A stretch of 64,000 nt of DNA from Pocillopora verrucosa (Eukaryota; Cnidaria; Anthozoa; Scleractinia; Pocilloporidae). Position 1 is the stretch's first letter. Each line of letters begins with the position of its first letter. The translations under genes were made by a program, and so were the position numbers. The DNA lies in NCBI RefSeq assembly GCF_036669915.1, contig NC_089316.1:22411997-22475996 (forward strand). Reading direction: 5' to 3'. Positions 1-64,000 of this stretch are shown here, one piece after another. The notes under the pieces were generated by a model, which did no database searches, had not been told where the DNA came from, and saw nothing but the letters and a program-made list of their open reading frames with translations.

Positions 1-1330
1 CTCGATGCGGCATGATATATTTGGAGAGGTAACAAAAGACAAAAACAAAAATTAAAACTGTTCCAGACTTAAAGATTGCTGGACTTGCGCTATTTCTGAG
101 GATAGTCTTGAATTAATTGCAAATGGGCGATACCGTGACATGATTTCAAAAAACTAATTAGTAGCAGAAGGTCTTACATCTCCATGTTTTAAATAAAACA
201 AATGAACGATAAAATTTATTATTGTAGGCCTGATTGCACCTTAGGCAAACGTAAAGCAGCAATATAAATTTTATTCAAAATTCATTTCGAGAGATTGTCC
301 GTTTTTCCATAGTTATATAATGTTTGCCGCGTCTCTTATAACTGTCACAATTAGTGAAGATGAAGCGTAAAATCATTTTTAGATGTAAATTAAAACTGAT
401 TTTATTTAATGTCACAATTTAAAAGGAAAATAGCAAACAGTTTGCACATTGACTTATTAAAGTCTTGAGTTTGTCAAGATGTCACCTTTATTTGAGCTTT
501 TGTAAAGCCGTGATGTCTCTTTTAAAATGTCCTCGTTCAGTCCGCAGTAAATTAGATTTCGTCATGCTTTGCTTGGCATTGACAAAAAAGTGCAAACTGA
601 GTTACTACATCTTCACACTCAAGTGGTTATATAACAACTAGTGAAAGCATCATTTGTTTTCCAAAAATTAATTGGTATCCACATGATCGGCACAAGGCGA
701 AAATATGATTGCCTCAGCTTGATGGAATCGGTTCCAAGTTTAAATAGGAGAGAACGCGAAGGAAAAACAAGGCGTCTGCAACGAGTTACTTTTCCCTTAC
801 CGGCTCCTGACACTTTTTATTTATTCATTTATTTTTATTTATTTATTTTTTTTAAACAATTTTATTTACAAGACGATCACTTACACTACTTACAGCATTA
901 ATTACACTTACATTGTACTTGCTACTAACACTACTGATACTTATACTTACACAAATTATGCATACACTACAATACGATACATGTATTACAATACTATTAA
1001 CATTAATTTAATTTACAGTTGGCGTGTTTACAAAGTTCTTTTCAATTAAAAGACAATCACAAGTAAACATACAGGTCTCAAAAATGAAGTTAAGTATAAG
1101 TCTAACCTAAAAACAACAGCAGTATGGCTCCTGACACTTCCTTCTAAAAAAAGCTGCTTAAATTATATTTTTATCGTAGACTGCATTCATTAAGCTTTCC
1201 TCTGATGTGTAGTTTGCTAAGATTTTAGTGGAACTAGCGCACGCACGAATTTTTTCCCGAAGGACACCCGCAAATGTGGGAGGTAACCTTAACTAACCCT
1301 AACAGCTTAGAAGTATCACCGGATTTTGGA
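1..1330. other. Array spacer upstream of copy A, no gene seen
   Basis: No supported coding exon. Much of this stretch reappears, diverged, at about 10020-10760 and 34970-35755, so it is part of the duplicated unit rather than unique sequence. The ORFs at 619-901 are short and lie in AT-rich sequence with no domain I recognise. A T-rich low-complexity tract occupies about 820-860. Confidence 0.6.
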
Positions 1331-1835
1331 CGAGAATGTATATAATGGCGTAGTATGTGACTAACACAGTTTACAGACTAGACGATTTCACGCTACTATC
1401 TGCGTCGGTTATTAATTATAATAAACTAGTATATAATTAAGTTATATTAGTGGCGTAAAATTTACATTATATAAATCACCGACTGGAAGAAGTTAGTTAC
1501 TGGCGTAAAATCGGTAATACATATATAGAATAAGATTTTACACCAGTAACTGGCGGCGTAATTTTATTCTGTCAGTAACTTATATATGTAAGATTTTACT
1601 AACTAACAGCGTAATTTTAATTTAGTAACTAACAGCGTAATTTCCTCCAATCGGTAGTGGAAATATGTAAGATTTTACGCAAGTAACTAACAGCGTAAAT
1701 TTTTCCAGTCGGTATATACGCATACTGAGAGATTTTACGCCGTTGGTTAACAGCTTAAAATCTTACAGTATATACACCGACGCAGATAGTGGCGTAAAAT
1801 CGTAGTCTAGTCTAAGACGCCGTCATCTAACTACC
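1331..1835. mobile_element. MITE-like element with 9-bp target duplication
   Basis: The 505-bp insert is flanked by the 9-mer GATTTTGGA at 1322-1330 and 1836-1844. The paralogous spacer at about 11525-11550 carries that 9-mer once with similar flanks on both sides, which acts as an empty site. Subterminal inverted repeats (about 1385-1410 and 1778-1805) share ACTATCTGCGTCGGT. The interior repeats short units built around AACAGCGTAA and GATTTTACGC. A 9-bp duplication fits Mutator-like elements, but the outer ends are poorly inverted, so the superfamily is inferred. No coding sequence inside. Confidence 0.7.
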
Positions 1836-2366
1836 GATTTTGGATTTAATCTGGGTTCCTTTTTAGTACGCTTCGGTGGTATTACAGAGCCGTCTGATTT
1901 TGCCATTATTACTTTGGTTCGACCGGGTTACGCAAATTGCAAACCATACTTCAATCAGAACCGCTTGATACGCTGCCGGAACCTACTAGTGATGCGTTAT
2001 GTTTTGAAATCATGTTATTAACATGATTTCGTCACGGGTCAACTGAAAGGTCGTAAGCTTTAGCGAAGGCAGACGTTGTCACTGATGTATGAAAGACCTC
2101 CCGCAGGGCCAGCTGTGATTTCAAAAACAACCGAATCGCTTTAGCAGACACGTTCACAGGATAATATTTGCATCGAAACATCATAGGAAGATTAAAAATT
2201 ATCGCCAAGGAAGGTGAGAGGGGGAAGGGGCCCATACAAGATTATAAGTTTAAGTCGCAATCAAGCAAAATAAAGATTAGTAGCTGAGGAAACGGCTACA
2301 GAACAAGGCAATCAAGACAACATTATCGATGTGTATGACCTTAACGCGTGAAAATAACCAATTAAG

Positions 2367-2576
2367 GCGTGAATATGAAAGCCATCTTCGTAGTAATGAA
2401 CACAATGAGCAGTAGTGGAAATAGGGCCTGAACCATTTTGTTATTATTGTTACTATTATTATTATTGATTTTTTTTAGTCCTCATTTTCACTACTGCTAA
2501 AAAAGTGTTCATTACTGCGAAGGTCGCTTTCATATTCATATCTTTATCTGTAGTTCATATATTCACAGTCATAGCG
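2367..2576. mobile_element. Short inverted-repeat MITE upstream of copy A
   Basis: The 210-bp insert is flanked by AATTAAG at 2360-2366 and 2577-2583. The matching places upstream of copies B and D lack it; D reads straight through AATTAAGTAGTAGG. Its arms form a long imperfect hairpin (about 2371-2430 against 2480-2538) around an ATT-rich loop. No ORF of its own. Confidence 0.7.
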
Positions 2577-2640
2577 AATTAAGTAGTAAGCAGAACGAAA
2601 AGTGCTCCTGTGGGAATGCTGTGCGCGATGTGACAAGAGG

Positions 2641-2673
2641 AAGTATATATCTGAGGTCACGTATGAGGTAATC
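2641..2673 (+). promoter_or_regulatory. Conserved proximal promoter block of copy A
   Basis: About 110-140 bp before the start codon there is a TATATAT run followed by CTGAGGTCACGTATGAGGTA. The same block precedes copies B, C and D. It combines an AGGTCA-like nuclear-receptor half-site with a TGACGTAA-like CRE half that is altered in A to TGAGGTAA. The role is inferred from position and conservation. Confidence 0.45.
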
Positions 2674-2781
2674 AAATGGAGATTGTAGAAGTTCCTTCCG
2701 CTCCTGCTACACATTCTAGGGACCCCCAAAGCGCTTCAACGAACTCTTACATGAATTTTCACTATTGTATCTTCATTCGCC

Positions 2782-5700
2782 ATGGAAAACAGCGTACGAG
2801 ATACAAAAATGACCACCAGAAAAAGAGACCGAAAAGAAATATTTTACACGTGCTCTTCTACGCTATCGATCATTTCAATTGTTTTAGTGTTTGCTCTGTT
2901 TGTGAGAATAGAAACTGTCACCCGGGACTTGAGGACAACGGACACGAAATTCTCGCTGCAAATTCAGCAAATCCGAGACGTTCTGAAAGAAAGTTCAGCC
3001 TCTTCCCGCGGGAGCGAAAACTTCGACGCATCAAATGGTAAGGTGACTGAGAACTTACTCTGAATTTTTTTAGTTCTTAGACCAAATTTTGTTACTGTGT
3101 ATATATTCTCTTTTATAAAAGCTATATATTGTACGGTATGTGTGTTTTTTGTCTGGACATTGGATAGAAGAACGATAAGATAACGAGCACGATAATTTTA
3201 TCACGCATTTTATTCATGGGCGACTAATGTAATTGTTTAGTATTAATTCCTCAGTCGTTCAAAACTTAACATCAAGACAGGCTCGTGTTTTTATTAATTT
3301 TGTCTACAGCAATGCAAAATTATATTAATTAGGCTAGTAACTTTAATCGCCATAGATATAAGTGAGAACATAATTTCGAGTGAAATTTGGTGTCAATAAG
3401 CACGAGTAAATTTTTTAAAGACAACAAAATTGCTCGCGCCGGTAGGGCAAGTTAAAGCGTGCGTGCGCTATTTGTAATTTGCATTCGTCCTACAACTTTG
3501 CACTCGTGTTTCATGAGAATATATCCGTTTTCAGCGCGTAATTTTTTTTCATGTATATTATACAAACGGAGCAAGTAATGAATAACGAAGCCAATCAGAC
3601 TGCCGAAATTATATTAGAACGCTTTTACAAGATTTATACTACATTAATATGTTAGATTCGTCCGTGAAAAGGCACAACATCAACTATCAAAGGTTCTCGT
3701 TCTATCCCGAAGCATCTGGGCTCGAGTGCGCACGCTTTAAAAATGTCTTTAGACTTTTGCAAATCACCTGACCCAGATTATATCGTCTGTTCCGATGACT
3801 AATGCCGCAATTCTTTTAACTCTTACAAAATTAATAAAGAATATGTCAATATTGAATACAGCCAAAATATACTTGAAACACTAGTCAATGATTTTACTTT
3901 GTTTATTTTAGCGAGCCGATACAAAATTTCGGTTCTTCGTCGCAGCGCGGATACAGTTAACGGCAATGAATCGATTAGGAACTATGACATTGGAGAGGCT
4001 ATCAAGAGATACGTGCGATCGATTATGAAAGGATATATTTGTCAAAGTCCAGACAGGGTTTGCGTGGCAGGGTCCCCCGGACCAATAGGAGCTCGTGGTC
4101 TTCCGGGAAAAAGAGGGCCTAAAGGAATTAGGGGAAAGAAGGGAACGCGAGGAATGGTGGGACCTCCAGGAGAACCGGGAAAGCAAGGCATCAAGGGAGA
4201 TATTGGCCCCAAAGGAGTCAAGGGAGAAAAAGGTAAACAATAACATAACGATAATGATCATAATAATGACAAAAGCAAAACTTATTTTTTTGGAAAAAAA
4301 TATGTGGTCAAATAAAAATACAATGTTAGTTTGTGATGATAGTTTTATTTGGATGTGCTTTTGTTTGATTTTGCAACTTATTCATTTTCATGGGTGTATA
4401 TTTCCTTTCATCATTTCATCGCAACATTGCTTAATGCTTAGCGTGCGCTTTTTGAAGTTACCTTGAAGTTCTGTGTTTGTATGGACTGTTTTTTACAATG
4501 GTATAATAATAATAAAGCCGTTTTCAGCATTGTTGTTAAGTTTACGTTACACATATGATCTTTTATGTGTCCCTATCTAAAGGAGCGATCTTTAATGATT
4601 ATCATTTCATTATTTCCTTTAACTAGCAACTCTTCTTTTCTCAGGAAACCCAGGGACACCTGGACAACCAGGAGCTAAAGGTGAACCAGGCGAGTCCCTA
4701 TCTGCACCAAAGGTGACTGTATCACCGACTTCAGACACTGTTACTGAAAACCAAACTGCTACGTTTTATTGCTCGGCTAATGGCAATCCAACGCCTACCG
4801 TCACCTGGAGTAAAACAGGTGATACGGAACCAATTGCAAGCCCACATAATAAGTTAGAAATCACAAAAGCTACGTATAATGACTCGGGAAATTATGTTTG
4901 CACAGCTAAGAGCATATTGGGTGAGATGCAAAAGCAGGTGAAGCTCCTTGTGGAAGGTAAGCATATTTTGGAGAATGGATTTTTTAACAGCCAGCAATCG
5001 TGACCCTAATGAGTTTATATTTGATTTTTTTTTATTTTTTGGTTGGCGTAACTCTTCACGGAATGTTCGGAAAAGACTTCATTCAAAAAGATTCCTCAGA
5101 AAAAAGTTATCTAACATTTTCTCTTTTAACTTTCCTTAAATGTTTCTTAGCCATGTCTGCGTCAAAAAAAATACAGTCAAAAATATGTCATTGCGCTTGT
5201 TTAAGAGAAAGGATGGGCCAAGCTTACCCCATTTATGCTTGTGCTGGCACTAATCACGCGCATTATTTAATCGGTTCACAGTACATTTAGCGGTAGCTTG
5301 AAGGAAGAGTTTTTAAAGTAACAATTGTTACGGGTAAATTTACTGATTTTTCTGTGTGTTTGCTTGGGCATATTTACGCATAAACGTTTCATGCTAACCA
5401 TTTCCAACTTATTCAAGTTCTTTCGTTCTAGTATTTCAACAAATTAGAAAAGCTACAATAATTTTCTAATTTCCAACTGTTACGTTTTGCTCGTTACTTT
5501 GGTTTCATTATACACCTGTATGTCGGTACTTTGAGGATCATTTCTGTTGAAATTGCATATAAACATAGTGTCAATGCTCTCCCTGGAAATACAATTATAA
5601 GTTTTCATGATCTTTCTGGGAAATTGATTCTCATGGAAGTTGGCAGCTGAGTTTGGGCTCGTAAGTTCGCTTTCCTTTCATAGGATAATTGCTCGCGTTG

Positions 5701-8700
5701 CCGCTTTTTCAGAAATTATTATTACGTCCCACTTTTATTTTCTAAGCTACTCTACCGCAATTAAGAGAGGTGTTCAGATGGCCTAGAGTCTATTTAATCC
5801 GTTCTTTAGTTTTGAAATTCTTTCCCAAACAGAGGGAATACTTAACTAGAATCACTTAGCTTTAAAGAGACATTTTCCGCTTCTTTTGTAACCTTATTAA
5901 GGTATTTTAAATTTAAGGGGCAATAGAGCCACGCGCTCGATAGTACTTAGGAAGTAAATTGTAAAGCTGCGAGCCGATTACATTGATTACGAAGTTAGCT
6001 ACGTCAGAGTTCATATCGGTTTTTTACATAAACTAGAATAAACCTACTGTAAAAAGCTCGCTCGAACCAGATCTCCGTGTACCAGGGAATCGTGACGAGT
6101 TTCCGTCGTCGCTGCCAAGTTGCCTCTACCAAGCTTATTTTTCCCCGTTTTTGTACGTTTCCCACGAAGTCTAGTTTGAGTGCGGGAAAAACTATCGTCA
6201 CAAAGTTTAAAAAAAAGAAGCTTATAGATAGAAATTATCGAGCGTAAAAAGGAAAAATCACACAATCTTAAACGACATCGACTAAAAAGGGTTCCTCGAG
6301 TCGTTGCTTTCAAAGTTTTACTTTGCATCAACGGGTAACGGGCTTCGCGCGCGCTTTTAGCTGCATCTTTTTTCCCTTCAATGAATTTTTTTAGATTCCC
6401 CAGTTTAAAGGGGATGAATTGTACACCAAAATCGTGCAAGAAAAAACTCTAGTTCATCGTACCGTCTTAAGAACATAAGACCATCGCACCTCTTTAGCTA
6501 GTCCATTGATTGAAAATCAGTACTGTTTTATCGGAATGCGCGTGCGCTTATTCGCCTGATTATGTAATTTTTTGCGCAGTATAGGATGCGCAGTGCAATA
6601 CTAAGGAGTTACCGTAACTCTTTATTCATTATAATAATAAGTTTGATAATAGTAATCATGATAATGGTAATGAAATAAAATTTATAACAAATAATTATAA
6701 TATGATGATGATAATTATTTTAAAAATAATACTAACAACGAAGATAATAATGACACTAATGATGAAAATAGTGCAGTTCTATATTTATTTATGGTCTATA
6801 TTCTGTATTTTTTCTCTTATCGTTACTACATTTATAATTTTGTTTGTTTTGTCTTATGCATTTGATTTTACTACCTAGGACCTCTAGAACACTGAGTTTT
6901 TCATTTGGATTTCAGATTAAAATTTTGAATGCTTATTAAATCAATTTAAAACGTAGAAAGAAGGAGATGCAAGTCGAAAAAAAAATATCCCGATTCTCGA
7001 ATTAGTCCTCTAAGAAACTACACGATCCTGGCAAGGGAGAAAAGCTTATTAGTAATCACAGTTTTAAATATGAATGGCTGGAGAGCATAAAAAAAGTATT
7101 GCATTTCCTTGGCAGTTTCGATCCTCAATGGACTTTTTTGTTTGTATCTTTTTCCATCTTAAAATAAAGTAATTTTGTTTGTATCTTTTTCCATCTTAAA
7201 ATAAAGTAAGCCAAGATTTTTTAAGAATTGCTAAGGGAACTTAGATAAAACATTTTTTATTTGTTTTCCTCAGCTCCTCCACGATTTACCAAAATTCCAA
7301 ACAGAGTCATTAGAGTCAATAGAGGTAAAAAAGCATCTGCCTCTTGCCAGGCGTTTGGTTTTCCGACGCCAAAAATAGTTTGGTCAAGAGGACTTGTCCC
7401 GTTACCACAAGGTCGAACAAGTGTCAGTAATGGAACCTTAGACATATCACACTTTGATCCTAAAGATTCTGGTACGTACCGATGTACCGCGTCCAACAAG
7501 CTGGGATCTATCAGTGCTTTGACAACTCTTTATTATATACACAGAGGTATGTCTGAAGAAGATATCCCTTCTTTTCCTGAAAAAGGCTAAGGAGGTTAAT
7601 TGTTGTTGATAAATGAAATCGGTGTACTCAGTCTCAGTCAAAATTACCGAGTAACCCCCTTGACTTCAAAACGGGTTTTTTTTATGATACTTATCTCCCC
7701 TTTTACAACTAACAACGGTTTTAAAGTCTAATACTGCATTCGATTTCAACTTAAAACCTTAAAAAAGTTTGTTTTCTTCTAGTAAGAGGAAAGAGCATGT
7801 TTAAGACTATTAACGCCCCCTTTTTAACGGTAAATTAACAAAACAAATAATTCTCAGATACAAACACGACTAAGAATCGATCAATTTTTAAAAAAGATAC
7901 TCTCTTTTTGTGTTAACTAAAAAGAGTTTAAGGCCGTCTTTACCAACCTTGGTGCAAGTGGAAGATTTGGTCCAACATCACTTGGTAGTCACTACGCTAA
8001 TCAGGATCATGACGGACAAGTTACATTGTCCAGCGGTATTCAACAGTGGACTGTGCCGTACACTGGTGACTACAGAATACAAGCAATAGGAGCAGCAGGA
8101 GGGTATGATTCATACGCTAACAGTGCTCAATACCGAGGGAGAGGAGCAAGAATGATTGGAACATTCCGTTTAAAGGAGGGTGAAGTTATTCAAATACTTG
8201 TCGGTCAAGAAGGAGGAGTAAACGGGCGGAGTCATTCCTCTGGAGGTGGTGGAGGTACATTTGTAGTAAGAGGAGCCTACACATTCTTGATTATAGCCGG
8301 GGGTGGAGGAGGCATAGAATCTGCACGTTCAAGGCATTCAGGATGTGATGCTAGTACTGGTTCATTGGGAAATCCTGGGCACAAGTCATGGTCAGGGGGA
8401 AGCGGTGGACATGGTGCACAGACCGCTGATGCTTATAATTCTGGTAAGTGGGTTTTTTTGATGCTATCACCTATTTCCGAACCAAAGCCTTAATGTAAAG
8501 TATCCGCATATCAATAAATTCTTGTCAGAAAAAAGCGAAAAGTAAAAATTATTGAAGTCAAATTAATTTTATAGCGAACTGTATGGCAATTATCATCGAT
8601 CTCCGCTAATTTTTGTAACTTCTAGTCTAGTCAGTCAAAGAATGAACAATTTTGCCAAGTTCTAAACCTACATGAACAGGTTAGGAAGCGACTGCATACA

Positions 8701-9073
8701 ATTACCATTCTTGTTGTTGTTAACCCTGACAGGTGGCGGTGGCGGAGGTTTCTTCTCCAGTGGCAGAAGTTCAAAGCAGTTTGGCGGTACCTCGGGGTAT
8801 GGTGGAGAAGGTGGCAGAGGATTTATCCAAGGAGCGGTGGGAGGTAGAGCCAAGTTTAACAATGCTGTTGGTGGATTTGGTGGAGGTGGAGGTGCTTACG
8901 GAAATGGAGGAGGCGCAGGAGGAGGAGGAGGATACTCTGGAGGAAGCAGTGGAGATAATGAGGGTAATTCGTGTGGAGGCGGTGGAGGATCTTATAATGC
9001 TGGAAAAAATCAACAAAACGAATGTTGCTATCAATCATCTGGCCATGGTCAGGTGATCATAACCTTACTGTAA
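2782..9073 (+). CDS. Copy A: type II membrane collagen-Ig-Ig-ALK-type glycine-rich protein
   Basis: Six exons: 2782-3037, 3912-4232, 4645-4956, 7274-7546, 7925-8443, 8733-9073; all introns phase 1; 673 aa. The start lies in a CCATGG-type context conserved in the array. Residues 1-19 are basic (KMTTRKRDR), 20-41 a membrane segment, 42-72 coiled-coil-like; basic-side-in predicts N-in, C-out. Cys129 and Cys136 precede 24 Gly-X-Y triplets (139-210), which should trimerise. Ig1 has Cys235, Trp247, Cys278; Ig2 has Cys321, Trp333, Cys367. Residues 388-673 resemble the ALK/LTK glycine-rich domain: [67 protein letters not shown]. The chain ends just after GHGQV with no second membrane segment or kinase. 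Sequons: N104, N228, N271, N349. The biological role is unknown; a surface receptor, ligand or recognition molecule is inference. Confidence 0.88.
3400..3600. repeat. Dispersed repeat in intron 1, present in all four intact copies
   Basis: Sequence with AAAGACAACAAAATT, a GTAGGGCAAG core and repeated TTGCACTCGTGTTACA-type motifs. Equivalent blocks lie at about 12790-12960, 20240-20420 and 27900-28090, and a diverged relative lies in a RagC/D intron at about 56760-57060. It was probably already in intron 1 before the array expanded. Confidence 0.5.
4957..7273. other. Copy A intron 3, no gene; contains simple AT repeat
   Basis: The 2.3-kb intron between the two Ig exons has no supported exon. 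About 6620-6780 is a degenerate ATAAT/GATAAT tract that recurs at similar places in D (about 31455-31560), E (about 35815-35950) and F (about 42370-42520). A 30-bp unit (GTATCTTTTTCCATCTTAAA) is tandemly doubled at about 7143-7207. Confidence 0.55.
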
Positions 9074-9097
9074 AAAAGTACTTTTTGGCATTATTAA

Positions 9098-9934
9098 GAG
9101 AGGTTGTCAGTAATTTTCGAGAATCCAGCGGGATAGATTGTACATTAAAGAACAATATATGCGACAGGCCAATTTCAGCTAAAAACACGTTGACAGAGCT
9201 GGTATCTTTGTAAACAACTCAAAAACTTTACCTAAAACGGTGGTTTTTTAACTTAACAATAAAGGTAGGTTAATTTTTAAGTTAAAATTGATATATTTAA
9301 ATGAATCAAAACTGAAGTAGAGACCAAACACGTCGAGTTTTGTCCCAATGGCGTGCGATTTGCAGTAGGAGTACAGCAAGTAAATGGCCTAACTCCGTGA
9401 AAATGGATGCTATATATTTTGGTCTGGCGCTTGCTTTTCACGGGCCAAAAATAATATTTTTACATGACAAACACGAAGAATTTCTCGTTGAAAAGAGCTC
9501 TTTTATTTTATGTACATTTGTATACCCTAGATGTCATGGTCGTCTGAAATATAGCAAAATTCAGCTTACAAACGGAATAGAAAATATAGTGTACTTTACG
9601 CGGGTGGTTACAAACGAAAGAAAGTTCAGTTGGAGATGAAATATAGTTGCAAAGCTACTCCAAGAGATGAAAAATAACTTATGAAAAAATAAATCCAAGA
9701 TAATTTTTCGTTGTCTTGTACGAGCGTTGTGAAAATGCACTGAAAGCCCAATACAAATTATGCAAATTAGGTACGTTTTGGCCGATTTCGAACTTTCGTA
9801 TTTATTTCCATAATAAAAACTCGCTGGAACTTTTGAATATTATTTTTGAAAACGATTCACCAAAAGGGTCTTTTGGAGCAAATAAAAATTTTTGCTTCTG
9901 TTGCCGAATTCTCGAAAATTATTGATAACCTCTC
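9098..9934. mobile_element. TTAA-flanked DNA element in the 3' flank of copy A
   Basis: The 837-bp insert starts 24 bp after the stop codon of copy A, with TTAA at 9094-9097 and 9935-9938. The ends are inverted repeats of about 27 bp (GAGAGGTTGTCAGTAATTTT against GAGAGGTTATCAATAATTTT on the other strand). Copy D, whose 3' flank is otherwise alignable, has no insert after GGCATCATTAA. A TTAA target is typical of piggyBac-type elements, but no transposase is visible. Two short ORFs (9340-9639, 9716-9925) are unrecognised. Confidence 0.75.
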
Positions 9935-9938
9935 TTAA

Positions 9939-12060
9939 AACACTTAAAGGCTGATCCTGAAGTAAACAATCCTTTTCCCGAGGCGCAGCCGAGGGAAAAC
10001 AATGATCTGTTTATCGACGGAACAGGAGAAAAATCCTTTTTTTAGATTCGATGCGATATCATATTTTTAGAAGGGGTAAAAAAAAAAAAAAACCAAATAA
10101 TATAAATTGCTATTTCTGGGGATAGTCATGAATTAATTGCAAATAGGCGATACCGTGACATGATTTACCAGGAGAAGGTCTAACATCTCGTGTTTCAAAT
10201 AAACAAAATGAAAGATATCATTTCTGGCCTGATTGCAGTCTAGGCAATCTTAAAGCAGCAATACAAATTTCATTCAAAACTCATTTAGAGTATTGCCCGC
10301 TTTTCCTTCCTCGTATAATTTCTGTCTCTCATAATTGTCACAATTAGTGAAAATAAAACGGAAATCATTTCCTAAATGTAAACTTGAAACTGATTTAATT
10401 ACCGTTAGAATTTGAAAGGAAAATAGAGAAGAGTATGCACATTGACTTATTTAAGTCTGACGAGTTTGTTAAGATGTCACCTTTATTTGAGCTTTTGTAA
10501 AGGCGTAATAACTCTTTTCAAATATACTCATTCAGTCTGCAGCAGATTAAATTTCATCATGCTCTGCTTGCATGGCTTTGACAATAAGATGAAAACTGAG
10601 TGAATATATATTTATACTCAAATTGTTATATCATGAGAATCACAACTGATGAAAGCAGCAGTTGTTTTCCAAAAATTAATCAGCATCCACATGATGTACA
10701 ATGCCTCAGCTTGATAGGAAGGGTGCCAAGTTTAAATAGGAGAGCTGTGCTGACAACGTCCTGCATTTTATCCTCCTTTGGATATTTGCGCGAAGAATTT
10801 GGTCAGCATCACTGAAACATTCAATCTTATTGTCCGCTGAACCTAAAAGAAGATGATAACCTCCTTATTTGTTGACCGAAGACTGGAAAACCATAGTTCT
10901 TGATACCACTAAAAAAAAAAAACCGTAACTCAGTGCCCCTCCTCCTCCCCTTAACGTGACGATTGTTTGATATGTATTTTAATTGCTAAAAATTAATAAG
11001 TAAATTTTGTTGCGAAGCTGGTAATTTTTTCATGTACATTATCAGTCCCCCAATTCCCTTGAACGAAGTCTTCAACAGCCAGTGAGAAGTTCTGCTAAAG
11101 TGAAGGGCTGGAAAATAAACTCTAGCTCCGCCCTTAGGCTTGGTTCAATCTACATATTACGCGTATCGAGAGATTGCGTGTTCACCTTAAGAGGCTAGCG
11201 AAGGGTTTATACGTGACGTGTTATTAAGGCCAAAATTAATATGCGATGCGTGTCAGAAAAGCGAGGGTGATTCATGAATTTTTTCAACCAACGTTAGGCG
11301 AGATTTGTCTTCTGAAATATATATGAGCCGTAAATTTTTTTCTTGCATTTCTTCAAAACGTCAAGATTTTCCTGAAACTTCACACACAAGAGTAAGGAGT
11401 TGAAGTTTTCCTTTTTATAAACGTGACGCATGAATTTTTGATGTTTCGCTCATTGAATTCTCCTCTTGGGTCTCGTGACAGGATGCCTAAGATATATTAA
11501 CTAACCCTAACAGCTTGAAAGTATCACTGGATTTTGGACTTTATCTGGGCACCCCTTTAGTACGCCTCAGCGGTATTACAGTGCTGTCTAATTTTGTCAT
11601 TAGTACTTTGGCGCGACCGGGTTACCCAAAACTGCAAACCATACCCCGACCAGAACCGCACTATACTCTGCCGGAACTTACTAGCAGTGCGTGATGTCTT
11701 GAGATCAAATGAAAGGTTGTAAGCTATAGCTAGGGCAGACTTTGTTATTGATGTATGAAAGACCTCCCATAGGTTCAGCTGTGACTACAAAAACAAACGA
11801 ATTGCTTCAGCAGACACGTTCAGAGCATAATATTTCCATCATACGTAAGCAAACATTATCGCCAATGAAGGGGGGAGGGGAGAGGGCTCATACAAGATTA
11901 GAGTTTTAGTAAAAGAATGATCAATAGCTATTGACATGGCTGCAGAACAGGGCAATCAAGACAATAATATCGAGCTTCATGACTTCAAAGCGCGAACATA
12001 AAAAATCAAATAGTAGGCACAACAAAACGTGCTACTGTGGGAATGCTCTGAGAGAGAGGA
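9939..12060. other. Spacer between copies A and B, no gene seen
   Basis: Diverged copy of the unit spacer also found at 1-2640 and 34300-35755. It holds the empty site (about 11525-11550) for the MITE upstream of A. I see no supported exon or RNA gene. Confidence 0.6.
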
Positions 12061-12100
12061 AGTGTATATATCTGAGGTCACGTATGACGTAAATAAGTTA
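12061..12100 (+). promoter_or_regulatory. Conserved proximal promoter block of copy B
   Basis: GTGTATATATCTGAGGTCAC followed by a full TGACGTAA element, about 100-135 bp before the start codon. This is probably the least altered version of the block shared by the four intact copies. Confidence 0.5.
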
Positions 12101-12197
12101 AAGCCGGAAAGGGAAGTTTTCAAATGGAGATGGTCTAAAAGCGCTTCAACTGACCGGAACGTGAATTGAACCTTTCACCATTGTATCTCCATTCGCC

Positions 12198-15100
12198 ATG
12201 GATAACTGCGTACCAGATACAAAAATGACCACCAGAAAAAGAGACCGTTACGTCATATTTTCCATGTGCTCTTTTACTTTATCGGTCATTTCAATTGTGT
12301 TGGGTTTTGCTCTGTTTACGAGAATAGAAAGTGTCGCCCGAGACTTGAGGACAATGGACACGAAATTCTCACTGCAAATTCAGCAAATCCGAGACATTCT
12401 AAGAGAAAGTTCAGCCTCTGCCCGCGGGAGCGAAAACTTTGACACATCAAATGGTAGGTTGACTGAGAACTTACTCTGAATTATTTCTCCCTAATTTTGT
12501 CCTTGTGTATATGCTCTCTTTTATATAGTATACGGTATCTGTGTTTCTTGTCTAGACATTGGATGGAAGAACGATAAGACTGCAGGCACGAGAATTTTAT
12601 CACGCAGCGACTAATGTAATTGTTTTAATATTAATTCAGCAGTCTTTCAAAACTTAACATCAAGACAGGCTCGTGTTTTTTTAAAATTTTGACTACGGCC
12701 ACCCATTATTAGACTAGTAGCTTTAATCACTATATGGTTAAGTAATAACATGATTTCGAGTGCAATTTGATGTTAGTTAGCGAGAATAAATTTTTCAAAG
12801 ACAACAAAATTACCCGAGCCCGTAGGGCAAGTAAAAGCGCGCGCGTAAATTACACTCGTGTTACAACTTTGCACTCGTCTTACATGAGAACGCGTAATTT
12901 TTTTCATGTGCGTTATTAATAACGAAACAAGTAACGAATGGCGAGGCCAACCAGACTTCAGAAATTGAGTTAGAACGCTAGTGAGATTTATACAACATTA
13001 ATGTGTTAGCTTGGTTAAAAGGGCACGATATCAACTATCAAAGGTTCTTGTTCTATCCAGAAGCATCTGTGCTCGTGCACATTCGCATTAGATATGTATT
13101 TAAATTTTTGCAAATCGTCTGATCCAGATTATATCGTCTACTCCAATGACTAATTAAATGCGGAAATTCTAGCCAGTCTTCAAAAATTAATAAAGAATAT
13201 GTCAATATTGAATGCAGCCAAAATATACTTGAAACATCAATCAATGATTTTACTTTGTTTATTTTAGCCATCCGATACAAAATTCCAGTTGTTCGTCGCA
13301 GCGTGGATACAGTTAACGGCAATGAATCGATTAGCCTCTATGACCTTGGAGAGTCCATCAAGAGATACGTGCGATCGATTATGAAAGGATATATTTGTCA
13401 AAGTCCAAACAGGGTTTGCGTGGCAGGGTCTCCCGGACCAATAGGAGCTCGTGGTCTTCCAGGAAACAGAGGGCCTGAAGGAATCAGGGGGAAGAAGGGA
13501 ACGCGAGGAATTATGGGACCTCCAGGAAAACCGGGAGAGCAAGGTATCAAGGGAGACATTGGCCCTCAAGGAATCAAGGGAGAAAAAGGTAAACAATAAG
13601 ATAACGATAATAATCATAATCATAATAATGACAAAAGTAAAACTTAATTTAAAAAAAATGTTGTGGTCAAAAACTATTACAATGATGGTTCACGATGATA
13701 GTTCCAATGTACTTCTGTTTTATTTTAGCAACTTTTTCATTTTCATCTGAGTATATATTTTTTCATCGTTTCATTTGCAACATTGCTTAATGCTTAGAGT
13801 GCGTATATCGAGGTATATACCAAGGGGAAGTTCGGTGAGCACGAGAGTAGGAGAAGAGTTTTTTTTTTTTTTTTAACAATCGTACAATAATAAAGCCATT
13901 TTTCCTCTTTGTTGTTAAGCTTACGTTACACATATGATCTTTTATGTGTCCCTATCTTAAGGAGCGATCTTTAATGATTATCATTTCATTATTTCCTTTA
14001 ACTTGCGACTATCTTTTTCTCAGGAAACCCAGGGACACCTGGACAACCAGGAGCTAAAGGTGAACCAGGGGAGTCCCTATCTGCGCCAAAGGTGACCGTA
14101 TCACCAACTTCAGACACTGTTACTGAAAACCAAACTGCCACGTTTTATTGTTCGGCTAATGGCAATCCAACGCCTACCGTCACCTGGAGTAGAATAGGTG
14201 ATACGGAACCAATTGCAAGCCGACATAATAAGTTAGAAATCAGAAAAGCTACGTATAATGACTCAGGAAATTACGTCTGCACGGCTTTGAGCATATTGGG
14301 TGAGATGCAAAAGCAGGTGAAGCTCTTTGTGGAAGGTAAGCATATGATGGTGAATAGAGTTTGTCACACACAGTCAGAAATTTTGACCCCCATGACTTTA
14401 TATTTGATTTTTTATCTTACTTCACGTAAATCATCCCGGAATGTTCGAATAACTTCATTCAAGATGATTCTTCAAAAGAAGTTATCGAATCTTTCCTTTT
14501 TTAACTTTCCTTAATTGTTTCCTACAAATGTCTGTGTCCAAAAATACCATTAAAAAATAGGTCATTTTGCTTGATTAAGAGATAGGATGGCCCAAACTTA
14601 CCCCATTTAAGCCTGTACTAGCACTAATCACACACGTTATTTAATCGTTTCACGGTACATTTTGCGTTTTTAAAGTAACAATGAAAAACACTTGATGGGT
14701 AGAAATTCTCGATTGTATGGAACATTTTGATATATGATTTATAATGGTAATTGAACTGAGGTGAGTGCAATTTGGGCTGAAATAATACGCGTGATTTCAA
14801 AATGGAACAAGCGCGCAGCGCGAGTTCGATTTGAAATCACAAGTATGATTTCAGACCAAAATTGCCCAACGCAAGGTTCAATTACCATTTCATTACATCC
14901 ATTTTGAAATCGCCCAAATACAGGATTTGGTCAGTTCTAATATTTTATTAATACAATACTGAGCCGGTTTGAAATTAAACTCATCCATTTTTTGGGAGGA
15001 AAAAAATAAGAGTTTTGGAAACAAAAGTTGCAAAATTTGCCACGTGATACTCCATGTCTTTCATCTTCCTGCAATATAATCGGTTACGTTAAACAAGCCA

Positions 15101-18020
15101 TGAAGTCTGATTGGTTGGTTGTTTTTAGTGTAGCCTCCTCATTGGCTGGGGAAAACATGCGAATTAAAGCAAAAAATGGTGCGATTCGTGAATAAATCGC
15201 ACCAATTAGAGCCAATCAGATTACAGGGACCACCAGTGATTTCAAAATGGGTGTAATAAAAGGAAAAATCACACAATTTTTAAACCACATCGATTCAAAA
15301 GGTTCCTCGAGTCGTTGCTTTCAAGGTTATAATTTACATCATCGGGTAACGGGCTTCGTGCACGCTTTTAGCTGTATCATTTTTCCCCTTCGAAAAGGGA
15401 AATGCTTACTAAATCAGTTTAAAACCCAGAAAGAAGGAGGAGCAAGTCGTAAATAAATATCAAGAGGCTCGAACTAGTCCTCTAAGAAACTATTTGACTC
15501 ATGTTAGAGTGAAAAGCTTACAATTGAACACAGTTTTGAATATCAATGGTTGGATAGCATGGAAAAGTAGTATAATTCCCTAGCAGTTTCAATCCTCAAT
15601 GGATTTTTTTGTTTCTTTTGTTTTTGAACCCATGACCACTGAGATATTTTATTATTTATTTTCCTCAGCTCCTCCACGATTCACTAAAACTCCAAACAGA
15701 GTTATTACAGTCAATAGAGGTACAAACGCATCTGCCTCTTGCCAAGCGCTTGGTTTTCCTTCGCCGAAAATAGTTTGGTCAAGAGGACTTGTCCCGTTAC
15801 CACAAGGTCGAACAAGTGTCAGAAATGGAACCTTAGACATATCACACTTTGATCCTAAAGATTCTGGTACGTACCAATGTACCGCGTCCAACAAGCTGGG
15901 ATCTGTCAGTGCTTTGACAACCTTATATTATATACACGTAGGTATGTCTGGAGACAATATCTTTCTTTTTCCAAAAAAGGCTAAGGATTTTAATTGTTGT
16001 TGATGAATGAAATCGGTGTACTCAAACTCAATCAAAATTATCGAGTAATCCCTTTGACTTCAAAACGGGAATTTTTCAATAACTAATCTTTCCTTTTGCA
16101 ACTAACGACAGTTGCAAAGTCTAACAATGCATTCGATTTGAACTTAAAAACTTCGAAAAATGTTTTGTTTTTATTGTTTCTTGTAGTGAGAGGAAGGAGT
16201 ATGTGACACGGATGTCGTTACATATGTCGTGACATCGCGTCACGACTATGTTCGCAATGTATTATGGATAAATAAGTATGAGCACGCCTTCAAGATGGCG
16301 TGGTAATGTTGTTGTTTATAAATGTTGTTTTTTTGGAAAATGAGCCTTTATCCTGTCTCGAATGATTGAGCGAACCGCGAACTACGACAGAGCAACAACA
16401 GATTGTTAAAATTGAATATCTTACAAGTATGTTTTGGACAATTATAGTCATTTATATTAACGGTAAATTAACATAACAATTTTTTCTCAGTTACCAACAC
16501 GACTAAGAATCAATTTTTTAAAAAAAGATACTTTCTTTTTTTGTTAACTAAAAAGGGTTTAAGGCCGTCTTTACTAACCTTGGTGCGAGTGGAAGATTTG
16601 GTCCAACATCGCTTGGTAGTTACTACGCTAATCAAGATCATGACGGACAAGTTATACTGTCCAGCGGTATTCAACAATGGACTGTGCCGTACACTGGTTT
16701 CTACAGAATAGAAGCAGTCGGAGCAGCAGGAGGGTACGGCACAAATAGCAACAATGGTCAATACCGAGGGAGAGGTGCAAAAATGGTCGGTACTTTTTCT
16801 TTGTCCAAAGGAGAGACAATTCGTATACTTGTTGGCCAAGAAGGAGGAATCAATCATGCTGATTATGCGGCTGGAGGTGGTGGAGCTACGTTTGTTGTGA
16901 GGGGGAGCAAGACGCCATTGATAGTAGCCGGGGGTGGAGGCGGAATGGAACAGGCAAAGTCCAGGTATGCAGGATGTGATGCCAGCACTAGTACAACAGG
17001 GAACCCTGGGCACAAATCATGGTCCGGAGGAATAAATGGACATGGAGCGCAGATTGCCGATAATGATAATTCAGGTAAAAGCTGCGAGCATATCCAAATC
17101 ACAAGTATAATATGTCAAAGAAAATGCCAATTTATCTTCCACGAAAGCTCTGGCTGGCTTTGTAATTTTTCGTGCAATTTGCTCTCACAGCAAATTCCGC
17201 AGAATTCCATATAAGAGAGCATTTATCAGTGAAAACTGTGACAGGAAAGACCGCATACCCTCAGAAAATTGTTAAAGATCTAAAGGCAAATTAAGGGTTT
17301 CAGCTTGAAGATTTACAACAAATAAAGATCGATCCTGTTATTTTCTTCAGTACTCCTAGCTATAGCTTCCCCACAATGTCAGCGCATTTACTTCTTTGTG
17401 AAGGTCAGTTGCACAACCATTGTATGAGAGATAATAACACTGGAAACTATTCAAGAATGTCATTCACAGTATCTCGCTATATTACAATTAGTGAGTTGAA
17501 CTTCTTATTCTGGCTCTATTGACTGAGAGCAACTATTTAACTCGTCTTTCTTACTTAATTTCCTCTCTGGACCTGTCTCACGATGATTCACATATATACC
17601 AACAATCTTGAATACTATATCGTTTGTGTCATATCTGAATCCAATGCAAATATATCGATCATGTATTTCGCAGGTGGCGGAGGCGGTGGATTTTATACAA
17701 ATGGAAGGAGCTCAAAAAAATTCGGCGGTACGATGGGATTCGGTGGTGAAGGTGGAAAGGGATTTATTCAGGGAGGAGTGGGTGGTAGAGCCCTTGCCAA
17801 TAATGCCGTTGGTGGTTTTGGAGGAGGAGCTGGTGCTTTTGGATATGGCGGCGGTGGAGGAGCGGGAGGAGGAGGAGGCTATTCTGGAGGAAGCAGTGGA
17901 GATAACGAAGTTGATTCCTGTGGGGGTGGAGGTGGATCCTACAACGCTGGAAGGGATCAGCACAACGAGTGTTGCTATCGAACATCTGGACATGGTCAAG
18001 TGACTATAACACTACTGTAG
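12198..18020 (+). CDS. Copy B: type II membrane collagen-Ig-Ig-ALK-type glycine-rich protein
   Basis: Exons 12198-12453, 13268-13588, 14024-14335, 15669-15941, 16556-17074, 17674-18020; 675 aa. Exons 1-5 match copy A in length to the base; exon 6 is 6 bp longer (an extra GG pair in the glycine run). The layout is the same: membrane segment at about 20-41, CQSPNRVC, 24 collagen triplets, both Ig disulfide pairs intact, glycine-rich domain ending [10 protein letters not shown]. Its glycine-rich half is the most divergent of the four ([11 protein letters not shown] in the first loop, [17 protein letters not shown]-type loops replaced by [11 protein letters not shown]), and its intron 5 is not obviously alignable with A or D, so B forms its own lineage there. 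Collagen exon variants include [10 protein letters not shown] and [13 protein letters not shown]. Introns 3 and 4 carry B-only insertions. It should be expressed from its own promoter. Confidence 0.88.
14734..15262. mobile_element. B-only insertion in intron 3
   Basis: About 530 bp interrupt sequence that is continuous in D (TGATTTAAGGATAAATCACAC) and F. Inside are two near-complementary stretches around GGTGCGATTCGTG and AATCGCACC (about 15178-15205) and repeated GATTTCAAAATGG near both ends (about 14792 and 15237). Exact ends and class are unclear. Confidence 0.5.
16204..16425. mobile_element. Probable solo LTR in copy B intron 4
   Basis: The 222-bp insert begins TGACAC and ends CTTACA, giving the TG...CA ends of an LTR, and is flanked by AGTATG at 16198-16203 and 16426-16431. 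Copies A and D are continuous at the matching position (GGAAGGAGTATGTAAAGGAC in D). A TTATAAAT box lies at about 16317. No internal retroelement sequence remains. Alternative: a short non-autonomous element with a 5-6-bp duplication. Confidence 0.55.
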
Positions 18021-19500
18021 GAAACTCCTGACTAAAAATTTTCCTATGCCAACTGCAAGGAGCTTTTTATTAAGTGCATGACTACCGACACGTAGCATAC
18101 CAAAGTATACATACCAAAGACACTTTTCTTAGTGAGCAGTTTTTTTTTTAAAGGTATGTTTTTATTTTGGTTTTCCAAAATTTCAGCAACTTATTGCGAA
18201 GGTTAGTCCAAAAAAAAAAGGAATATATACTCAAAAATGATCGCTAACTGAAGCAGTCGTAGGCGTAATGAAATTTGTATATTGATAACTCCAATGTAAA
18301 CGTTTCAGGAGTAAAGCATAGAAAGAAGCTCAAGAAGATATTCCGTGTGCAATTCGGTGTGTTAAGAACTAGTACATGATTAGTCCCCAAATTCTCTTGA
18401 GCAAAGTCTTCAACAGCCAGAGAGAAATTCTTGTAAAGTGAAGGATGGAAAATAAACTAACTGCAGCTCCGCTCTTAGGCTTGGTTTAACCTACATATTA
18501 CACGTACCGAGAGACTACAAGTACACCTCAAGAGGCTGGCGAAGGGTTTATACGTGGCGCGTGATTAAGGCCATAATTGATATGTGAAGCGTGACATTAA
18601 AGCGTGACAAAAAAGCGGGCGTGATTCATGAATTTATGAATCAGCGTGAGGCGTGATTTGCCTCATGAAATAAAAGTAACCCGTAGATGTGTTTCATGTC
18701 GTGAAAACGTCAAAATTTTCTTGAAACCTCGCACACAAGAGGAGAGAGTTGAAGTTAATCTTTTTATATACGTGACGCATTCATTTTCTAGAAAAATTTT
18801 CCTTACCCTACCCTTCTTTGCTACCCTTACTCAAGTGGTTATATCATGAGAGCCTAACCTAACGAAAGCAGCAGTTGTCTAAAAATAGATTAATTAATAC
18901 TATTAATATGCGAAGATTCAGTGTCTGAATTCCTCCGCGACTTCAGGCACACAATGGAGTATTAAATCACTTCGGTGGCATTACAGCGCCGTCTAATTTT
19001 GCCATTAGTAATTTGGCACGACCGGGTCACGACAAAATTTCAAAACATGCTTCGACCAGAAGTACTTGATACGCTGCCGGAACTTGTTAGTGGTGCGTGA
19101 TATCTTAAAATCAACTGAAAGGCCGTAAGCTTTTACTATGGCAGACTTTGTTATTGATACATGAAAGATTTCCCACAGGTTCAGCTGTGATTACAAAAAC
19201 AACCGAATCGCTTCAGCCGACACGTTCATAAGATAATATTTCCATCATAATGTCATTCGATAAGCAAAAAATATCGCCTATGAAGGGGGGAGGGGAGGGG
19301 GGAGGGTAAGGGTCCTATACAAATCATAAGTTTTAGTCGCAATCAAGTATTGAAATAATGATTGATAGCGGCTACAGAACAGGGCAATCAAGACAGCAAT
19401 ATGTATGCTTCATGACCTTAAAGCGTGAACAGAAGTAATTAAGAAGTGGGCAGAGCAAAAGGCGCTCCTGTGGAAATGTTTTGCGTGATGGAAAGAGAAA
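18021..19500. other. Spacer between copies B and C, no gene seen
   Basis: Diverged unit spacer sharing blocks with 11040-11450 and 11540-11900, such as repeated GCGTGA-type motifs around 18580-18660. No supported exon. Confidence 0.6.
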
Positions 19501-19501
19501 G

Positions 19502-19540
19502 GAAGTAGATATTTGAGGTCACGTACGATGTAAATAAGCT
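19502..19540 (+). promoter_or_regulatory. Conserved proximal promoter block of copy C
   Basis: TTGAGGTCACGTACGATGTA, about 100-135 bp before the start codon. The CRE-like half is altered (CGATGTAA instead of TGACGTAA) and the TATATAT run is degraded to TAGATATT, so C may be expressed differently. Confidence 0.4.
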
Positions 19541-19639
19541 AAAGCTAAAAGGGAAGTTTTCCATTTGGAGGTGGTCCCCTATAGCGCTTCAACTGAATCG
19601 CACATGAATCACAATTTCATTATTGTATCTCCATTCGCC

Positions 19640-22600
19640 ATGGATAACAAGGTATCAGATACAAAAATGACCAACAGAAAAAGAGACCGTAACGAGATAT
19701 TTTCCATGTGCTCTTCTACTTTATCGGTCATTTCAATTGTGTTGGGTTTTGCTCTGTTTGCGAGAATAGAAACTGTCGCCCGGGACTTGAGGACAATGGA
19801 CACGAAATTCTCGCTGCAAATTCAGCAAATCCGAGACGTTCTAAAAGAAAGTTCAGCCTCTTTCCGCGGGAGCGAAACTTTTGACACATCAAATGGTAGG
19901 GTGACTGAGAACTTACTCTGAATTTCTTTGGTATCTAGCCCAAATTTTGTCCTTGCGTATATGTTCTCTTTAAATAGTATATAGTATGTGTGTTTTTTTT
20001 TCTGGAAATTGGATAGAAGAACGATAAGACTGCAGGCACAAGAATTTTATCACGCAGCGACTAATGTAATTATTTTTAATTAGTATTAATTCAGCAGTCT
20101 TTCAAAACTTAACATCAAAACAGGCTCGTGTTTTTATTTAATTTTGTCTATAGCCTCACAAAATTAGGCTAGTAGCTTTACACGCTATACGTATAGGTAA
20201 TAACATGATTTCAAGTGCAATTTGGTGTTTATAAGCAAGAGTATATTTTTTAAAGACAACAAAATTACCCGAGCCCGTAGGGCAAGTTAAAGCGTGCGCG
20301 CGCTACATGTAATTTGCACTCGTGTTACAACTTTGCACTCGTGTTACATGACAACGCATCTGTTTTCGGCGCGTAATTTTTTCCATGTAGGTTATGAATA
20401 ACGGAACAAGTAACAAATAGCGAAGCCAATCAGATTGCAGAAATTGTATGAGAACGCTAATAAAAGGGCACCATATGAACTATCAAAGGTTCTCGTTTCA
20501 ATCAGAAGCATCTGGGCTCGAGCCACGCGCCTTAAAAATATATTTAGACTTTCGCAAATCGCCTGATCCGGATTATGTCGTCTGCTCTAATGACTAATGT
20601 GGAAATTCTAACCATTCTGAAAAACATTTTTTACAGAAAATGTCAATATTGAATGCAGTATAAATATACTTTAAACATTAGTCGATGATTTCATTTTGTT
20701 TATTTCAGCGATCCGATACAAAATTCCAGTTGTTCGTCGCAGCGTGGATACAGTCAACGGGAATGAATCGAGTAGCCACTATGACATTGGAGAGGCTATC
20801 AAGAGATACGTGCGATCGATTATGAAAGGATATATTTGTCAAAGTCCAAACAGGGTTTGTGTGGCAGGGTCCCCCGGACCAATAGGAGCTCGTGGTCTTC
20901 CCGGAAAGAGAGGGCCTGAAGGAGTTAGGGGGAAGAAGGGAACGCGAGGAGTTGTGGGACCTCCAGGAGAACCGGGAAAGAAAGGCATCAAGGGAGATAT
21001 TGGCCCTGAAGGAATCAACGGAGAAAAAGGTAAACAATAAGACAATGATGATAATCATAATAATGACAACAGCAAAACTTATTTTTGTTAATAAAATGTG
21101 GTCAAATAATAATACAATGTTAGTTTGTGATGATAGTTTTATTTGGATGTGCTTTTGTTTGATTTTGCAATTATTTAGTGTTCATTGGTGTATAATTCCT
21201 TTCATCATTTCATTTGCAACATTGCCTAATGCTTAGCGTGCATATATCGTGGTATCAATACAAGGGGGAACTTTGGAAAGCACTTCCAAAGTGAATCTTA
21301 ACCTAAACACATACAGCACTGTGCTCGAAAAATGGTTTTATCAATGTTAAGTCAGGTGTATCAGATAATCGCGTGCAATCCAAAAACTACAATGAAAAAG
21401 CAAGGATAAAGATTCAAGATTTATGCAAAGAAGTGTTAATTATGTTGTTCGGAATCGTAAGATGTAGGAATGTCTTGCGTGTACGAGACCATTACAATGA
21501 ATTCACCTTGCTTGAATTGATGTTTACGAGGGTTCACACCATAGCGTTCTGTTAAAAACTCCGAAATTGTATGATTTTTAATCAAAATGTTTCACTGAAT
21601 TAAATTTTTAGAATATATTACTAATTGTAAATAAAATTTACCGGTCCTAAAAACAGTTTAAGGATAGCGAAGCCTCCCTTGAAGGCAAAAATTTGACTTA
21701 TAATTTTCTAGCCGTAATTCGTATCGCGTTTGAGAATTAAAGCGTCGCAACAACTTTAACCAAAAACTAAGTAATTTGTTTTCCGAATCAATTATCATCC
21801 AGCATAATTATTTTCGTTCGAGCTCCAAAGGTTATTTTCCATAATATGACGGTTATTCGTCATTGTTGTTAAGTTTACGTTATACATATGATCTTTCAAA
21901 TCACTCTTGAAAACCTTTAAGGCTCTGAATAACTTGGCTCCCTCTTACATTAATAACCCTCTGCATATGTACACTCCAAATAGGCGATTAAGGTCTTCAT
22001 CTAGTTTTCAACTTCAAGTTCTTCCATCAAATCTGAAAACTTACGGGGATCGAGCACTCCCTATATGGGCCCCCTAGTCTTCCTAGTTATATCAAGCGTA
22101 GCTCCAATGTTAGTACCTTTAAGTCATTTCTGAAAACTTATCTTTTAAAACGATATTTTATATCTTAGGCTATTTGAAGCTTTATTTTATTTTATTTTCA
22201 TTTTTATTTGTTTTATATATATTTTTGTTTATATCGTGAAGTGTATTAGAACTTTTGTACAAAGTACTATTTAAATAATGTTATTATTATTTATTAATTT
22301 TTTATATGTCTCTATCTAAAGGTGCAATCTTTAAGATTATCATTTAATTATTTCCCCTAACAACTCTCTTTTTCTCATTACTACACTAAGGAAACCCAGG
22401 GACACCTGGACAACCAGGAGCTAAAGGTGAACCAGGCGAGTCAATATCTGCACCAAAGGTGACTGTATCACCAACTTCAGTCACTGTTACTGAAAACCAA
22501 ACTGCCACGTTTTATTGCTCCGCTAATGGGAACCCAACGCCTACCGTCACCTGGAGCAGAACAGATGGTACAGACTTATTTGCAAGCCCACAAAATAAGT

Positions 22601-25339
22601 TAGAAATCAGAAAAGCTGCGTATAATGACTCGGGAAATTATGTATGCACAGTTAAGAGCATATTGGGTGAGGTGCAAAAGCAGGTGAAGCTCTTCGTGGA
22701 AGGTAAGCATATTTTGGAGAAGAGTTTGTTACAGTTGGTAATTATGATCCCAACGAGCTATCTTTTTATTTCTCACAATAATTGACGTAAATCTTCACGG
22801 AATGTTCGGAAGATTTCAATTAAGGTTTTCCTCAGAAAAAATGTCATGGAACAAGTATTAAACTTTCCTTAAATGCTCTCTACCAATGTCTTTTTCAAAA
22901 AATACAAAACAGGTCTGAAAATTCTCACAATTTTAGACGACATCGACTCAAAACGTTCCTCGAGTCGTTGCTTTCAGGATTATAATTTGCATCAACGGGT
23001 AATGGGCTTTCTGCACACTTTTAACTGTATTTTATTGTAATTTCTTTTAGATTCTCCAATATAAAGGGGATGAATTGTACATCAAAATCATGCAATAAAA
23101 AATATAGGTCATGCTGGTTTAAAAGCATAAGACCATTGCACCTCTTTAGCTGGTTCATTGATTGAAAAACAATCCACTTTTTAAGAAAGTAAGCCAAGAT
23201 TTTTAAGAATTGCTAAGCGAACTTAGATAAAAACATGCATTTGCCTCGTTTTGTTTTCCTCAGTTCCTCCACGATTCACTAAAAAGCCAAACAGAGTCAT
23301 TTCAGTCAGTAGAGGTACAAACGCATTTGTTTCCTGCCAAGCATTTGGTGTTCCTTCGCCAAAAATAGTTTGGTCAAGAGACCTTGTCCCGTTACCACAA
23401 GGTCGAACAAATATCAGCAAAGGAACTCTACATATATCAGATTTTGATCCTAAAGATTCTGGCACGTACCAATGTACCGCGTCCAACAAGCTGGGATCTG
23501 TCAGTGCCTTAACATACTTAAATTATATACACACAGGTATGTCTGAGGACGATTTTGTTCGTGGCAATTTTTGAGAACTAGTGATGTCGCCTTACCTTAG
23601 AACTTTGCACTGACCTAAAAATTCTAAAGCATTACATAAAATACTATTGACAGACACTTTATAGTTGTAAGTTAATATCCACCTAGAAGCTCAGTTGAAA
23701 GTGACATCTTTCGTCATATTTTGAAGGAAATTAACACTCTCTGTGGTTGGGTAAATGAGTCGAAATATTTTGGGGGCGAACCGATAAAGGTGGAGCGAAC
23801 TTGTCTCACGTTAGGGGGCGAACTCGTGTAAGTGAACTTGCCGCAAAGAGGCGAACTCACCAGTTACCAAATAACCAAGTAATCCTCTCGACTTACAAAG
23901 GGAAATTAGTCAACAATTTTAAATTCTCCTTTTGCGAATGACAGTTGTAAAATCTAGCCCTGCATTCAAATTATAACTTAAGTCCCCAAAACCAGGAGCC
24001 CATTACTCCAAGTAATGAGATCCTCCCGAAACTTATTATTTTCATAAAGAGTAAATTGGCACAACAAACTTTTATCAATTATTTACTCGACTCGGAATCA
24101 TTCAATTCTAAACATTATATTCTAATTTTATTTTAACTAATAAGACTTTAAGGCCGTCTTTACAAATCTTGGTGCGAGCGGAAGACTTGGTCCAACAACG
24201 CTGGGCCGTCAATACACAGGACAGGATCATGACGGAGAAGTAAAACTGTTAAGAGGTATTCAACAATGGACTGTGCCGTACACAGGTGAATACAGAATAG
24301 AAGCAATAGGAGCAGCTGGAGGATATGATAAGCACCCTAATAGTGCTCAATACCGAGGGAGAGGAGCAAGAATGATTGGAACTTTCACTTTATCCAGCGG
24401 TGAGATCATTCAAATACTTGTTGGTCAAGAAGGAATGATCAACAACAGATCACTATATCCGTTCGCCAGTGGAGGTGGCGGAGGAACATTTGTCGTCAGA
24501 GGTCGCAATACACCTTTGATAATAGCCGGGGGAGGAGGAGGTATACTAACTTTAAAGTCAAGACAACCCGGATGTGATGCCAGCACAGGCACATCGGGAA
24601 ATCCTGGGTACAGATCATGGTCAGGAGGAAGCAATGGCCATGGTGCACAGACAGCTGATGATGGCAATTCAGGTAAGATTAGATAGAGATATTTTTTACG
24701 TCTAGATTAGGCATGCAGAAAATTTTTAGCATCTCACATATTTTAAATGATACTGGTAGATGATTTTACAACGATACTAGACTTTTACATTCGTAATAAC
24801 CTCCGAATGCCTGAGGAACAATTTCCTGTTAGACATTACCAAAGCGTGCAGTATGATGGGAGCCTCTGCATTCGGATGATTATTGCCTTTTCAGGAGTAG
24901 TATACACTGTATGCAAGATAATATTGCATATCGAAATTGTGTCTTGTGGGGAATTTATGCGAAACTCCATCACCATTTCTTTCTTTCATTTATTTAAGGT
25001 GGTGGCGGAGGCGGTTTTTACTCCAACGGAAGAAGTTCAAAGTGGTTTGCTGGCACCATGGGAATGGGTGGAGAAGGTGGCAAAGGATTTCTTCAGGGAG
25101 GAGTGGGCGGAAAGTCCATATTTAAAGCTGTCGATGGTGGCTTTGGAGGAGGTGGTGGTGGATACGGACAGGGAAGAGGCGCCGGAGGAGGCGGAGGGTA
25201 CTCCGGGGGAAGCAGCGGAGATAATGAAAATGATTCCTGTGCGGGTGGAGGAGGCTCCTATAATGTTGGTAAAGATCAGCAGAATGAATGCTGTTACAAT
25301 GCAGCAGGTCACGGTCGGGTGATCGTTACACTGCTGTAG
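19640..25339 (+). CDS. Copy C: type II membrane collagen-Ig-Ig-ALK-type glycine-rich protein
   Basis: Exons 19640-19895, 20709-21029, 22391-22702, 23264-23536, 24145-24672, 24999-25339; 676 aa. The chosen ATG is the array-wide CCATGGATAAC start; an in-frame ATG at 19565 would add 25 residues. Exon 5 is 9 bp longer than in A because of a loop insertion ([13 protein letters not shown]), also seen in E and F. Both Ig domains keep their cysteines. The collagen exon ends [13 protein letters not shown], shared with D. The last exon ends [10 protein letters not shown], shared with E and F but not with A, B or D. Intron 2 contains a LINE tail, and the exon 3 acceptor is CACTAAG rather than the TCTCAG of A and B. 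A poly(A) signal lies 75 bp after the stop. Confidence 0.88.
21897..22300 (+). mobile_element. 3' tail of a LINE (CR1/L2-like) in copy C intron 2
   Basis: Copies A and B are continuous here (CATATGATCTTTTATGTGTC), while C carries about 400 bp that translate in + orientation as the end of a non-LTR reverse transcriptase [23 protein letters not shown], then [14 protein letters not shown], then stops. The 3' end has TTAGAACTTTTGTACAAAG and an ATT-rich tail, typical of such elements. It is 5'-truncated and dead. The same insertion is in copy D. Confidence 0.7.
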
Positions 25340-26940
25340 CAAGATCAGATCGATGAACTTCGAAAACTATATCTTTGATTTTAAACTGCTTGCTTGTATT
25401 GGTAGCCCTTGGAAATAAAAAGTGTGAACACCTTAAAAAAATTCGTTTTTTTTAGTCTAAAATTTACAAAGGAAGTTGTATTTATTTTTTCAGGTCTAAT
25501 GCAGAAACATTCCCATTCCAGGCTCTCAATCAGTGCAATTGAATGAAAATGCGGGCGAAGGAGAAATAGTGGTTTGTTGCTTGACGCTTCCAAGTGCTTT
25601 TCCTTTTAAGAAATAAATGATCCTTTTAATTACTCATTTAAAATTAGTAAATAATTCTCATTAATTGAGAGACCTGACCGATTCAAGAACTAAATCACCT
25701 ACAGCTTCCTACTTCATATTTCAAACTCCCTGCTAGAACAGGTGGTCTGCTCATTGTTGGCTCTAAACTTGTCACGCAATGCTCTGGGCTCGTGCAAAGA
25801 CCGTCACGTAACGTTGGTTTCTTTAAGCTGCGGAGGAGAGACCATACAAATTTTGGGAGCGAAAAATTATCGGAGAGGAAGGTTGAAATAAGCCGGGCTT
25901 TCATAAAAGATATTTCATATTTTCTTATTATTTTTTCTTGTTTTTTTTTCACACATTCGCACACTAGAAAAAGCATGGCGACATGGTTAAACCTCTGTGC
26001 TGGGTGCTTTTCTTTTAATTCAGATGTGGCGAAAGCAGCACGTTGACATCTTGTTTATGGTAATAAGTCGCAAAAGTATTTGAAAAGGAACTTGATAAAA
26101 TATCATGCACAACAAATAAGGTACTTCAATAAACTTCCAGGTAACGTTCGCGTCAATTAACATCTTTGAACCTTTGACCTTTCAGAGGGACCAGCATCTC
26201 TTTTTTCTCACCCTTTTTAGGTCACGAGAATAAAGAAATGATCATCAATACTCTATTGATTGTTAAACAAATTCTTCTTGTTAGAGAGAACAGAATGGAG
26301 CTCGAGAATATGATTACTAATTTTAGATTGTAAACGGTTACGTAATTTTCAGGTTCAAATCCAACATTATAACAATATATGCAAGAAAAAGTGGTACAGT
26401 TACCATTTGTTCCAGAATAAGACGCCCTCAAAACTGTAAAGTGTATAACAATCATTGAGCTATATTGTACACCGTACACTGACCTTTTTTCTCGAGGTTG
26501 TCTTCTCTCAAGATGCACACACGGGCAAGAAATTTGTGAATGAATTAGTAAACTTGAATTGTGTCTGAATATAATGAAAGATGACCGTAATAACTGACAA
26601 AAATTTGGCCTTCTTCATTACTAGAAGTATTATTCGCAATTAAACTTCAATTAATGAAAATGCAGAAAAAAAAGTCTACTCCATGCTACTCAAACACTAG
26701 TTTGGTGCTTCTACTAACCGAGCTTTTGAGCCTTCAGAGTGAAATAATGCTAATAGTGGTTGGTTCTTTGTCCCGGAGTATGCGCAACAATAAGTAGTGA
26801 TTTCAACCGCAAGTTAAATCTGGTATATTTCACGCCATATCTTGTTTTATCTTATGATTCGTGTGGCCCTGCGCGCATTATGCCATAAAAAAACCAAAAA
26901 CAAAAAACCATAGTGAAAACTGACATGTGTAGGCGTGACG
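25340..26940 (-). pseudogene. Relic of the RagC/D 3' end between copies C and D
   Basis: This spacer aligns with the true boundary between array and RagC/D: about 25340-25920 matches 45095-45660, and about 26020-26940 matches 47250-48180. The part that would contain the last two RagC/D exons is missing. A copy of exon 14 remains at 26484-26534 on the - strand (reads [17 protein letters not shown], with GTCAGT donor), but its acceptor CACAG has become CACAA. It cannot work as a gene and marks where the array once ended. Confidence 0.7.
25414..25419 (+). terminator. Poly(A) signal of copy C
   Basis: AATAAA 75 bp after the stop codon, in TTGGAAATAAAA. The same context follows E (about 38237) and, slightly changed, F (about 45169). 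Confidence 0.55.
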
Positions 26941-27140
26941 TGACCGGAGATTGCAGATTATGAGTTTAGTCGAAATCAAGTATTAAAAGAACGATTAATA
27001 GCTAATGAAACGGCTTTAGAACAAGGCAATCGAGTCAACATTATCGATGCTTTATGACCTCAAAGCGTGAACATAAGTAATTAAGTAGTAGGTAGAACAA
27101 AAAGGGCTCCTGCGAGAATACTCTGCGCGATGTTAAGAGA

Positions 27141-27180
27141 GAGGAAGTACGTATCCAAGGTCACGTATGACGTAAATAGG
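27141..27180 (+). promoter_or_regulatory. Conserved proximal promoter block of copy D
   Basis: CCAAGGTCACGTATGACGTA, about 100-135 bp before the start. The AGGTCA half-site and TGACGTAA element are intact, but the TATATAT run is reduced to TACGTATC. Confidence 0.45.
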
Positions 27181-27278
27181 CTAAAGCCAGAAAGGTTTTC
27201 AATTGGAGATGATCCCCTATAGCGCTTCAACTGACTCGTACATGAATTAATACTTTCACCATTGTGTCTCCATCCGCC

Positions 27279-30200
27279 ATGGATAACAGCGTACCAGATA
27301 CAAAAATGACCACCAGAAAAAGAGACCGTAACGAAATATTTTCCATGTGCTCTTCTACTTTATCGGTCATTTCAATTGTGTTGGGTCTTACTCTGTTTGC
27401 GAGAATAGAAACTGTCGCCCGGGACTTGAGGACAATGGACGCGAAATTCTCGCCGCAAATTCAGCAAATCCGAGACGTTCTAAAAGAAAGTTCAGCTTCT
27501 TCCCACGGGAGAGAAAACTTTGACACATCAAATGGTAGGGTGACTGAGAACTTACTCTTAATTTTTTTTTTTTTAGTTTTCTAGCCCAAATATCTTTATT
27601 TTGTATATGTTCTCTTGTATATAGTATACGGTGTCTGTGTTTGTTGTCGGGAAACTGGTGAAAGACCAATCAGACTACGAGCACGAGAATTCTATCACGC
27701 ATTTGATTCATGGCGATTAATGTAATTGTTTCAGTATTAATTCAGCAGTCTTTCAAAAATTAACATCAAGACAGGCTCACGTTTTTATTTATTTTTATCT
27801 ACAGCCGTACAAAATTAGGCTAGTAGCTTTACTCGCTATGCGTATAGGTAATAAAATGCTTTCGAGTGAAATTTGGTGTCAATAATTACGAGTAAATTTT
27901 TCAAAGACAACAAATTCGCCCCAGACTGTAGGGCAAGTTAAAGCGTGCGCGCGTTGTATGTAATTTGCACTCGTGTTACAACTTTGCACCCGTGTTACAT
28001 GAAAAATACATCCGTTTTCAGCGTGTAACTTTTTCATGTACATTATTAATAACGGAACAAGTAAACAATGGCGAAGCCAATCAGACTGCAGATATATTTT
28101 TACCTAGTGAGATTTATATTACATAATTGTGTTAGACAGTTTAAACGGGCACAATATAGACTATTAAAGGTTCTCGTTCCATCTAGAAGCATCTGGGATC
28201 GAGTACAAACGCTTTAAATATGTATTTAGATTTTTGCAAATCGCCTGATCCAGATTATATCGTTTGCTCCCACGATTGAATGCGGAAATTCTAACTACTC
28301 TTAAAAATACATTTAAGAATATGTCAATATTGAATGCAGCCGAAATATACTTGAAACATTAGTCAATGATTTTACTTTGTTTATTTTAGCGATCCGATAC
28401 AAAGTTCCAGTTGTTCGTCGCAGCGTGGATACAGTCAACGGCAATGAATCAATTAACCTCTATGACCTTGGAGAGGCTATCAAGAGATACGTGCGATCGA
28501 TTACGAAAGGACATGTCTGTCAAAGTCCAAACAGGGTTTGCGTGGCAGGGTCCCCCGGACCAATAGGAGCTCGAGGTCTTCCTGGAAAGAGAGGGCCCAA
28601 AGGAGTTAGGGGAAGAAATGGAACGCGAGGAGTTGTGGGACCTCCAGGAGGACCGGGAAAGCAAGGTATCAAGGGAGATATTGGCCCTGAAGGAATCAAC
28701 GGAGAAAAAGGTAAAACAACAAAACAATGTTACTAATCATCGTGCTTACAGTGTTGTTTAGAGTCGAAAAACGTTGGAATTTCTTGCGTTTACGAGACCA
28801 CCATAGTGATTTCACCTTGTTTTTATTGTTGCTTACTAGAGTTCACAGCGAGAGCATTACACAGCATTATGTTGAAGACTCCGAAATTTGTATGATTTTT
28901 AATCAAAATCTTTTATTGAATAAAAGGTTTAGAATATATGACCAATTTAAAATAGTATTTACCGTTCCTAAGAACAGTTTAAAGATCGGAAAGCCTCATT
29001 TTAAGTAAAAAAGTTCACTTAAATTTTCCAGCCGCAATTCGTATCGTGTTTGAGAATTAAAGTGTCGTTTAAAAATTAACCCAAAACTAATGTGTTTCCC
29101 GAATCGGTTATTATCTGGCATAATTATTTTTATTTTGAGCTCCATAGGTCATTTTCAACCAAGATGGAACGGAAAAACTGTCTCCATTTGGAAGTCTCGA
29201 AGCTCGAGCCAAAATTTAACGCGACTTTTATATTCAAATGCAACAACTGCACACGTTTTGTTCTTGACAAACTGCTATGCGTCTCTAGAGATTTTACTGA
29301 TGATGGCCCGATAGGAAGAGGTTAAAAAGCTAAACAATTTGTCGCGGACTCACACGGCAGCGCCTCTTTAGTCCACAACATTTTGACCACTGCGATGACG
29401 AACATCGTTGTCCATAAGAGTACAGACCACACTAAACCACTGTCGATTTGTTAGTTAGAATCAGTATTTCATCAGTATTACAGGATGTCGTTGTGACTCA
29501 GCATCTGTATGGTGAACAAGCTTGCAGTCATCTTTCATAAAACTCAAAGTATGTTCGTAATCAGAACGCAGTTTCACCACATACACGGACAAAACAATTC
29601 AATCAAATTTCTAACGGATATTGCTTTTACACAATCTGATAAACTTTTTCTTTAACGCACTGTATATGGTTGCAAAAATAAAAGATAGTTGTAGGTTACT
29701 TTTCAATTTTTACACACTTTTTACGTTGTTCGTCATTGTTGTTAAGTTAACCTTACACGTATGATCTTTTAAATTTCTTTTGATAGCTTTTAAGGTTCTC
29801 AGTAACTTGGCTCCCCTTTACATTAGTAATCCTCTGCATATATACATTCCAAAAAGCTCAAAACTTACCATCTCTCTGGTTTCTACGTACAAACATTATG
29901 CTTTCGACATTGCTGATCCTAGTAGTATGCAGGACACGTGTCATATATATGAACTTCGTAACACCGTAGAGTCTCTGTAGCTCAGTGGTTAAAGCATCGG
30001 AGCGCAGAATCCAAAGGTCTCAGGTTCGATTCCTCACGGAGACTCAGAACTTTTTCTTTGTCCCACGCTCGTGGCAAGACGAAAACAAACAAACAAAAAA
30101 AGAAACAAAAAAACATCTTTCTTGATCTTTATCTAGTTTTCAACCTGAAGTTCCTCTATCAAATCTGAAGACGTATGGAGACCGAACATTCTCTGTATGT

Positions 30201-33200
30201 GCCCTTAGCGTTAGTAAATTTAGGTGACCTCTGAAATCTTATCTTTTTACAGGTATATTTTATATCTTAGGTTGTAAGTTTTATTTTGTTTTATTTTCAT
30301 TTTATAATTTTTTTTATTAGTATTGTAAAACGCCTTAGAACTTTTGTATAAAGCGCTCAATAAATTATTTTTTCATTGTTATTACTTTATTTTATATGTA
30401 AATACCTAAAATATTTAATAATTATCATTTAATTATTTCCTTTAACAACTCTCTTTTTCTCATTGTTACACTAAGGAATCCCAGGGACACCTGGACAACC
30501 AGGAGCTAAAGGTGAACCAGGGGAGTCCATATCTGTACCAGAGGTGACTGTATCACCAACTTCACACACTGTTATTGAAAACCAAACTGCTACGTTTTAT
30601 TGCTCGGCTAATGGCAATCCAACGCCCACCGTCACCTGGAGTAGAACAGGAGATACGGAACCAATTGCAAGCCCACATAATAAGTTAGAAATCACAGAAG
30701 CTACGTATGATGACTCGAGAAATTATGTTTGCACAGCTAAGAGCATATTGGGTGAGGTGCAAAAGCAGGTGAAGCTCTTTGTGGAAGGTAAGCATATTTT
30801 GGAGAATAGCGTTTGTTATAATTAAAAATTGTGACCTTAATGAGTTTAGATTTGATTTCTTATCTTACTTACGTATATCTTCGCGGAATATTCACCGTGC
30901 TTGTTTAAGAGATATGATGGGCCAAACTTACCCCAATAATGCCTGTATCAGCACTGATCACGCGTGTCATTTCAGCGGCTTAAGGTACATTTTTGCGATA
31001 GCTGGAAGCGAGGGTTTTTAAAGTAACAATTATAAAAAACTTAATGGATAGAAAGTCTCGAGCATTTGGAATATTTTGATGTATGATTTAAGGATAAATC
31101 ACACAATTTTAAACGACATCGACTCAAAACGTTCCTTGAATCGTTGCTTTCAAGGTTGTAATTTGCATCAACGGGTTCTGTACACGTTTTTAGCTGCATC
31201 TCTTTTTTCTCCCTTCGATAAATTTTTTTTAGATTCCCCAATTTAATGGGGATGAATTGTACACCAAAATCGTGCAATAAAAAATACAGTTCATCATACT
31301 CTATTAAGAGCATAAGACCATTGCACCTCTTTAGCTGGTCCATTGGCTGAAAAACAATACCGTTTTCTCGGAACACGCTCGCGCTTATTCGCCTGATTAC
31401 GTTATTTGGAGCAGGATGCGCAGTGCAATACTAAGGAGTCACCGTCACTATTCATTTATTATGATAATAATGATAAAAAAAAATTTTAACAAATACTAAT
31501 GATAATGACGATGATAATCATTTTTAAACACTACTAAAAACAAAGTAATAATAGTGACACAAATAATGAAAATACGAAAGGTCTTTATTTATGGTCTATA
31601 TTCTTTATTTCCTGTCTTATCATTACTGCAAATATAATTCTGTTTCTTTTATCTTAAGCATTTGATTTTACCACCTAGGTCTCCTAGGACACTTTTTAAG
31701 GAATAAAGTATCGGATCTGAACTTTATGCTTTGATTTTAGATTAAATTTAAATTACTTTTTAAATCAGTTTAAAACATAGAAAGAAGGCGATGCAAGTCG
31801 GAAAAAGAATATCACGAGGCTGGAAATAGTCCTCTAAGAAACTACTTCAACCCGGAAAGAGTGAAAAAATCATAGCTCTTCAAAGTTTTGAATATAAATG
31901 GTTGAAAAGCATAGAAAAGTAAAATGTACTGCATTTCCCAAGCAGTTTCGATCCTAAATTTTTTTTTGCTCGTCTTTTTTTTCATTTTTTGGAAAGTAAG
32001 CCAAGATTTTTAAGAATTGCTAAGTGAATTTAGATGAAAACATGTTTTTTCTTTCTTTCCCTCAGTTCCTCCACGATTCACTGAAACTCCAAACAGAGTT
32101 ATTAAAGTCAGAAGAGGTACAAACGCATTTGTTTCTGGCCAAGCGTTTGGATTTCCTTCGCCAGAAATAGATTGGTCAAGAGGACTTGTCCCGTTACCAC
32201 AAGGTCGAACAAGTGTCAGCAATGGAACTCTCCACATATCACACTTTAATCCTAAAGATTCTGGTACGTACCAATGTACCGCGTCCAACAAGCTGGGATC
32301 TATCAATGCTTTGACAACCTTGTATTATTTTAACGTAGGTATGTCTGAAGGCGATATCCCTTTTTTTCCGAAAAAATCTAAAGAGGTTAATTGTTGTTCA
32401 TGAATGAAATCGGTGTACTCAAGCTTAATAAAAATTACAGAGTAGTCCTCTTGAGTTCAAAACGGGAATTTTACAATAATATTGATCTCTCCTTTGGTGA
32501 CTAACAACAGTTGCAAAGTCTGACAATTATGCATTCAATTTGAACTGTAAAACCTTAAAAATACACGTATATAGAATTTGTTTCTTCCAGTGAGAGGAAG
32601 GAGTATGTAAAGGACTATAGTAAAGTCATTTTAATTAACAGTAAATGAACATAACAAATAATTCTCAGCTACCAACACTACTAGGAATCAATCAATTTTT
32701 AAAAAAAGATACTTTCTTTTTGTGTCAAATAAAAAGAGTTTAGGGCCGTCTTTACCAACCGTGGTGCGAGTGGAAGATTTGGTCCAACATCGCTTGGTAG
32801 TCATTACGCTTATCAGCATCATGACGGACAAGTTACACTGTCCAGCGGTATTCAACAGTGGACTGTGCCGTACACTGGTGACTACATAATAGAAGCAATG
32901 GGAGCAGCTGGAGGGTATGATACAAACCCTAACAGTACTCAGTACCGAGGAAAAGGAGCAAGGATGATTGGAACATTCCGCTTAAACAAGGGTGAAGTTA
33001 TTCAAATACTTGTCGGTCAAGAAGGAGTATTAAACAAGGTGGGTCATTCTAATGGAGGTGGTGGAGGTACATTTGTAGTAAGAGGAGCCAAGACACCTTT
33101 GATCATAGCCGGGGGTGGAGGAGGCACAGAATCTGCACATTCAAGACATTCAGGATGTGATGCTAGTACTGGTTCATCGGGAAATCCTGGCTACAAGTCA

Positions 33201-34263
33201 TGGTCAGGGGGGAGCAATGGACATGGTGCACAGACTGCTGATGCTGATAATTCCGGTAAGTGGGTTGTTTTGATGTTATCACCTGTTCTCGAACCAAAAC
33301 TTTTATGTGTGCTATCCACATATCACTTAAACTTTGTCAGAAAGAAGAGAAAAGTAAAAATTATTGAAGTCATAATAAATGCTTTTGATGGCGAACTGCC
33401 TTGTGGGCAGATTGGGAATTTACCATTGTTCAATGTTAAATGATTTTGTTTTCATTTTTTTGTTTTATTTGGTTTTTGTTTCTTTAGTCTTATGGTTGTC
33501 TTGTTTTTAATTTCAAAGTGTAGCTTTAAAATAAATAAGCTGTAAAGCTACCAAAGGGAACTTGAAAACAGATCATTTACTTGCTCTCACATTTGTCATA
33601 ACACGAGACCTCTACTTGAAGATGTGCGCAATTTTGTATTTTAAAGTTGGCCTGTAGGCATCGTTATCTTTCAAATTCTTACTCCATTTTTATTTTTTCA
33701 AAGTGAATTTTACATCAACGTTGACTCAGTTACATTACTGTGATATCGACCTATATTCAATGACACGGTGTGTCTGATTAATTATCATCGATCTCCGTTA
33801 ATCTTTGTCCCAAGAAAGTAACTTCTACTCTACTCAGTCAAAGAATAAACTATTTCACTAAGCTCTAACCCCACATGTACAGATTGCATACAATCATTCC
33901 TTGTTCTTGATAAAACTGACAGGTGGCGGCGGCGGAGGTTTCTACTCCAGTGGCAGAAGTTCAAAGCAGTTTGGGGGTACTATGGGAAAAGGTGGAGAAG
34001 GTGGTAAAGGATTTCTCCAGGGAGGGGTGGGAGGTAGAGCCAGGCATTACAATGCTGTTGGTGGATTTGGTGGAGGTGGAGGTGCTTATGGAACTGGAGG
34101 AGGTGCAGGAGGAGGAGGAGGATACTCTGGAGGAAGCAGTGGAAATAACGTGGGTAATTCTTGTGGAGGCGGTGGAGGATCATATAATGCTGGTAAAAAT
34201 CAACAAAACGAATGTTGCTATCAATCATCTGGCCATGGTCAGGTGATCATAACCTTACTGTAA
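27279..34263 (+). CDS. Copy D: type II membrane collagen-Ig-Ig-ALK-type glycine-rich protein
   Basis: Exons 27279-27534, 28390-28710, 30476-30787, 32066-32338, 32737-33255, 33923-34263; every exon has the same length as in copy A; 673 aa. Features of its own: Ig2 has lost its first canonical cysteine (VSGQAF where the others read ASCQAF or VSCQAF; residue 321 Cys to Gly) and has IDWSRG for IVWSRG, so this domain lacks the usual disulfide. The collagen run carries a new sequon, GRNGTRG. The coiled-coil has a Leu to Pro change (KFSPQIQQ). The collagen exon and intron 2 group with C, whereas exons 5-6 and intron 5 group with A ([10 protein letters not shown] end), so D looks recombinant. Intron 2 holds the shared LINE tail plus a D-only SINE. 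The frame is open throughout, so it is probably functional. Confidence 0.85.
29771..30394 (+). mobile_element. LINE tail in copy D intron 2, interrupted by later insertions
   Basis: Same element and site as in copy C ([20 protein letters not shown]; 3' end TTAGAACTTTTGTATAAAG with ATT-rich tail). It is split by about 280 bp that includes a tRNA-derived SINE, so the SINE arrived after C and D had come to share the LINE. Confidence 0.65.
29971..30118 (+). mobile_element. tRNA-derived SINE
   Basis: The first 73 bp resemble a tRNA. The seven-base acceptor arms pair (GTCTCTG with CGGAGAC, one G-T), an A box (TAGCTCAGTGG, 29978-29988) and a B box (GGTTCGATTCC, 30023-30033) are present, but the D, anticodon and T stems have mismatches and there is no clean anticodon loop. 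A non-tRNA body and an A-rich AAACAAACAAAC tail follow. This fits a SINE with a pol III promoter better than a working tRNA gene. Confidence 0.65.
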
Positions 34264-34264
34264 A

Positions 34265-34270
34265 AATAAA
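34265..34270 (+). terminator. Poly(A) signal of copy D
   Basis: AATAAA overlaps the region just after the stop (TAAAAATAAAGCG). The matching place in copy A reads TAAAAAAGTAC, without the signal. Confidence 0.45.
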
Positions 34271-36369
34271 GCGTATTTTGGGCATCATTAAACACATAAT
34301 GACTGATTCCAATGTAAACAGCCCTTTTCCCACGGCGGACCCGACGAAAAAAAAATATCTGTTTCTCAAGGGAAAAGTCAGTCAGCATTCAGTTTTATTT
34401 TTTTTTCAAATTCTCAGCCAATTCATTACGTAACAATCTATTGTAAGGAAACGCCATCAGATTGGCCATGTGATTTAGAAAGGCCATACCAGTTTGTTAT
34501 GCATTCGAGGCCTTTTGAAAATATCTTTAAGATCTTGCGGTATGTAATTTTTCATTTAAACACATCAATCAATTTTTTTTTCTCGTCGATATTTTCGTTT
34601 TATTGTATTTTATCTCAAGCTTTCTCAAGAACGATTATATTAGCTGCTTCTGGTACTGTGGTTCTTAAAGAAATCAGTACATTATTTTAGTTTTTAAAGC
34701 TGTAGATATTTAGCTCGAGGGAAGAGGGCCACATCGCTGTGCTCACTCAATCCTTCCATAACTACGTGCGCCCATGTATTTTTCTCTCTGTACAGTACCT
34801 TTTAGTTTTCAAAAATTTATTTGCCATTTTTAACCATCATGTATGGTGATGACTTGTTCCCCCTGACAATAGCTTCCACCCCCCTCCCCCCCTTTCGTTG
34901 TACACAACTTAAACTGCCCACTAGCTGCCTCTGTTCCCTTTAACCTAAACAAGGTTTTATCCACCAGGGAGCAAACATCCTTTTTTTTAGACTCGATACG
35001 ACATCATTTCTTTGGAAGGGGTAAAAAAAAAAAATTAAAAGTGTTCCCGACTTTACGATTGCTGGCTTTGCGCTATTTCTGGAGAATAGTCACGAATTAG
35101 TTGCAAATAGACGATACCGTTACATTATTTCAAGAATGTAATTAACAGGAGAGGGTCTAACGTCTCGTATTTCAAATTTAAAAAAAAAATGAAAAATAAA
35201 ACATATCATTTCAGGCCTGATTGCACTCTAGGCGATCTAAGAGCGGCAATATAAATTTTCTATCAAAATTCATTTAGAAAGGTTACCCGCTTTTCCTTCT
35301 TTACATAATTTTTGCGCGTCTCTCGTAACTGTCACAGTTAGTGAAAACAAAACGTAAATCATTTCCTAGATGTAAACTTAAAACTGGTTTAATTACTGTC
35401 AGAATTTAAAAGCAAAATAGCACAGAGTTTGCACATTGACTTATGAAAGTCTGACAAGTTTGTTAAGATGTCACCTTTATTTGAGCTTTTGTAAAGCCGG
35501 AGTGACTCTTTTAAAATGTCCTCATTCAGTCTGCAGTAAATCAAATTTCATCATGCTCTGCTTAGCTTTGAGAGTAAGGTGCAAACTGAGTTACTACATC
35601 TTCACACTCAAGTGGTTATATCATGAGAATCGCAACTAGTGAAAGTATCAATTGTTTTCCAAAAATTAATTGGCATCCGCATGATCGGCACAAGACGAAA
35701 ATATGATGGCCTAAGCTTGATGGCAAGGGTACCAAGTTTAAATAGGAGAGCGTGATTTTGTGCGCAGTACAGTATGCACAGTGCAATACCAAGAATCATA
35801 GCAACTCTATTTATTATGATAGTAAGTTTGATAAAAGCAAAAATGATAATGATAACAAAATTTAGAACAAATATCCATGATAATCACATGATAATTATTT
35901 TATACATAATACTAACAATAAAGATAATAATAATTACTCTAATGATGAAAATACTAAAGGTCTTCATTCATGGTCTATATTCTGTACTTTTTCTCACATC
36001 GATACTGCAATTATAATTTTTTTTATTTTGTCTTAAGCTTTTGATTTTACTGACGTAGGTCTTCTAAAACTCTTTCCAAGGAATAAAATAATGTTTGACC
36101 TGAACTTTATACCTGGATTTCAGATGAAAATTTGGAATGTTTACTAAATCAATTTTAAATTTAGACAGAAGGAGATGCAACTCGGAACAACTATATATCA
36201 CAAGAATCGAAGTAGTCCTTTAAGCAACTACTTGACCCTCGTAATAAGCTCCTCCCGAAACTTCTTATTTTCATCAAGAATAAATTAGCACAACAAACTT
36301 TTATCAATTACTTACACGACTCAGAATCATTCAATTCTAAACATTATAAGCTATTTTATGTTGACAAAG
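34271..36369. other. Spacer and intron remnants between copies D and E
   Basis: About 34970-35755 is the unit spacer found also at 1-800 and 10020-10760. At about 35755 it joins directly to sequence matching intron 3 of copy F (about 42300 onward). The promoter, exons 1-4 and intervening introns of unit E are therefore deleted. No gene is seen. Confidence 0.6.
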
Positions 36370-38162
36370 CATCCTATAGGGCCGTCTTTATAAATCTTGG
36401 TGCGCGCTGAAGATTTGGTCCAACAACGCTGGGCAGTTACTACAAAGGTCAGGATCACGACGGACAAGTTAAATTGTCAAGCGGTATTCAACAATGGACT
36501 GTGCCGTACACTGGTGAATACAGAGTAGAAGCAATATGAGCAGCAGGAGGGTACGGCAAGACCAAAGACAAAAAGGGCAGCACCTCTAGTTACAGAGGAA
36601 GAGGTGCAAGAATGATTGGAAGTTTCACTTTATCCAAAGGTGAGATTATTCACATACTTGTTGGTCAAGAAGGAACGATCAACAACAGTTCAAAGTATCC
36701 GTTCGCTAGTGGAGGTAATGGAGGGACATTTGTCGTTAGAGGTGGCTGTACACCCTAAATAATAGCTGGAGGTGGTGGGGGCGTGGAGACATTACTTTCA
36801 AGGCAACCTGGATGTGACGCTAGTATAAGCAAAACAGGGAATCCTGGATACAGATCATGGTCAGGGGGGAGCAATGGACATGGTGCACAGACTGCTGATA
36901 ATGATAATTCTGGTAAGGTTATAGCACGATAACATAACCCTCTTCAGCTTTGTGCGCTGAAACTGCCGTGTCTTCTTGTGTAGTAGGAGTGTACAAAGTC
37001 GAATGGGATCTTGCTACTTTTAAGAAGTAACTAATGATCTGTTTAACAAATAGACACCTTGACTGTCCTTTATTCTACTCTAGAGCACGTAGGAAGCGGC
37101 CAGAGCACCGAAGAAGTGAGGGAGAAACACGAGACGTGGCTAAATGTTTCTCTCTACTTCTTGAGCTCTGTGCATTGTGCTCTGATAGAGCACGCTCTTT
37201 CTCAGCGCGCGTTATATCCGAACTTTCTAATAAAAATATATATATAGTGCACATAATATTTTCTTGCTTTCTTTTAATCAGTTTTTTTGAAGGGTTTTAG
37301 CGTAAGTCTTATCCAGTTGCACTGACGGTTCATTTAACCATGTTAGTCGTATTACGTTACTAACCTGGTGGAAATCGTTTGATAGATTTTTGTGATATTC
37401 TGATAATACCAAGGGAAAGGTTCTATATGGTCTAGCGTTTTTATAACGACATGAAATAAATTGAAAGGTGGAATTAATCAGAGGAGTTTTAAGATAATTT
37501 AGCTTAATTTGATAAAGTTTGTGTTCATAGTTACAACAATAGTTCAGCTCTTGAAAACTGGCATTTAAAGTATGTCCTTTCTCATCGGAAAATTGAGTTT
37601 AGTATATATCACAGGAGATTTAGTGATTATGATATTTTTCGACAATTAAGATGTATTTACCCTCTTTTCCTCTTGCCTACCTTTTTCTTAAGAGTGTATT
37701 TGATAATAACGGCATTTTTGGTTCAAAATATTTCCCCCAGTTGACTATGTAGAGAAATTATCATTTCTTTCTTTATTTTTTTGTTTTTACTGTATCTCAT
37801 CCTTGTTGTCTTTTATAACAGGTGGCGGCGGGGGCGGTTTTTACTCCAGTGGAAGAAGTTCAAAGATGTTTGGTGGCACCATGGGAGATGGTGGAGAAGG
37901 TGGCAAAGGTTTCCTTCAGGGAGGGGTGGGTGGAAGAGCCAAATTTAATAATATTGTGGGTGGTTTTGGTGGTGGTGGTGGTTCATACGGTAGGGCGGGA
38001 GGCGCCGGAGGAGGAGGAGGGTACTCTGGGGGGAGCAGCGGAGAAAATGAATATAATTCCTGTGGGGGTGGGGGAGGCTCTTACAATGTTGGTAAAGATC
38101 AGCAGAGTGAATGTTGTTATAATGCAGCTGGTCACGGTCGGGTGATCATTACACTGCTGTAG
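36370..38162 (+). pseudogene. Copy E: fragment with glycine-rich exons 5 and 6 only
   Basis: Exon 5 remnant 36370-36912 aligns with C and F but has three in-frame stops (TGA 36408-36410, TGA 36537-36539, TAA 36756-36758). Exon 6 (37822-38162, 341 bp) is fully open with a good acceptor (TAACAG) and ends GHGRVIITLL plus stop. Exons 1-4 and the promoter are absent. As a gene it is dead. The intact last exon could in principle be joined from an upstream copy because the phase matches; no evidence for that here. Confidence 0.8.
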
Positions 38163-39552
38163 CAAGATCAGATCGATAAACTTCGAAAACTATATCTTTG
38201 ATTTCAAACCGCTTGCTTGTATTGGTAGCCCTTGGAAATAAAATGTGACAACCTTGAAAATATAAGTTTGTTTTTTTTGGTCTAAAATTTAAAGAGGCTG
38301 ATGCAGAAACATTCCCATTCCAGGCTCTTATTCAATGCAATTGAAAGAAAATGCGGGCGAAGGAGAAACACTTCAAAGTGCAAAATTCTGTACAAAAATC
38401 GAGGGAAAGTGATTCTTTATTTGTTACGATTTGCTATCGAATACCAATCAAACTTCTCCTTTTAAGAAACACAGCTTCTCGTAATTACATAATTATTTAC
38501 AATTAGTACATTAAATTACACTAATTGAGAGACCTGCCCGGTTCATGAACTAAATCACCTGACAGCTCCCTACTTCATATTAACTCCTTGCCAAAACAGG
38601 TGGTCCGCTCATCGTCGGTTCTAAACTTGTCACGCTACACTCTTGGCTCGAGCTAAGTCCGTCACATAACGTTGGTTTTATTAACTTGCGGAGGAGAGAC
38701 CTTGGAAATTTTGGGAGTGAAAAATTATCGGAAAGCAAGGTTGAAATAAGCCCGGCTTTGGTAAAACATATTTTATATTTACTTTTTTTTCTCCCGTTGC
38801 CTATGTTTTTGTTTTGTTTGGCTTTTCAAACTGCCTCAAACATACAACTATACAACAACCCTGACAAACAAGAACGAAAACAAAACGAGACAATTATAAT
38901 AGCGTCAAGTCTACGGTATACAGTACCACGCAAGACTCGACACGGTTCACGATTACAACGATCACATTATTAGCATTTTGAGAACTACGATCAGTCAACT
39001 TGACAAAAACTGACAGCGAAAGCTGTTTCATATTCTACAGATGAAAGGCCTGTTAAAGTAAGAGACAATCTCCCTCGCAAGTACAGCGACGCTTTCGTCT
39101 TACTGAATACGTTGCAAAACAGCACATTTGAGCCTGCGCTACACTACTACAGCGTTGTCATTTCTTTCATGATCCAGGGCGGGGATTGCGCTGCCGTTTG
39201 AGTACGCAGCTGAAGGGGACTGGGAGCCAGTATCGGACACAGACCTCATCTGGCGTTTGACTTCAAACACCTGACGAAAGGAAACGAAATTTCAACAATT
39301 TAATTGATCACTAAGACTTATTCGAGAGAAAGTCAGATGGTATACAAGGTGAAGGTTTAGAAAAGTTGAACCGGGAAGGATTGCCTTCCTACTGTGTATA
39401 ACGTCTGATTGATTGAAAACCAAAAATCGACAGACAAACAAAAACAAAAGCTAGCAAATAAAACTAAAACAAAGAAAAAACAAAACAAACAAAGAGAAAC
39501 AAATTTAAACTACTATTGCAACGACAGTATTCGGTACCCCTGAGGATGAGTG
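38163..39552. repeat. Segmental duplication of the array/RagC boundary (copy 1)
   Basis: Aligns with 45095-46456; about 38590-39240 is nearly identical to 45470-46110. Similarity stops sharply after GAGGATGAGTG at 39552 and 46456. It carries the 3' flank of the array gene and the last exon of RagC/D. The high identity implies a recent duplication or gene conversion. Confidence 0.75.
39139..39270 (-). pseudogene. Orphan copy of the RagC/D last exon
   Basis: 132-bp open exon with acceptor CGTCAG, beginning [19 protein letters not shown] and ending in TAG, almost identical to 46022-46153. No other RagC/D exon lies nearby on this strand, so it is a stranded copy from the segmental duplication. 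Confidence 0.75.
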
Positions 39553-40889
39553 GACCATGCTGCGAAACCGATATAAAATTTGACCTAGTACTTGACATCA
39601 ATTGAAGAAAAGCGATTAGAAGAGACCAAAGTTCACGTCGCATTTTGAAGCTTGACTGCTTACACTTCATTTCTACAAAGTCTTTTGTTTGGACAGAATC
39701 ACTTTGAGAATTTTTAAACGAAAGCATCTTAAATCCTGACAAGGTGTTCAAATGTTTGGTGATTTGACGAAAACGGCTACACTGGTCAAACTCTGAGGGA
39801 TTCGGTGCCAAATTCAAATGGAATCTCGTCTACAAGCTACACCCGCAAATTGTTTCTTTTAAGACAATGGTATTGAAAGTTTGCAGGTTTTTCATTGTGT
39901 CAAGGGTGGGGAAATCATGGGTGTATATGAAATCTATGCAAACAGCTATAGTACAAAGTAGTAAAATGAACTCTTTAACCTTTAAGAGGTCATAAAATGC
40001 TAATTCAATTGTTTCTTTTATCACAAATAACTGAAACAATTGAACTTGACTTTTCAAACTGTAAATGAGCTGCTCTGGAACCCAGTAAGATGCTCTCCTT
40101 ACTAATGAAATGAGGAATTTCTCAGAGCCTGTTAAGGTCTTTAAATTCGAACTTATTTTGTCTTTGGGGGATGATTCAGGCTCGTGGGTCAGTCATTAAT
40201 GGTATAGAATTTAGAAACCATGAAAGTATCAAATGAGAAATACGATTCAGAACCCATGTGATTTCATCTCCACCATTAGAAATTATATTCATTGTTTTTT
40301 GTACTTCCCACCGCGTTTAAATATTCCAAATAACAGCTTAACCTTTCAAAATTTCTATTCCAATATGCTGGAAATATGTGATATTGACCAAGCGTGACAT
40401 CAACGTGGGTGGATAATTTTAAACTGAGTTGATGACGTAAATTTGCCACCGTGAAGAGTTTACAAAGCGGACGTTTCGAGCGTTAGCCCTTCGTCAGAGC
40501 GAATGACCACAGTTTCTTTAGAAACGTACCTCCTTTATGGCTAGATGTTTGCCGATTTGTTTGTTTTTTTGCGTTTTTATGGACCGAGACGAAATCGAGG
40601 TCCATAAAAAGGCCAAAAAGAACGAGGCTAATACCCAGTCTTCTTGACCGAACAAGATTGGTCAATAAAAGCCAACAGGATTGGCAATAAACCCACGAGA
40701 GTCATTAACGTTTTCTTTATTTTGACTTTGTTTTGACTTTGTTTGGCCACTTTTTACGACTCCATTGGAGAAATCTACCAAAAGTTAGGTTCTTTGTTAT
40801 TCGTTTCACCTATTTCTCTTTTTCTTTCGCTCGGTCATAGCAGGCAATCCCGAACGGGCAAGATGAACCGGTCCGTACCTGTCTCGGAT
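39553..40889. other. Non-array insertion region, no gene recognised
   Basis: Unrelated to the array unit. A - strand ORF at 39464-39817 (117 codons) straddles the duplication breakpoint and has no recognisable domain. The right part contains a hammerhead-like retroelement motif. Confidence 0.5.
40420..40530 (-). mobile_element. Retroelement terminal fragment with hammerhead-like core
   Basis: On the - strand the sequence reads CTGACGA (40491-40497), then a short pairing stem GGGC-TAAC-GCTC, then GAAA (40474-40477). This is the order of a hammerhead ribozyme core (CUGANGA - stem II - GAAA). Such motifs occur in the terminal repeats of Penelope-like elements and related retrozymes. Stems I and III are not clearly complete, so activity is doubtful. 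A diverged relative lies at about 53690-53800 on the + strand. Confidence 0.4.
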
Positions 40890-41328
40890 GCCAATCAGAA
40901 CATAGATTTCGCTGAAAAAAAGCAAGTAGCTTGTTCATCCACGGCCAAATGGTGACCGGAGATAAAAATCAGAAATTTAGTTCAGATTTGCTCCTCGCGA
41001 TATTCTTAGACAGATTAACAGGAGATGTAAAGCCAGGTGACCTCAATTTTATAAAACGTACAAGCAATTTTCAATTTCATAAGTTTCACAATAAAAACAG
41101 GTAAAAGTCGGCTTATAAAGTATAGTGGGGGAGGTTTTTTCGCTGATATTCAGGGATAACTTAGAAATTGCTTGACATAATTCTTAATAAATTTAATACA
41201 TGTGAGGCTTTTGACATTATAAGTCATGTTACTCTTTCGGTCTTACTTTATGTGTGTCTGTTTCTTTATCGGAAGCCAATCAGAACATAGATTTCGCTGA
41301 AAAAAAGCAAGTAGCTTGTTCATCCACG
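40890..41328 (+). repeat. 54-bp exact direct repeat at the left edge of copy F
   Basis: Positions 40890-40943 and 41275-41328 are identical over 54 bp (starts GCCAATCAGAACATAG, ends GTTCATCCACG) and 331 bp apart. The second copy abuts the truncated exon 3 of copy F, so the repeat marks the junction created when the 5' half of this unit was lost. Confidence 0.75.
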
Positions 41329-41339
41329 ATTCATCCATC

Positions 41340-44300
41340 CAGACACTGTTACTGAAAACCAAACTGCCACGTTTTATTGCTCAGCTGATGGGAATCCAAC
41401 GCCTACAGTCACCTGGAGTAGAACAGGTGATACGGAACCAATTTCAAGCCCACATAATAAGTTGGAAATCAGAAAAGCTACGTATAATGACTCGGGAGAT
41501 TACGTTTGCACGGCCAAGAGCATATTGGGTGGGGTGCAAAGGCAGGTGAAGCTCTTTGTCGAAGGTAAGCATGCTTTGGAGAGTAAAGTATTTACTGATA
41601 GCAGTTGTGACCGTAATGAGTTTTTCTTTGATTTCTTATCTTACTTGATGTAAATCTTCACGGAAAGACTTCAATTAAGGTGGTTCCTCAGAAAAAAAAA
41701 GTTACCCAGCAATTTTTTTAACTTCCCCTAAATGTTTCCTACCCATATCTGTTCCCATGTCTGTTTGTTTCAAAAAAAATACAATGAAAACGATAAGTCA
41801 CCATGCTTCTTTAAGAGATATGATGGGCCAAACTTACCTCATTTATGCCTGTACTGGCACTAATCACGCAAGTTATTTAATCGGTTCACTTTACATTTTG
41901 CGTTTAGCTGGAAGCAAGGGTTTTCAAAGTAACAAGAAATAAAATTGATAAGTAGAACGTCTCAAGTATCTGGAACATTTTGATATACGATTTAGGGTAA
42001 AATCACACAATTTTAAACGACATCTACTCAAAACGTTCCTTGAGTCGCTGCTTTCAAGGTTATAATTTGCATCAGTGAGTAACGGGCTTCGTGCACGTTC
42101 TTAGCTTTATCTCTGTTTCCCTTCGAGGAATTTTTTTCTTTAGATTTTCTAATTTAAAGGGGATAATCTGTACACAAAATCATGCAATAAAAAATATAGT
42201 TCACTGTGCTCTTTTAAGAGCATAAGACCATTACACCTCTTCACCTGGTCCATTTATTGAAAAACAATGCTATTCTCTCAGAAAGCGCGTGAGCTTATTC
42301 GTCTGATTGCGTGATTTTGTGCGCAGTACAGGATGCACAGTGCAATACCAAGAATCACCGTAACTCTTTATTTATTATGATAGTAAGTTTGATAATAGCA
42401 AAAATGATAATGATAATGAAATCTATGATAAATATCAATGATAATCACGATGATAATTATTTTAATAATAATACGAACAATAAAGATAATAATAATTACT
42501 CTAATGATGAAAATACTAAAGGTCTTTATTCATGGTCGATATTCTGTATTTTTTTCTCATCGTTACTGCAATTATAATTTCTCTTTTGTCTTAAGCTTTT
42601 GATTTTACTGACGTAGGTCTTCTAAAACTCTTTACAACGAATAAAATAATATTTGACCTGAACTTTATACCTGGATTTCAGATGAAAATTCGGAATGCTT
42701 ACTAAATCAATTTTAAACGTATAGAAGAAGATGCAAGTCGGAATAATAATATATCATGAGGCTCGAATTAGTCCTCTAAGCAACTTCTTGACCATGGTAA
42801 GGGAGAAAAGCTTATTGGTGATCACAGTTTTGAATATGAATGGTTGGAGAGCATAGAAAAGCAGTTTTTGTTTGTATTTTTTCCCTTTTTTTTAAAACAA
42901 AGTGAGCCAAGATTTTTGAGAATTGTTAAGTGAACTTAGATGAAAACATGTTTTTTCTTTATATTCCTCAGTTCCTCCACGATTCACTAAAACTCCAAAC
43001 AGAGTTATTACAGTCAATAGAGGTAAAAACGCATCTGCTTCTTGCCAAGCGTTTGGTTTTCCTTCGCCAAAAATAGTCTGGTCAAGAGGACTTGTCCCGT
43101 TACCACAAGGTCGAACAAGTGTCAATAATGGAACTCTACATATGTCAGACTTTGATCCCAAAGATTCTGGCACGTACCAACGTACCGCGTCCAACAAGCT
43201 GGGATCTGTTAGTGCTTTGACAACCTTAAATTATATACACACAGGTATGTCTGGGGACGATTTTGTTCATGGCAATTTTTTTAAGAACTAGTGATGTCGC
43301 CTTACCTTCGAACTTCGTACTGACCCAAAAACTTCCAAAGCATTACATAAAAATACTATTGGCAGACTCTATATAGTTGTAAGTTAATATCCACTTAGAC
43401 GCACACGTGGCAAGCCTCTTGACTGACTTAAGTTGAAAGTGACATCTTTTTTCATATTGATGACTGAGAAAACGTTTTTTTGGTCATTGTCAGAAATTAA
43501 TACGCTCTTTGGTTGGGTGAACGAGTCGAAATATTTTTGGGCGAACTGGTGAGGGTGGAGCGAACTTGTGTTACGTTTGGGGGGCGAAATTCCAATGGGG
43601 AAAATTCACCAGTTACCAAATTACCAAGTAATCCTCTCGACTTTCAAAGGGAAATTATTCAACCATATTAAATTCTCCTTTTGCGACTGACAGTTGCAAA
43701 GTTTAGCCTGCATTCAATTGGAAATCTTTAGTCCTCGAAACCAGGAGCCCATTACTCCAAGTAATTACTCCAAGTAATGGGTTCTCCCAAACTTATTATT
43801 TTCATCAAGAGTAAATTAGCACAACAAACTTTTATCAATTACTTACGCGACTCAGAAACCATTCAATTCTAAACATTATAACTATTTTATGTTGATAAAG
43901 CATCCTTTAGGGCCGTCTGTACAAATCTTGGTGCGAGCGGAAGACTTGGTCCAACAACGCTGGGCAGTTACTATACAGGTCAGGATCACGACGGACAAGT
44001 TAAATTGTCAAGCGGTATTCAACAATGGACTGTGCCGTACACTGGTGAATACAGAGTAGAAGCAATAGGAGCAGCTGGAGGGTACGGAAAGACTAGGAAC
44101 AAGCAAGGCAGCACTGTGAGCTACAGAGGAAGAGGTGCAAGAATGATTGGAAGTTTCACTTTATCCGAGGGTGAGATCATTCAAATACTTGTTGGTCAAG
44201 AAGGAACGATAAACAACAGTCCACCCACCCGTTCGCTAGCGGAGGTGGTGGAGGAACATTTGTCGTCAGAGGTGGTAGTACACCTTTGATAATAGCCGGG

Positions 44301-45094
44301 GGAGGAGGAGGCATTGAAACTTTAAAGTCAAGACAACCCGGATGTGATGCCAGCACAGGCACATCGGGGAATCCTGGGTACAGATCATGGTCAGGAGGGC
44401 TCAACGGCCATGGTGCACAGACAGCTGATGGTAGTTATTCATGGTAAGATTAACTAGAGATCATTTTCACATTTAGATGAGGCATGCAGAACATTTTGTG
44501 GCGTCTTCCTTACATTAAATGATTCTGGTATATGGTTTTACAACCATACTAGACTTTTCTATTCGTTTAAACCTCCGAAGAATTTTCTGTCAGACATTCC
44601 CAAACCGTGCAATATGACGATCCTCTGCATAAGATAACTGTTGCATTTTGAGGAGTAGCGCACACTGTATGCAAGATGATATTGGATATCGAAATTGCGT
44701 TTTTTAGTGAATTTATACGAAACTGCACTATCATTTCTTTCTTTCATTTATTTAAGGAGGAGGCGGGGGCGGTTTTTACTCCAACGGGAGAAGTTCAAAG
44801 AAGTTTGGTGGCACCATGGGACATGGTGGGGAAGGCGGCAAAGGTTTTCTTCAGGAGGAGAGGGTGGAAGGGCTTTATTTGCCGATATTGTGGGTGCTTT
44901 GGGGAGGCGGTGGTTCACATGGACAGGCAGGAGGCGCCGGAGGAGGAGGAGGGTACTCCGGGGGAAGCAGTGGAGATAATGAATATGATTCCTGTGGGGG
45001 TGGAGGAGGCTCATACAACGTTGGTAAAAATCAGCAGAGTGAATGCTGTTTTAACAGGGCTGGTCACGGTCGGGTGATCGTCACATTGCTGTAA
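41340..45094 (+). pseudogene. Copy F: 5'-truncated, frameshifted array gene
   Basis: Exon 3 remnant 41340-41564 starts inside Ig1 (ACTGTTACTGAAAACC), having lost the collagen part and the acceptor. Exon 4 (42972-43244) is open, but the second Ig2 cysteine is Arg (TYQRTA). Exon 5 (43901-44443) has a one-base loss at about 44220-44232, so the frame stops at 44289, and an extra base before its donor. Exon 6 (about 44759-45094) has a base loss near 44853 and a compensating shift near 44900, giving a nonsense segment (EERVEGLYLPILWVL) before glycine-rich sequence resumes and ends [10 protein letters not shown]. It groups with C and E. No promoter, exon 1 or exon 2. Not a functional gene as written. 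Confidence 0.8.
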
Positions 45095-46456
45095 CAGGAT
45101 CAGACCGATGAATTTCGAGAACCATATCTTGGATTTTAAACTGTTTGATTGTATTGGTAGCCCTTAAAAATAAAAAACGTGACAACCTTGAAAAAATTCG
45201 GGTTATTTTTTTTGTCTAAAAATTTACAGAGGTAGAAGGATGTTATTATCTTTTGACGCTTCAAAGTGCAAAACTCTGTATAAAAATCGAGGGAAAGTTA
45301 TTCTTTATTTGCAACGATTTGTTATCGAATGCCAATCAAACTTCTCCTTTTCAGAAACACATGGTCCTCTTAATTACTTATTTACAATTAGTTCACAATT
45401 CTCATTAATTGAGAGACCTGCCCGGTTCACGAACTAAATCACCTGACCGCTTCCTACTTCATATTAACTCCTTGCCAAAACAGGCGGTCCGCTCATCGTC
45501 GGTTCTAAACTTGTCACGCTACACTCTTGGCTCGTGCTAAGTCCGTCACGTAACGTTGGTTTTATTAACTTGCGGAGGAGAGACCTTGGAAATTTGGGAG
45601 TGAAAAATTATCGGAAAGCAAGGTTGAAATAAGCCCGGCTTTGGTAAAACATATTTATATTTACTTTTTTTTTCTCCCGTTGCCTATGTTTTTGTTTTGT
45701 TTGGCTTTTCAAACTGCCTCAAACATACAACTATACAACAACCCTGACAAACAAGAACGAAAACAAAACGAGACAATTATAACAGCGTCAAGTCTACGGT
45801 ATACAGTACCACGCAAGACTCGACACGGTTCACGATTACAACGATCACATTATTAGCATTTTGAGAACTACGATCAGTCAACTTGACAAAAACTGACAGC
45901 GAAAGCTGTTTCATATTCTAGAGATGAAAGACCTGTTAAAGTAAGAGACAATCTCCCTCACAAGTACAGCGACGCTTTTGTCTTACTGAATACAATGCAA
46001 AACAGCACATTTGAGCCTGCGCTACACTACTACAGCGTTGTCATTTCTTTCATGATCCAGAGCGGGGATTGCGCTGCCGTTTGAGTACGCGGCTGAAGGG
46101 GACTGGGAGCCAGTATCTGACACAGACCTCATCTGGCGTTTGACTTCAAACACCTGACGAAAGGAAACAACATTTCAACAATTTAATTGATCAGTAAGAC
46201 TAATTCGAGAACATAAAGTCAGATGGTATACAAGGTCAAGGTTTAGAAAAGTTCAACAGGGAAGAACTGCCTTCCTACTGTGTCTAACGTCTGATTGATT
46301 GAAAACCAAAAATCGACAGACAAAACAAAAACCAAAACCAGCAAATAAAAAAAAAAACAGCAAATAAAACAAAACAAAGACAAACAAAACAAAAAAGAGA
46401 AACAAATTTAAACTACTATTGCAACGACAGTATTCGGTTCCCCTGAGGATGAGTGT
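45095..46456. repeat. Segmental duplication of the array/RagC boundary (copy 2, probable parent)
   Basis: Counterpart of 38163-39552. Here the RagC/D exon at 46022-46153 is in line with the rest of its gene, which makes this the original. It spans the convergent 3' flanks of copy F and RagC/D. Confidence 0.7.
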
Positions 46457-49400
46457 TCATCGGCAATGAGCGAAAAGAGACCTGGGCCTGAGCCTGAGCC
46501 CTGATCGCTCGAAACCCAATCAGCACAAACCGTGGGTTTACTGCCTATAAACCCTGTACAAACCTAGATTTGCGCAAATCGCGCCAAGAACAACTTAGGT
46601 GTGAGCGGAGAAGAAGAACAGGAAACATCAGTGAAAAATATTTAGTACAACAAATGAAACAAAACATCTCCGCGCACCGTTTGAACCGTTCTAAACCTTG
46701 CCCTGCGATTGGTCCAAAAACTAATCATGGTTTTGGTCACCCGCGTTTTCCCGCGCATTTAACAGTTTGCCTGTTTTTAACCTGAGTTCTCATGAGAACA
46801 CTCATTCTGTTCATTATCTCTTGGCCATAGTGGTTATTCTTGTTTAGGTCTTTCGATATATCCTTTTCACTTTAAGAGCTGTACATGAAACAAATCTCAA
46901 ATACCTCCACTGATGGCTTGACGGAAGCAGTAGAAGTTGTAGTCTATCAGACCTACGACAAATCATAAGAAATGTTGGAGCTGACTTTCATTATTAGCGC
47001 CCTCAAGACACGCGTTTCTCACCCTTGGGAAAGATTGGAGACGAGTCGAGGAGAAGTTTGCCGGGGATCTGGCCACTAAAAATAATCATTGCTAAACACC
47101 TGACGGACCCTTCGCTGACTCGTAATTTTAAAGACCTCGTAATTTCCCGCAGGCGAAGAAACACATGTGCGGAAGCGCTGATCATGAAGGACTACTCACA
47201 CACTGATATAGCGACCGAGGTGTGTTCAGTCCTCTTTGAAAAGCTAAATGTAGCGAAAGCAGCTGGCTGACATCTTGTATATAGCATCAGAACAAGTCGT
47301 AAAAGCATTCCACAAGCAACTTGATATAATATCACACCAAAAAAAAAGGAACTTCAATAAACTTCCAGGTTACGTTTGCAGTTAATTTATTTAAGACTAT
47401 AACACGTATCTTTAAACCTTTGACCCTTTAGAAGGACTAACATCCATCTTCTCCTCAAAATATCACGAGAATAAAAGGACATGATCATCAATATAAAGAC
47501 ACTATTGATTATCTAACAAATTCTTCTTGTTACGCAACTTAAGAAATGTCCCGAGAAAATAGAACGGAGAATATGCTTACTGATGTTAGGTGGTAAACGG
47601 TTACGAAATTTTCAGGTATTAATCGAAAACAATAGCAATATATGCGAGAAAAAGGGTTGTTCAGCATTTGTTCCAGAATTAGTCGCTCTCAAAACTGAAA
47701 ATGTACAACATTCATTTAGCTACATTGCACGCTGTACACTGACCTTTTTTCTCGAAGTTGTCTTCTCTTAGAATGCAGACAAGGGCAAGGAATCCTGTGA
47801 AGAAATCATTAAACTTGAATTGTTTCTGAATATAATGAAAGATGACCGTAATAACTGACAAAAATGTGGCCTAATTCATCATTAGAAACGTTACTCGCAG
47901 TTAAACTTCAATTACCGAAACTGCAGAAAAAAAAGGCCTACCCCATGCAACTCAAATATGAGTTAGGCGCTACTTCTAACAGAGCTTAAGAGCCTTCATT
48001 GTGCGAGGCAAATAATGGTTGGTTCTTTGTCCCGGAATATGCTCAAAACAAGTGCGTGATTTCAACCGCAATTTAAAGCTGGTGTATTTCATGCCATATC
48101 TCGTTTTCTCTTATGATACGTATAGCCCCGCGCGCGTAAACCCATAAAAAAACCATAGTAAGAGATGACGTGTTAGGGACGGGCGGGTTAACGTGAGCCA
48201 GCCCGGTAAAAAGCCGTTCTGCCGTGCACTTTCACGGCCCTTTTGCATTTTCCGAGGGCGTGAATTAAAATTGCGTTCTTAAACTGAAAATATAACAAAC
48301 GACAAAATGAGTCGCGCTTCTCAATGAATTACGAGTTCTCGTTCTGACTCGTTGAAATAAAAGGAAAGCGGCTTTTAATGAAGAAGTAAAGTTGTCTGGT
48401 GCGCGCCCTTCTTTGCATGCAAGTGCGTTATATTCAGGTTGAAACAAACTTTTAAAAATGTTTTGCACTTAAAGTCAAATGATTAAGTGCTTATTGACTG
48501 AATTTGGTCGGGCTGAACGGGAAAACGTTTGGCGCTCGGTTCGTGCGTCATGACTTTTAGCCCCGTCCGCTGGGTCCTCTCCCTCATTCAATAAGTATAT
48601 ACATTGCAGTACGACAAACCAGCTATCAAACAGCAGATGACTGCCACGACCTGACTGAAGTCTGAAGTAAACAAACTAACGGGTCATGCAATACTTAAGT
48701 TAAGGGTGCACGACCACTCTGCGCCATGGAAACGCTCACTTACTTGTTCACCTCTCGAAGGTACAGAATAGTCGATTTGTTGAGTTTGATGATCGACGAA
48801 GACTCCATGTCATATGCACTGCTATCTCCCTCCTCTCTTAACCTGTTGATGACAAATACGATTGATGCTTTTTAAGCAACAGACTGCAGTGTCTATCGGT
48901 TTACATGCGTAATAACACACGCGGGATGTTGGGAGAACACGAGAAAAGTTTGTAAAGTACGAGCCGGAGGCAAACGTCGCTTTCTCTAACTCTGAAACTC
49001 AAGCGCCTCTTCCGCGTTTATTTCTTCCTGGGGAAGTAATTTCCAATTTTCCTTCAACTAGCGTTAATTCAAGGGGCATTGATTTTTAGTTGCACCGAGT
49101 TTTTTACTGGACAAATCTGGGCAAATTTGCATTAAACACGCCTAATACACAAACAATAAGTTAAATGGCTCAAACGACACGTAAATTAACACACTTTGGC
49201 AGAGGTTTGCAATAACTTTTTCCACAACCGGCTGCCGATGGTGTAATTGGTGACCGAAGCGTCATCGAAATCCAAAACGAGAATCCTACTCGCATGCTAA
49301 ACAAGCGGAGGCGAGAAGTCTTATAGGCGGTGGTAGACCGCCAGTAACCTCTACTTTAGGACCTCATCCACAAGCTGAAATCAAGAACCCACTGCAAAGT

Positions 49401-52400
49401 GCACGTGTAATAAACATCAGTGTTGACTTCCTTACCCGTAAATGCAGGAAATATCAATAACAACGTCGATCATGTCCCAACAAAGCTCGTAGGACTGCAT
49501 GTCCACCGGTGAACTAAGCACAAGAAACGAGCACAACACAATCAAGGACCACAGTATAAAAATAACCACATTTATCAAATATTAAGACAGTAAGCGCACT
49601 CTCATTGCACAAGCGAGTGTGCACGAGATTTTGTAAACACTATTTCTATGCTTTCGGAGACTCATTTTATTCACGGAGTGGACGACTTATTTCCGTGTTT
49701 ACGCATCCTGTCAAAACATGAGAACGGTTGGAATAATTAATAAAATTAACCCGACCCTTGACTGTGCCCTGGGTTGCATCACTTCTTCGAATTTTTCCCA
49801 ACCCCCCTAATGGTTAGATGACGCTATGTTAATTAGGGAAAAAGTCCTCTATTCATTGCATATAGTTGGAATCTACCCTAAATTGTACATACGTATACAT
49901 AAACCTTACTCGATGGTTCAGCGTAAGATAAACGCGGACATTTGCCACTTACCTGTCCGTGGCCACATAAATCTTGCTGACAACATCAAACAGAAAGGCT
50001 TTCTCGATGCCTGAATTCTTGGAAAAGGAAAACAAAACAGAAAAACAGAGTAAATCTCACATTAAAGATGGTGTCTACATGTGCACTTTAAATGTTACAA
50101 AACGCTTACAGAGTTGAAATTCAAAAACGAGAATTTCAATGCACATATGTAGTAGTAGCTTAAATGCTTCTGTACATTTTGATGCCATTTCAAAGCCACG
50201 CATTTTTTTCCATCTTCACAAAGTTTTTTTACATCTCTATTATTTCATTAGAATGAAATAACAAAAAGAAAAAATAGGAAGGGGAAAAGATCTATCGAGG
50301 CTTCTAGCATTTCAATCCCTAATGAAGTAGACATTGCGAAATGTTGAGCAGCTGATAACAATACGACATGATTTGGCCTGATGACGTAGAGTCGCAGACA
50401 AGACTCCCAAGATGAAATACTCTGAATTTTTCTACAACAAAATAATGTGGATCACAGGGCAGAATTTGCTAGAAGCAGTCTCTGAACCACTATTTTTTTT
50501 TCTATTAGAAATGAGCATGTTGTAGATACAACATGCTCTGTATATTCTACACATATATGTAGAAAATACCCCTCCATTTGTTTCAAGTCAGTTTAAAGTA
50601 ATTTCACTAACTTTTTTTTTTTTCAAGTTATCTCATATGAAATGATAAGACTTGAGTCTAGAGATAACTTCAGGATAAGCTTCTAGAGATACCATGGTAC
50701 TATGTCGGTGGAAGTATTACAAGATGAGTTGGTTTTAGGGACTGAGTTGAAAATTGGCCATTGCAGAGAGTTTCTAAAGCTGACATTTTGCCCTCTGTTA
50801 GAGCAAAACAGAACAAAACTCAGACGGAGTGCTGAATAATGCAAGAAACGTCAGCTTCACGTGTACAATTTCTCTACGGTTGGCCAATTTTACATTATCA
50901 ACTCAATTGTTAAAACCAAATTATTTCAACTATTGAACCGAGGCGCTGTACTTACTGTTATAAGAATATTCAAGAAGTTCTCCAAGTTGGAAGTTGAGGG
51001 ACGAGTTTTTGACTACTTTGCTAAAAGCCTGATAATGAAAAGACGACAAACATGATAACAATTAGTAAATCATAAACTTGGTGACCCTGTGTTTTAAGTG
51101 ATGCCGTAAAGATTTACAGTTGTAGCAGTCAAAGCAGTTCCTTCACATGAACTCCATAAACTTTGTTATATAAAATGCGATGTTTTACAAGGATTTCCAG
51201 CCCTGAGAAAAGCCTTAACAGCAGCACATGTGGAAAAAATTACGATAATACTCACTCTGTGATTTGATATCGCCAATCAGCTACTGACACGTCCACGTCG
51301 CCTTAGGCTCCACTCTGTCAGGTTGGATGAATGAAATGGCGAGGCGGTTCACCATTCCTCAATCCCAGGGTCGCTTGTCGAATTTTTACGTCAGTAAAGG
51401 CATACGAAGTTTATGCACGTATATAAACTTAACAAAACATGTTTCCTTGTAGTATATGTTATTTAATTTCTCTTATAGCGTGTTCAACTCGAGTTGACAA
51501 CGCTCAAAGAGACATTCAATTTCTGCGCACGCCTCATGCATCACTCTGTGTACAATACATGTATATGATCACAGCTCTAAAAATTTATTTTCCTATCAGC
51601 ACCATATTACCTTACCGTCAAATATTGAGTGAGTCGATATACGTCGTCAAGTAAAAGCTGTAAAATAAGACGGAAAATCCAATCAAACGGATTACATATT
51701 GCAGAGCACGACAATGTCAGTCTAGTGCTATGTTTACAATAATTACCGTTAATTTGGTCTACATAAGTGTGAAACACTATCAAGCAAGGCGGGCGTTACG
51801 TGTCCAAACCAAAATTGAATTACCGTCAAGTGAAGGCCTTCCAACCTGCATCTGCAAGCGTCATCTGTCGCTCTTTGGTGAATAATCACGCTGAGTTTTC
51901 TGTGTTAAAAATACAAAATTGCAGAGCATTTACCAAGGACTCAGAAGAGACAATATCAAAGAAACCAGTAATCTTCAATCCCCCACCCTCCACCCCTCTC
52001 CTTATTTTTGACCGTCGACCACCACCCTTGTTGTAAATTTTTTTTCTCGTCACCAGCCTCTTTCCACTGCCATTTAAAATCAAGATGGCGGGCCCATAGT
52101 TTTCGTTGAGAAAAAAAAAATTTAGTTATCAAGAAAATACTGCAGCACTGCTCTGCAGGCTAAATTGACCAGTATGTTGCAAACAAGAAAGTGTAGCTTA
52201 CCACACAATACAATGATTCAAAGTTTTTACCAGATATTTCTTTGATAAAAACACACTCCCACATGGACATATAAATGTACTTGTGGACACTCTCACCATT
52301 TGATAAACATAACTTTGCCGACTTTAACTTAAAAATTCAGGGATCATTGTGGAGCACTGCACTGTGAAGGAAGTAACCAGCTCTCTTACCAATTTTATGA

Positions 52401-55400
52401 TCATCAGACAATCCATCTACTTTGTGAATAAATACTTCAAACTTTATGTTTGGATTGACCTGGAGAGATTCAAGAAAGGATTCCTGTCGATACGTGTAGA
52501 TCTTGCTTTTGCAGTGAAATTCCCATAAACACAAATATAAGCTCACACCTTTAACTTTTTACTTCCAAGATCTGATTGTTTTTTTGTCCCCTCTAGCTGC
52601 TACACATTTCCTTGTAAATTAGTTATGATATTACAAGGAAATGCGAAGCAGCTGGAGGGAAAAATTTACAATCAAATCTTGGGAGCTAGAGCAACATGCT
52701 CACAATGGTAGGCGCAATGCATTTATCCCTTTACACCCAAACATCAGTAAGCATATTCTCCACACTGTTCTATATACATTTCCTAAGGTGCTGACAAGGA
52801 GAATTTGTTTATCAATCAAGAGCTTCATTAGCTAGTGGTCATATCCTCTATTTTTTGTGACCTTAAAGTGGGATTCAGGGCAGACACTGTTGGGAGACAT
52901 TAGATTCTTGGTGCTGACAAGGAAGAATTTGTTTACCAATCAAGAGCTTCATTAGCTAGTGGTCATATCCTCTATTTTTTGTGACCTTAAAGTGTGATTC
53001 AGGGCAGACATTGTTGGGAGACATTAGATTCTTGGTGCTGACAAGGAGAATTTGTTTACCAATCAAGAGTTTCTTTAGCGATTGGCCATCTCCTTTCATG
53101 ACCTTAGTGTGTGGTTCAAGGGTGATACAGTGGGGACAAATTTGTTTCTAGTTCATCATAAGTGTCAAAGGGACATTATAAAAACATTCTCAAATGGTGA
53201 CTGATGCTCAAGCTTACCTTGTATGCTCTTGTTACAGTCATATGGAGCTTTCCAAGGGCGTCCATATAATCATCCTAAAATATACCAAGAAAATTAATTC
53301 TGAGAAAAAAATGGTATCAAGAAAAAAAAATGCCCTTGCTGTTTGGGATACCATAAACAAGGCGTCAAGGCAAAAATCAAGTCATTGTGGGGGCTGGTAG
53401 AGAGATAAAATAGTTTGAATACCAGTAGAAGTGTCTTGTAAATAAATTTTTCCTATGAATGTAGTCCAGAAAAGGAGCAGTATACTGTAAAAACCCACAG
53501 ATAAGCTGCATCTTTTTCCAAAAATTCTCGCTAGAAATTGGGGGTGTGGCTTATCTGTGGGAACATTTCCATTTTCCTGTCCGATCTAATGCGTGGTTAC
53601 TAAGCTTCAAATGTTCCACTCATATTCATAAGATTACTGGCAAGTAATGGGGTAAAATTCTGAAGAGACTGTGGAGGGCATTACAAGATGATTTGGTTTC
53701 ATCAACTTGGAGCTGGTTGATGTGAATTGGCCGCCATGAAGAGAACGTATTCTTCATCAAAGGGCTAGCACTGAAAAACATCAGCTTTGGAAACTCTTTA
53801 CATACCAGTGACTAATTGAAAATACTAAGCTGATGAAACCAAATTATCATATTTTGCAGACTGTCCATCATTTTTAAAACCTGAGTTAATGCAATCATCA
53901 TGTCAGACATTCAAGATCACAGCAGCTCAGGTAGTCCAAGATCTACAAGTGCCCTTCCCTACATGATTTAATTACAACATCAATCAAATGATTTTCATCT
54001 GCAACATACCCCTCCATGGATAATAAATAACATAGACATACCTGTGCATCTATAACAAAAACAAGAGCTCCACAATGGCCAAACAACACTTCTGAATCAA
54101 ATGCTGGGTCAAAAAAATCAATCTGGCCTGGAAAGTCCCAAATCTATGCAAGAAGAAGAAAAAAATTGAGATAAACGAGAACTTGATGGACCATTTCACA
54201 ACGTAAAACTTAGGCTTGGGATTTACAAAGATCCTGTTTGTGTGTGATTACATTGGTAAACCTATGGCAATTGCAGTACACTGCTTAAAAATTATTCAAA
54301 TACCATATTTCCAAAACATGAATACAAGACAGAAAGTACAAATAACATACCTGGAACTGCACAAAGGAGCTATTTGATATGTCTTAGGGATCATGAAGTT
54401 AAGGAAAAAAATATGCTTCAAGTAAACAAAATTTTTTGTGGTCCATATTCCTACATAAATCAATTTTAACCCTATAACCCCTAAAAGTGACCAGCATCTA
54501 ATTTCTCCTTACAATATCACCCCTGAGTCACACATTAATATCATGAGAATAAAGGAAATGATCACCACCCAAGGAAGCTCTTGACTGATGAACAAATTCT
54601 CCTTGTCAGAACCCCAGGAAATGTCTAGAGAGTAGTATGGAGAATATGCATACTGATGTTATGGAGTAAAAGGGTTGAGAACAAATCACTTAAAATACTT
54701 TTATCAATTTGGAGAAATCCATGGAGTATTTGACACCATGGGAGGCAAGGGAGGTTACTTAACATCAACAAAATAATACATGAAGGGACTGTGGGCAAGA
54801 ATGAATGAGGATAAAGACTACAAAATAAGTTTAAGAACTTAAGATTTTTATTTAGGAAAATGGCTGAAGGTTATCTGCAATATGTTGGTATCATCAGCTG
54901 AACCAGTGTTGAACATCATCATGTTAACCCTTTAAAACTCTCAAGACCCAATTGGTAATTCTCCTCCCTAACTGGTAAACATTTCCTTGTGAATTAGTTA
55001 TGAGATTTTGGTGTCAGATCAAGATAAAAACTTCTACCTGATAAGTTTGAGTATTCTCATTAACCTGTTTGTTTGGATAATATATGGATATTAAAAGTAG
55101 AAAGTACAAGACAATTCTCCTGTTTAGCTGTTACACATTCACTTAGTCTGGTAGATTACATGTAGCAACAAGAATTTGGGTGTCCACTCAAGATAACAAC
55201 TTCAACCTGATAAATGTAGATGTTCTCATTACCTGTTGGGATATTGTAAGGAGAGGTTATACATTAATCACTTCTGTGTATTAAATTAAGGTTCTTTTAT
55301 ATGCATAATTGCTCTTGTGATTATAGAGATGCCTGCCCTGTGATTGGTTGAGGACTGCATCATATCTTGCTATAATCACCTTGCACAAGGTGATTATAGC

Positions 55401-58212
55401 AGAGGAGCTAAATGTCAAAATGGTTGCTTTACGTTTTGCCAATGTTACGTAGGAAGCGATAAATGCTATTTAGGAGAAAACACTCTTCTGAAATGCAGAG
55501 GAAGTTCTATTAAATTTGGCAAAACAATTTCAAAGAAAGATACAAAGTTTTTGCTGATGAAATTGAATAAACCTGTTAAATTCTACTGGAGACTGGCTTC
55601 TTATATGTACCTAGATACAAGTTATCAAAACAATTGTCACAGAATGTTACAATGTGTTTCAACAAGAAAAAACAAATCTATAACAGAATTTGAAAGCACA
55701 TCAAGAGCAATTATACCAACACAATTATTCACTTTGCCTTTGGTAAATTATTTTTTAGATAGTTTGAAATCTTCTGTACTTCAGTTGTAACCTAAAATGT
55801 TACACCATCCTTTGTTTTCAAGGATACCATCTTTCACTATTTTATTGGTGCTTTCCAAGAAAAGTGTTTCATTTGGAGACATCTTGTGGAAAACAACTTT
55901 CTGGATGGAAGATTTGCCACTCCTTCAAGAAAATTGAAAGCAGAGATATCAATTACAATTAGCTGATACACAGTGTCATTTTAAAAAATTAAGTGGGAGT
56001 CAACAAAGTGTCTTGTACTATAACACAAATCAGGTACATATGTTATGTACAATGCAGGAGGACATAGAAAAATATAAAACTGTTCCTAAGATCTTGAAGA
56101 CAGGATGCAGTCTTTTTCTGCTAGTTTCCTTATTTGCTATGCTTTGCAGCTAATGGCATTAAAAAAAATTTGAAACCTTGTTCTGTATTGTAAAGAAAAG
56201 GAAAAAAACTGGACCAGTTACAAGCGAGCAATTTGCTTATTGGATTTGAGGATTCAAGATTCCCACTGAGATGATAAAGTAAATACATTTCACCTTAATG
56301 TGTGATTCAGGGTGATACAGTAAGAAGAAATAAGACACTCATCACTCTTAGGGTGTAAAGGATCATCAGGGGGACAGAGAAGGAATACAGGTGTACATGT
56401 ACTTAACCCTTTGAGTAAAAACAACATTAAGTAGACAAGTAATGAGAATAAAGAGAAATATCAGTTACGAGATTATCAGTTGATTCAATATCAAATTCTC
56501 CAAAATAACATCATGAGAATTGTATAGCAGACAGTAAGGAGAATTGCTAATGAGATCTTGCGAGTTAAAGGGTTAAGTTATATTTTCTAACATTTTGCTC
56601 TTGAAACTACAACAGCTTTGTTATTTGCACACCTTCTAAGGCCCAGCAATAGAATCCTGGGTTTGTTGTCACTGCTTGAGAGTTCATCCTGGTCTTCTGG
56701 ACCATACCTAAACACAAAATAAAGATATTTTTCACTTAATAATATACATAAAAAAAATTAAGCACTTCTGATTGGCTGAAAATGAGTGCATTCTCATGAG
56801 AACAAAGATGTAACACAAGTGCAAAGTAAAATTTATCCTGCATGCTTTTAAAATGTTCTCTTTCTTGACTGTGATGTTTTTTCATGTATATTATTAAAAG
56901 GTAATAACATGATTTCAGGTCTAATTAGATGTAATAAGCACTTGTACATTTTTCGAAGACTACAAATTGGACTTGCCCTACAGGTTTATGCAATTTTGTT
57001 GTCATTTAAATTGAAAACACTGCTTGTGCTTATTTACACCAAATACCACTCAAAATCATGTTATTACTGAAATAGATTACGAGTTGTTTACACTGTGGTA
57101 ATAGAATTGGCATTCTGCATGTGGGGTGCAAAATAGAAAGCATTGAGTCTGGACAAACAATTTTCCTGTATATCAGCTGCTTAAACAAATCTGCACAGCC
57201 ACTCACTAAACCCCTTTCACTCTCAGAAGTGATCAATGCATAAATTCTCCTCACAATATCCATATATTATCCAGCAACTGGTAATGAGAATGCTCAAACT
57301 TATCAGGCAGAAATTGTTATCCTGATCTAACACCAAATTCTCATAGCTTATTAACAAGGAAATAAGCTGCAGCCAAGAATTAACCATTAGATATTTGCTG
57401 TTGGAGGTTAAATTTATACTCAAGCTCATGAAAAGTGTTTTCTTTAAATTGAACTCCCAAAATTTAGCTTGCAATTCTCCCAATTAGCTCTTAAACATTC
57501 CCCTCAACAGACAGTAAGGAGAATCGACAAAAAGATCTTCAAGGAGCTCACAACTTTCCACCACAAATTCCTTTAACCCTATGTGGGCATCTTTTTTCGT
57601 ATATATATCTATTAATTGTTCAGTGACATAATCCCATTTATTTCACAATGTGATCAATGTCACTCGCATGCAGTTTAGGTCACGATACATCTAGAGCTGA
57701 GCAATTTTATTTACCATGTACAAACCATTTCAGTTTACTTGATCAATGATATTGCTTCAAAACCCTCGCCATGAATTTCATGTGATAACAAAGAATTACA
57801 GATATTGCACAAATCATCGCGTTATGAGCCATGGAACACTAGGGTTACTCCAATTGTCCAACAATTCGAGAGTAAGTTAAGAAAAGTAGCCTTTGCAATT
57901 TTTCCAGCGAAGAATAAACATTCGAAAACGTCGAGAAAACTAAGAAATTGTGTACAGTTGTACACCGGCTTGGCTCGTCAGAAACTGTTTTACGCTTAGA
58001 CTTCATATTTCCATGGCTATTGAACGTTAAAACAAAACTTAATCGCGGAAACGAAATGGTACCTCTTAGCTGTGTTGAAAAAAGACAACTTGCACTTTCT
58101 ATCGTCCACTGTGACACAGGTTCAATCGATACAGACTGAGAACTTACCCGAAATCTTTGGGAAATGAACCAACCACGCTGTAACTTCCAAAGTTTTCATC
58201 ATCCTCGTACGA
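46022..58212 (-). CDS. RagC/RagD-type Rag GTPase
   Basis: Sixteen exons in transcript order: 58148-58212, 56633-56707, 55828-55922, 54351-54382, 54042-54143, 53218-53274, 52390-52459, 51824-51899, 51616-51657, 50956-51028, 49953-50017, 49436-49513, 48744-48842, 47744-47794, 46905-46952, 46022-46153. Rag GTPases pair RagA/B with RagC/D on the lysosome to recruit mTORC1 in response to amino acids. Diagnostic pieces: [33 protein letters not shown] (P-loop), [18 protein letters not shown] (G3), [17 protein letters not shown] (G4), [49 protein letters not shown]. Exons 1-7 and 11-13 join in perfect phase. Exons 8, 9, 10, 14 and 15 need one-base corrections to stay in frame. The start codon was not found; the first listed exon has a possible acceptor, so a short upstream exon is likely. 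The choice between a working gene with assembly errors and a decaying gene is open. Confidence 0.85.
46953..48743. other. RagC/D introns 13-14, parental sequence of the C/D spacer
   Basis: Contains exon 14 (47744-47794). About 47250-48180 is the parent of 26020-26940 between copies C and D. No other gene seen. Confidence 0.55.
50720..50900. repeat. Inverted repeat in RagC/D intron 10
   Basis: TTGGCCA and CGTCAGC/GCTGACA-type motifs recur in opposite orientation on either side of about 50815, with some likeness to the hammerhead-like repeat at 40420-40530. It is diverged and its class is uncertain. Confidence 0.3.
52787..53160. repeat. Three-unit tandem repeat, period about 123 bp
   Basis: Units start with GGTGCTGACAAGG at 52787, 52910 and 53034 and share AAGAGCTTCATTAGCTAGTGG and CAGGGCAGACA. 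The first two are nearly identical; the third is diverged. It lies in RagC/D intron 6. Confidence 0.75.
53494..53561. mobile_element. Small hairpin MITE
   Basis: 13-bp perfect inverted ends CCCACAGATAAGC (53494-53506) and GCTTATCTGTGGG (53549-53561) enclose 42 bp in RagC/D intron 5/6 territory upstream of exon 6. No coding sequence. Confidence 0.45.
54466..54680. repeat. Dispersed coral-type repeat, copy 1
   Basis: Contains AACCCTATAACCCCTAAAAG, TTCTCCTTACAATATCA and ATCATGAGAATAAAGG, motifs shared with the blocks at 54929-55280, 56385-56578 and 57205-57575. From memory this type of repeat is abundant in coral genomes; not searched. Confidence 0.5.
54929..55280. repeat. Dispersed coral-type repeat, copy 2 (two tandem pieces)
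   Basis: Two successive pieces with TTCTCCTCCCTAACTGGTAA, TAGTTATGAGATTTTGGTGT, AACTTCTACCTGATAAGTTT and TATTCTCATTAACCTG. It lies in RagC/D intron 3. Confidence 0.5.
55369..55400. repeat. Perfect 15-bp palindrome
   Basis: Arms GCTATAATCACCTTG and CAAGGTGATTATAGC separated by CA. It sits inside a 148-codon + strand ORF (55344-55790) that runs against RagC/D in its intron 3. The ORF has no domain I recognise and is probably chance. Confidence 0.7.
56385..56578. repeat. Dispersed coral-type repeat, copy 3
   Basis: Contains AGTAATGAGAATAAAGAG, CATCATGAGAATTG, CAGTAAGGAGAATTGCTAAT and a terminal AGTTAAAGGGTTAA. It lies just before RagC/D exon 2. Confidence 0.5.
57205..57575. repeat. Dispersed coral-type repeat, copy 4 (inverted)
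   Basis: Opposite orientation to the block at 54929-55280 (AACCCCTTTCACTCTCAG, TAATGAGAATGCTCAAACTT, TTGTTATCCTGATCTAACAC). It lies in RagC/D intron 1. Confidence 0.5.
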
Positions 58213-59854
58213 CTGTTTACCCCATGTAGGAAGTAAAAATAAGAAAGTTCGTTAATTTATCTCTCCAAATAACCATCATGGGTATTAAATGAGACTAATT
58301 CACATGTGTATACCGTCATCTTAGAGGAAACCTTCTTCAGCACGAATCTCGAGTGCGGTTCCTCACGAGTAAAATTTTCCTATGGTCATGTGACGGTCAG
58401 TCACGTTCAAACAAGCTTCCGGTGTCGAAAGTATCACGATTCAGCGGAATTCTTCCGACAGTGCACGAAGCGTTCTTCGCTAAGTCGGTAGTAAAAATAT
58501 ATAGGTGGATTCTGGACTTCGGACTGCGGACCCAATGTTAGTATGAAGTAGATAACTTATCGAAATTTGGTCTGAAATACGGACTAGTAATCAAATACCC
58601 CATCACAGGCGGAAGAAAAATGTTTAACGACGGGCTGCAGGGGCGTCGACTCCCTAATACATATATCTGATTGAGATAAAACAAAAAAAGGAAAAGCAAA
58701 TAGATGGTAACTTAATATGGATGCAAGATTTTTGCTATACAGACAAGTGGCATCCCCAGCTTATACCAAGTTTTTGAAATGTCTCTCAGCTTCCCATCAT
58801 CCTCTCTAGCTTCGGGGGGGAACTTAAGTATCAATATGGTCTCGTGCCCAGACCTTCCACGCCATTTCAATTAGAATTAAACGATAGGATCTGGGTATGA
58901 GATTAAGAACACTAACACTCTCAAATAAAATTATATTCTGCCTGGTAAGTATTCAGGTGGCGAAAAACTTTGACTTTCCTGCCCCTACCTAGAAATTTGT
59001 CTAGAATTTGAAAGAACTCCCGAAAACAGCAGACAGCCGTAACGAGAAAGAAAAGAGAGAGAAGACTGGGAGTGAGACTGTCCAATTTTCGCTTTAATTA
59101 ATTATTTTAATTAATTAATTGTTAATTAATTCATTTTAATTTGTTTATTTTAGGTGGCTCCGGATGGTTTTTGCTCAACGTTGGCGCGTGCGCCAGCGTA
59201 CTTTTTTTTCCAGAAAATTTTCTACGTTTTCGCTTTTCTATGTAATTGAAAGCTATCAAAAGCCAATGAGTAAGGTTTGGACTATCGTTTGCTGTAGTAA
59301 ATATTAAGAAAATAATGTAAGTTATTAAGCCAAGGCTCCACGAAGGGAGGCGCTCGCCAATGACAATTGGGTTTTGCCTTTGATTTTCTTCAATTTTCTT
59401 CGGTGAAATCTCTCAAAATTTCCGCAAGTAGTGAAAATTGTCCTGCCGATCATTTAAAAGCCCCCAAAAAATAGGGGTTACAAAGGCAGTTTTCCCTCTG
59501 TTTGCAACTTTGTCTTTTTTTCCTCTATCTCAAATTTGGGCCCATTAATTTTTTTTATTTATAGGCACTAGGAAGGACACAAATATGCTTAATGGTCCAA
59601 CAAATCATACGAAATTTCACCGAAGGAAACACGATAAATTTTACTTAAAAGATACCTATTTTCTTTATGGCAAAACATTACGTAATGGAATAGAAATTCG
59701 CCAAGATCGGTAACTGAGCATGCGTAGCCTTTCGAATCAAGGACCATGAGTACTCATTTGGCATGCTTATTCTTATTATAAAGTTGCATTTCGAGATGCT
59801 GCTCTATGGCAAACAGTGCGTGTCACTCGGTTATTATTGTTGTAAAAATAAAAA
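58213..59854. other. Region between RagC/D and the 59.9-kb ORF
   Basis: Should contain the promoter and first codon(s) of RagC/D, which I could not place. A TTAATTAA-rich low-complexity tract lies at about 59095-59150. No supported exon. Confidence 0.5.
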
Positions 59855-60223
59855 TTATTCACATTTACCACGCTTACAGAAAAAACATTCCTTGAGGCCT
59901 TGTGCAAAAGTTTGTATATCAACCACTCCAGTTCCCTGTAGATTTTCAGCTGCCGCCTGTTGGTGGGCCACTTTGGGTTGGTGAGCCACTTTTGAGACCT
60001 TTACTTCGCGATCGATCAGAACAATAATGTTTACCTTCCGAGGACAGTAACATCGTAGGTTACATACCCGAGATAACCTTAGAGCCCGTTTTGTAGGTGG
60101 TTCCTTTTCCTTGCAGCCGTCTTCGTAAGTCAGTTTTCGTTGACCAGATTTTGTGGCCTTTACGTAATGATTCCCCTGTTTTCCTAATTTTTTAAATATT
60201 CTCGAAGCGACCGAACGCGCCAC
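59855..60223 (-). CDS. Unrecognised 122-codon ORF, possible transposase 5' exon
   Basis: Starts at 60223 in a divergent position 168 bp from the STRA6-like start. The N-terminal third is Lys/Arg-rich; the C-terminal part reads GTGVVDIQTFAQGLKECFFC and continues CKRG, followed by GTAAAT, a possible splice donor, five codons before the stop. A leader of the form VVD-x(9-12)-C-x-x-C is reminiscent of the start of Mutator-like transposase domains in invertebrates, but no catalytic residues are present and no downstream exon was found. It could be a transposon fragment or chance. Confidence 0.3.
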   Translation of the reverse strand: MARSVASRIFKKLGKQGNHYVKATKSGQRKLTYEDGCKEKEPPTKRALRLSRVCNLRCYCPRKVNIIVLIDREVKVSKVAHQPKVAHQQAAAENLQGTGVVDIQTFAQGLKECFFCKRGKCE

Positions 60224-60390
60224 GGGTGTTGTGTTGGCCTATTTCAGGCGTAAAAAGCCTAAAAATACATTGGGTGTCGTTGGAGTCCAGATCTCGCGCG
60301 GTCAAAAAACCCTAGGGAGGGAGCCTTCTAAAATTAGACAAGTTTTATTCAGCAAAGCAGAAACCTACTGGGTTCAGAAAAGCAGTCATA

Positions 60391-63300
60391 ATGGCTTCAC
60401 ATGCGACAAGTGAGAATGAGTAAGTGATAGAAAAAGTTGTAACAAGTTGTTAATGTGTCTCGTTTATCGAATACATACATCTCGTTGAAAAAGTTTCTAA
60501 GACTTGATACCGCACGTGAACTGACATGGCGGGAAGTGTCTCAAAGCAAAGCTCCTCAAGTCGGTTAGAGAAAAAGAGAAGAAATAACATCGAAAGGTGC
60601 CAATGAATTCAAGAGTTTATTGGCAAAGTCTCTGGCTGAAATTAAAAGTAAATGGATCTGTTCTCACAAACGCAATGTTTAGAGATTTCAATTTGGTTGC
60701 TTCATGCTTGGTTTGTAATACGCAAATATTGATAACAGCTTCTTTAGACTAGTTTATTTATAGGCCAACTACTGTTTTAAAGCTGCAAATATGTCCCCAC
60801 TAATTTGAGAGTTTCTTCTTCCATTTGTTTCATATGCGCCATGCTTAGAAATGGAAAGTGAAATAGAATTTTTTTCATTCATTTCTGTCAGAAATCTAAT
60901 ACCATTGATCAAAAAAACCGCACCACCGATTCACGGTTGCATGATTACAGACCAAATTGGACTCCACTCGCTCTTGATTGCCATTGCCATTCATCGGTTC
61001 ATTGCTCCTATTGAAAAGAATTCAGTTAGTAACCGCTTGATTATTCAGTTCTGGATATATGTAGAAAGGTAAACATTTACATAGCAAAGCAACCTCCGGG
61101 TGACTCTAACTACAGATCTTTTACAAGGCTCTCATCAGTGTTTTCAGTACTCTAGCTAGGATACTATACTTGCATAGTGCCCCACATGCAACATACTCGA
61201 TAGAGCCTTTTTTTACTACATTCGTGAGATGATACGTACTGAAAGTTATGGATGCATCAGCTACTAAATTTCACTTTCCTCTTGTTGTAGCTGTGTTAAG
61301 GCTGTCAGCCAGCTAAGACAATTTCATTTTGGATGTCTTGCTCCCGCAGTGAGTGCTCTGTTAAATTTCTAATATTTTGTCGGGTAAACCATTAAAGAAA
61401 TAATGATAACAATAACAATTATGACGATGAGTAGGGTGAAGATTATGATAATAATAATAAGAATGATGAAATAATAATAATTATGATGATGATGATGACT
61501 ATGACGACGACGTAAACGGTAGCGATAAGGGATTTCTTTTTTCTTTGCTCTTTATCGAGTGGATATGGACTTGGAAAGGAGCCATAATTGGTTAAAGTTG
61601 GAATAGAGAAGAAATGTGAATAATTTCATTGTTCTGAGTGTTCTAAGTTATGTCTGTTGAAAAGTAATAATGATAAGACTTGTAATAAAAGGTCGCTAGC
61701 CTGTGTGCGATACTTGTTTGTGAAGCGCTGCAACATTTTGGCAATAGGTGGAACAGTAGGCAATGGGCAGTTAATTTTTCTTCTCATTTGGTGTTGTTTG
61801 TGTAATCCTTGAGATAAGATTCATTTTAAAGAATCAACTAATTTTTCTTTATGTTTTTCTTTTCAGTTGGTTATTATTTTTGTTCTTTCATTCCTGAAGC
61901 GACGCACTAAGCTTAAATTGGAACTCTGGGATGGGCGCCCAGGACTACTGATGTATGCTGTCCGTGTATGAAAATAGATCTTTTCGTAATTATTTCATAG
62001 CAAAGCTAGAATTTGAGCGATTTGGCCCCCATACACATGCACGCATGTGCACCTATTAAGATAAAAGCCTCTGCCCTAGTGATTTGCTCCACTGTAACCC
62101 GTCTCGTTTTGCGGTACAATTTATCCCGTATATTATGAAAAGTGTCTACCTTGCAAAATAATTCAAATCTTTATGGACGCCACAATTTATGTATAATTTA
62201 CCCCTAACATTCAAAAGCTAAAGGTTCAAAACTGAAAGTGTGTCTCAAAAGCTTGTTTATCACATGTAAAAGTGTGTTTGACTCCACATTTCAAGCATAG
62301 GTGCGGTAAGTTGTTTCAACTGATGACTGACTAACTTCCACTCTGGTCCTGTCGCCAAAATTATGCTTGGTCTGCAGGCTAGTGTAACACCAACCAGGAT
62401 TTTAAAAAACAAAAAAAGGGTAGTGGTGCAATTTATCAGCAAGTTGCTGGTTATGTGGCTTCTGATCATGCAGCAGTACAATTTTCCATAGTGACAACAT
62501 ATCTGTATCATTCTTCTTTAGACCCATGAATTTTCTTGGTGGTCTCAGAAACAGGTGGACCATTGCTGTTACGTTTGGAGCCACAGGTAGCACTGTTATG
62601 ACCATGGCAATAATTGGAAAAGGCGGTATCTCGATTGTTCCATCTGAATCTCCCTGGGTAAAAAGTAGGTAACTCTAATGGTATTATGATCGAATTTCTT
62701 AGCGGTGATGACAGTAAGAATCATCACGGAGCCTTTCCCAGGAAAAGCTTTGAAATAAAAAGTACAATAACACATGTAAAGCATATACCCTCAGAAATCT
62801 CTCTGTCATGCGCATAATGCACGATGAATGTCTGATGCAGGTTCCATTAAATTGCTCTGTAATAAGAAGCTAAACCCTTGTGGTCTCCAAAGTACAACAC
62901 TATCATCACAACAAGCGCATGGCCATATTACTAAATGTTTCATTTAAACCTGTAATAACATCCCAAAATTCAAAACTTAGATCATTATATAGAGGCAAAA
63001 TAAGGCTTAGAAAACAAACAAAACCAAAATTTAAACAAGCTAGCCAAACATGAATTGAATAAAAATTGATAGCAAAAACGAAACAAGTAGACAAGAACAC
63101 ACCCATACAAAAACAACCTCTGCAAGGAGACAACCAAAGCTAGGAGACTGAACCAAAAGTATCTTAGAGAAACGACAAAGTAATTGCAAAAACCTAGAAT
63201 TAAAAGAGTTCCTTTATGGTAATTGAAGAAGTATTTGAGGTCCAAGAATCCTTGATTAAAACTTCGAGCATTTCTTTCTTTCTATTTACTCAGTTATTGA

Positions 63301-63414
63301 CGTTTTGTTGGCCGTCCTCCTTTGTACAATACTATTCTATCCATATTTTGTCTGCCTCACAACTGAATACAAGTTCGTTGGTTCTATCCTTGGCTTTCTT
63401 TATGGTGTGTTGAG
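60391..63414 (+). CDS. STRA6-like retinoid transporter/receptor, 5' part (runs off window)
   Basis: Five exons: 60391-60419, 61291-61348, 61867-61952, 62522-62664, 63294-63414; all phases agree and give about 145 residues. STRA6 is a multi-pass membrane protein that takes up retinol from carrier proteins. The N-terminal part reads MASHATSENDCVKAVSQLRQ, then FHFGCLAPALVIIFVLSFL (first membrane segment), KRRTKLKLELWDGRPGLL, PMNFLGGLRNRWTIAVTFGA, and a further hydrophobic pair IDVLLAVLLCTILFYPYF / VGSILGFLYGVLR. Vertebrate STRA6 has the same order: Cys before a membrane segment, a basic stretch, RGRPGL-P-(V/M)-(D/N)-F-L, then paired segments with the YYP-like motif. The start was chosen by phase match and the donor GTAAGT. 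The rest of the gene lies beyond 64000. Confidence 0.75.
61385..61515. repeat. ATA/ATG trinucleotide-rich tract in STRA6-like intron 2
   Basis: Degenerate ATAATAATA and GATGATGATGA runs with GACGACGACG at the end. Simple sequence only. Confidence 0.6.
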
Positions 63415-64000
63415 GTGTGTATATGAGTATTGTCTTATATTATGAGATTTTTTACACTAGTTAATGATGTCAGATTTCATCTACATCGGTAGGACGGTGT
63501 AGAAATTCCGGTCATCTCAATTTTTTCTTTTTTTTTAATGCTGGGTGTTTTACTTGAAACTTCAAAAACGCTTTTGACATTAGTTCTCAATTACATCAGT
63601 GAGTTGAAAACCTGCGATTGCATGGGATATGAACGTTCATTTTGGGTTTGGGGCTAAAAAAAATCGAAACTCCTCGAAGTTGATGCAGGTTTCTTTACAT
63701 TAAACACGCTGAGTACTATGCTTAGCGTACATATATCGAATTATAAGTGCACGCTGGAAGTTTACAGAGCACGGGAGATGCGTAAGAGAGATGCTCGAGG
63801 CGCAGCCGAAACCAAGTCTAGCTTCTCGAGTAAAAGTTTTGAATTTTTTTATTGTATGGTTTGAAAATCAAAATCTTCTATTCGAAAATAGTTTTAGTAA
63901 ATGTCAGCACCGAATAATAATATGAACCGTTCGAAAAACGTACGAAAGAATTACAAATTTCTTGGATTAACAAGACTCGCGTGGTAGATTTACGCGCTTG
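63415..64000. other. STRA6-like intron 5 start, no exon seen
   Basis: Begins with GTGTGT donor sequence. I find no continuation of the STRA6-like reading frame before the window ends. A GAGGCGCAGCCGA motif at about 63798, also seen in the array spacer at about 9980, hints at a shared repeat. Confidence 0.5.

Follow-up and report, generated by a model that had tools for sequence, protein, structure and literature searches.

CniFL proteins reportedly were first described in the Aiptasia genome paper. PMC5094078 describes them as anthozoan proteins that combine collagen with one to three Ig domains, mostly carry a TMD and occur in several copies in most of the surveyed species, and proposes that they are recognition receptors. 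The ectodomain of ALK and LTK, in turn, contains a ligand-binding TNF-like/glycine-rich fold. We analyzed a 64,000-nucleotide stretch of the Pocillopora verrucosa genome (the window; positions 22,411,997-22,475,996 of the contig referred to here as C5) containing a tandem gene cluster whose products carry this fold, hereafter the glycine-rich domain (GRD) or head, on a CniFL-like part, hereafter the chassis. The cluster adds an ALK-headed form to a chassis that was already known. Our literature search, with subscription papers mostly outside it, recovered CniFL, and none of the papers listed dealt with collagen-Ig proteins that bear a GRD or several kinds of head. The original prediction, made from the DNA letters and supported in part by our analysis, knew of no described family with this architecture; among the papers recovered this holds for the GRD head, and the chassis is known from CniFL.

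Six-exon gene models were built from the DNA for four copies (copies 1-4; Table 1). All 20 introns are GT-AG and in phase 1, and the frame is free of stops up to the exon end in 24 of 24 exons. Counted from the inner ATG, the products of copies 1-4 have 664, 666, 667 and 664 residues; an alternative ATG 27 nt upstream adds nine residues, which reproduces for copies 1 and 4 the 673-aa product proposed earlier. The predicted tandem family of four intact and two broken copies was likewise borne out by the models, with the reservation that in copy 4 the first Cys of the second Ig domain is replaced by Gly (SCQ to SGQ), though the frame is open throughout. A fifth intact copy, copy 0, lies to the left of the window (G000:C5:22404932-22411490) and ends 506 bases before it; exon order and phase are alike in all five. 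The copy 3 product is identical at 624 of 624 residues to the P. verrucosa database protein P0001, which is copy 3 minus its start: the annotated model begins at residue 44 and drops the TM segment. The Stylophora model P0002 likewise begins late, and such models hide the membrane anchor in the annotation.

Table 1. Features of the gene cluster, in window positions; the alternative inner start is given in parentheses
Feature	Position	Strand	Description
Copy 1	2782(2809)-9073	+	intact, head class A; 664 aa from 2809, 673 from 2782
Copy 1, exons 1-3	2782(2809)-3037; 3912-4232; 4645-4956	+	TM; coil, Cys pair, collagen; collagen + Ig1
Copy 1, exons 4-6	7274-7546; 7925-8443; 8733-9073	+	Ig2; head a; head b
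Copy 2	12198(12225)-18020	+	intact, head class B (read as replaced)
Copy 2, exons	12198(12225)-12453; 13268-13588; 14024-14335; 15669-15941; 16556-17074; 17674-18020	+	
Copy 2, replaced tract (approximate)	16741-18020	+	from about codon 441 in exon 5 (20-codon windows), intron 5, exon 6
Copy 3	19640(19667)-25339	+	intact, head class C (read as replaced)
Copy 3, exons	19640(19667)-19895; 20709-21029; 22391-22702; 23264-23536; 24145-24672; 24999-25339	+	
Copy 3, replaced tract (approximate)	23537-25339	+	intron 4, exon 5, intron 5, exon 6
Copy 4	27279(27306)-34263	+	open reading frame, head class A
Copy 4, exons	27279(27306)-27534; 28390-28710; 30476-30787; 32066-32338; 32737-33255; 33923-34263	+	
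c5, broken	36375-38162	+	head exons only: 36375-36917 (three stops), 37818-38162
c6, broken	41340-45094	+	Ig1 41340-41566; Ig2 42974-43240; head a 43906-44429; head b 44755-45094

The two broken copies lie downstream of copy 4. Both head exons and the 3' flank assign copy c5 to head class C, its intron 5 does not, and intron-3-like DNA (35752-36239) lies immediately upstream of this copy. Copy c6, also of head class C, has no TM or coil/collagen exons; its frame breaks near 44220-44232, and Arg stands in place of an Ig2 Cys. The 3' flanks of c5 (38707-39006) and c6 (45590-45889) share 97% identity along 300 bases and are more alike than any other pair in the families listed. When 195 proteins were compared with the window by tblastn, five of 3,626 matches fell outside the copy intervals, all of them adjoining c5 or c6, and no Pfam match at E 0.1 was obtained for ten ORFs, of which eight lie right of 45.6 kb. 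Neither search gave a sign of a second gene set on that side, and we set the idea aside; the Pfam screen was at the ORF level, which longer or spliced genes could escape. That side of the window also holds nested direct and inverted repeats at 52727-54673, which are about 110-250 bases long and share 74-87% identity; related pieces occur at 47459-47603 as well. In intron 2 of copy 4, positions 29971-30044 match Rfam RF00005 (38.6 bits, E 1.3e-4); ARAGORN (bacterial code) calls no tRNA there, and the segment is possibly a tRNA-derived repeat.

The products of copies 1-4 have the layout originally predicted: a short K/R-rich tail, one hydrophobic segment, a coil, two Cys, collagen, two Ig domains, about 286 glycine-rich residues and a stop. 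The collagen run is exactly 24 triplets in all four, as had been claimed, and, at the rise per residue typical of collagen, a stalk of this length would be about 20 nm long. Pfam identified Collagen (PF01391, E 3.9e-15) and two Ig stretches (Ig_3 and I-set) in copy 1, and the closest structural neighbours of the Ig pair include those of MuSK, IgLON, Robo and Dscam. By hydropathy and inspection, the stretch after the K/R-rich tail is the sole hydrophobic one near the N terminus and a putative TM segment; 66 of 68 chassis have two Cys in the 45 residues that precede the collagen. Judged from sequence, the products would adopt a type II membrane orientation and would probably be trimers. In copy 0, one collagen triplet carries a Gly-to-Glu change (L039 3049-3369, exon 2), which may weaken the triple helix. 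Shedding at a conserved furin site was considered and rejected: the motif R-X-[KR]-R is present in 24 of 68 chassis, and a dibasic site in the linker, found in 66 of 68, is not greatly in excess of the 48.8 expected from shuffles. Any shedding of the ectodomain would be a weakly founded proposal.

Structure comparison, which included copy 3, showed that the head of the cluster proteins has the ALK-type TNF-like/glycine-rich fold, in agreement with the ALK/LTK-like layout that had been read from the last ~286 residues. Pfam recognized the glycine-rich region (PF12810) above cut-off in exons of copies 0, 2, 3, 4 and c6 and gave no match at E 0.01 in copy 1, with either the whole protein or the head, so that the domain assignment proposed earlier stands by Pfam for the former and falls below this cut-off for the latter. 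Two exons, beginning at a phase-1 boundary, encode the head, which a stop codon follows directly. In copy 1, Pfam found no tyrosine kinase, no EGF-like domain after the GRD, no MAM or LDLa before it and no Fibrinogen_C (PF00147); the head is C-terminal and kinase-less, as predicted.

We then considered which other heads are carried by this chassis. A protein search gave 492 matches and a chassis search 764; the 120 listed of each comprised 195 distinct proteins, of which 95 passed a filter for Ig plus a collagen run, three of them admitted without the collagen run. Pfam analysis of 19 proteins revealed the following heads on the TM-coil-Cys-collagen-Ig chassis: TLDc (TLD, E 9e-24), C-type lectin (Lectin_C, 6e-16), D8C (D8C_UMOD, 5e-21), F5/8C (F5_F8_C, 2e-23), the ephrin-receptor ligand-binding domain (Ephrin_lbd, 1e-17), olfactomedin (OLF, 9e-71), SRCR (1e-34) and fibrinogen (Fibrinogen_C, 3e-80). 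Further heads among the 19 were WAP plus fibrinogen, Sushi repeats plus GRD, Sushi plus D8C, and regions with a weak or no Pfam match. The order collagen-Ig-Ig-GRD was found in eight of the 195 proteins listed (P0001-P0007 and P0009, from Pocillopora, Stylophora and Montipora; the head is cut in P0007 and P0009), and the order sought in other cnidarians is thus present, as regards its collagen, Ig and GRD parts, in Stylophora and Montipora. In P0132 and P0145 of Montipora, an ephrin-receptor ligand-binding domain heads a collagen-Ig membrane protein, a parallel to the ALK case. Some related TLD-, fibrinogen- or F5/8C-headed proteins sit whole on contigs of 2-3 kb, which we take to be transcripts; no transcript-like contig with collagen-Ig-GRD was among the matches listed (240 rows).

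In a first chassis tree (86 rows), 18 head changes were needed, the minimum possible being 15 for the 16 head labels, which were assigned by hand from Pfam lists and by eye, several head kinds resting on one gene model each. For a careful tree, 27 of the 86 rows were dropped as long, near-duplicate or doubtful, leaving 59. In this tree the SRCR head falls inside a group of FBG heads (100/99), the ephrin-LBD head inside one of F5/8C heads (100/100), and a single clade was rejected for the chassis bearing FBG (p 9e-37), TLD (5e-44), D8C (1.5e-4) and F5/8C (0.016). The GRD-headed chassis were not rejected as one clade (p 0.074, 59 rows), which is compatible with a single origin of the GRD-headed architecture; the TLD-headed chassis of the coral proteins P0013 and P0055 is sister to the pocilloporid GRD-headed one (94/90). 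Among the rows dropped was P0105, a candidate for a recent GRD/D8C swap (chassis 82%, heads 27%) that we set aside, as its Ig3 is cut and it is perhaps a false fusion.

The chassis exon has at least 50 matches at E 1e-6 in this genome (150 of 371 candidates scored). Surrounding DNA of 3.2-3.3 kb was examined for 30 of these loci, and chassis and head were linked by order and strand; for most of the loci beyond those named below, the head lies outside the piece. Two chassis exons at C5 6.0 Mb (L023+L043 and L016+L044) precede two Ig exons (89-100% to P0055), after which come TLD exons (78-99%). Elsewhere on C5, 1.5-3.5 kb beyond the chassis exon and on the same strand, lie TLD (1.23 Mb), FBG-like (75%; 3.28 Mb) and D8C (2.46 Mb) sequences. 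At C12 and L019, at most one Ig exon was found between the chassis exon and the TLD exons that follow it, so these copies may be cut or differently built. The first TLD exon of P0055 is 99% like L043 and the second 99% like L019, only 81% like L043; P0055 could be a mosaic model, another haplotype or the outcome of further exchange between copies.

Within the cluster, the evidence is good that the stalk and the head do not share one history. Among copies 1-4, dS averages 0.13-0.21 in the chassis domains and reaches means of 0.55 and 1.17 in head exons 5 and 6; pair 1-4 stays low in both head exons (0.15 and 0.16). In 20-codon windows, third-position differences climb between codons 381 and 461 in five of the six pairs: at about codon 441 for copy 2 against copies 1 and 4, whereas the pairs that include copy 3 show an earlier and more gradual rise; pair 1-4 remains low. 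With the cut placed at codon 440 after inspection of these windows, fourfold-site differences in the chassis were 0.11-0.17 in all ten pairs of copies 0-4. The distal head differed at 0.41-0.56 of fourfold sites in the seven pairs with copy 2 or 3, against 0.11-0.16 in their chassis (Fisher p 4e-6 or less); in the three pairs among copies 0, 1 and 4, the distal head (0.14-0.16) matched the chassis (0.13-0.17; p 0.86-1.0).

Introns and flanks were also compared. Intron 1 aligns between any two of copies 1-4 (six pairs, identity 0.83-0.86). For intron 4, the first 100 bases of copy 3 are already unalignable to copies 1, 2 and 4, and both ends of copy 2 align with copies 1 and 4; these patterns place the boundary at intron 4 in copy 3 and inside exon 5 in copy 2. 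When whole intron 5 was compared among seven copies by blastn, it matched in three of three pairs within class A (copies 0, 1, 4) and in none of 15 pairs between head classes; within class C (copies 3, 5, 6), pair 3-6 gave a full match, 5-6 a match of 25 bases and 3-5 none. The 3' flank aligns within class C and for pair 0-4, and fails to align between copies 1 and 4 (0.44). Given this last result and the intron 5 of c5, unalignable non-coding DNA alone is no proof of a class boundary. Since chassis and head are of a single age in copies 0, 1 and 4, we take it that copies 2 and 3 probably acquired their heads by recombination.

The original prediction had also called these genes diversifying. 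In the sense of selection this was not confirmed: mean pairwise dN/dS of copies 1-4 (NG86) is below 1 in every domain (TM+coil 0.58, collagen 0.41, Ig1 0.38, Ig2 0.50, exon 5 0.30, exon 6 0.11), and on these domain-wide means we set diversifying selection aside; they do not speak for an arms race.

GRD trees gave a further view of the heads. The GRDs of collagen-Ig genes were rejected as one clade (AU p 1e-45; nine of 40 rows): those of Montipora are sister to Montipora EGF-GRDs (100/97), and the copy 2 head groups with EGF-type GRDs (96/81). For full heads, the one-clade test gave p 0.032 with four Pocillopora heads, 0.0385 with seven pocilloporid heads and 0.45 with five heads after removal of copies 2 and 3. 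For the distal head, one clade of five Pocillopora heads was rejected (p 0.009) and was not rejected when only copy 2 (p 0.095) or only copy 3 (p 0.083) was left out. The protein trees agree in part with head replacement. The genome contains at least 94 exon-level PF12810 matches over cut-off, and proteins with EGF, Apple or Sushi domains carry the GRD as well. ALK-type GRD exons form large clusters at G000:C8:0.56-1.76 Mb, C4:27.3-27.5 Mb and C5:21.4-25.8 Mb. At a further three GRD loci in the genome (L002, L005 and L006), the first head exon ends at the same phase-1 point as in the cluster; a crude pattern search over 1.5 kb upstream found no EGF exons.

The discordance could also arise if all copies were old and gene conversion had homogenised the chassis half, from the 5' flank to intron 4, leaving the heads with their true age. 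Such a history equally predicts a boundary at intron 4 or exon 5 and an unalignable intron 5, and the uniform identity of intron 1 fits it. It is at odds with the grouping of the copy 2 head with EGF-type GRDs and with the equal divergence of chassis and head in copies 0, 1 and 4; the latter means that one duplication age covers whole genes there and leaves the heads of copies 2 and 3 as the odd ones. We therefore regard homogenisation of the chassis as unlikely. That the architecture is a model artefact, the Ig exons and head exons being separate neighbouring genes, is very improbable: the join rests on gene models and the related model P0105 does resemble a false fusion, yet order and phase are alike in the five intact copies, independent database models of Stylophora and Montipora (P0003-P0006) have the same order, and the frame of copy 1 exon 5 has a stop just upstream (ORF from 7921), so this exon opens no gene of its own there.

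As to function, the collagen, an Ig pair with such neighbours as MuSK and Dscam, and the hemicentin-like names of some related database entries would suit a structural or adhesive matrix protein, hemicentin-like or of the skeletal organic matrix, rather than a recognition receptor. We doubt this, since the heads on the common chassis are largely binding or lectin domains elsewhere and CniFL is proposed as a recognition receptor (PMC5094078). A kinase-less decoy, ligand trap or co-receptor in a coral ALK-like pathway appears less probable still, given the number of PF12810 matches and the presence of the head on EGF, Apple and Sushi proteins; this abundance and variety of hosts suggest a general binding module.

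We consider it most likely, with somewhat better than even confidence, that the cluster encodes trimeric, kinase-less surface receptors on a CniFL chassis, with recombined heads on copies 2 and 3. The chassis would comprise a short cytoplasmic tail, a signal-anchor TM segment, the coil, the Cys pair, the collagen stalk and the Ig pair, with the two-exon ALK-type head standing where the fibrinogen lectin head would be. The chassis would have duplicated in tandem, and recombination with its boundary at intron 4 or within exon 5, whether by ectopic gene conversion or by exon shuffling, would then have swapped head cassettes, in copies 2 and 3 bringing in older, divergent GRDs of the kind also present on coral EGF-type proteins. 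A trimer on the 24-triplet stalk and Ig pair would display three ALK-type heads away from the cell. Having no kinase and hardly any cytoplasmic tail, the product would not signal on its own; it may bind, cluster, tether or opsonise, in the recognition of microbes, symbionts or other cells or in adhesion, and might possibly be shed. The heads of sister chassis are mostly lectin-like or ligand-binding domains elsewhere, which favours recognition over structure. By analogy with these, a recognition role of the cluster proteins is plausible.

More broadly, and as a tentative idea to which we give slightly less than even weight, stony corals may build modular receptors by plugging many heads into one chassis via phase-1 introns, a process that would still be ongoing and would yield a germline combinatorial repertoire. 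If so, tandem clusters would be factories in which recombination sets different heads on near-identical stalks, and the ALK ligand-binding fold would be one interchangeable head of a germline recognition repertoire. A single cluster here offers an example of a head history that differs from the stalk history. Receptor variety by head exchange in corals, and the ligands of the heads (microbes, algae or self), can now be tested.

Compared with known systems, the cluster proteins share with ALK/LTK the TNF-like/glycine-rich fold. Unlike ALK/LTK, they have no kinase, no EGF-like domain after the head and no MAM, and their head is C-terminal on a collagen-Ig stalk in a predicted type II orientation; the ALK ligand-binding fold would here be employed as a free, kinase-less recognition module. 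MARCO, ectodysplasin and gliomedin combine, in the way predicted for the cluster proteins, a type II TM segment, a collagen stalk and a C-terminal binding head, but lack the Ig pair and carry SRCR, TNF and olfactomedin heads, respectively. In the mollusc FREP/CREP/GREP proteins, an Ig part is likewise paired with differing lectin heads, whereas these proteins are secreted, have no collagen stalk and belong to an unrelated lineage. Among coral proteins, the GRD of the EGF-GRD protein P0012 is 80% identical to that of copy 1, and GRDs of the two chassis interleave in the GRD trees, although the EGF-GRD chassis itself consists of EGF (or Apple) domains without collagen-Ig. The TLD-headed collagen-Ig proteins P0013 and P0055 have a chassis 54-61% identical to that of copy 1 and a TLDc domain as head. 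With CniFL, finally, the chassis is homologous (the fibrinogen-headed coral protein P0088 is 38% identical over 94% of the chassis query), but an ALK-type GRD takes the place of the C-terminal fibrinogen domain and there are two Ig domains where CniFL usually has three. CniFL is thereby widened from a single 'ficolin-like' type to a receptor family with one stalk and differing heads.
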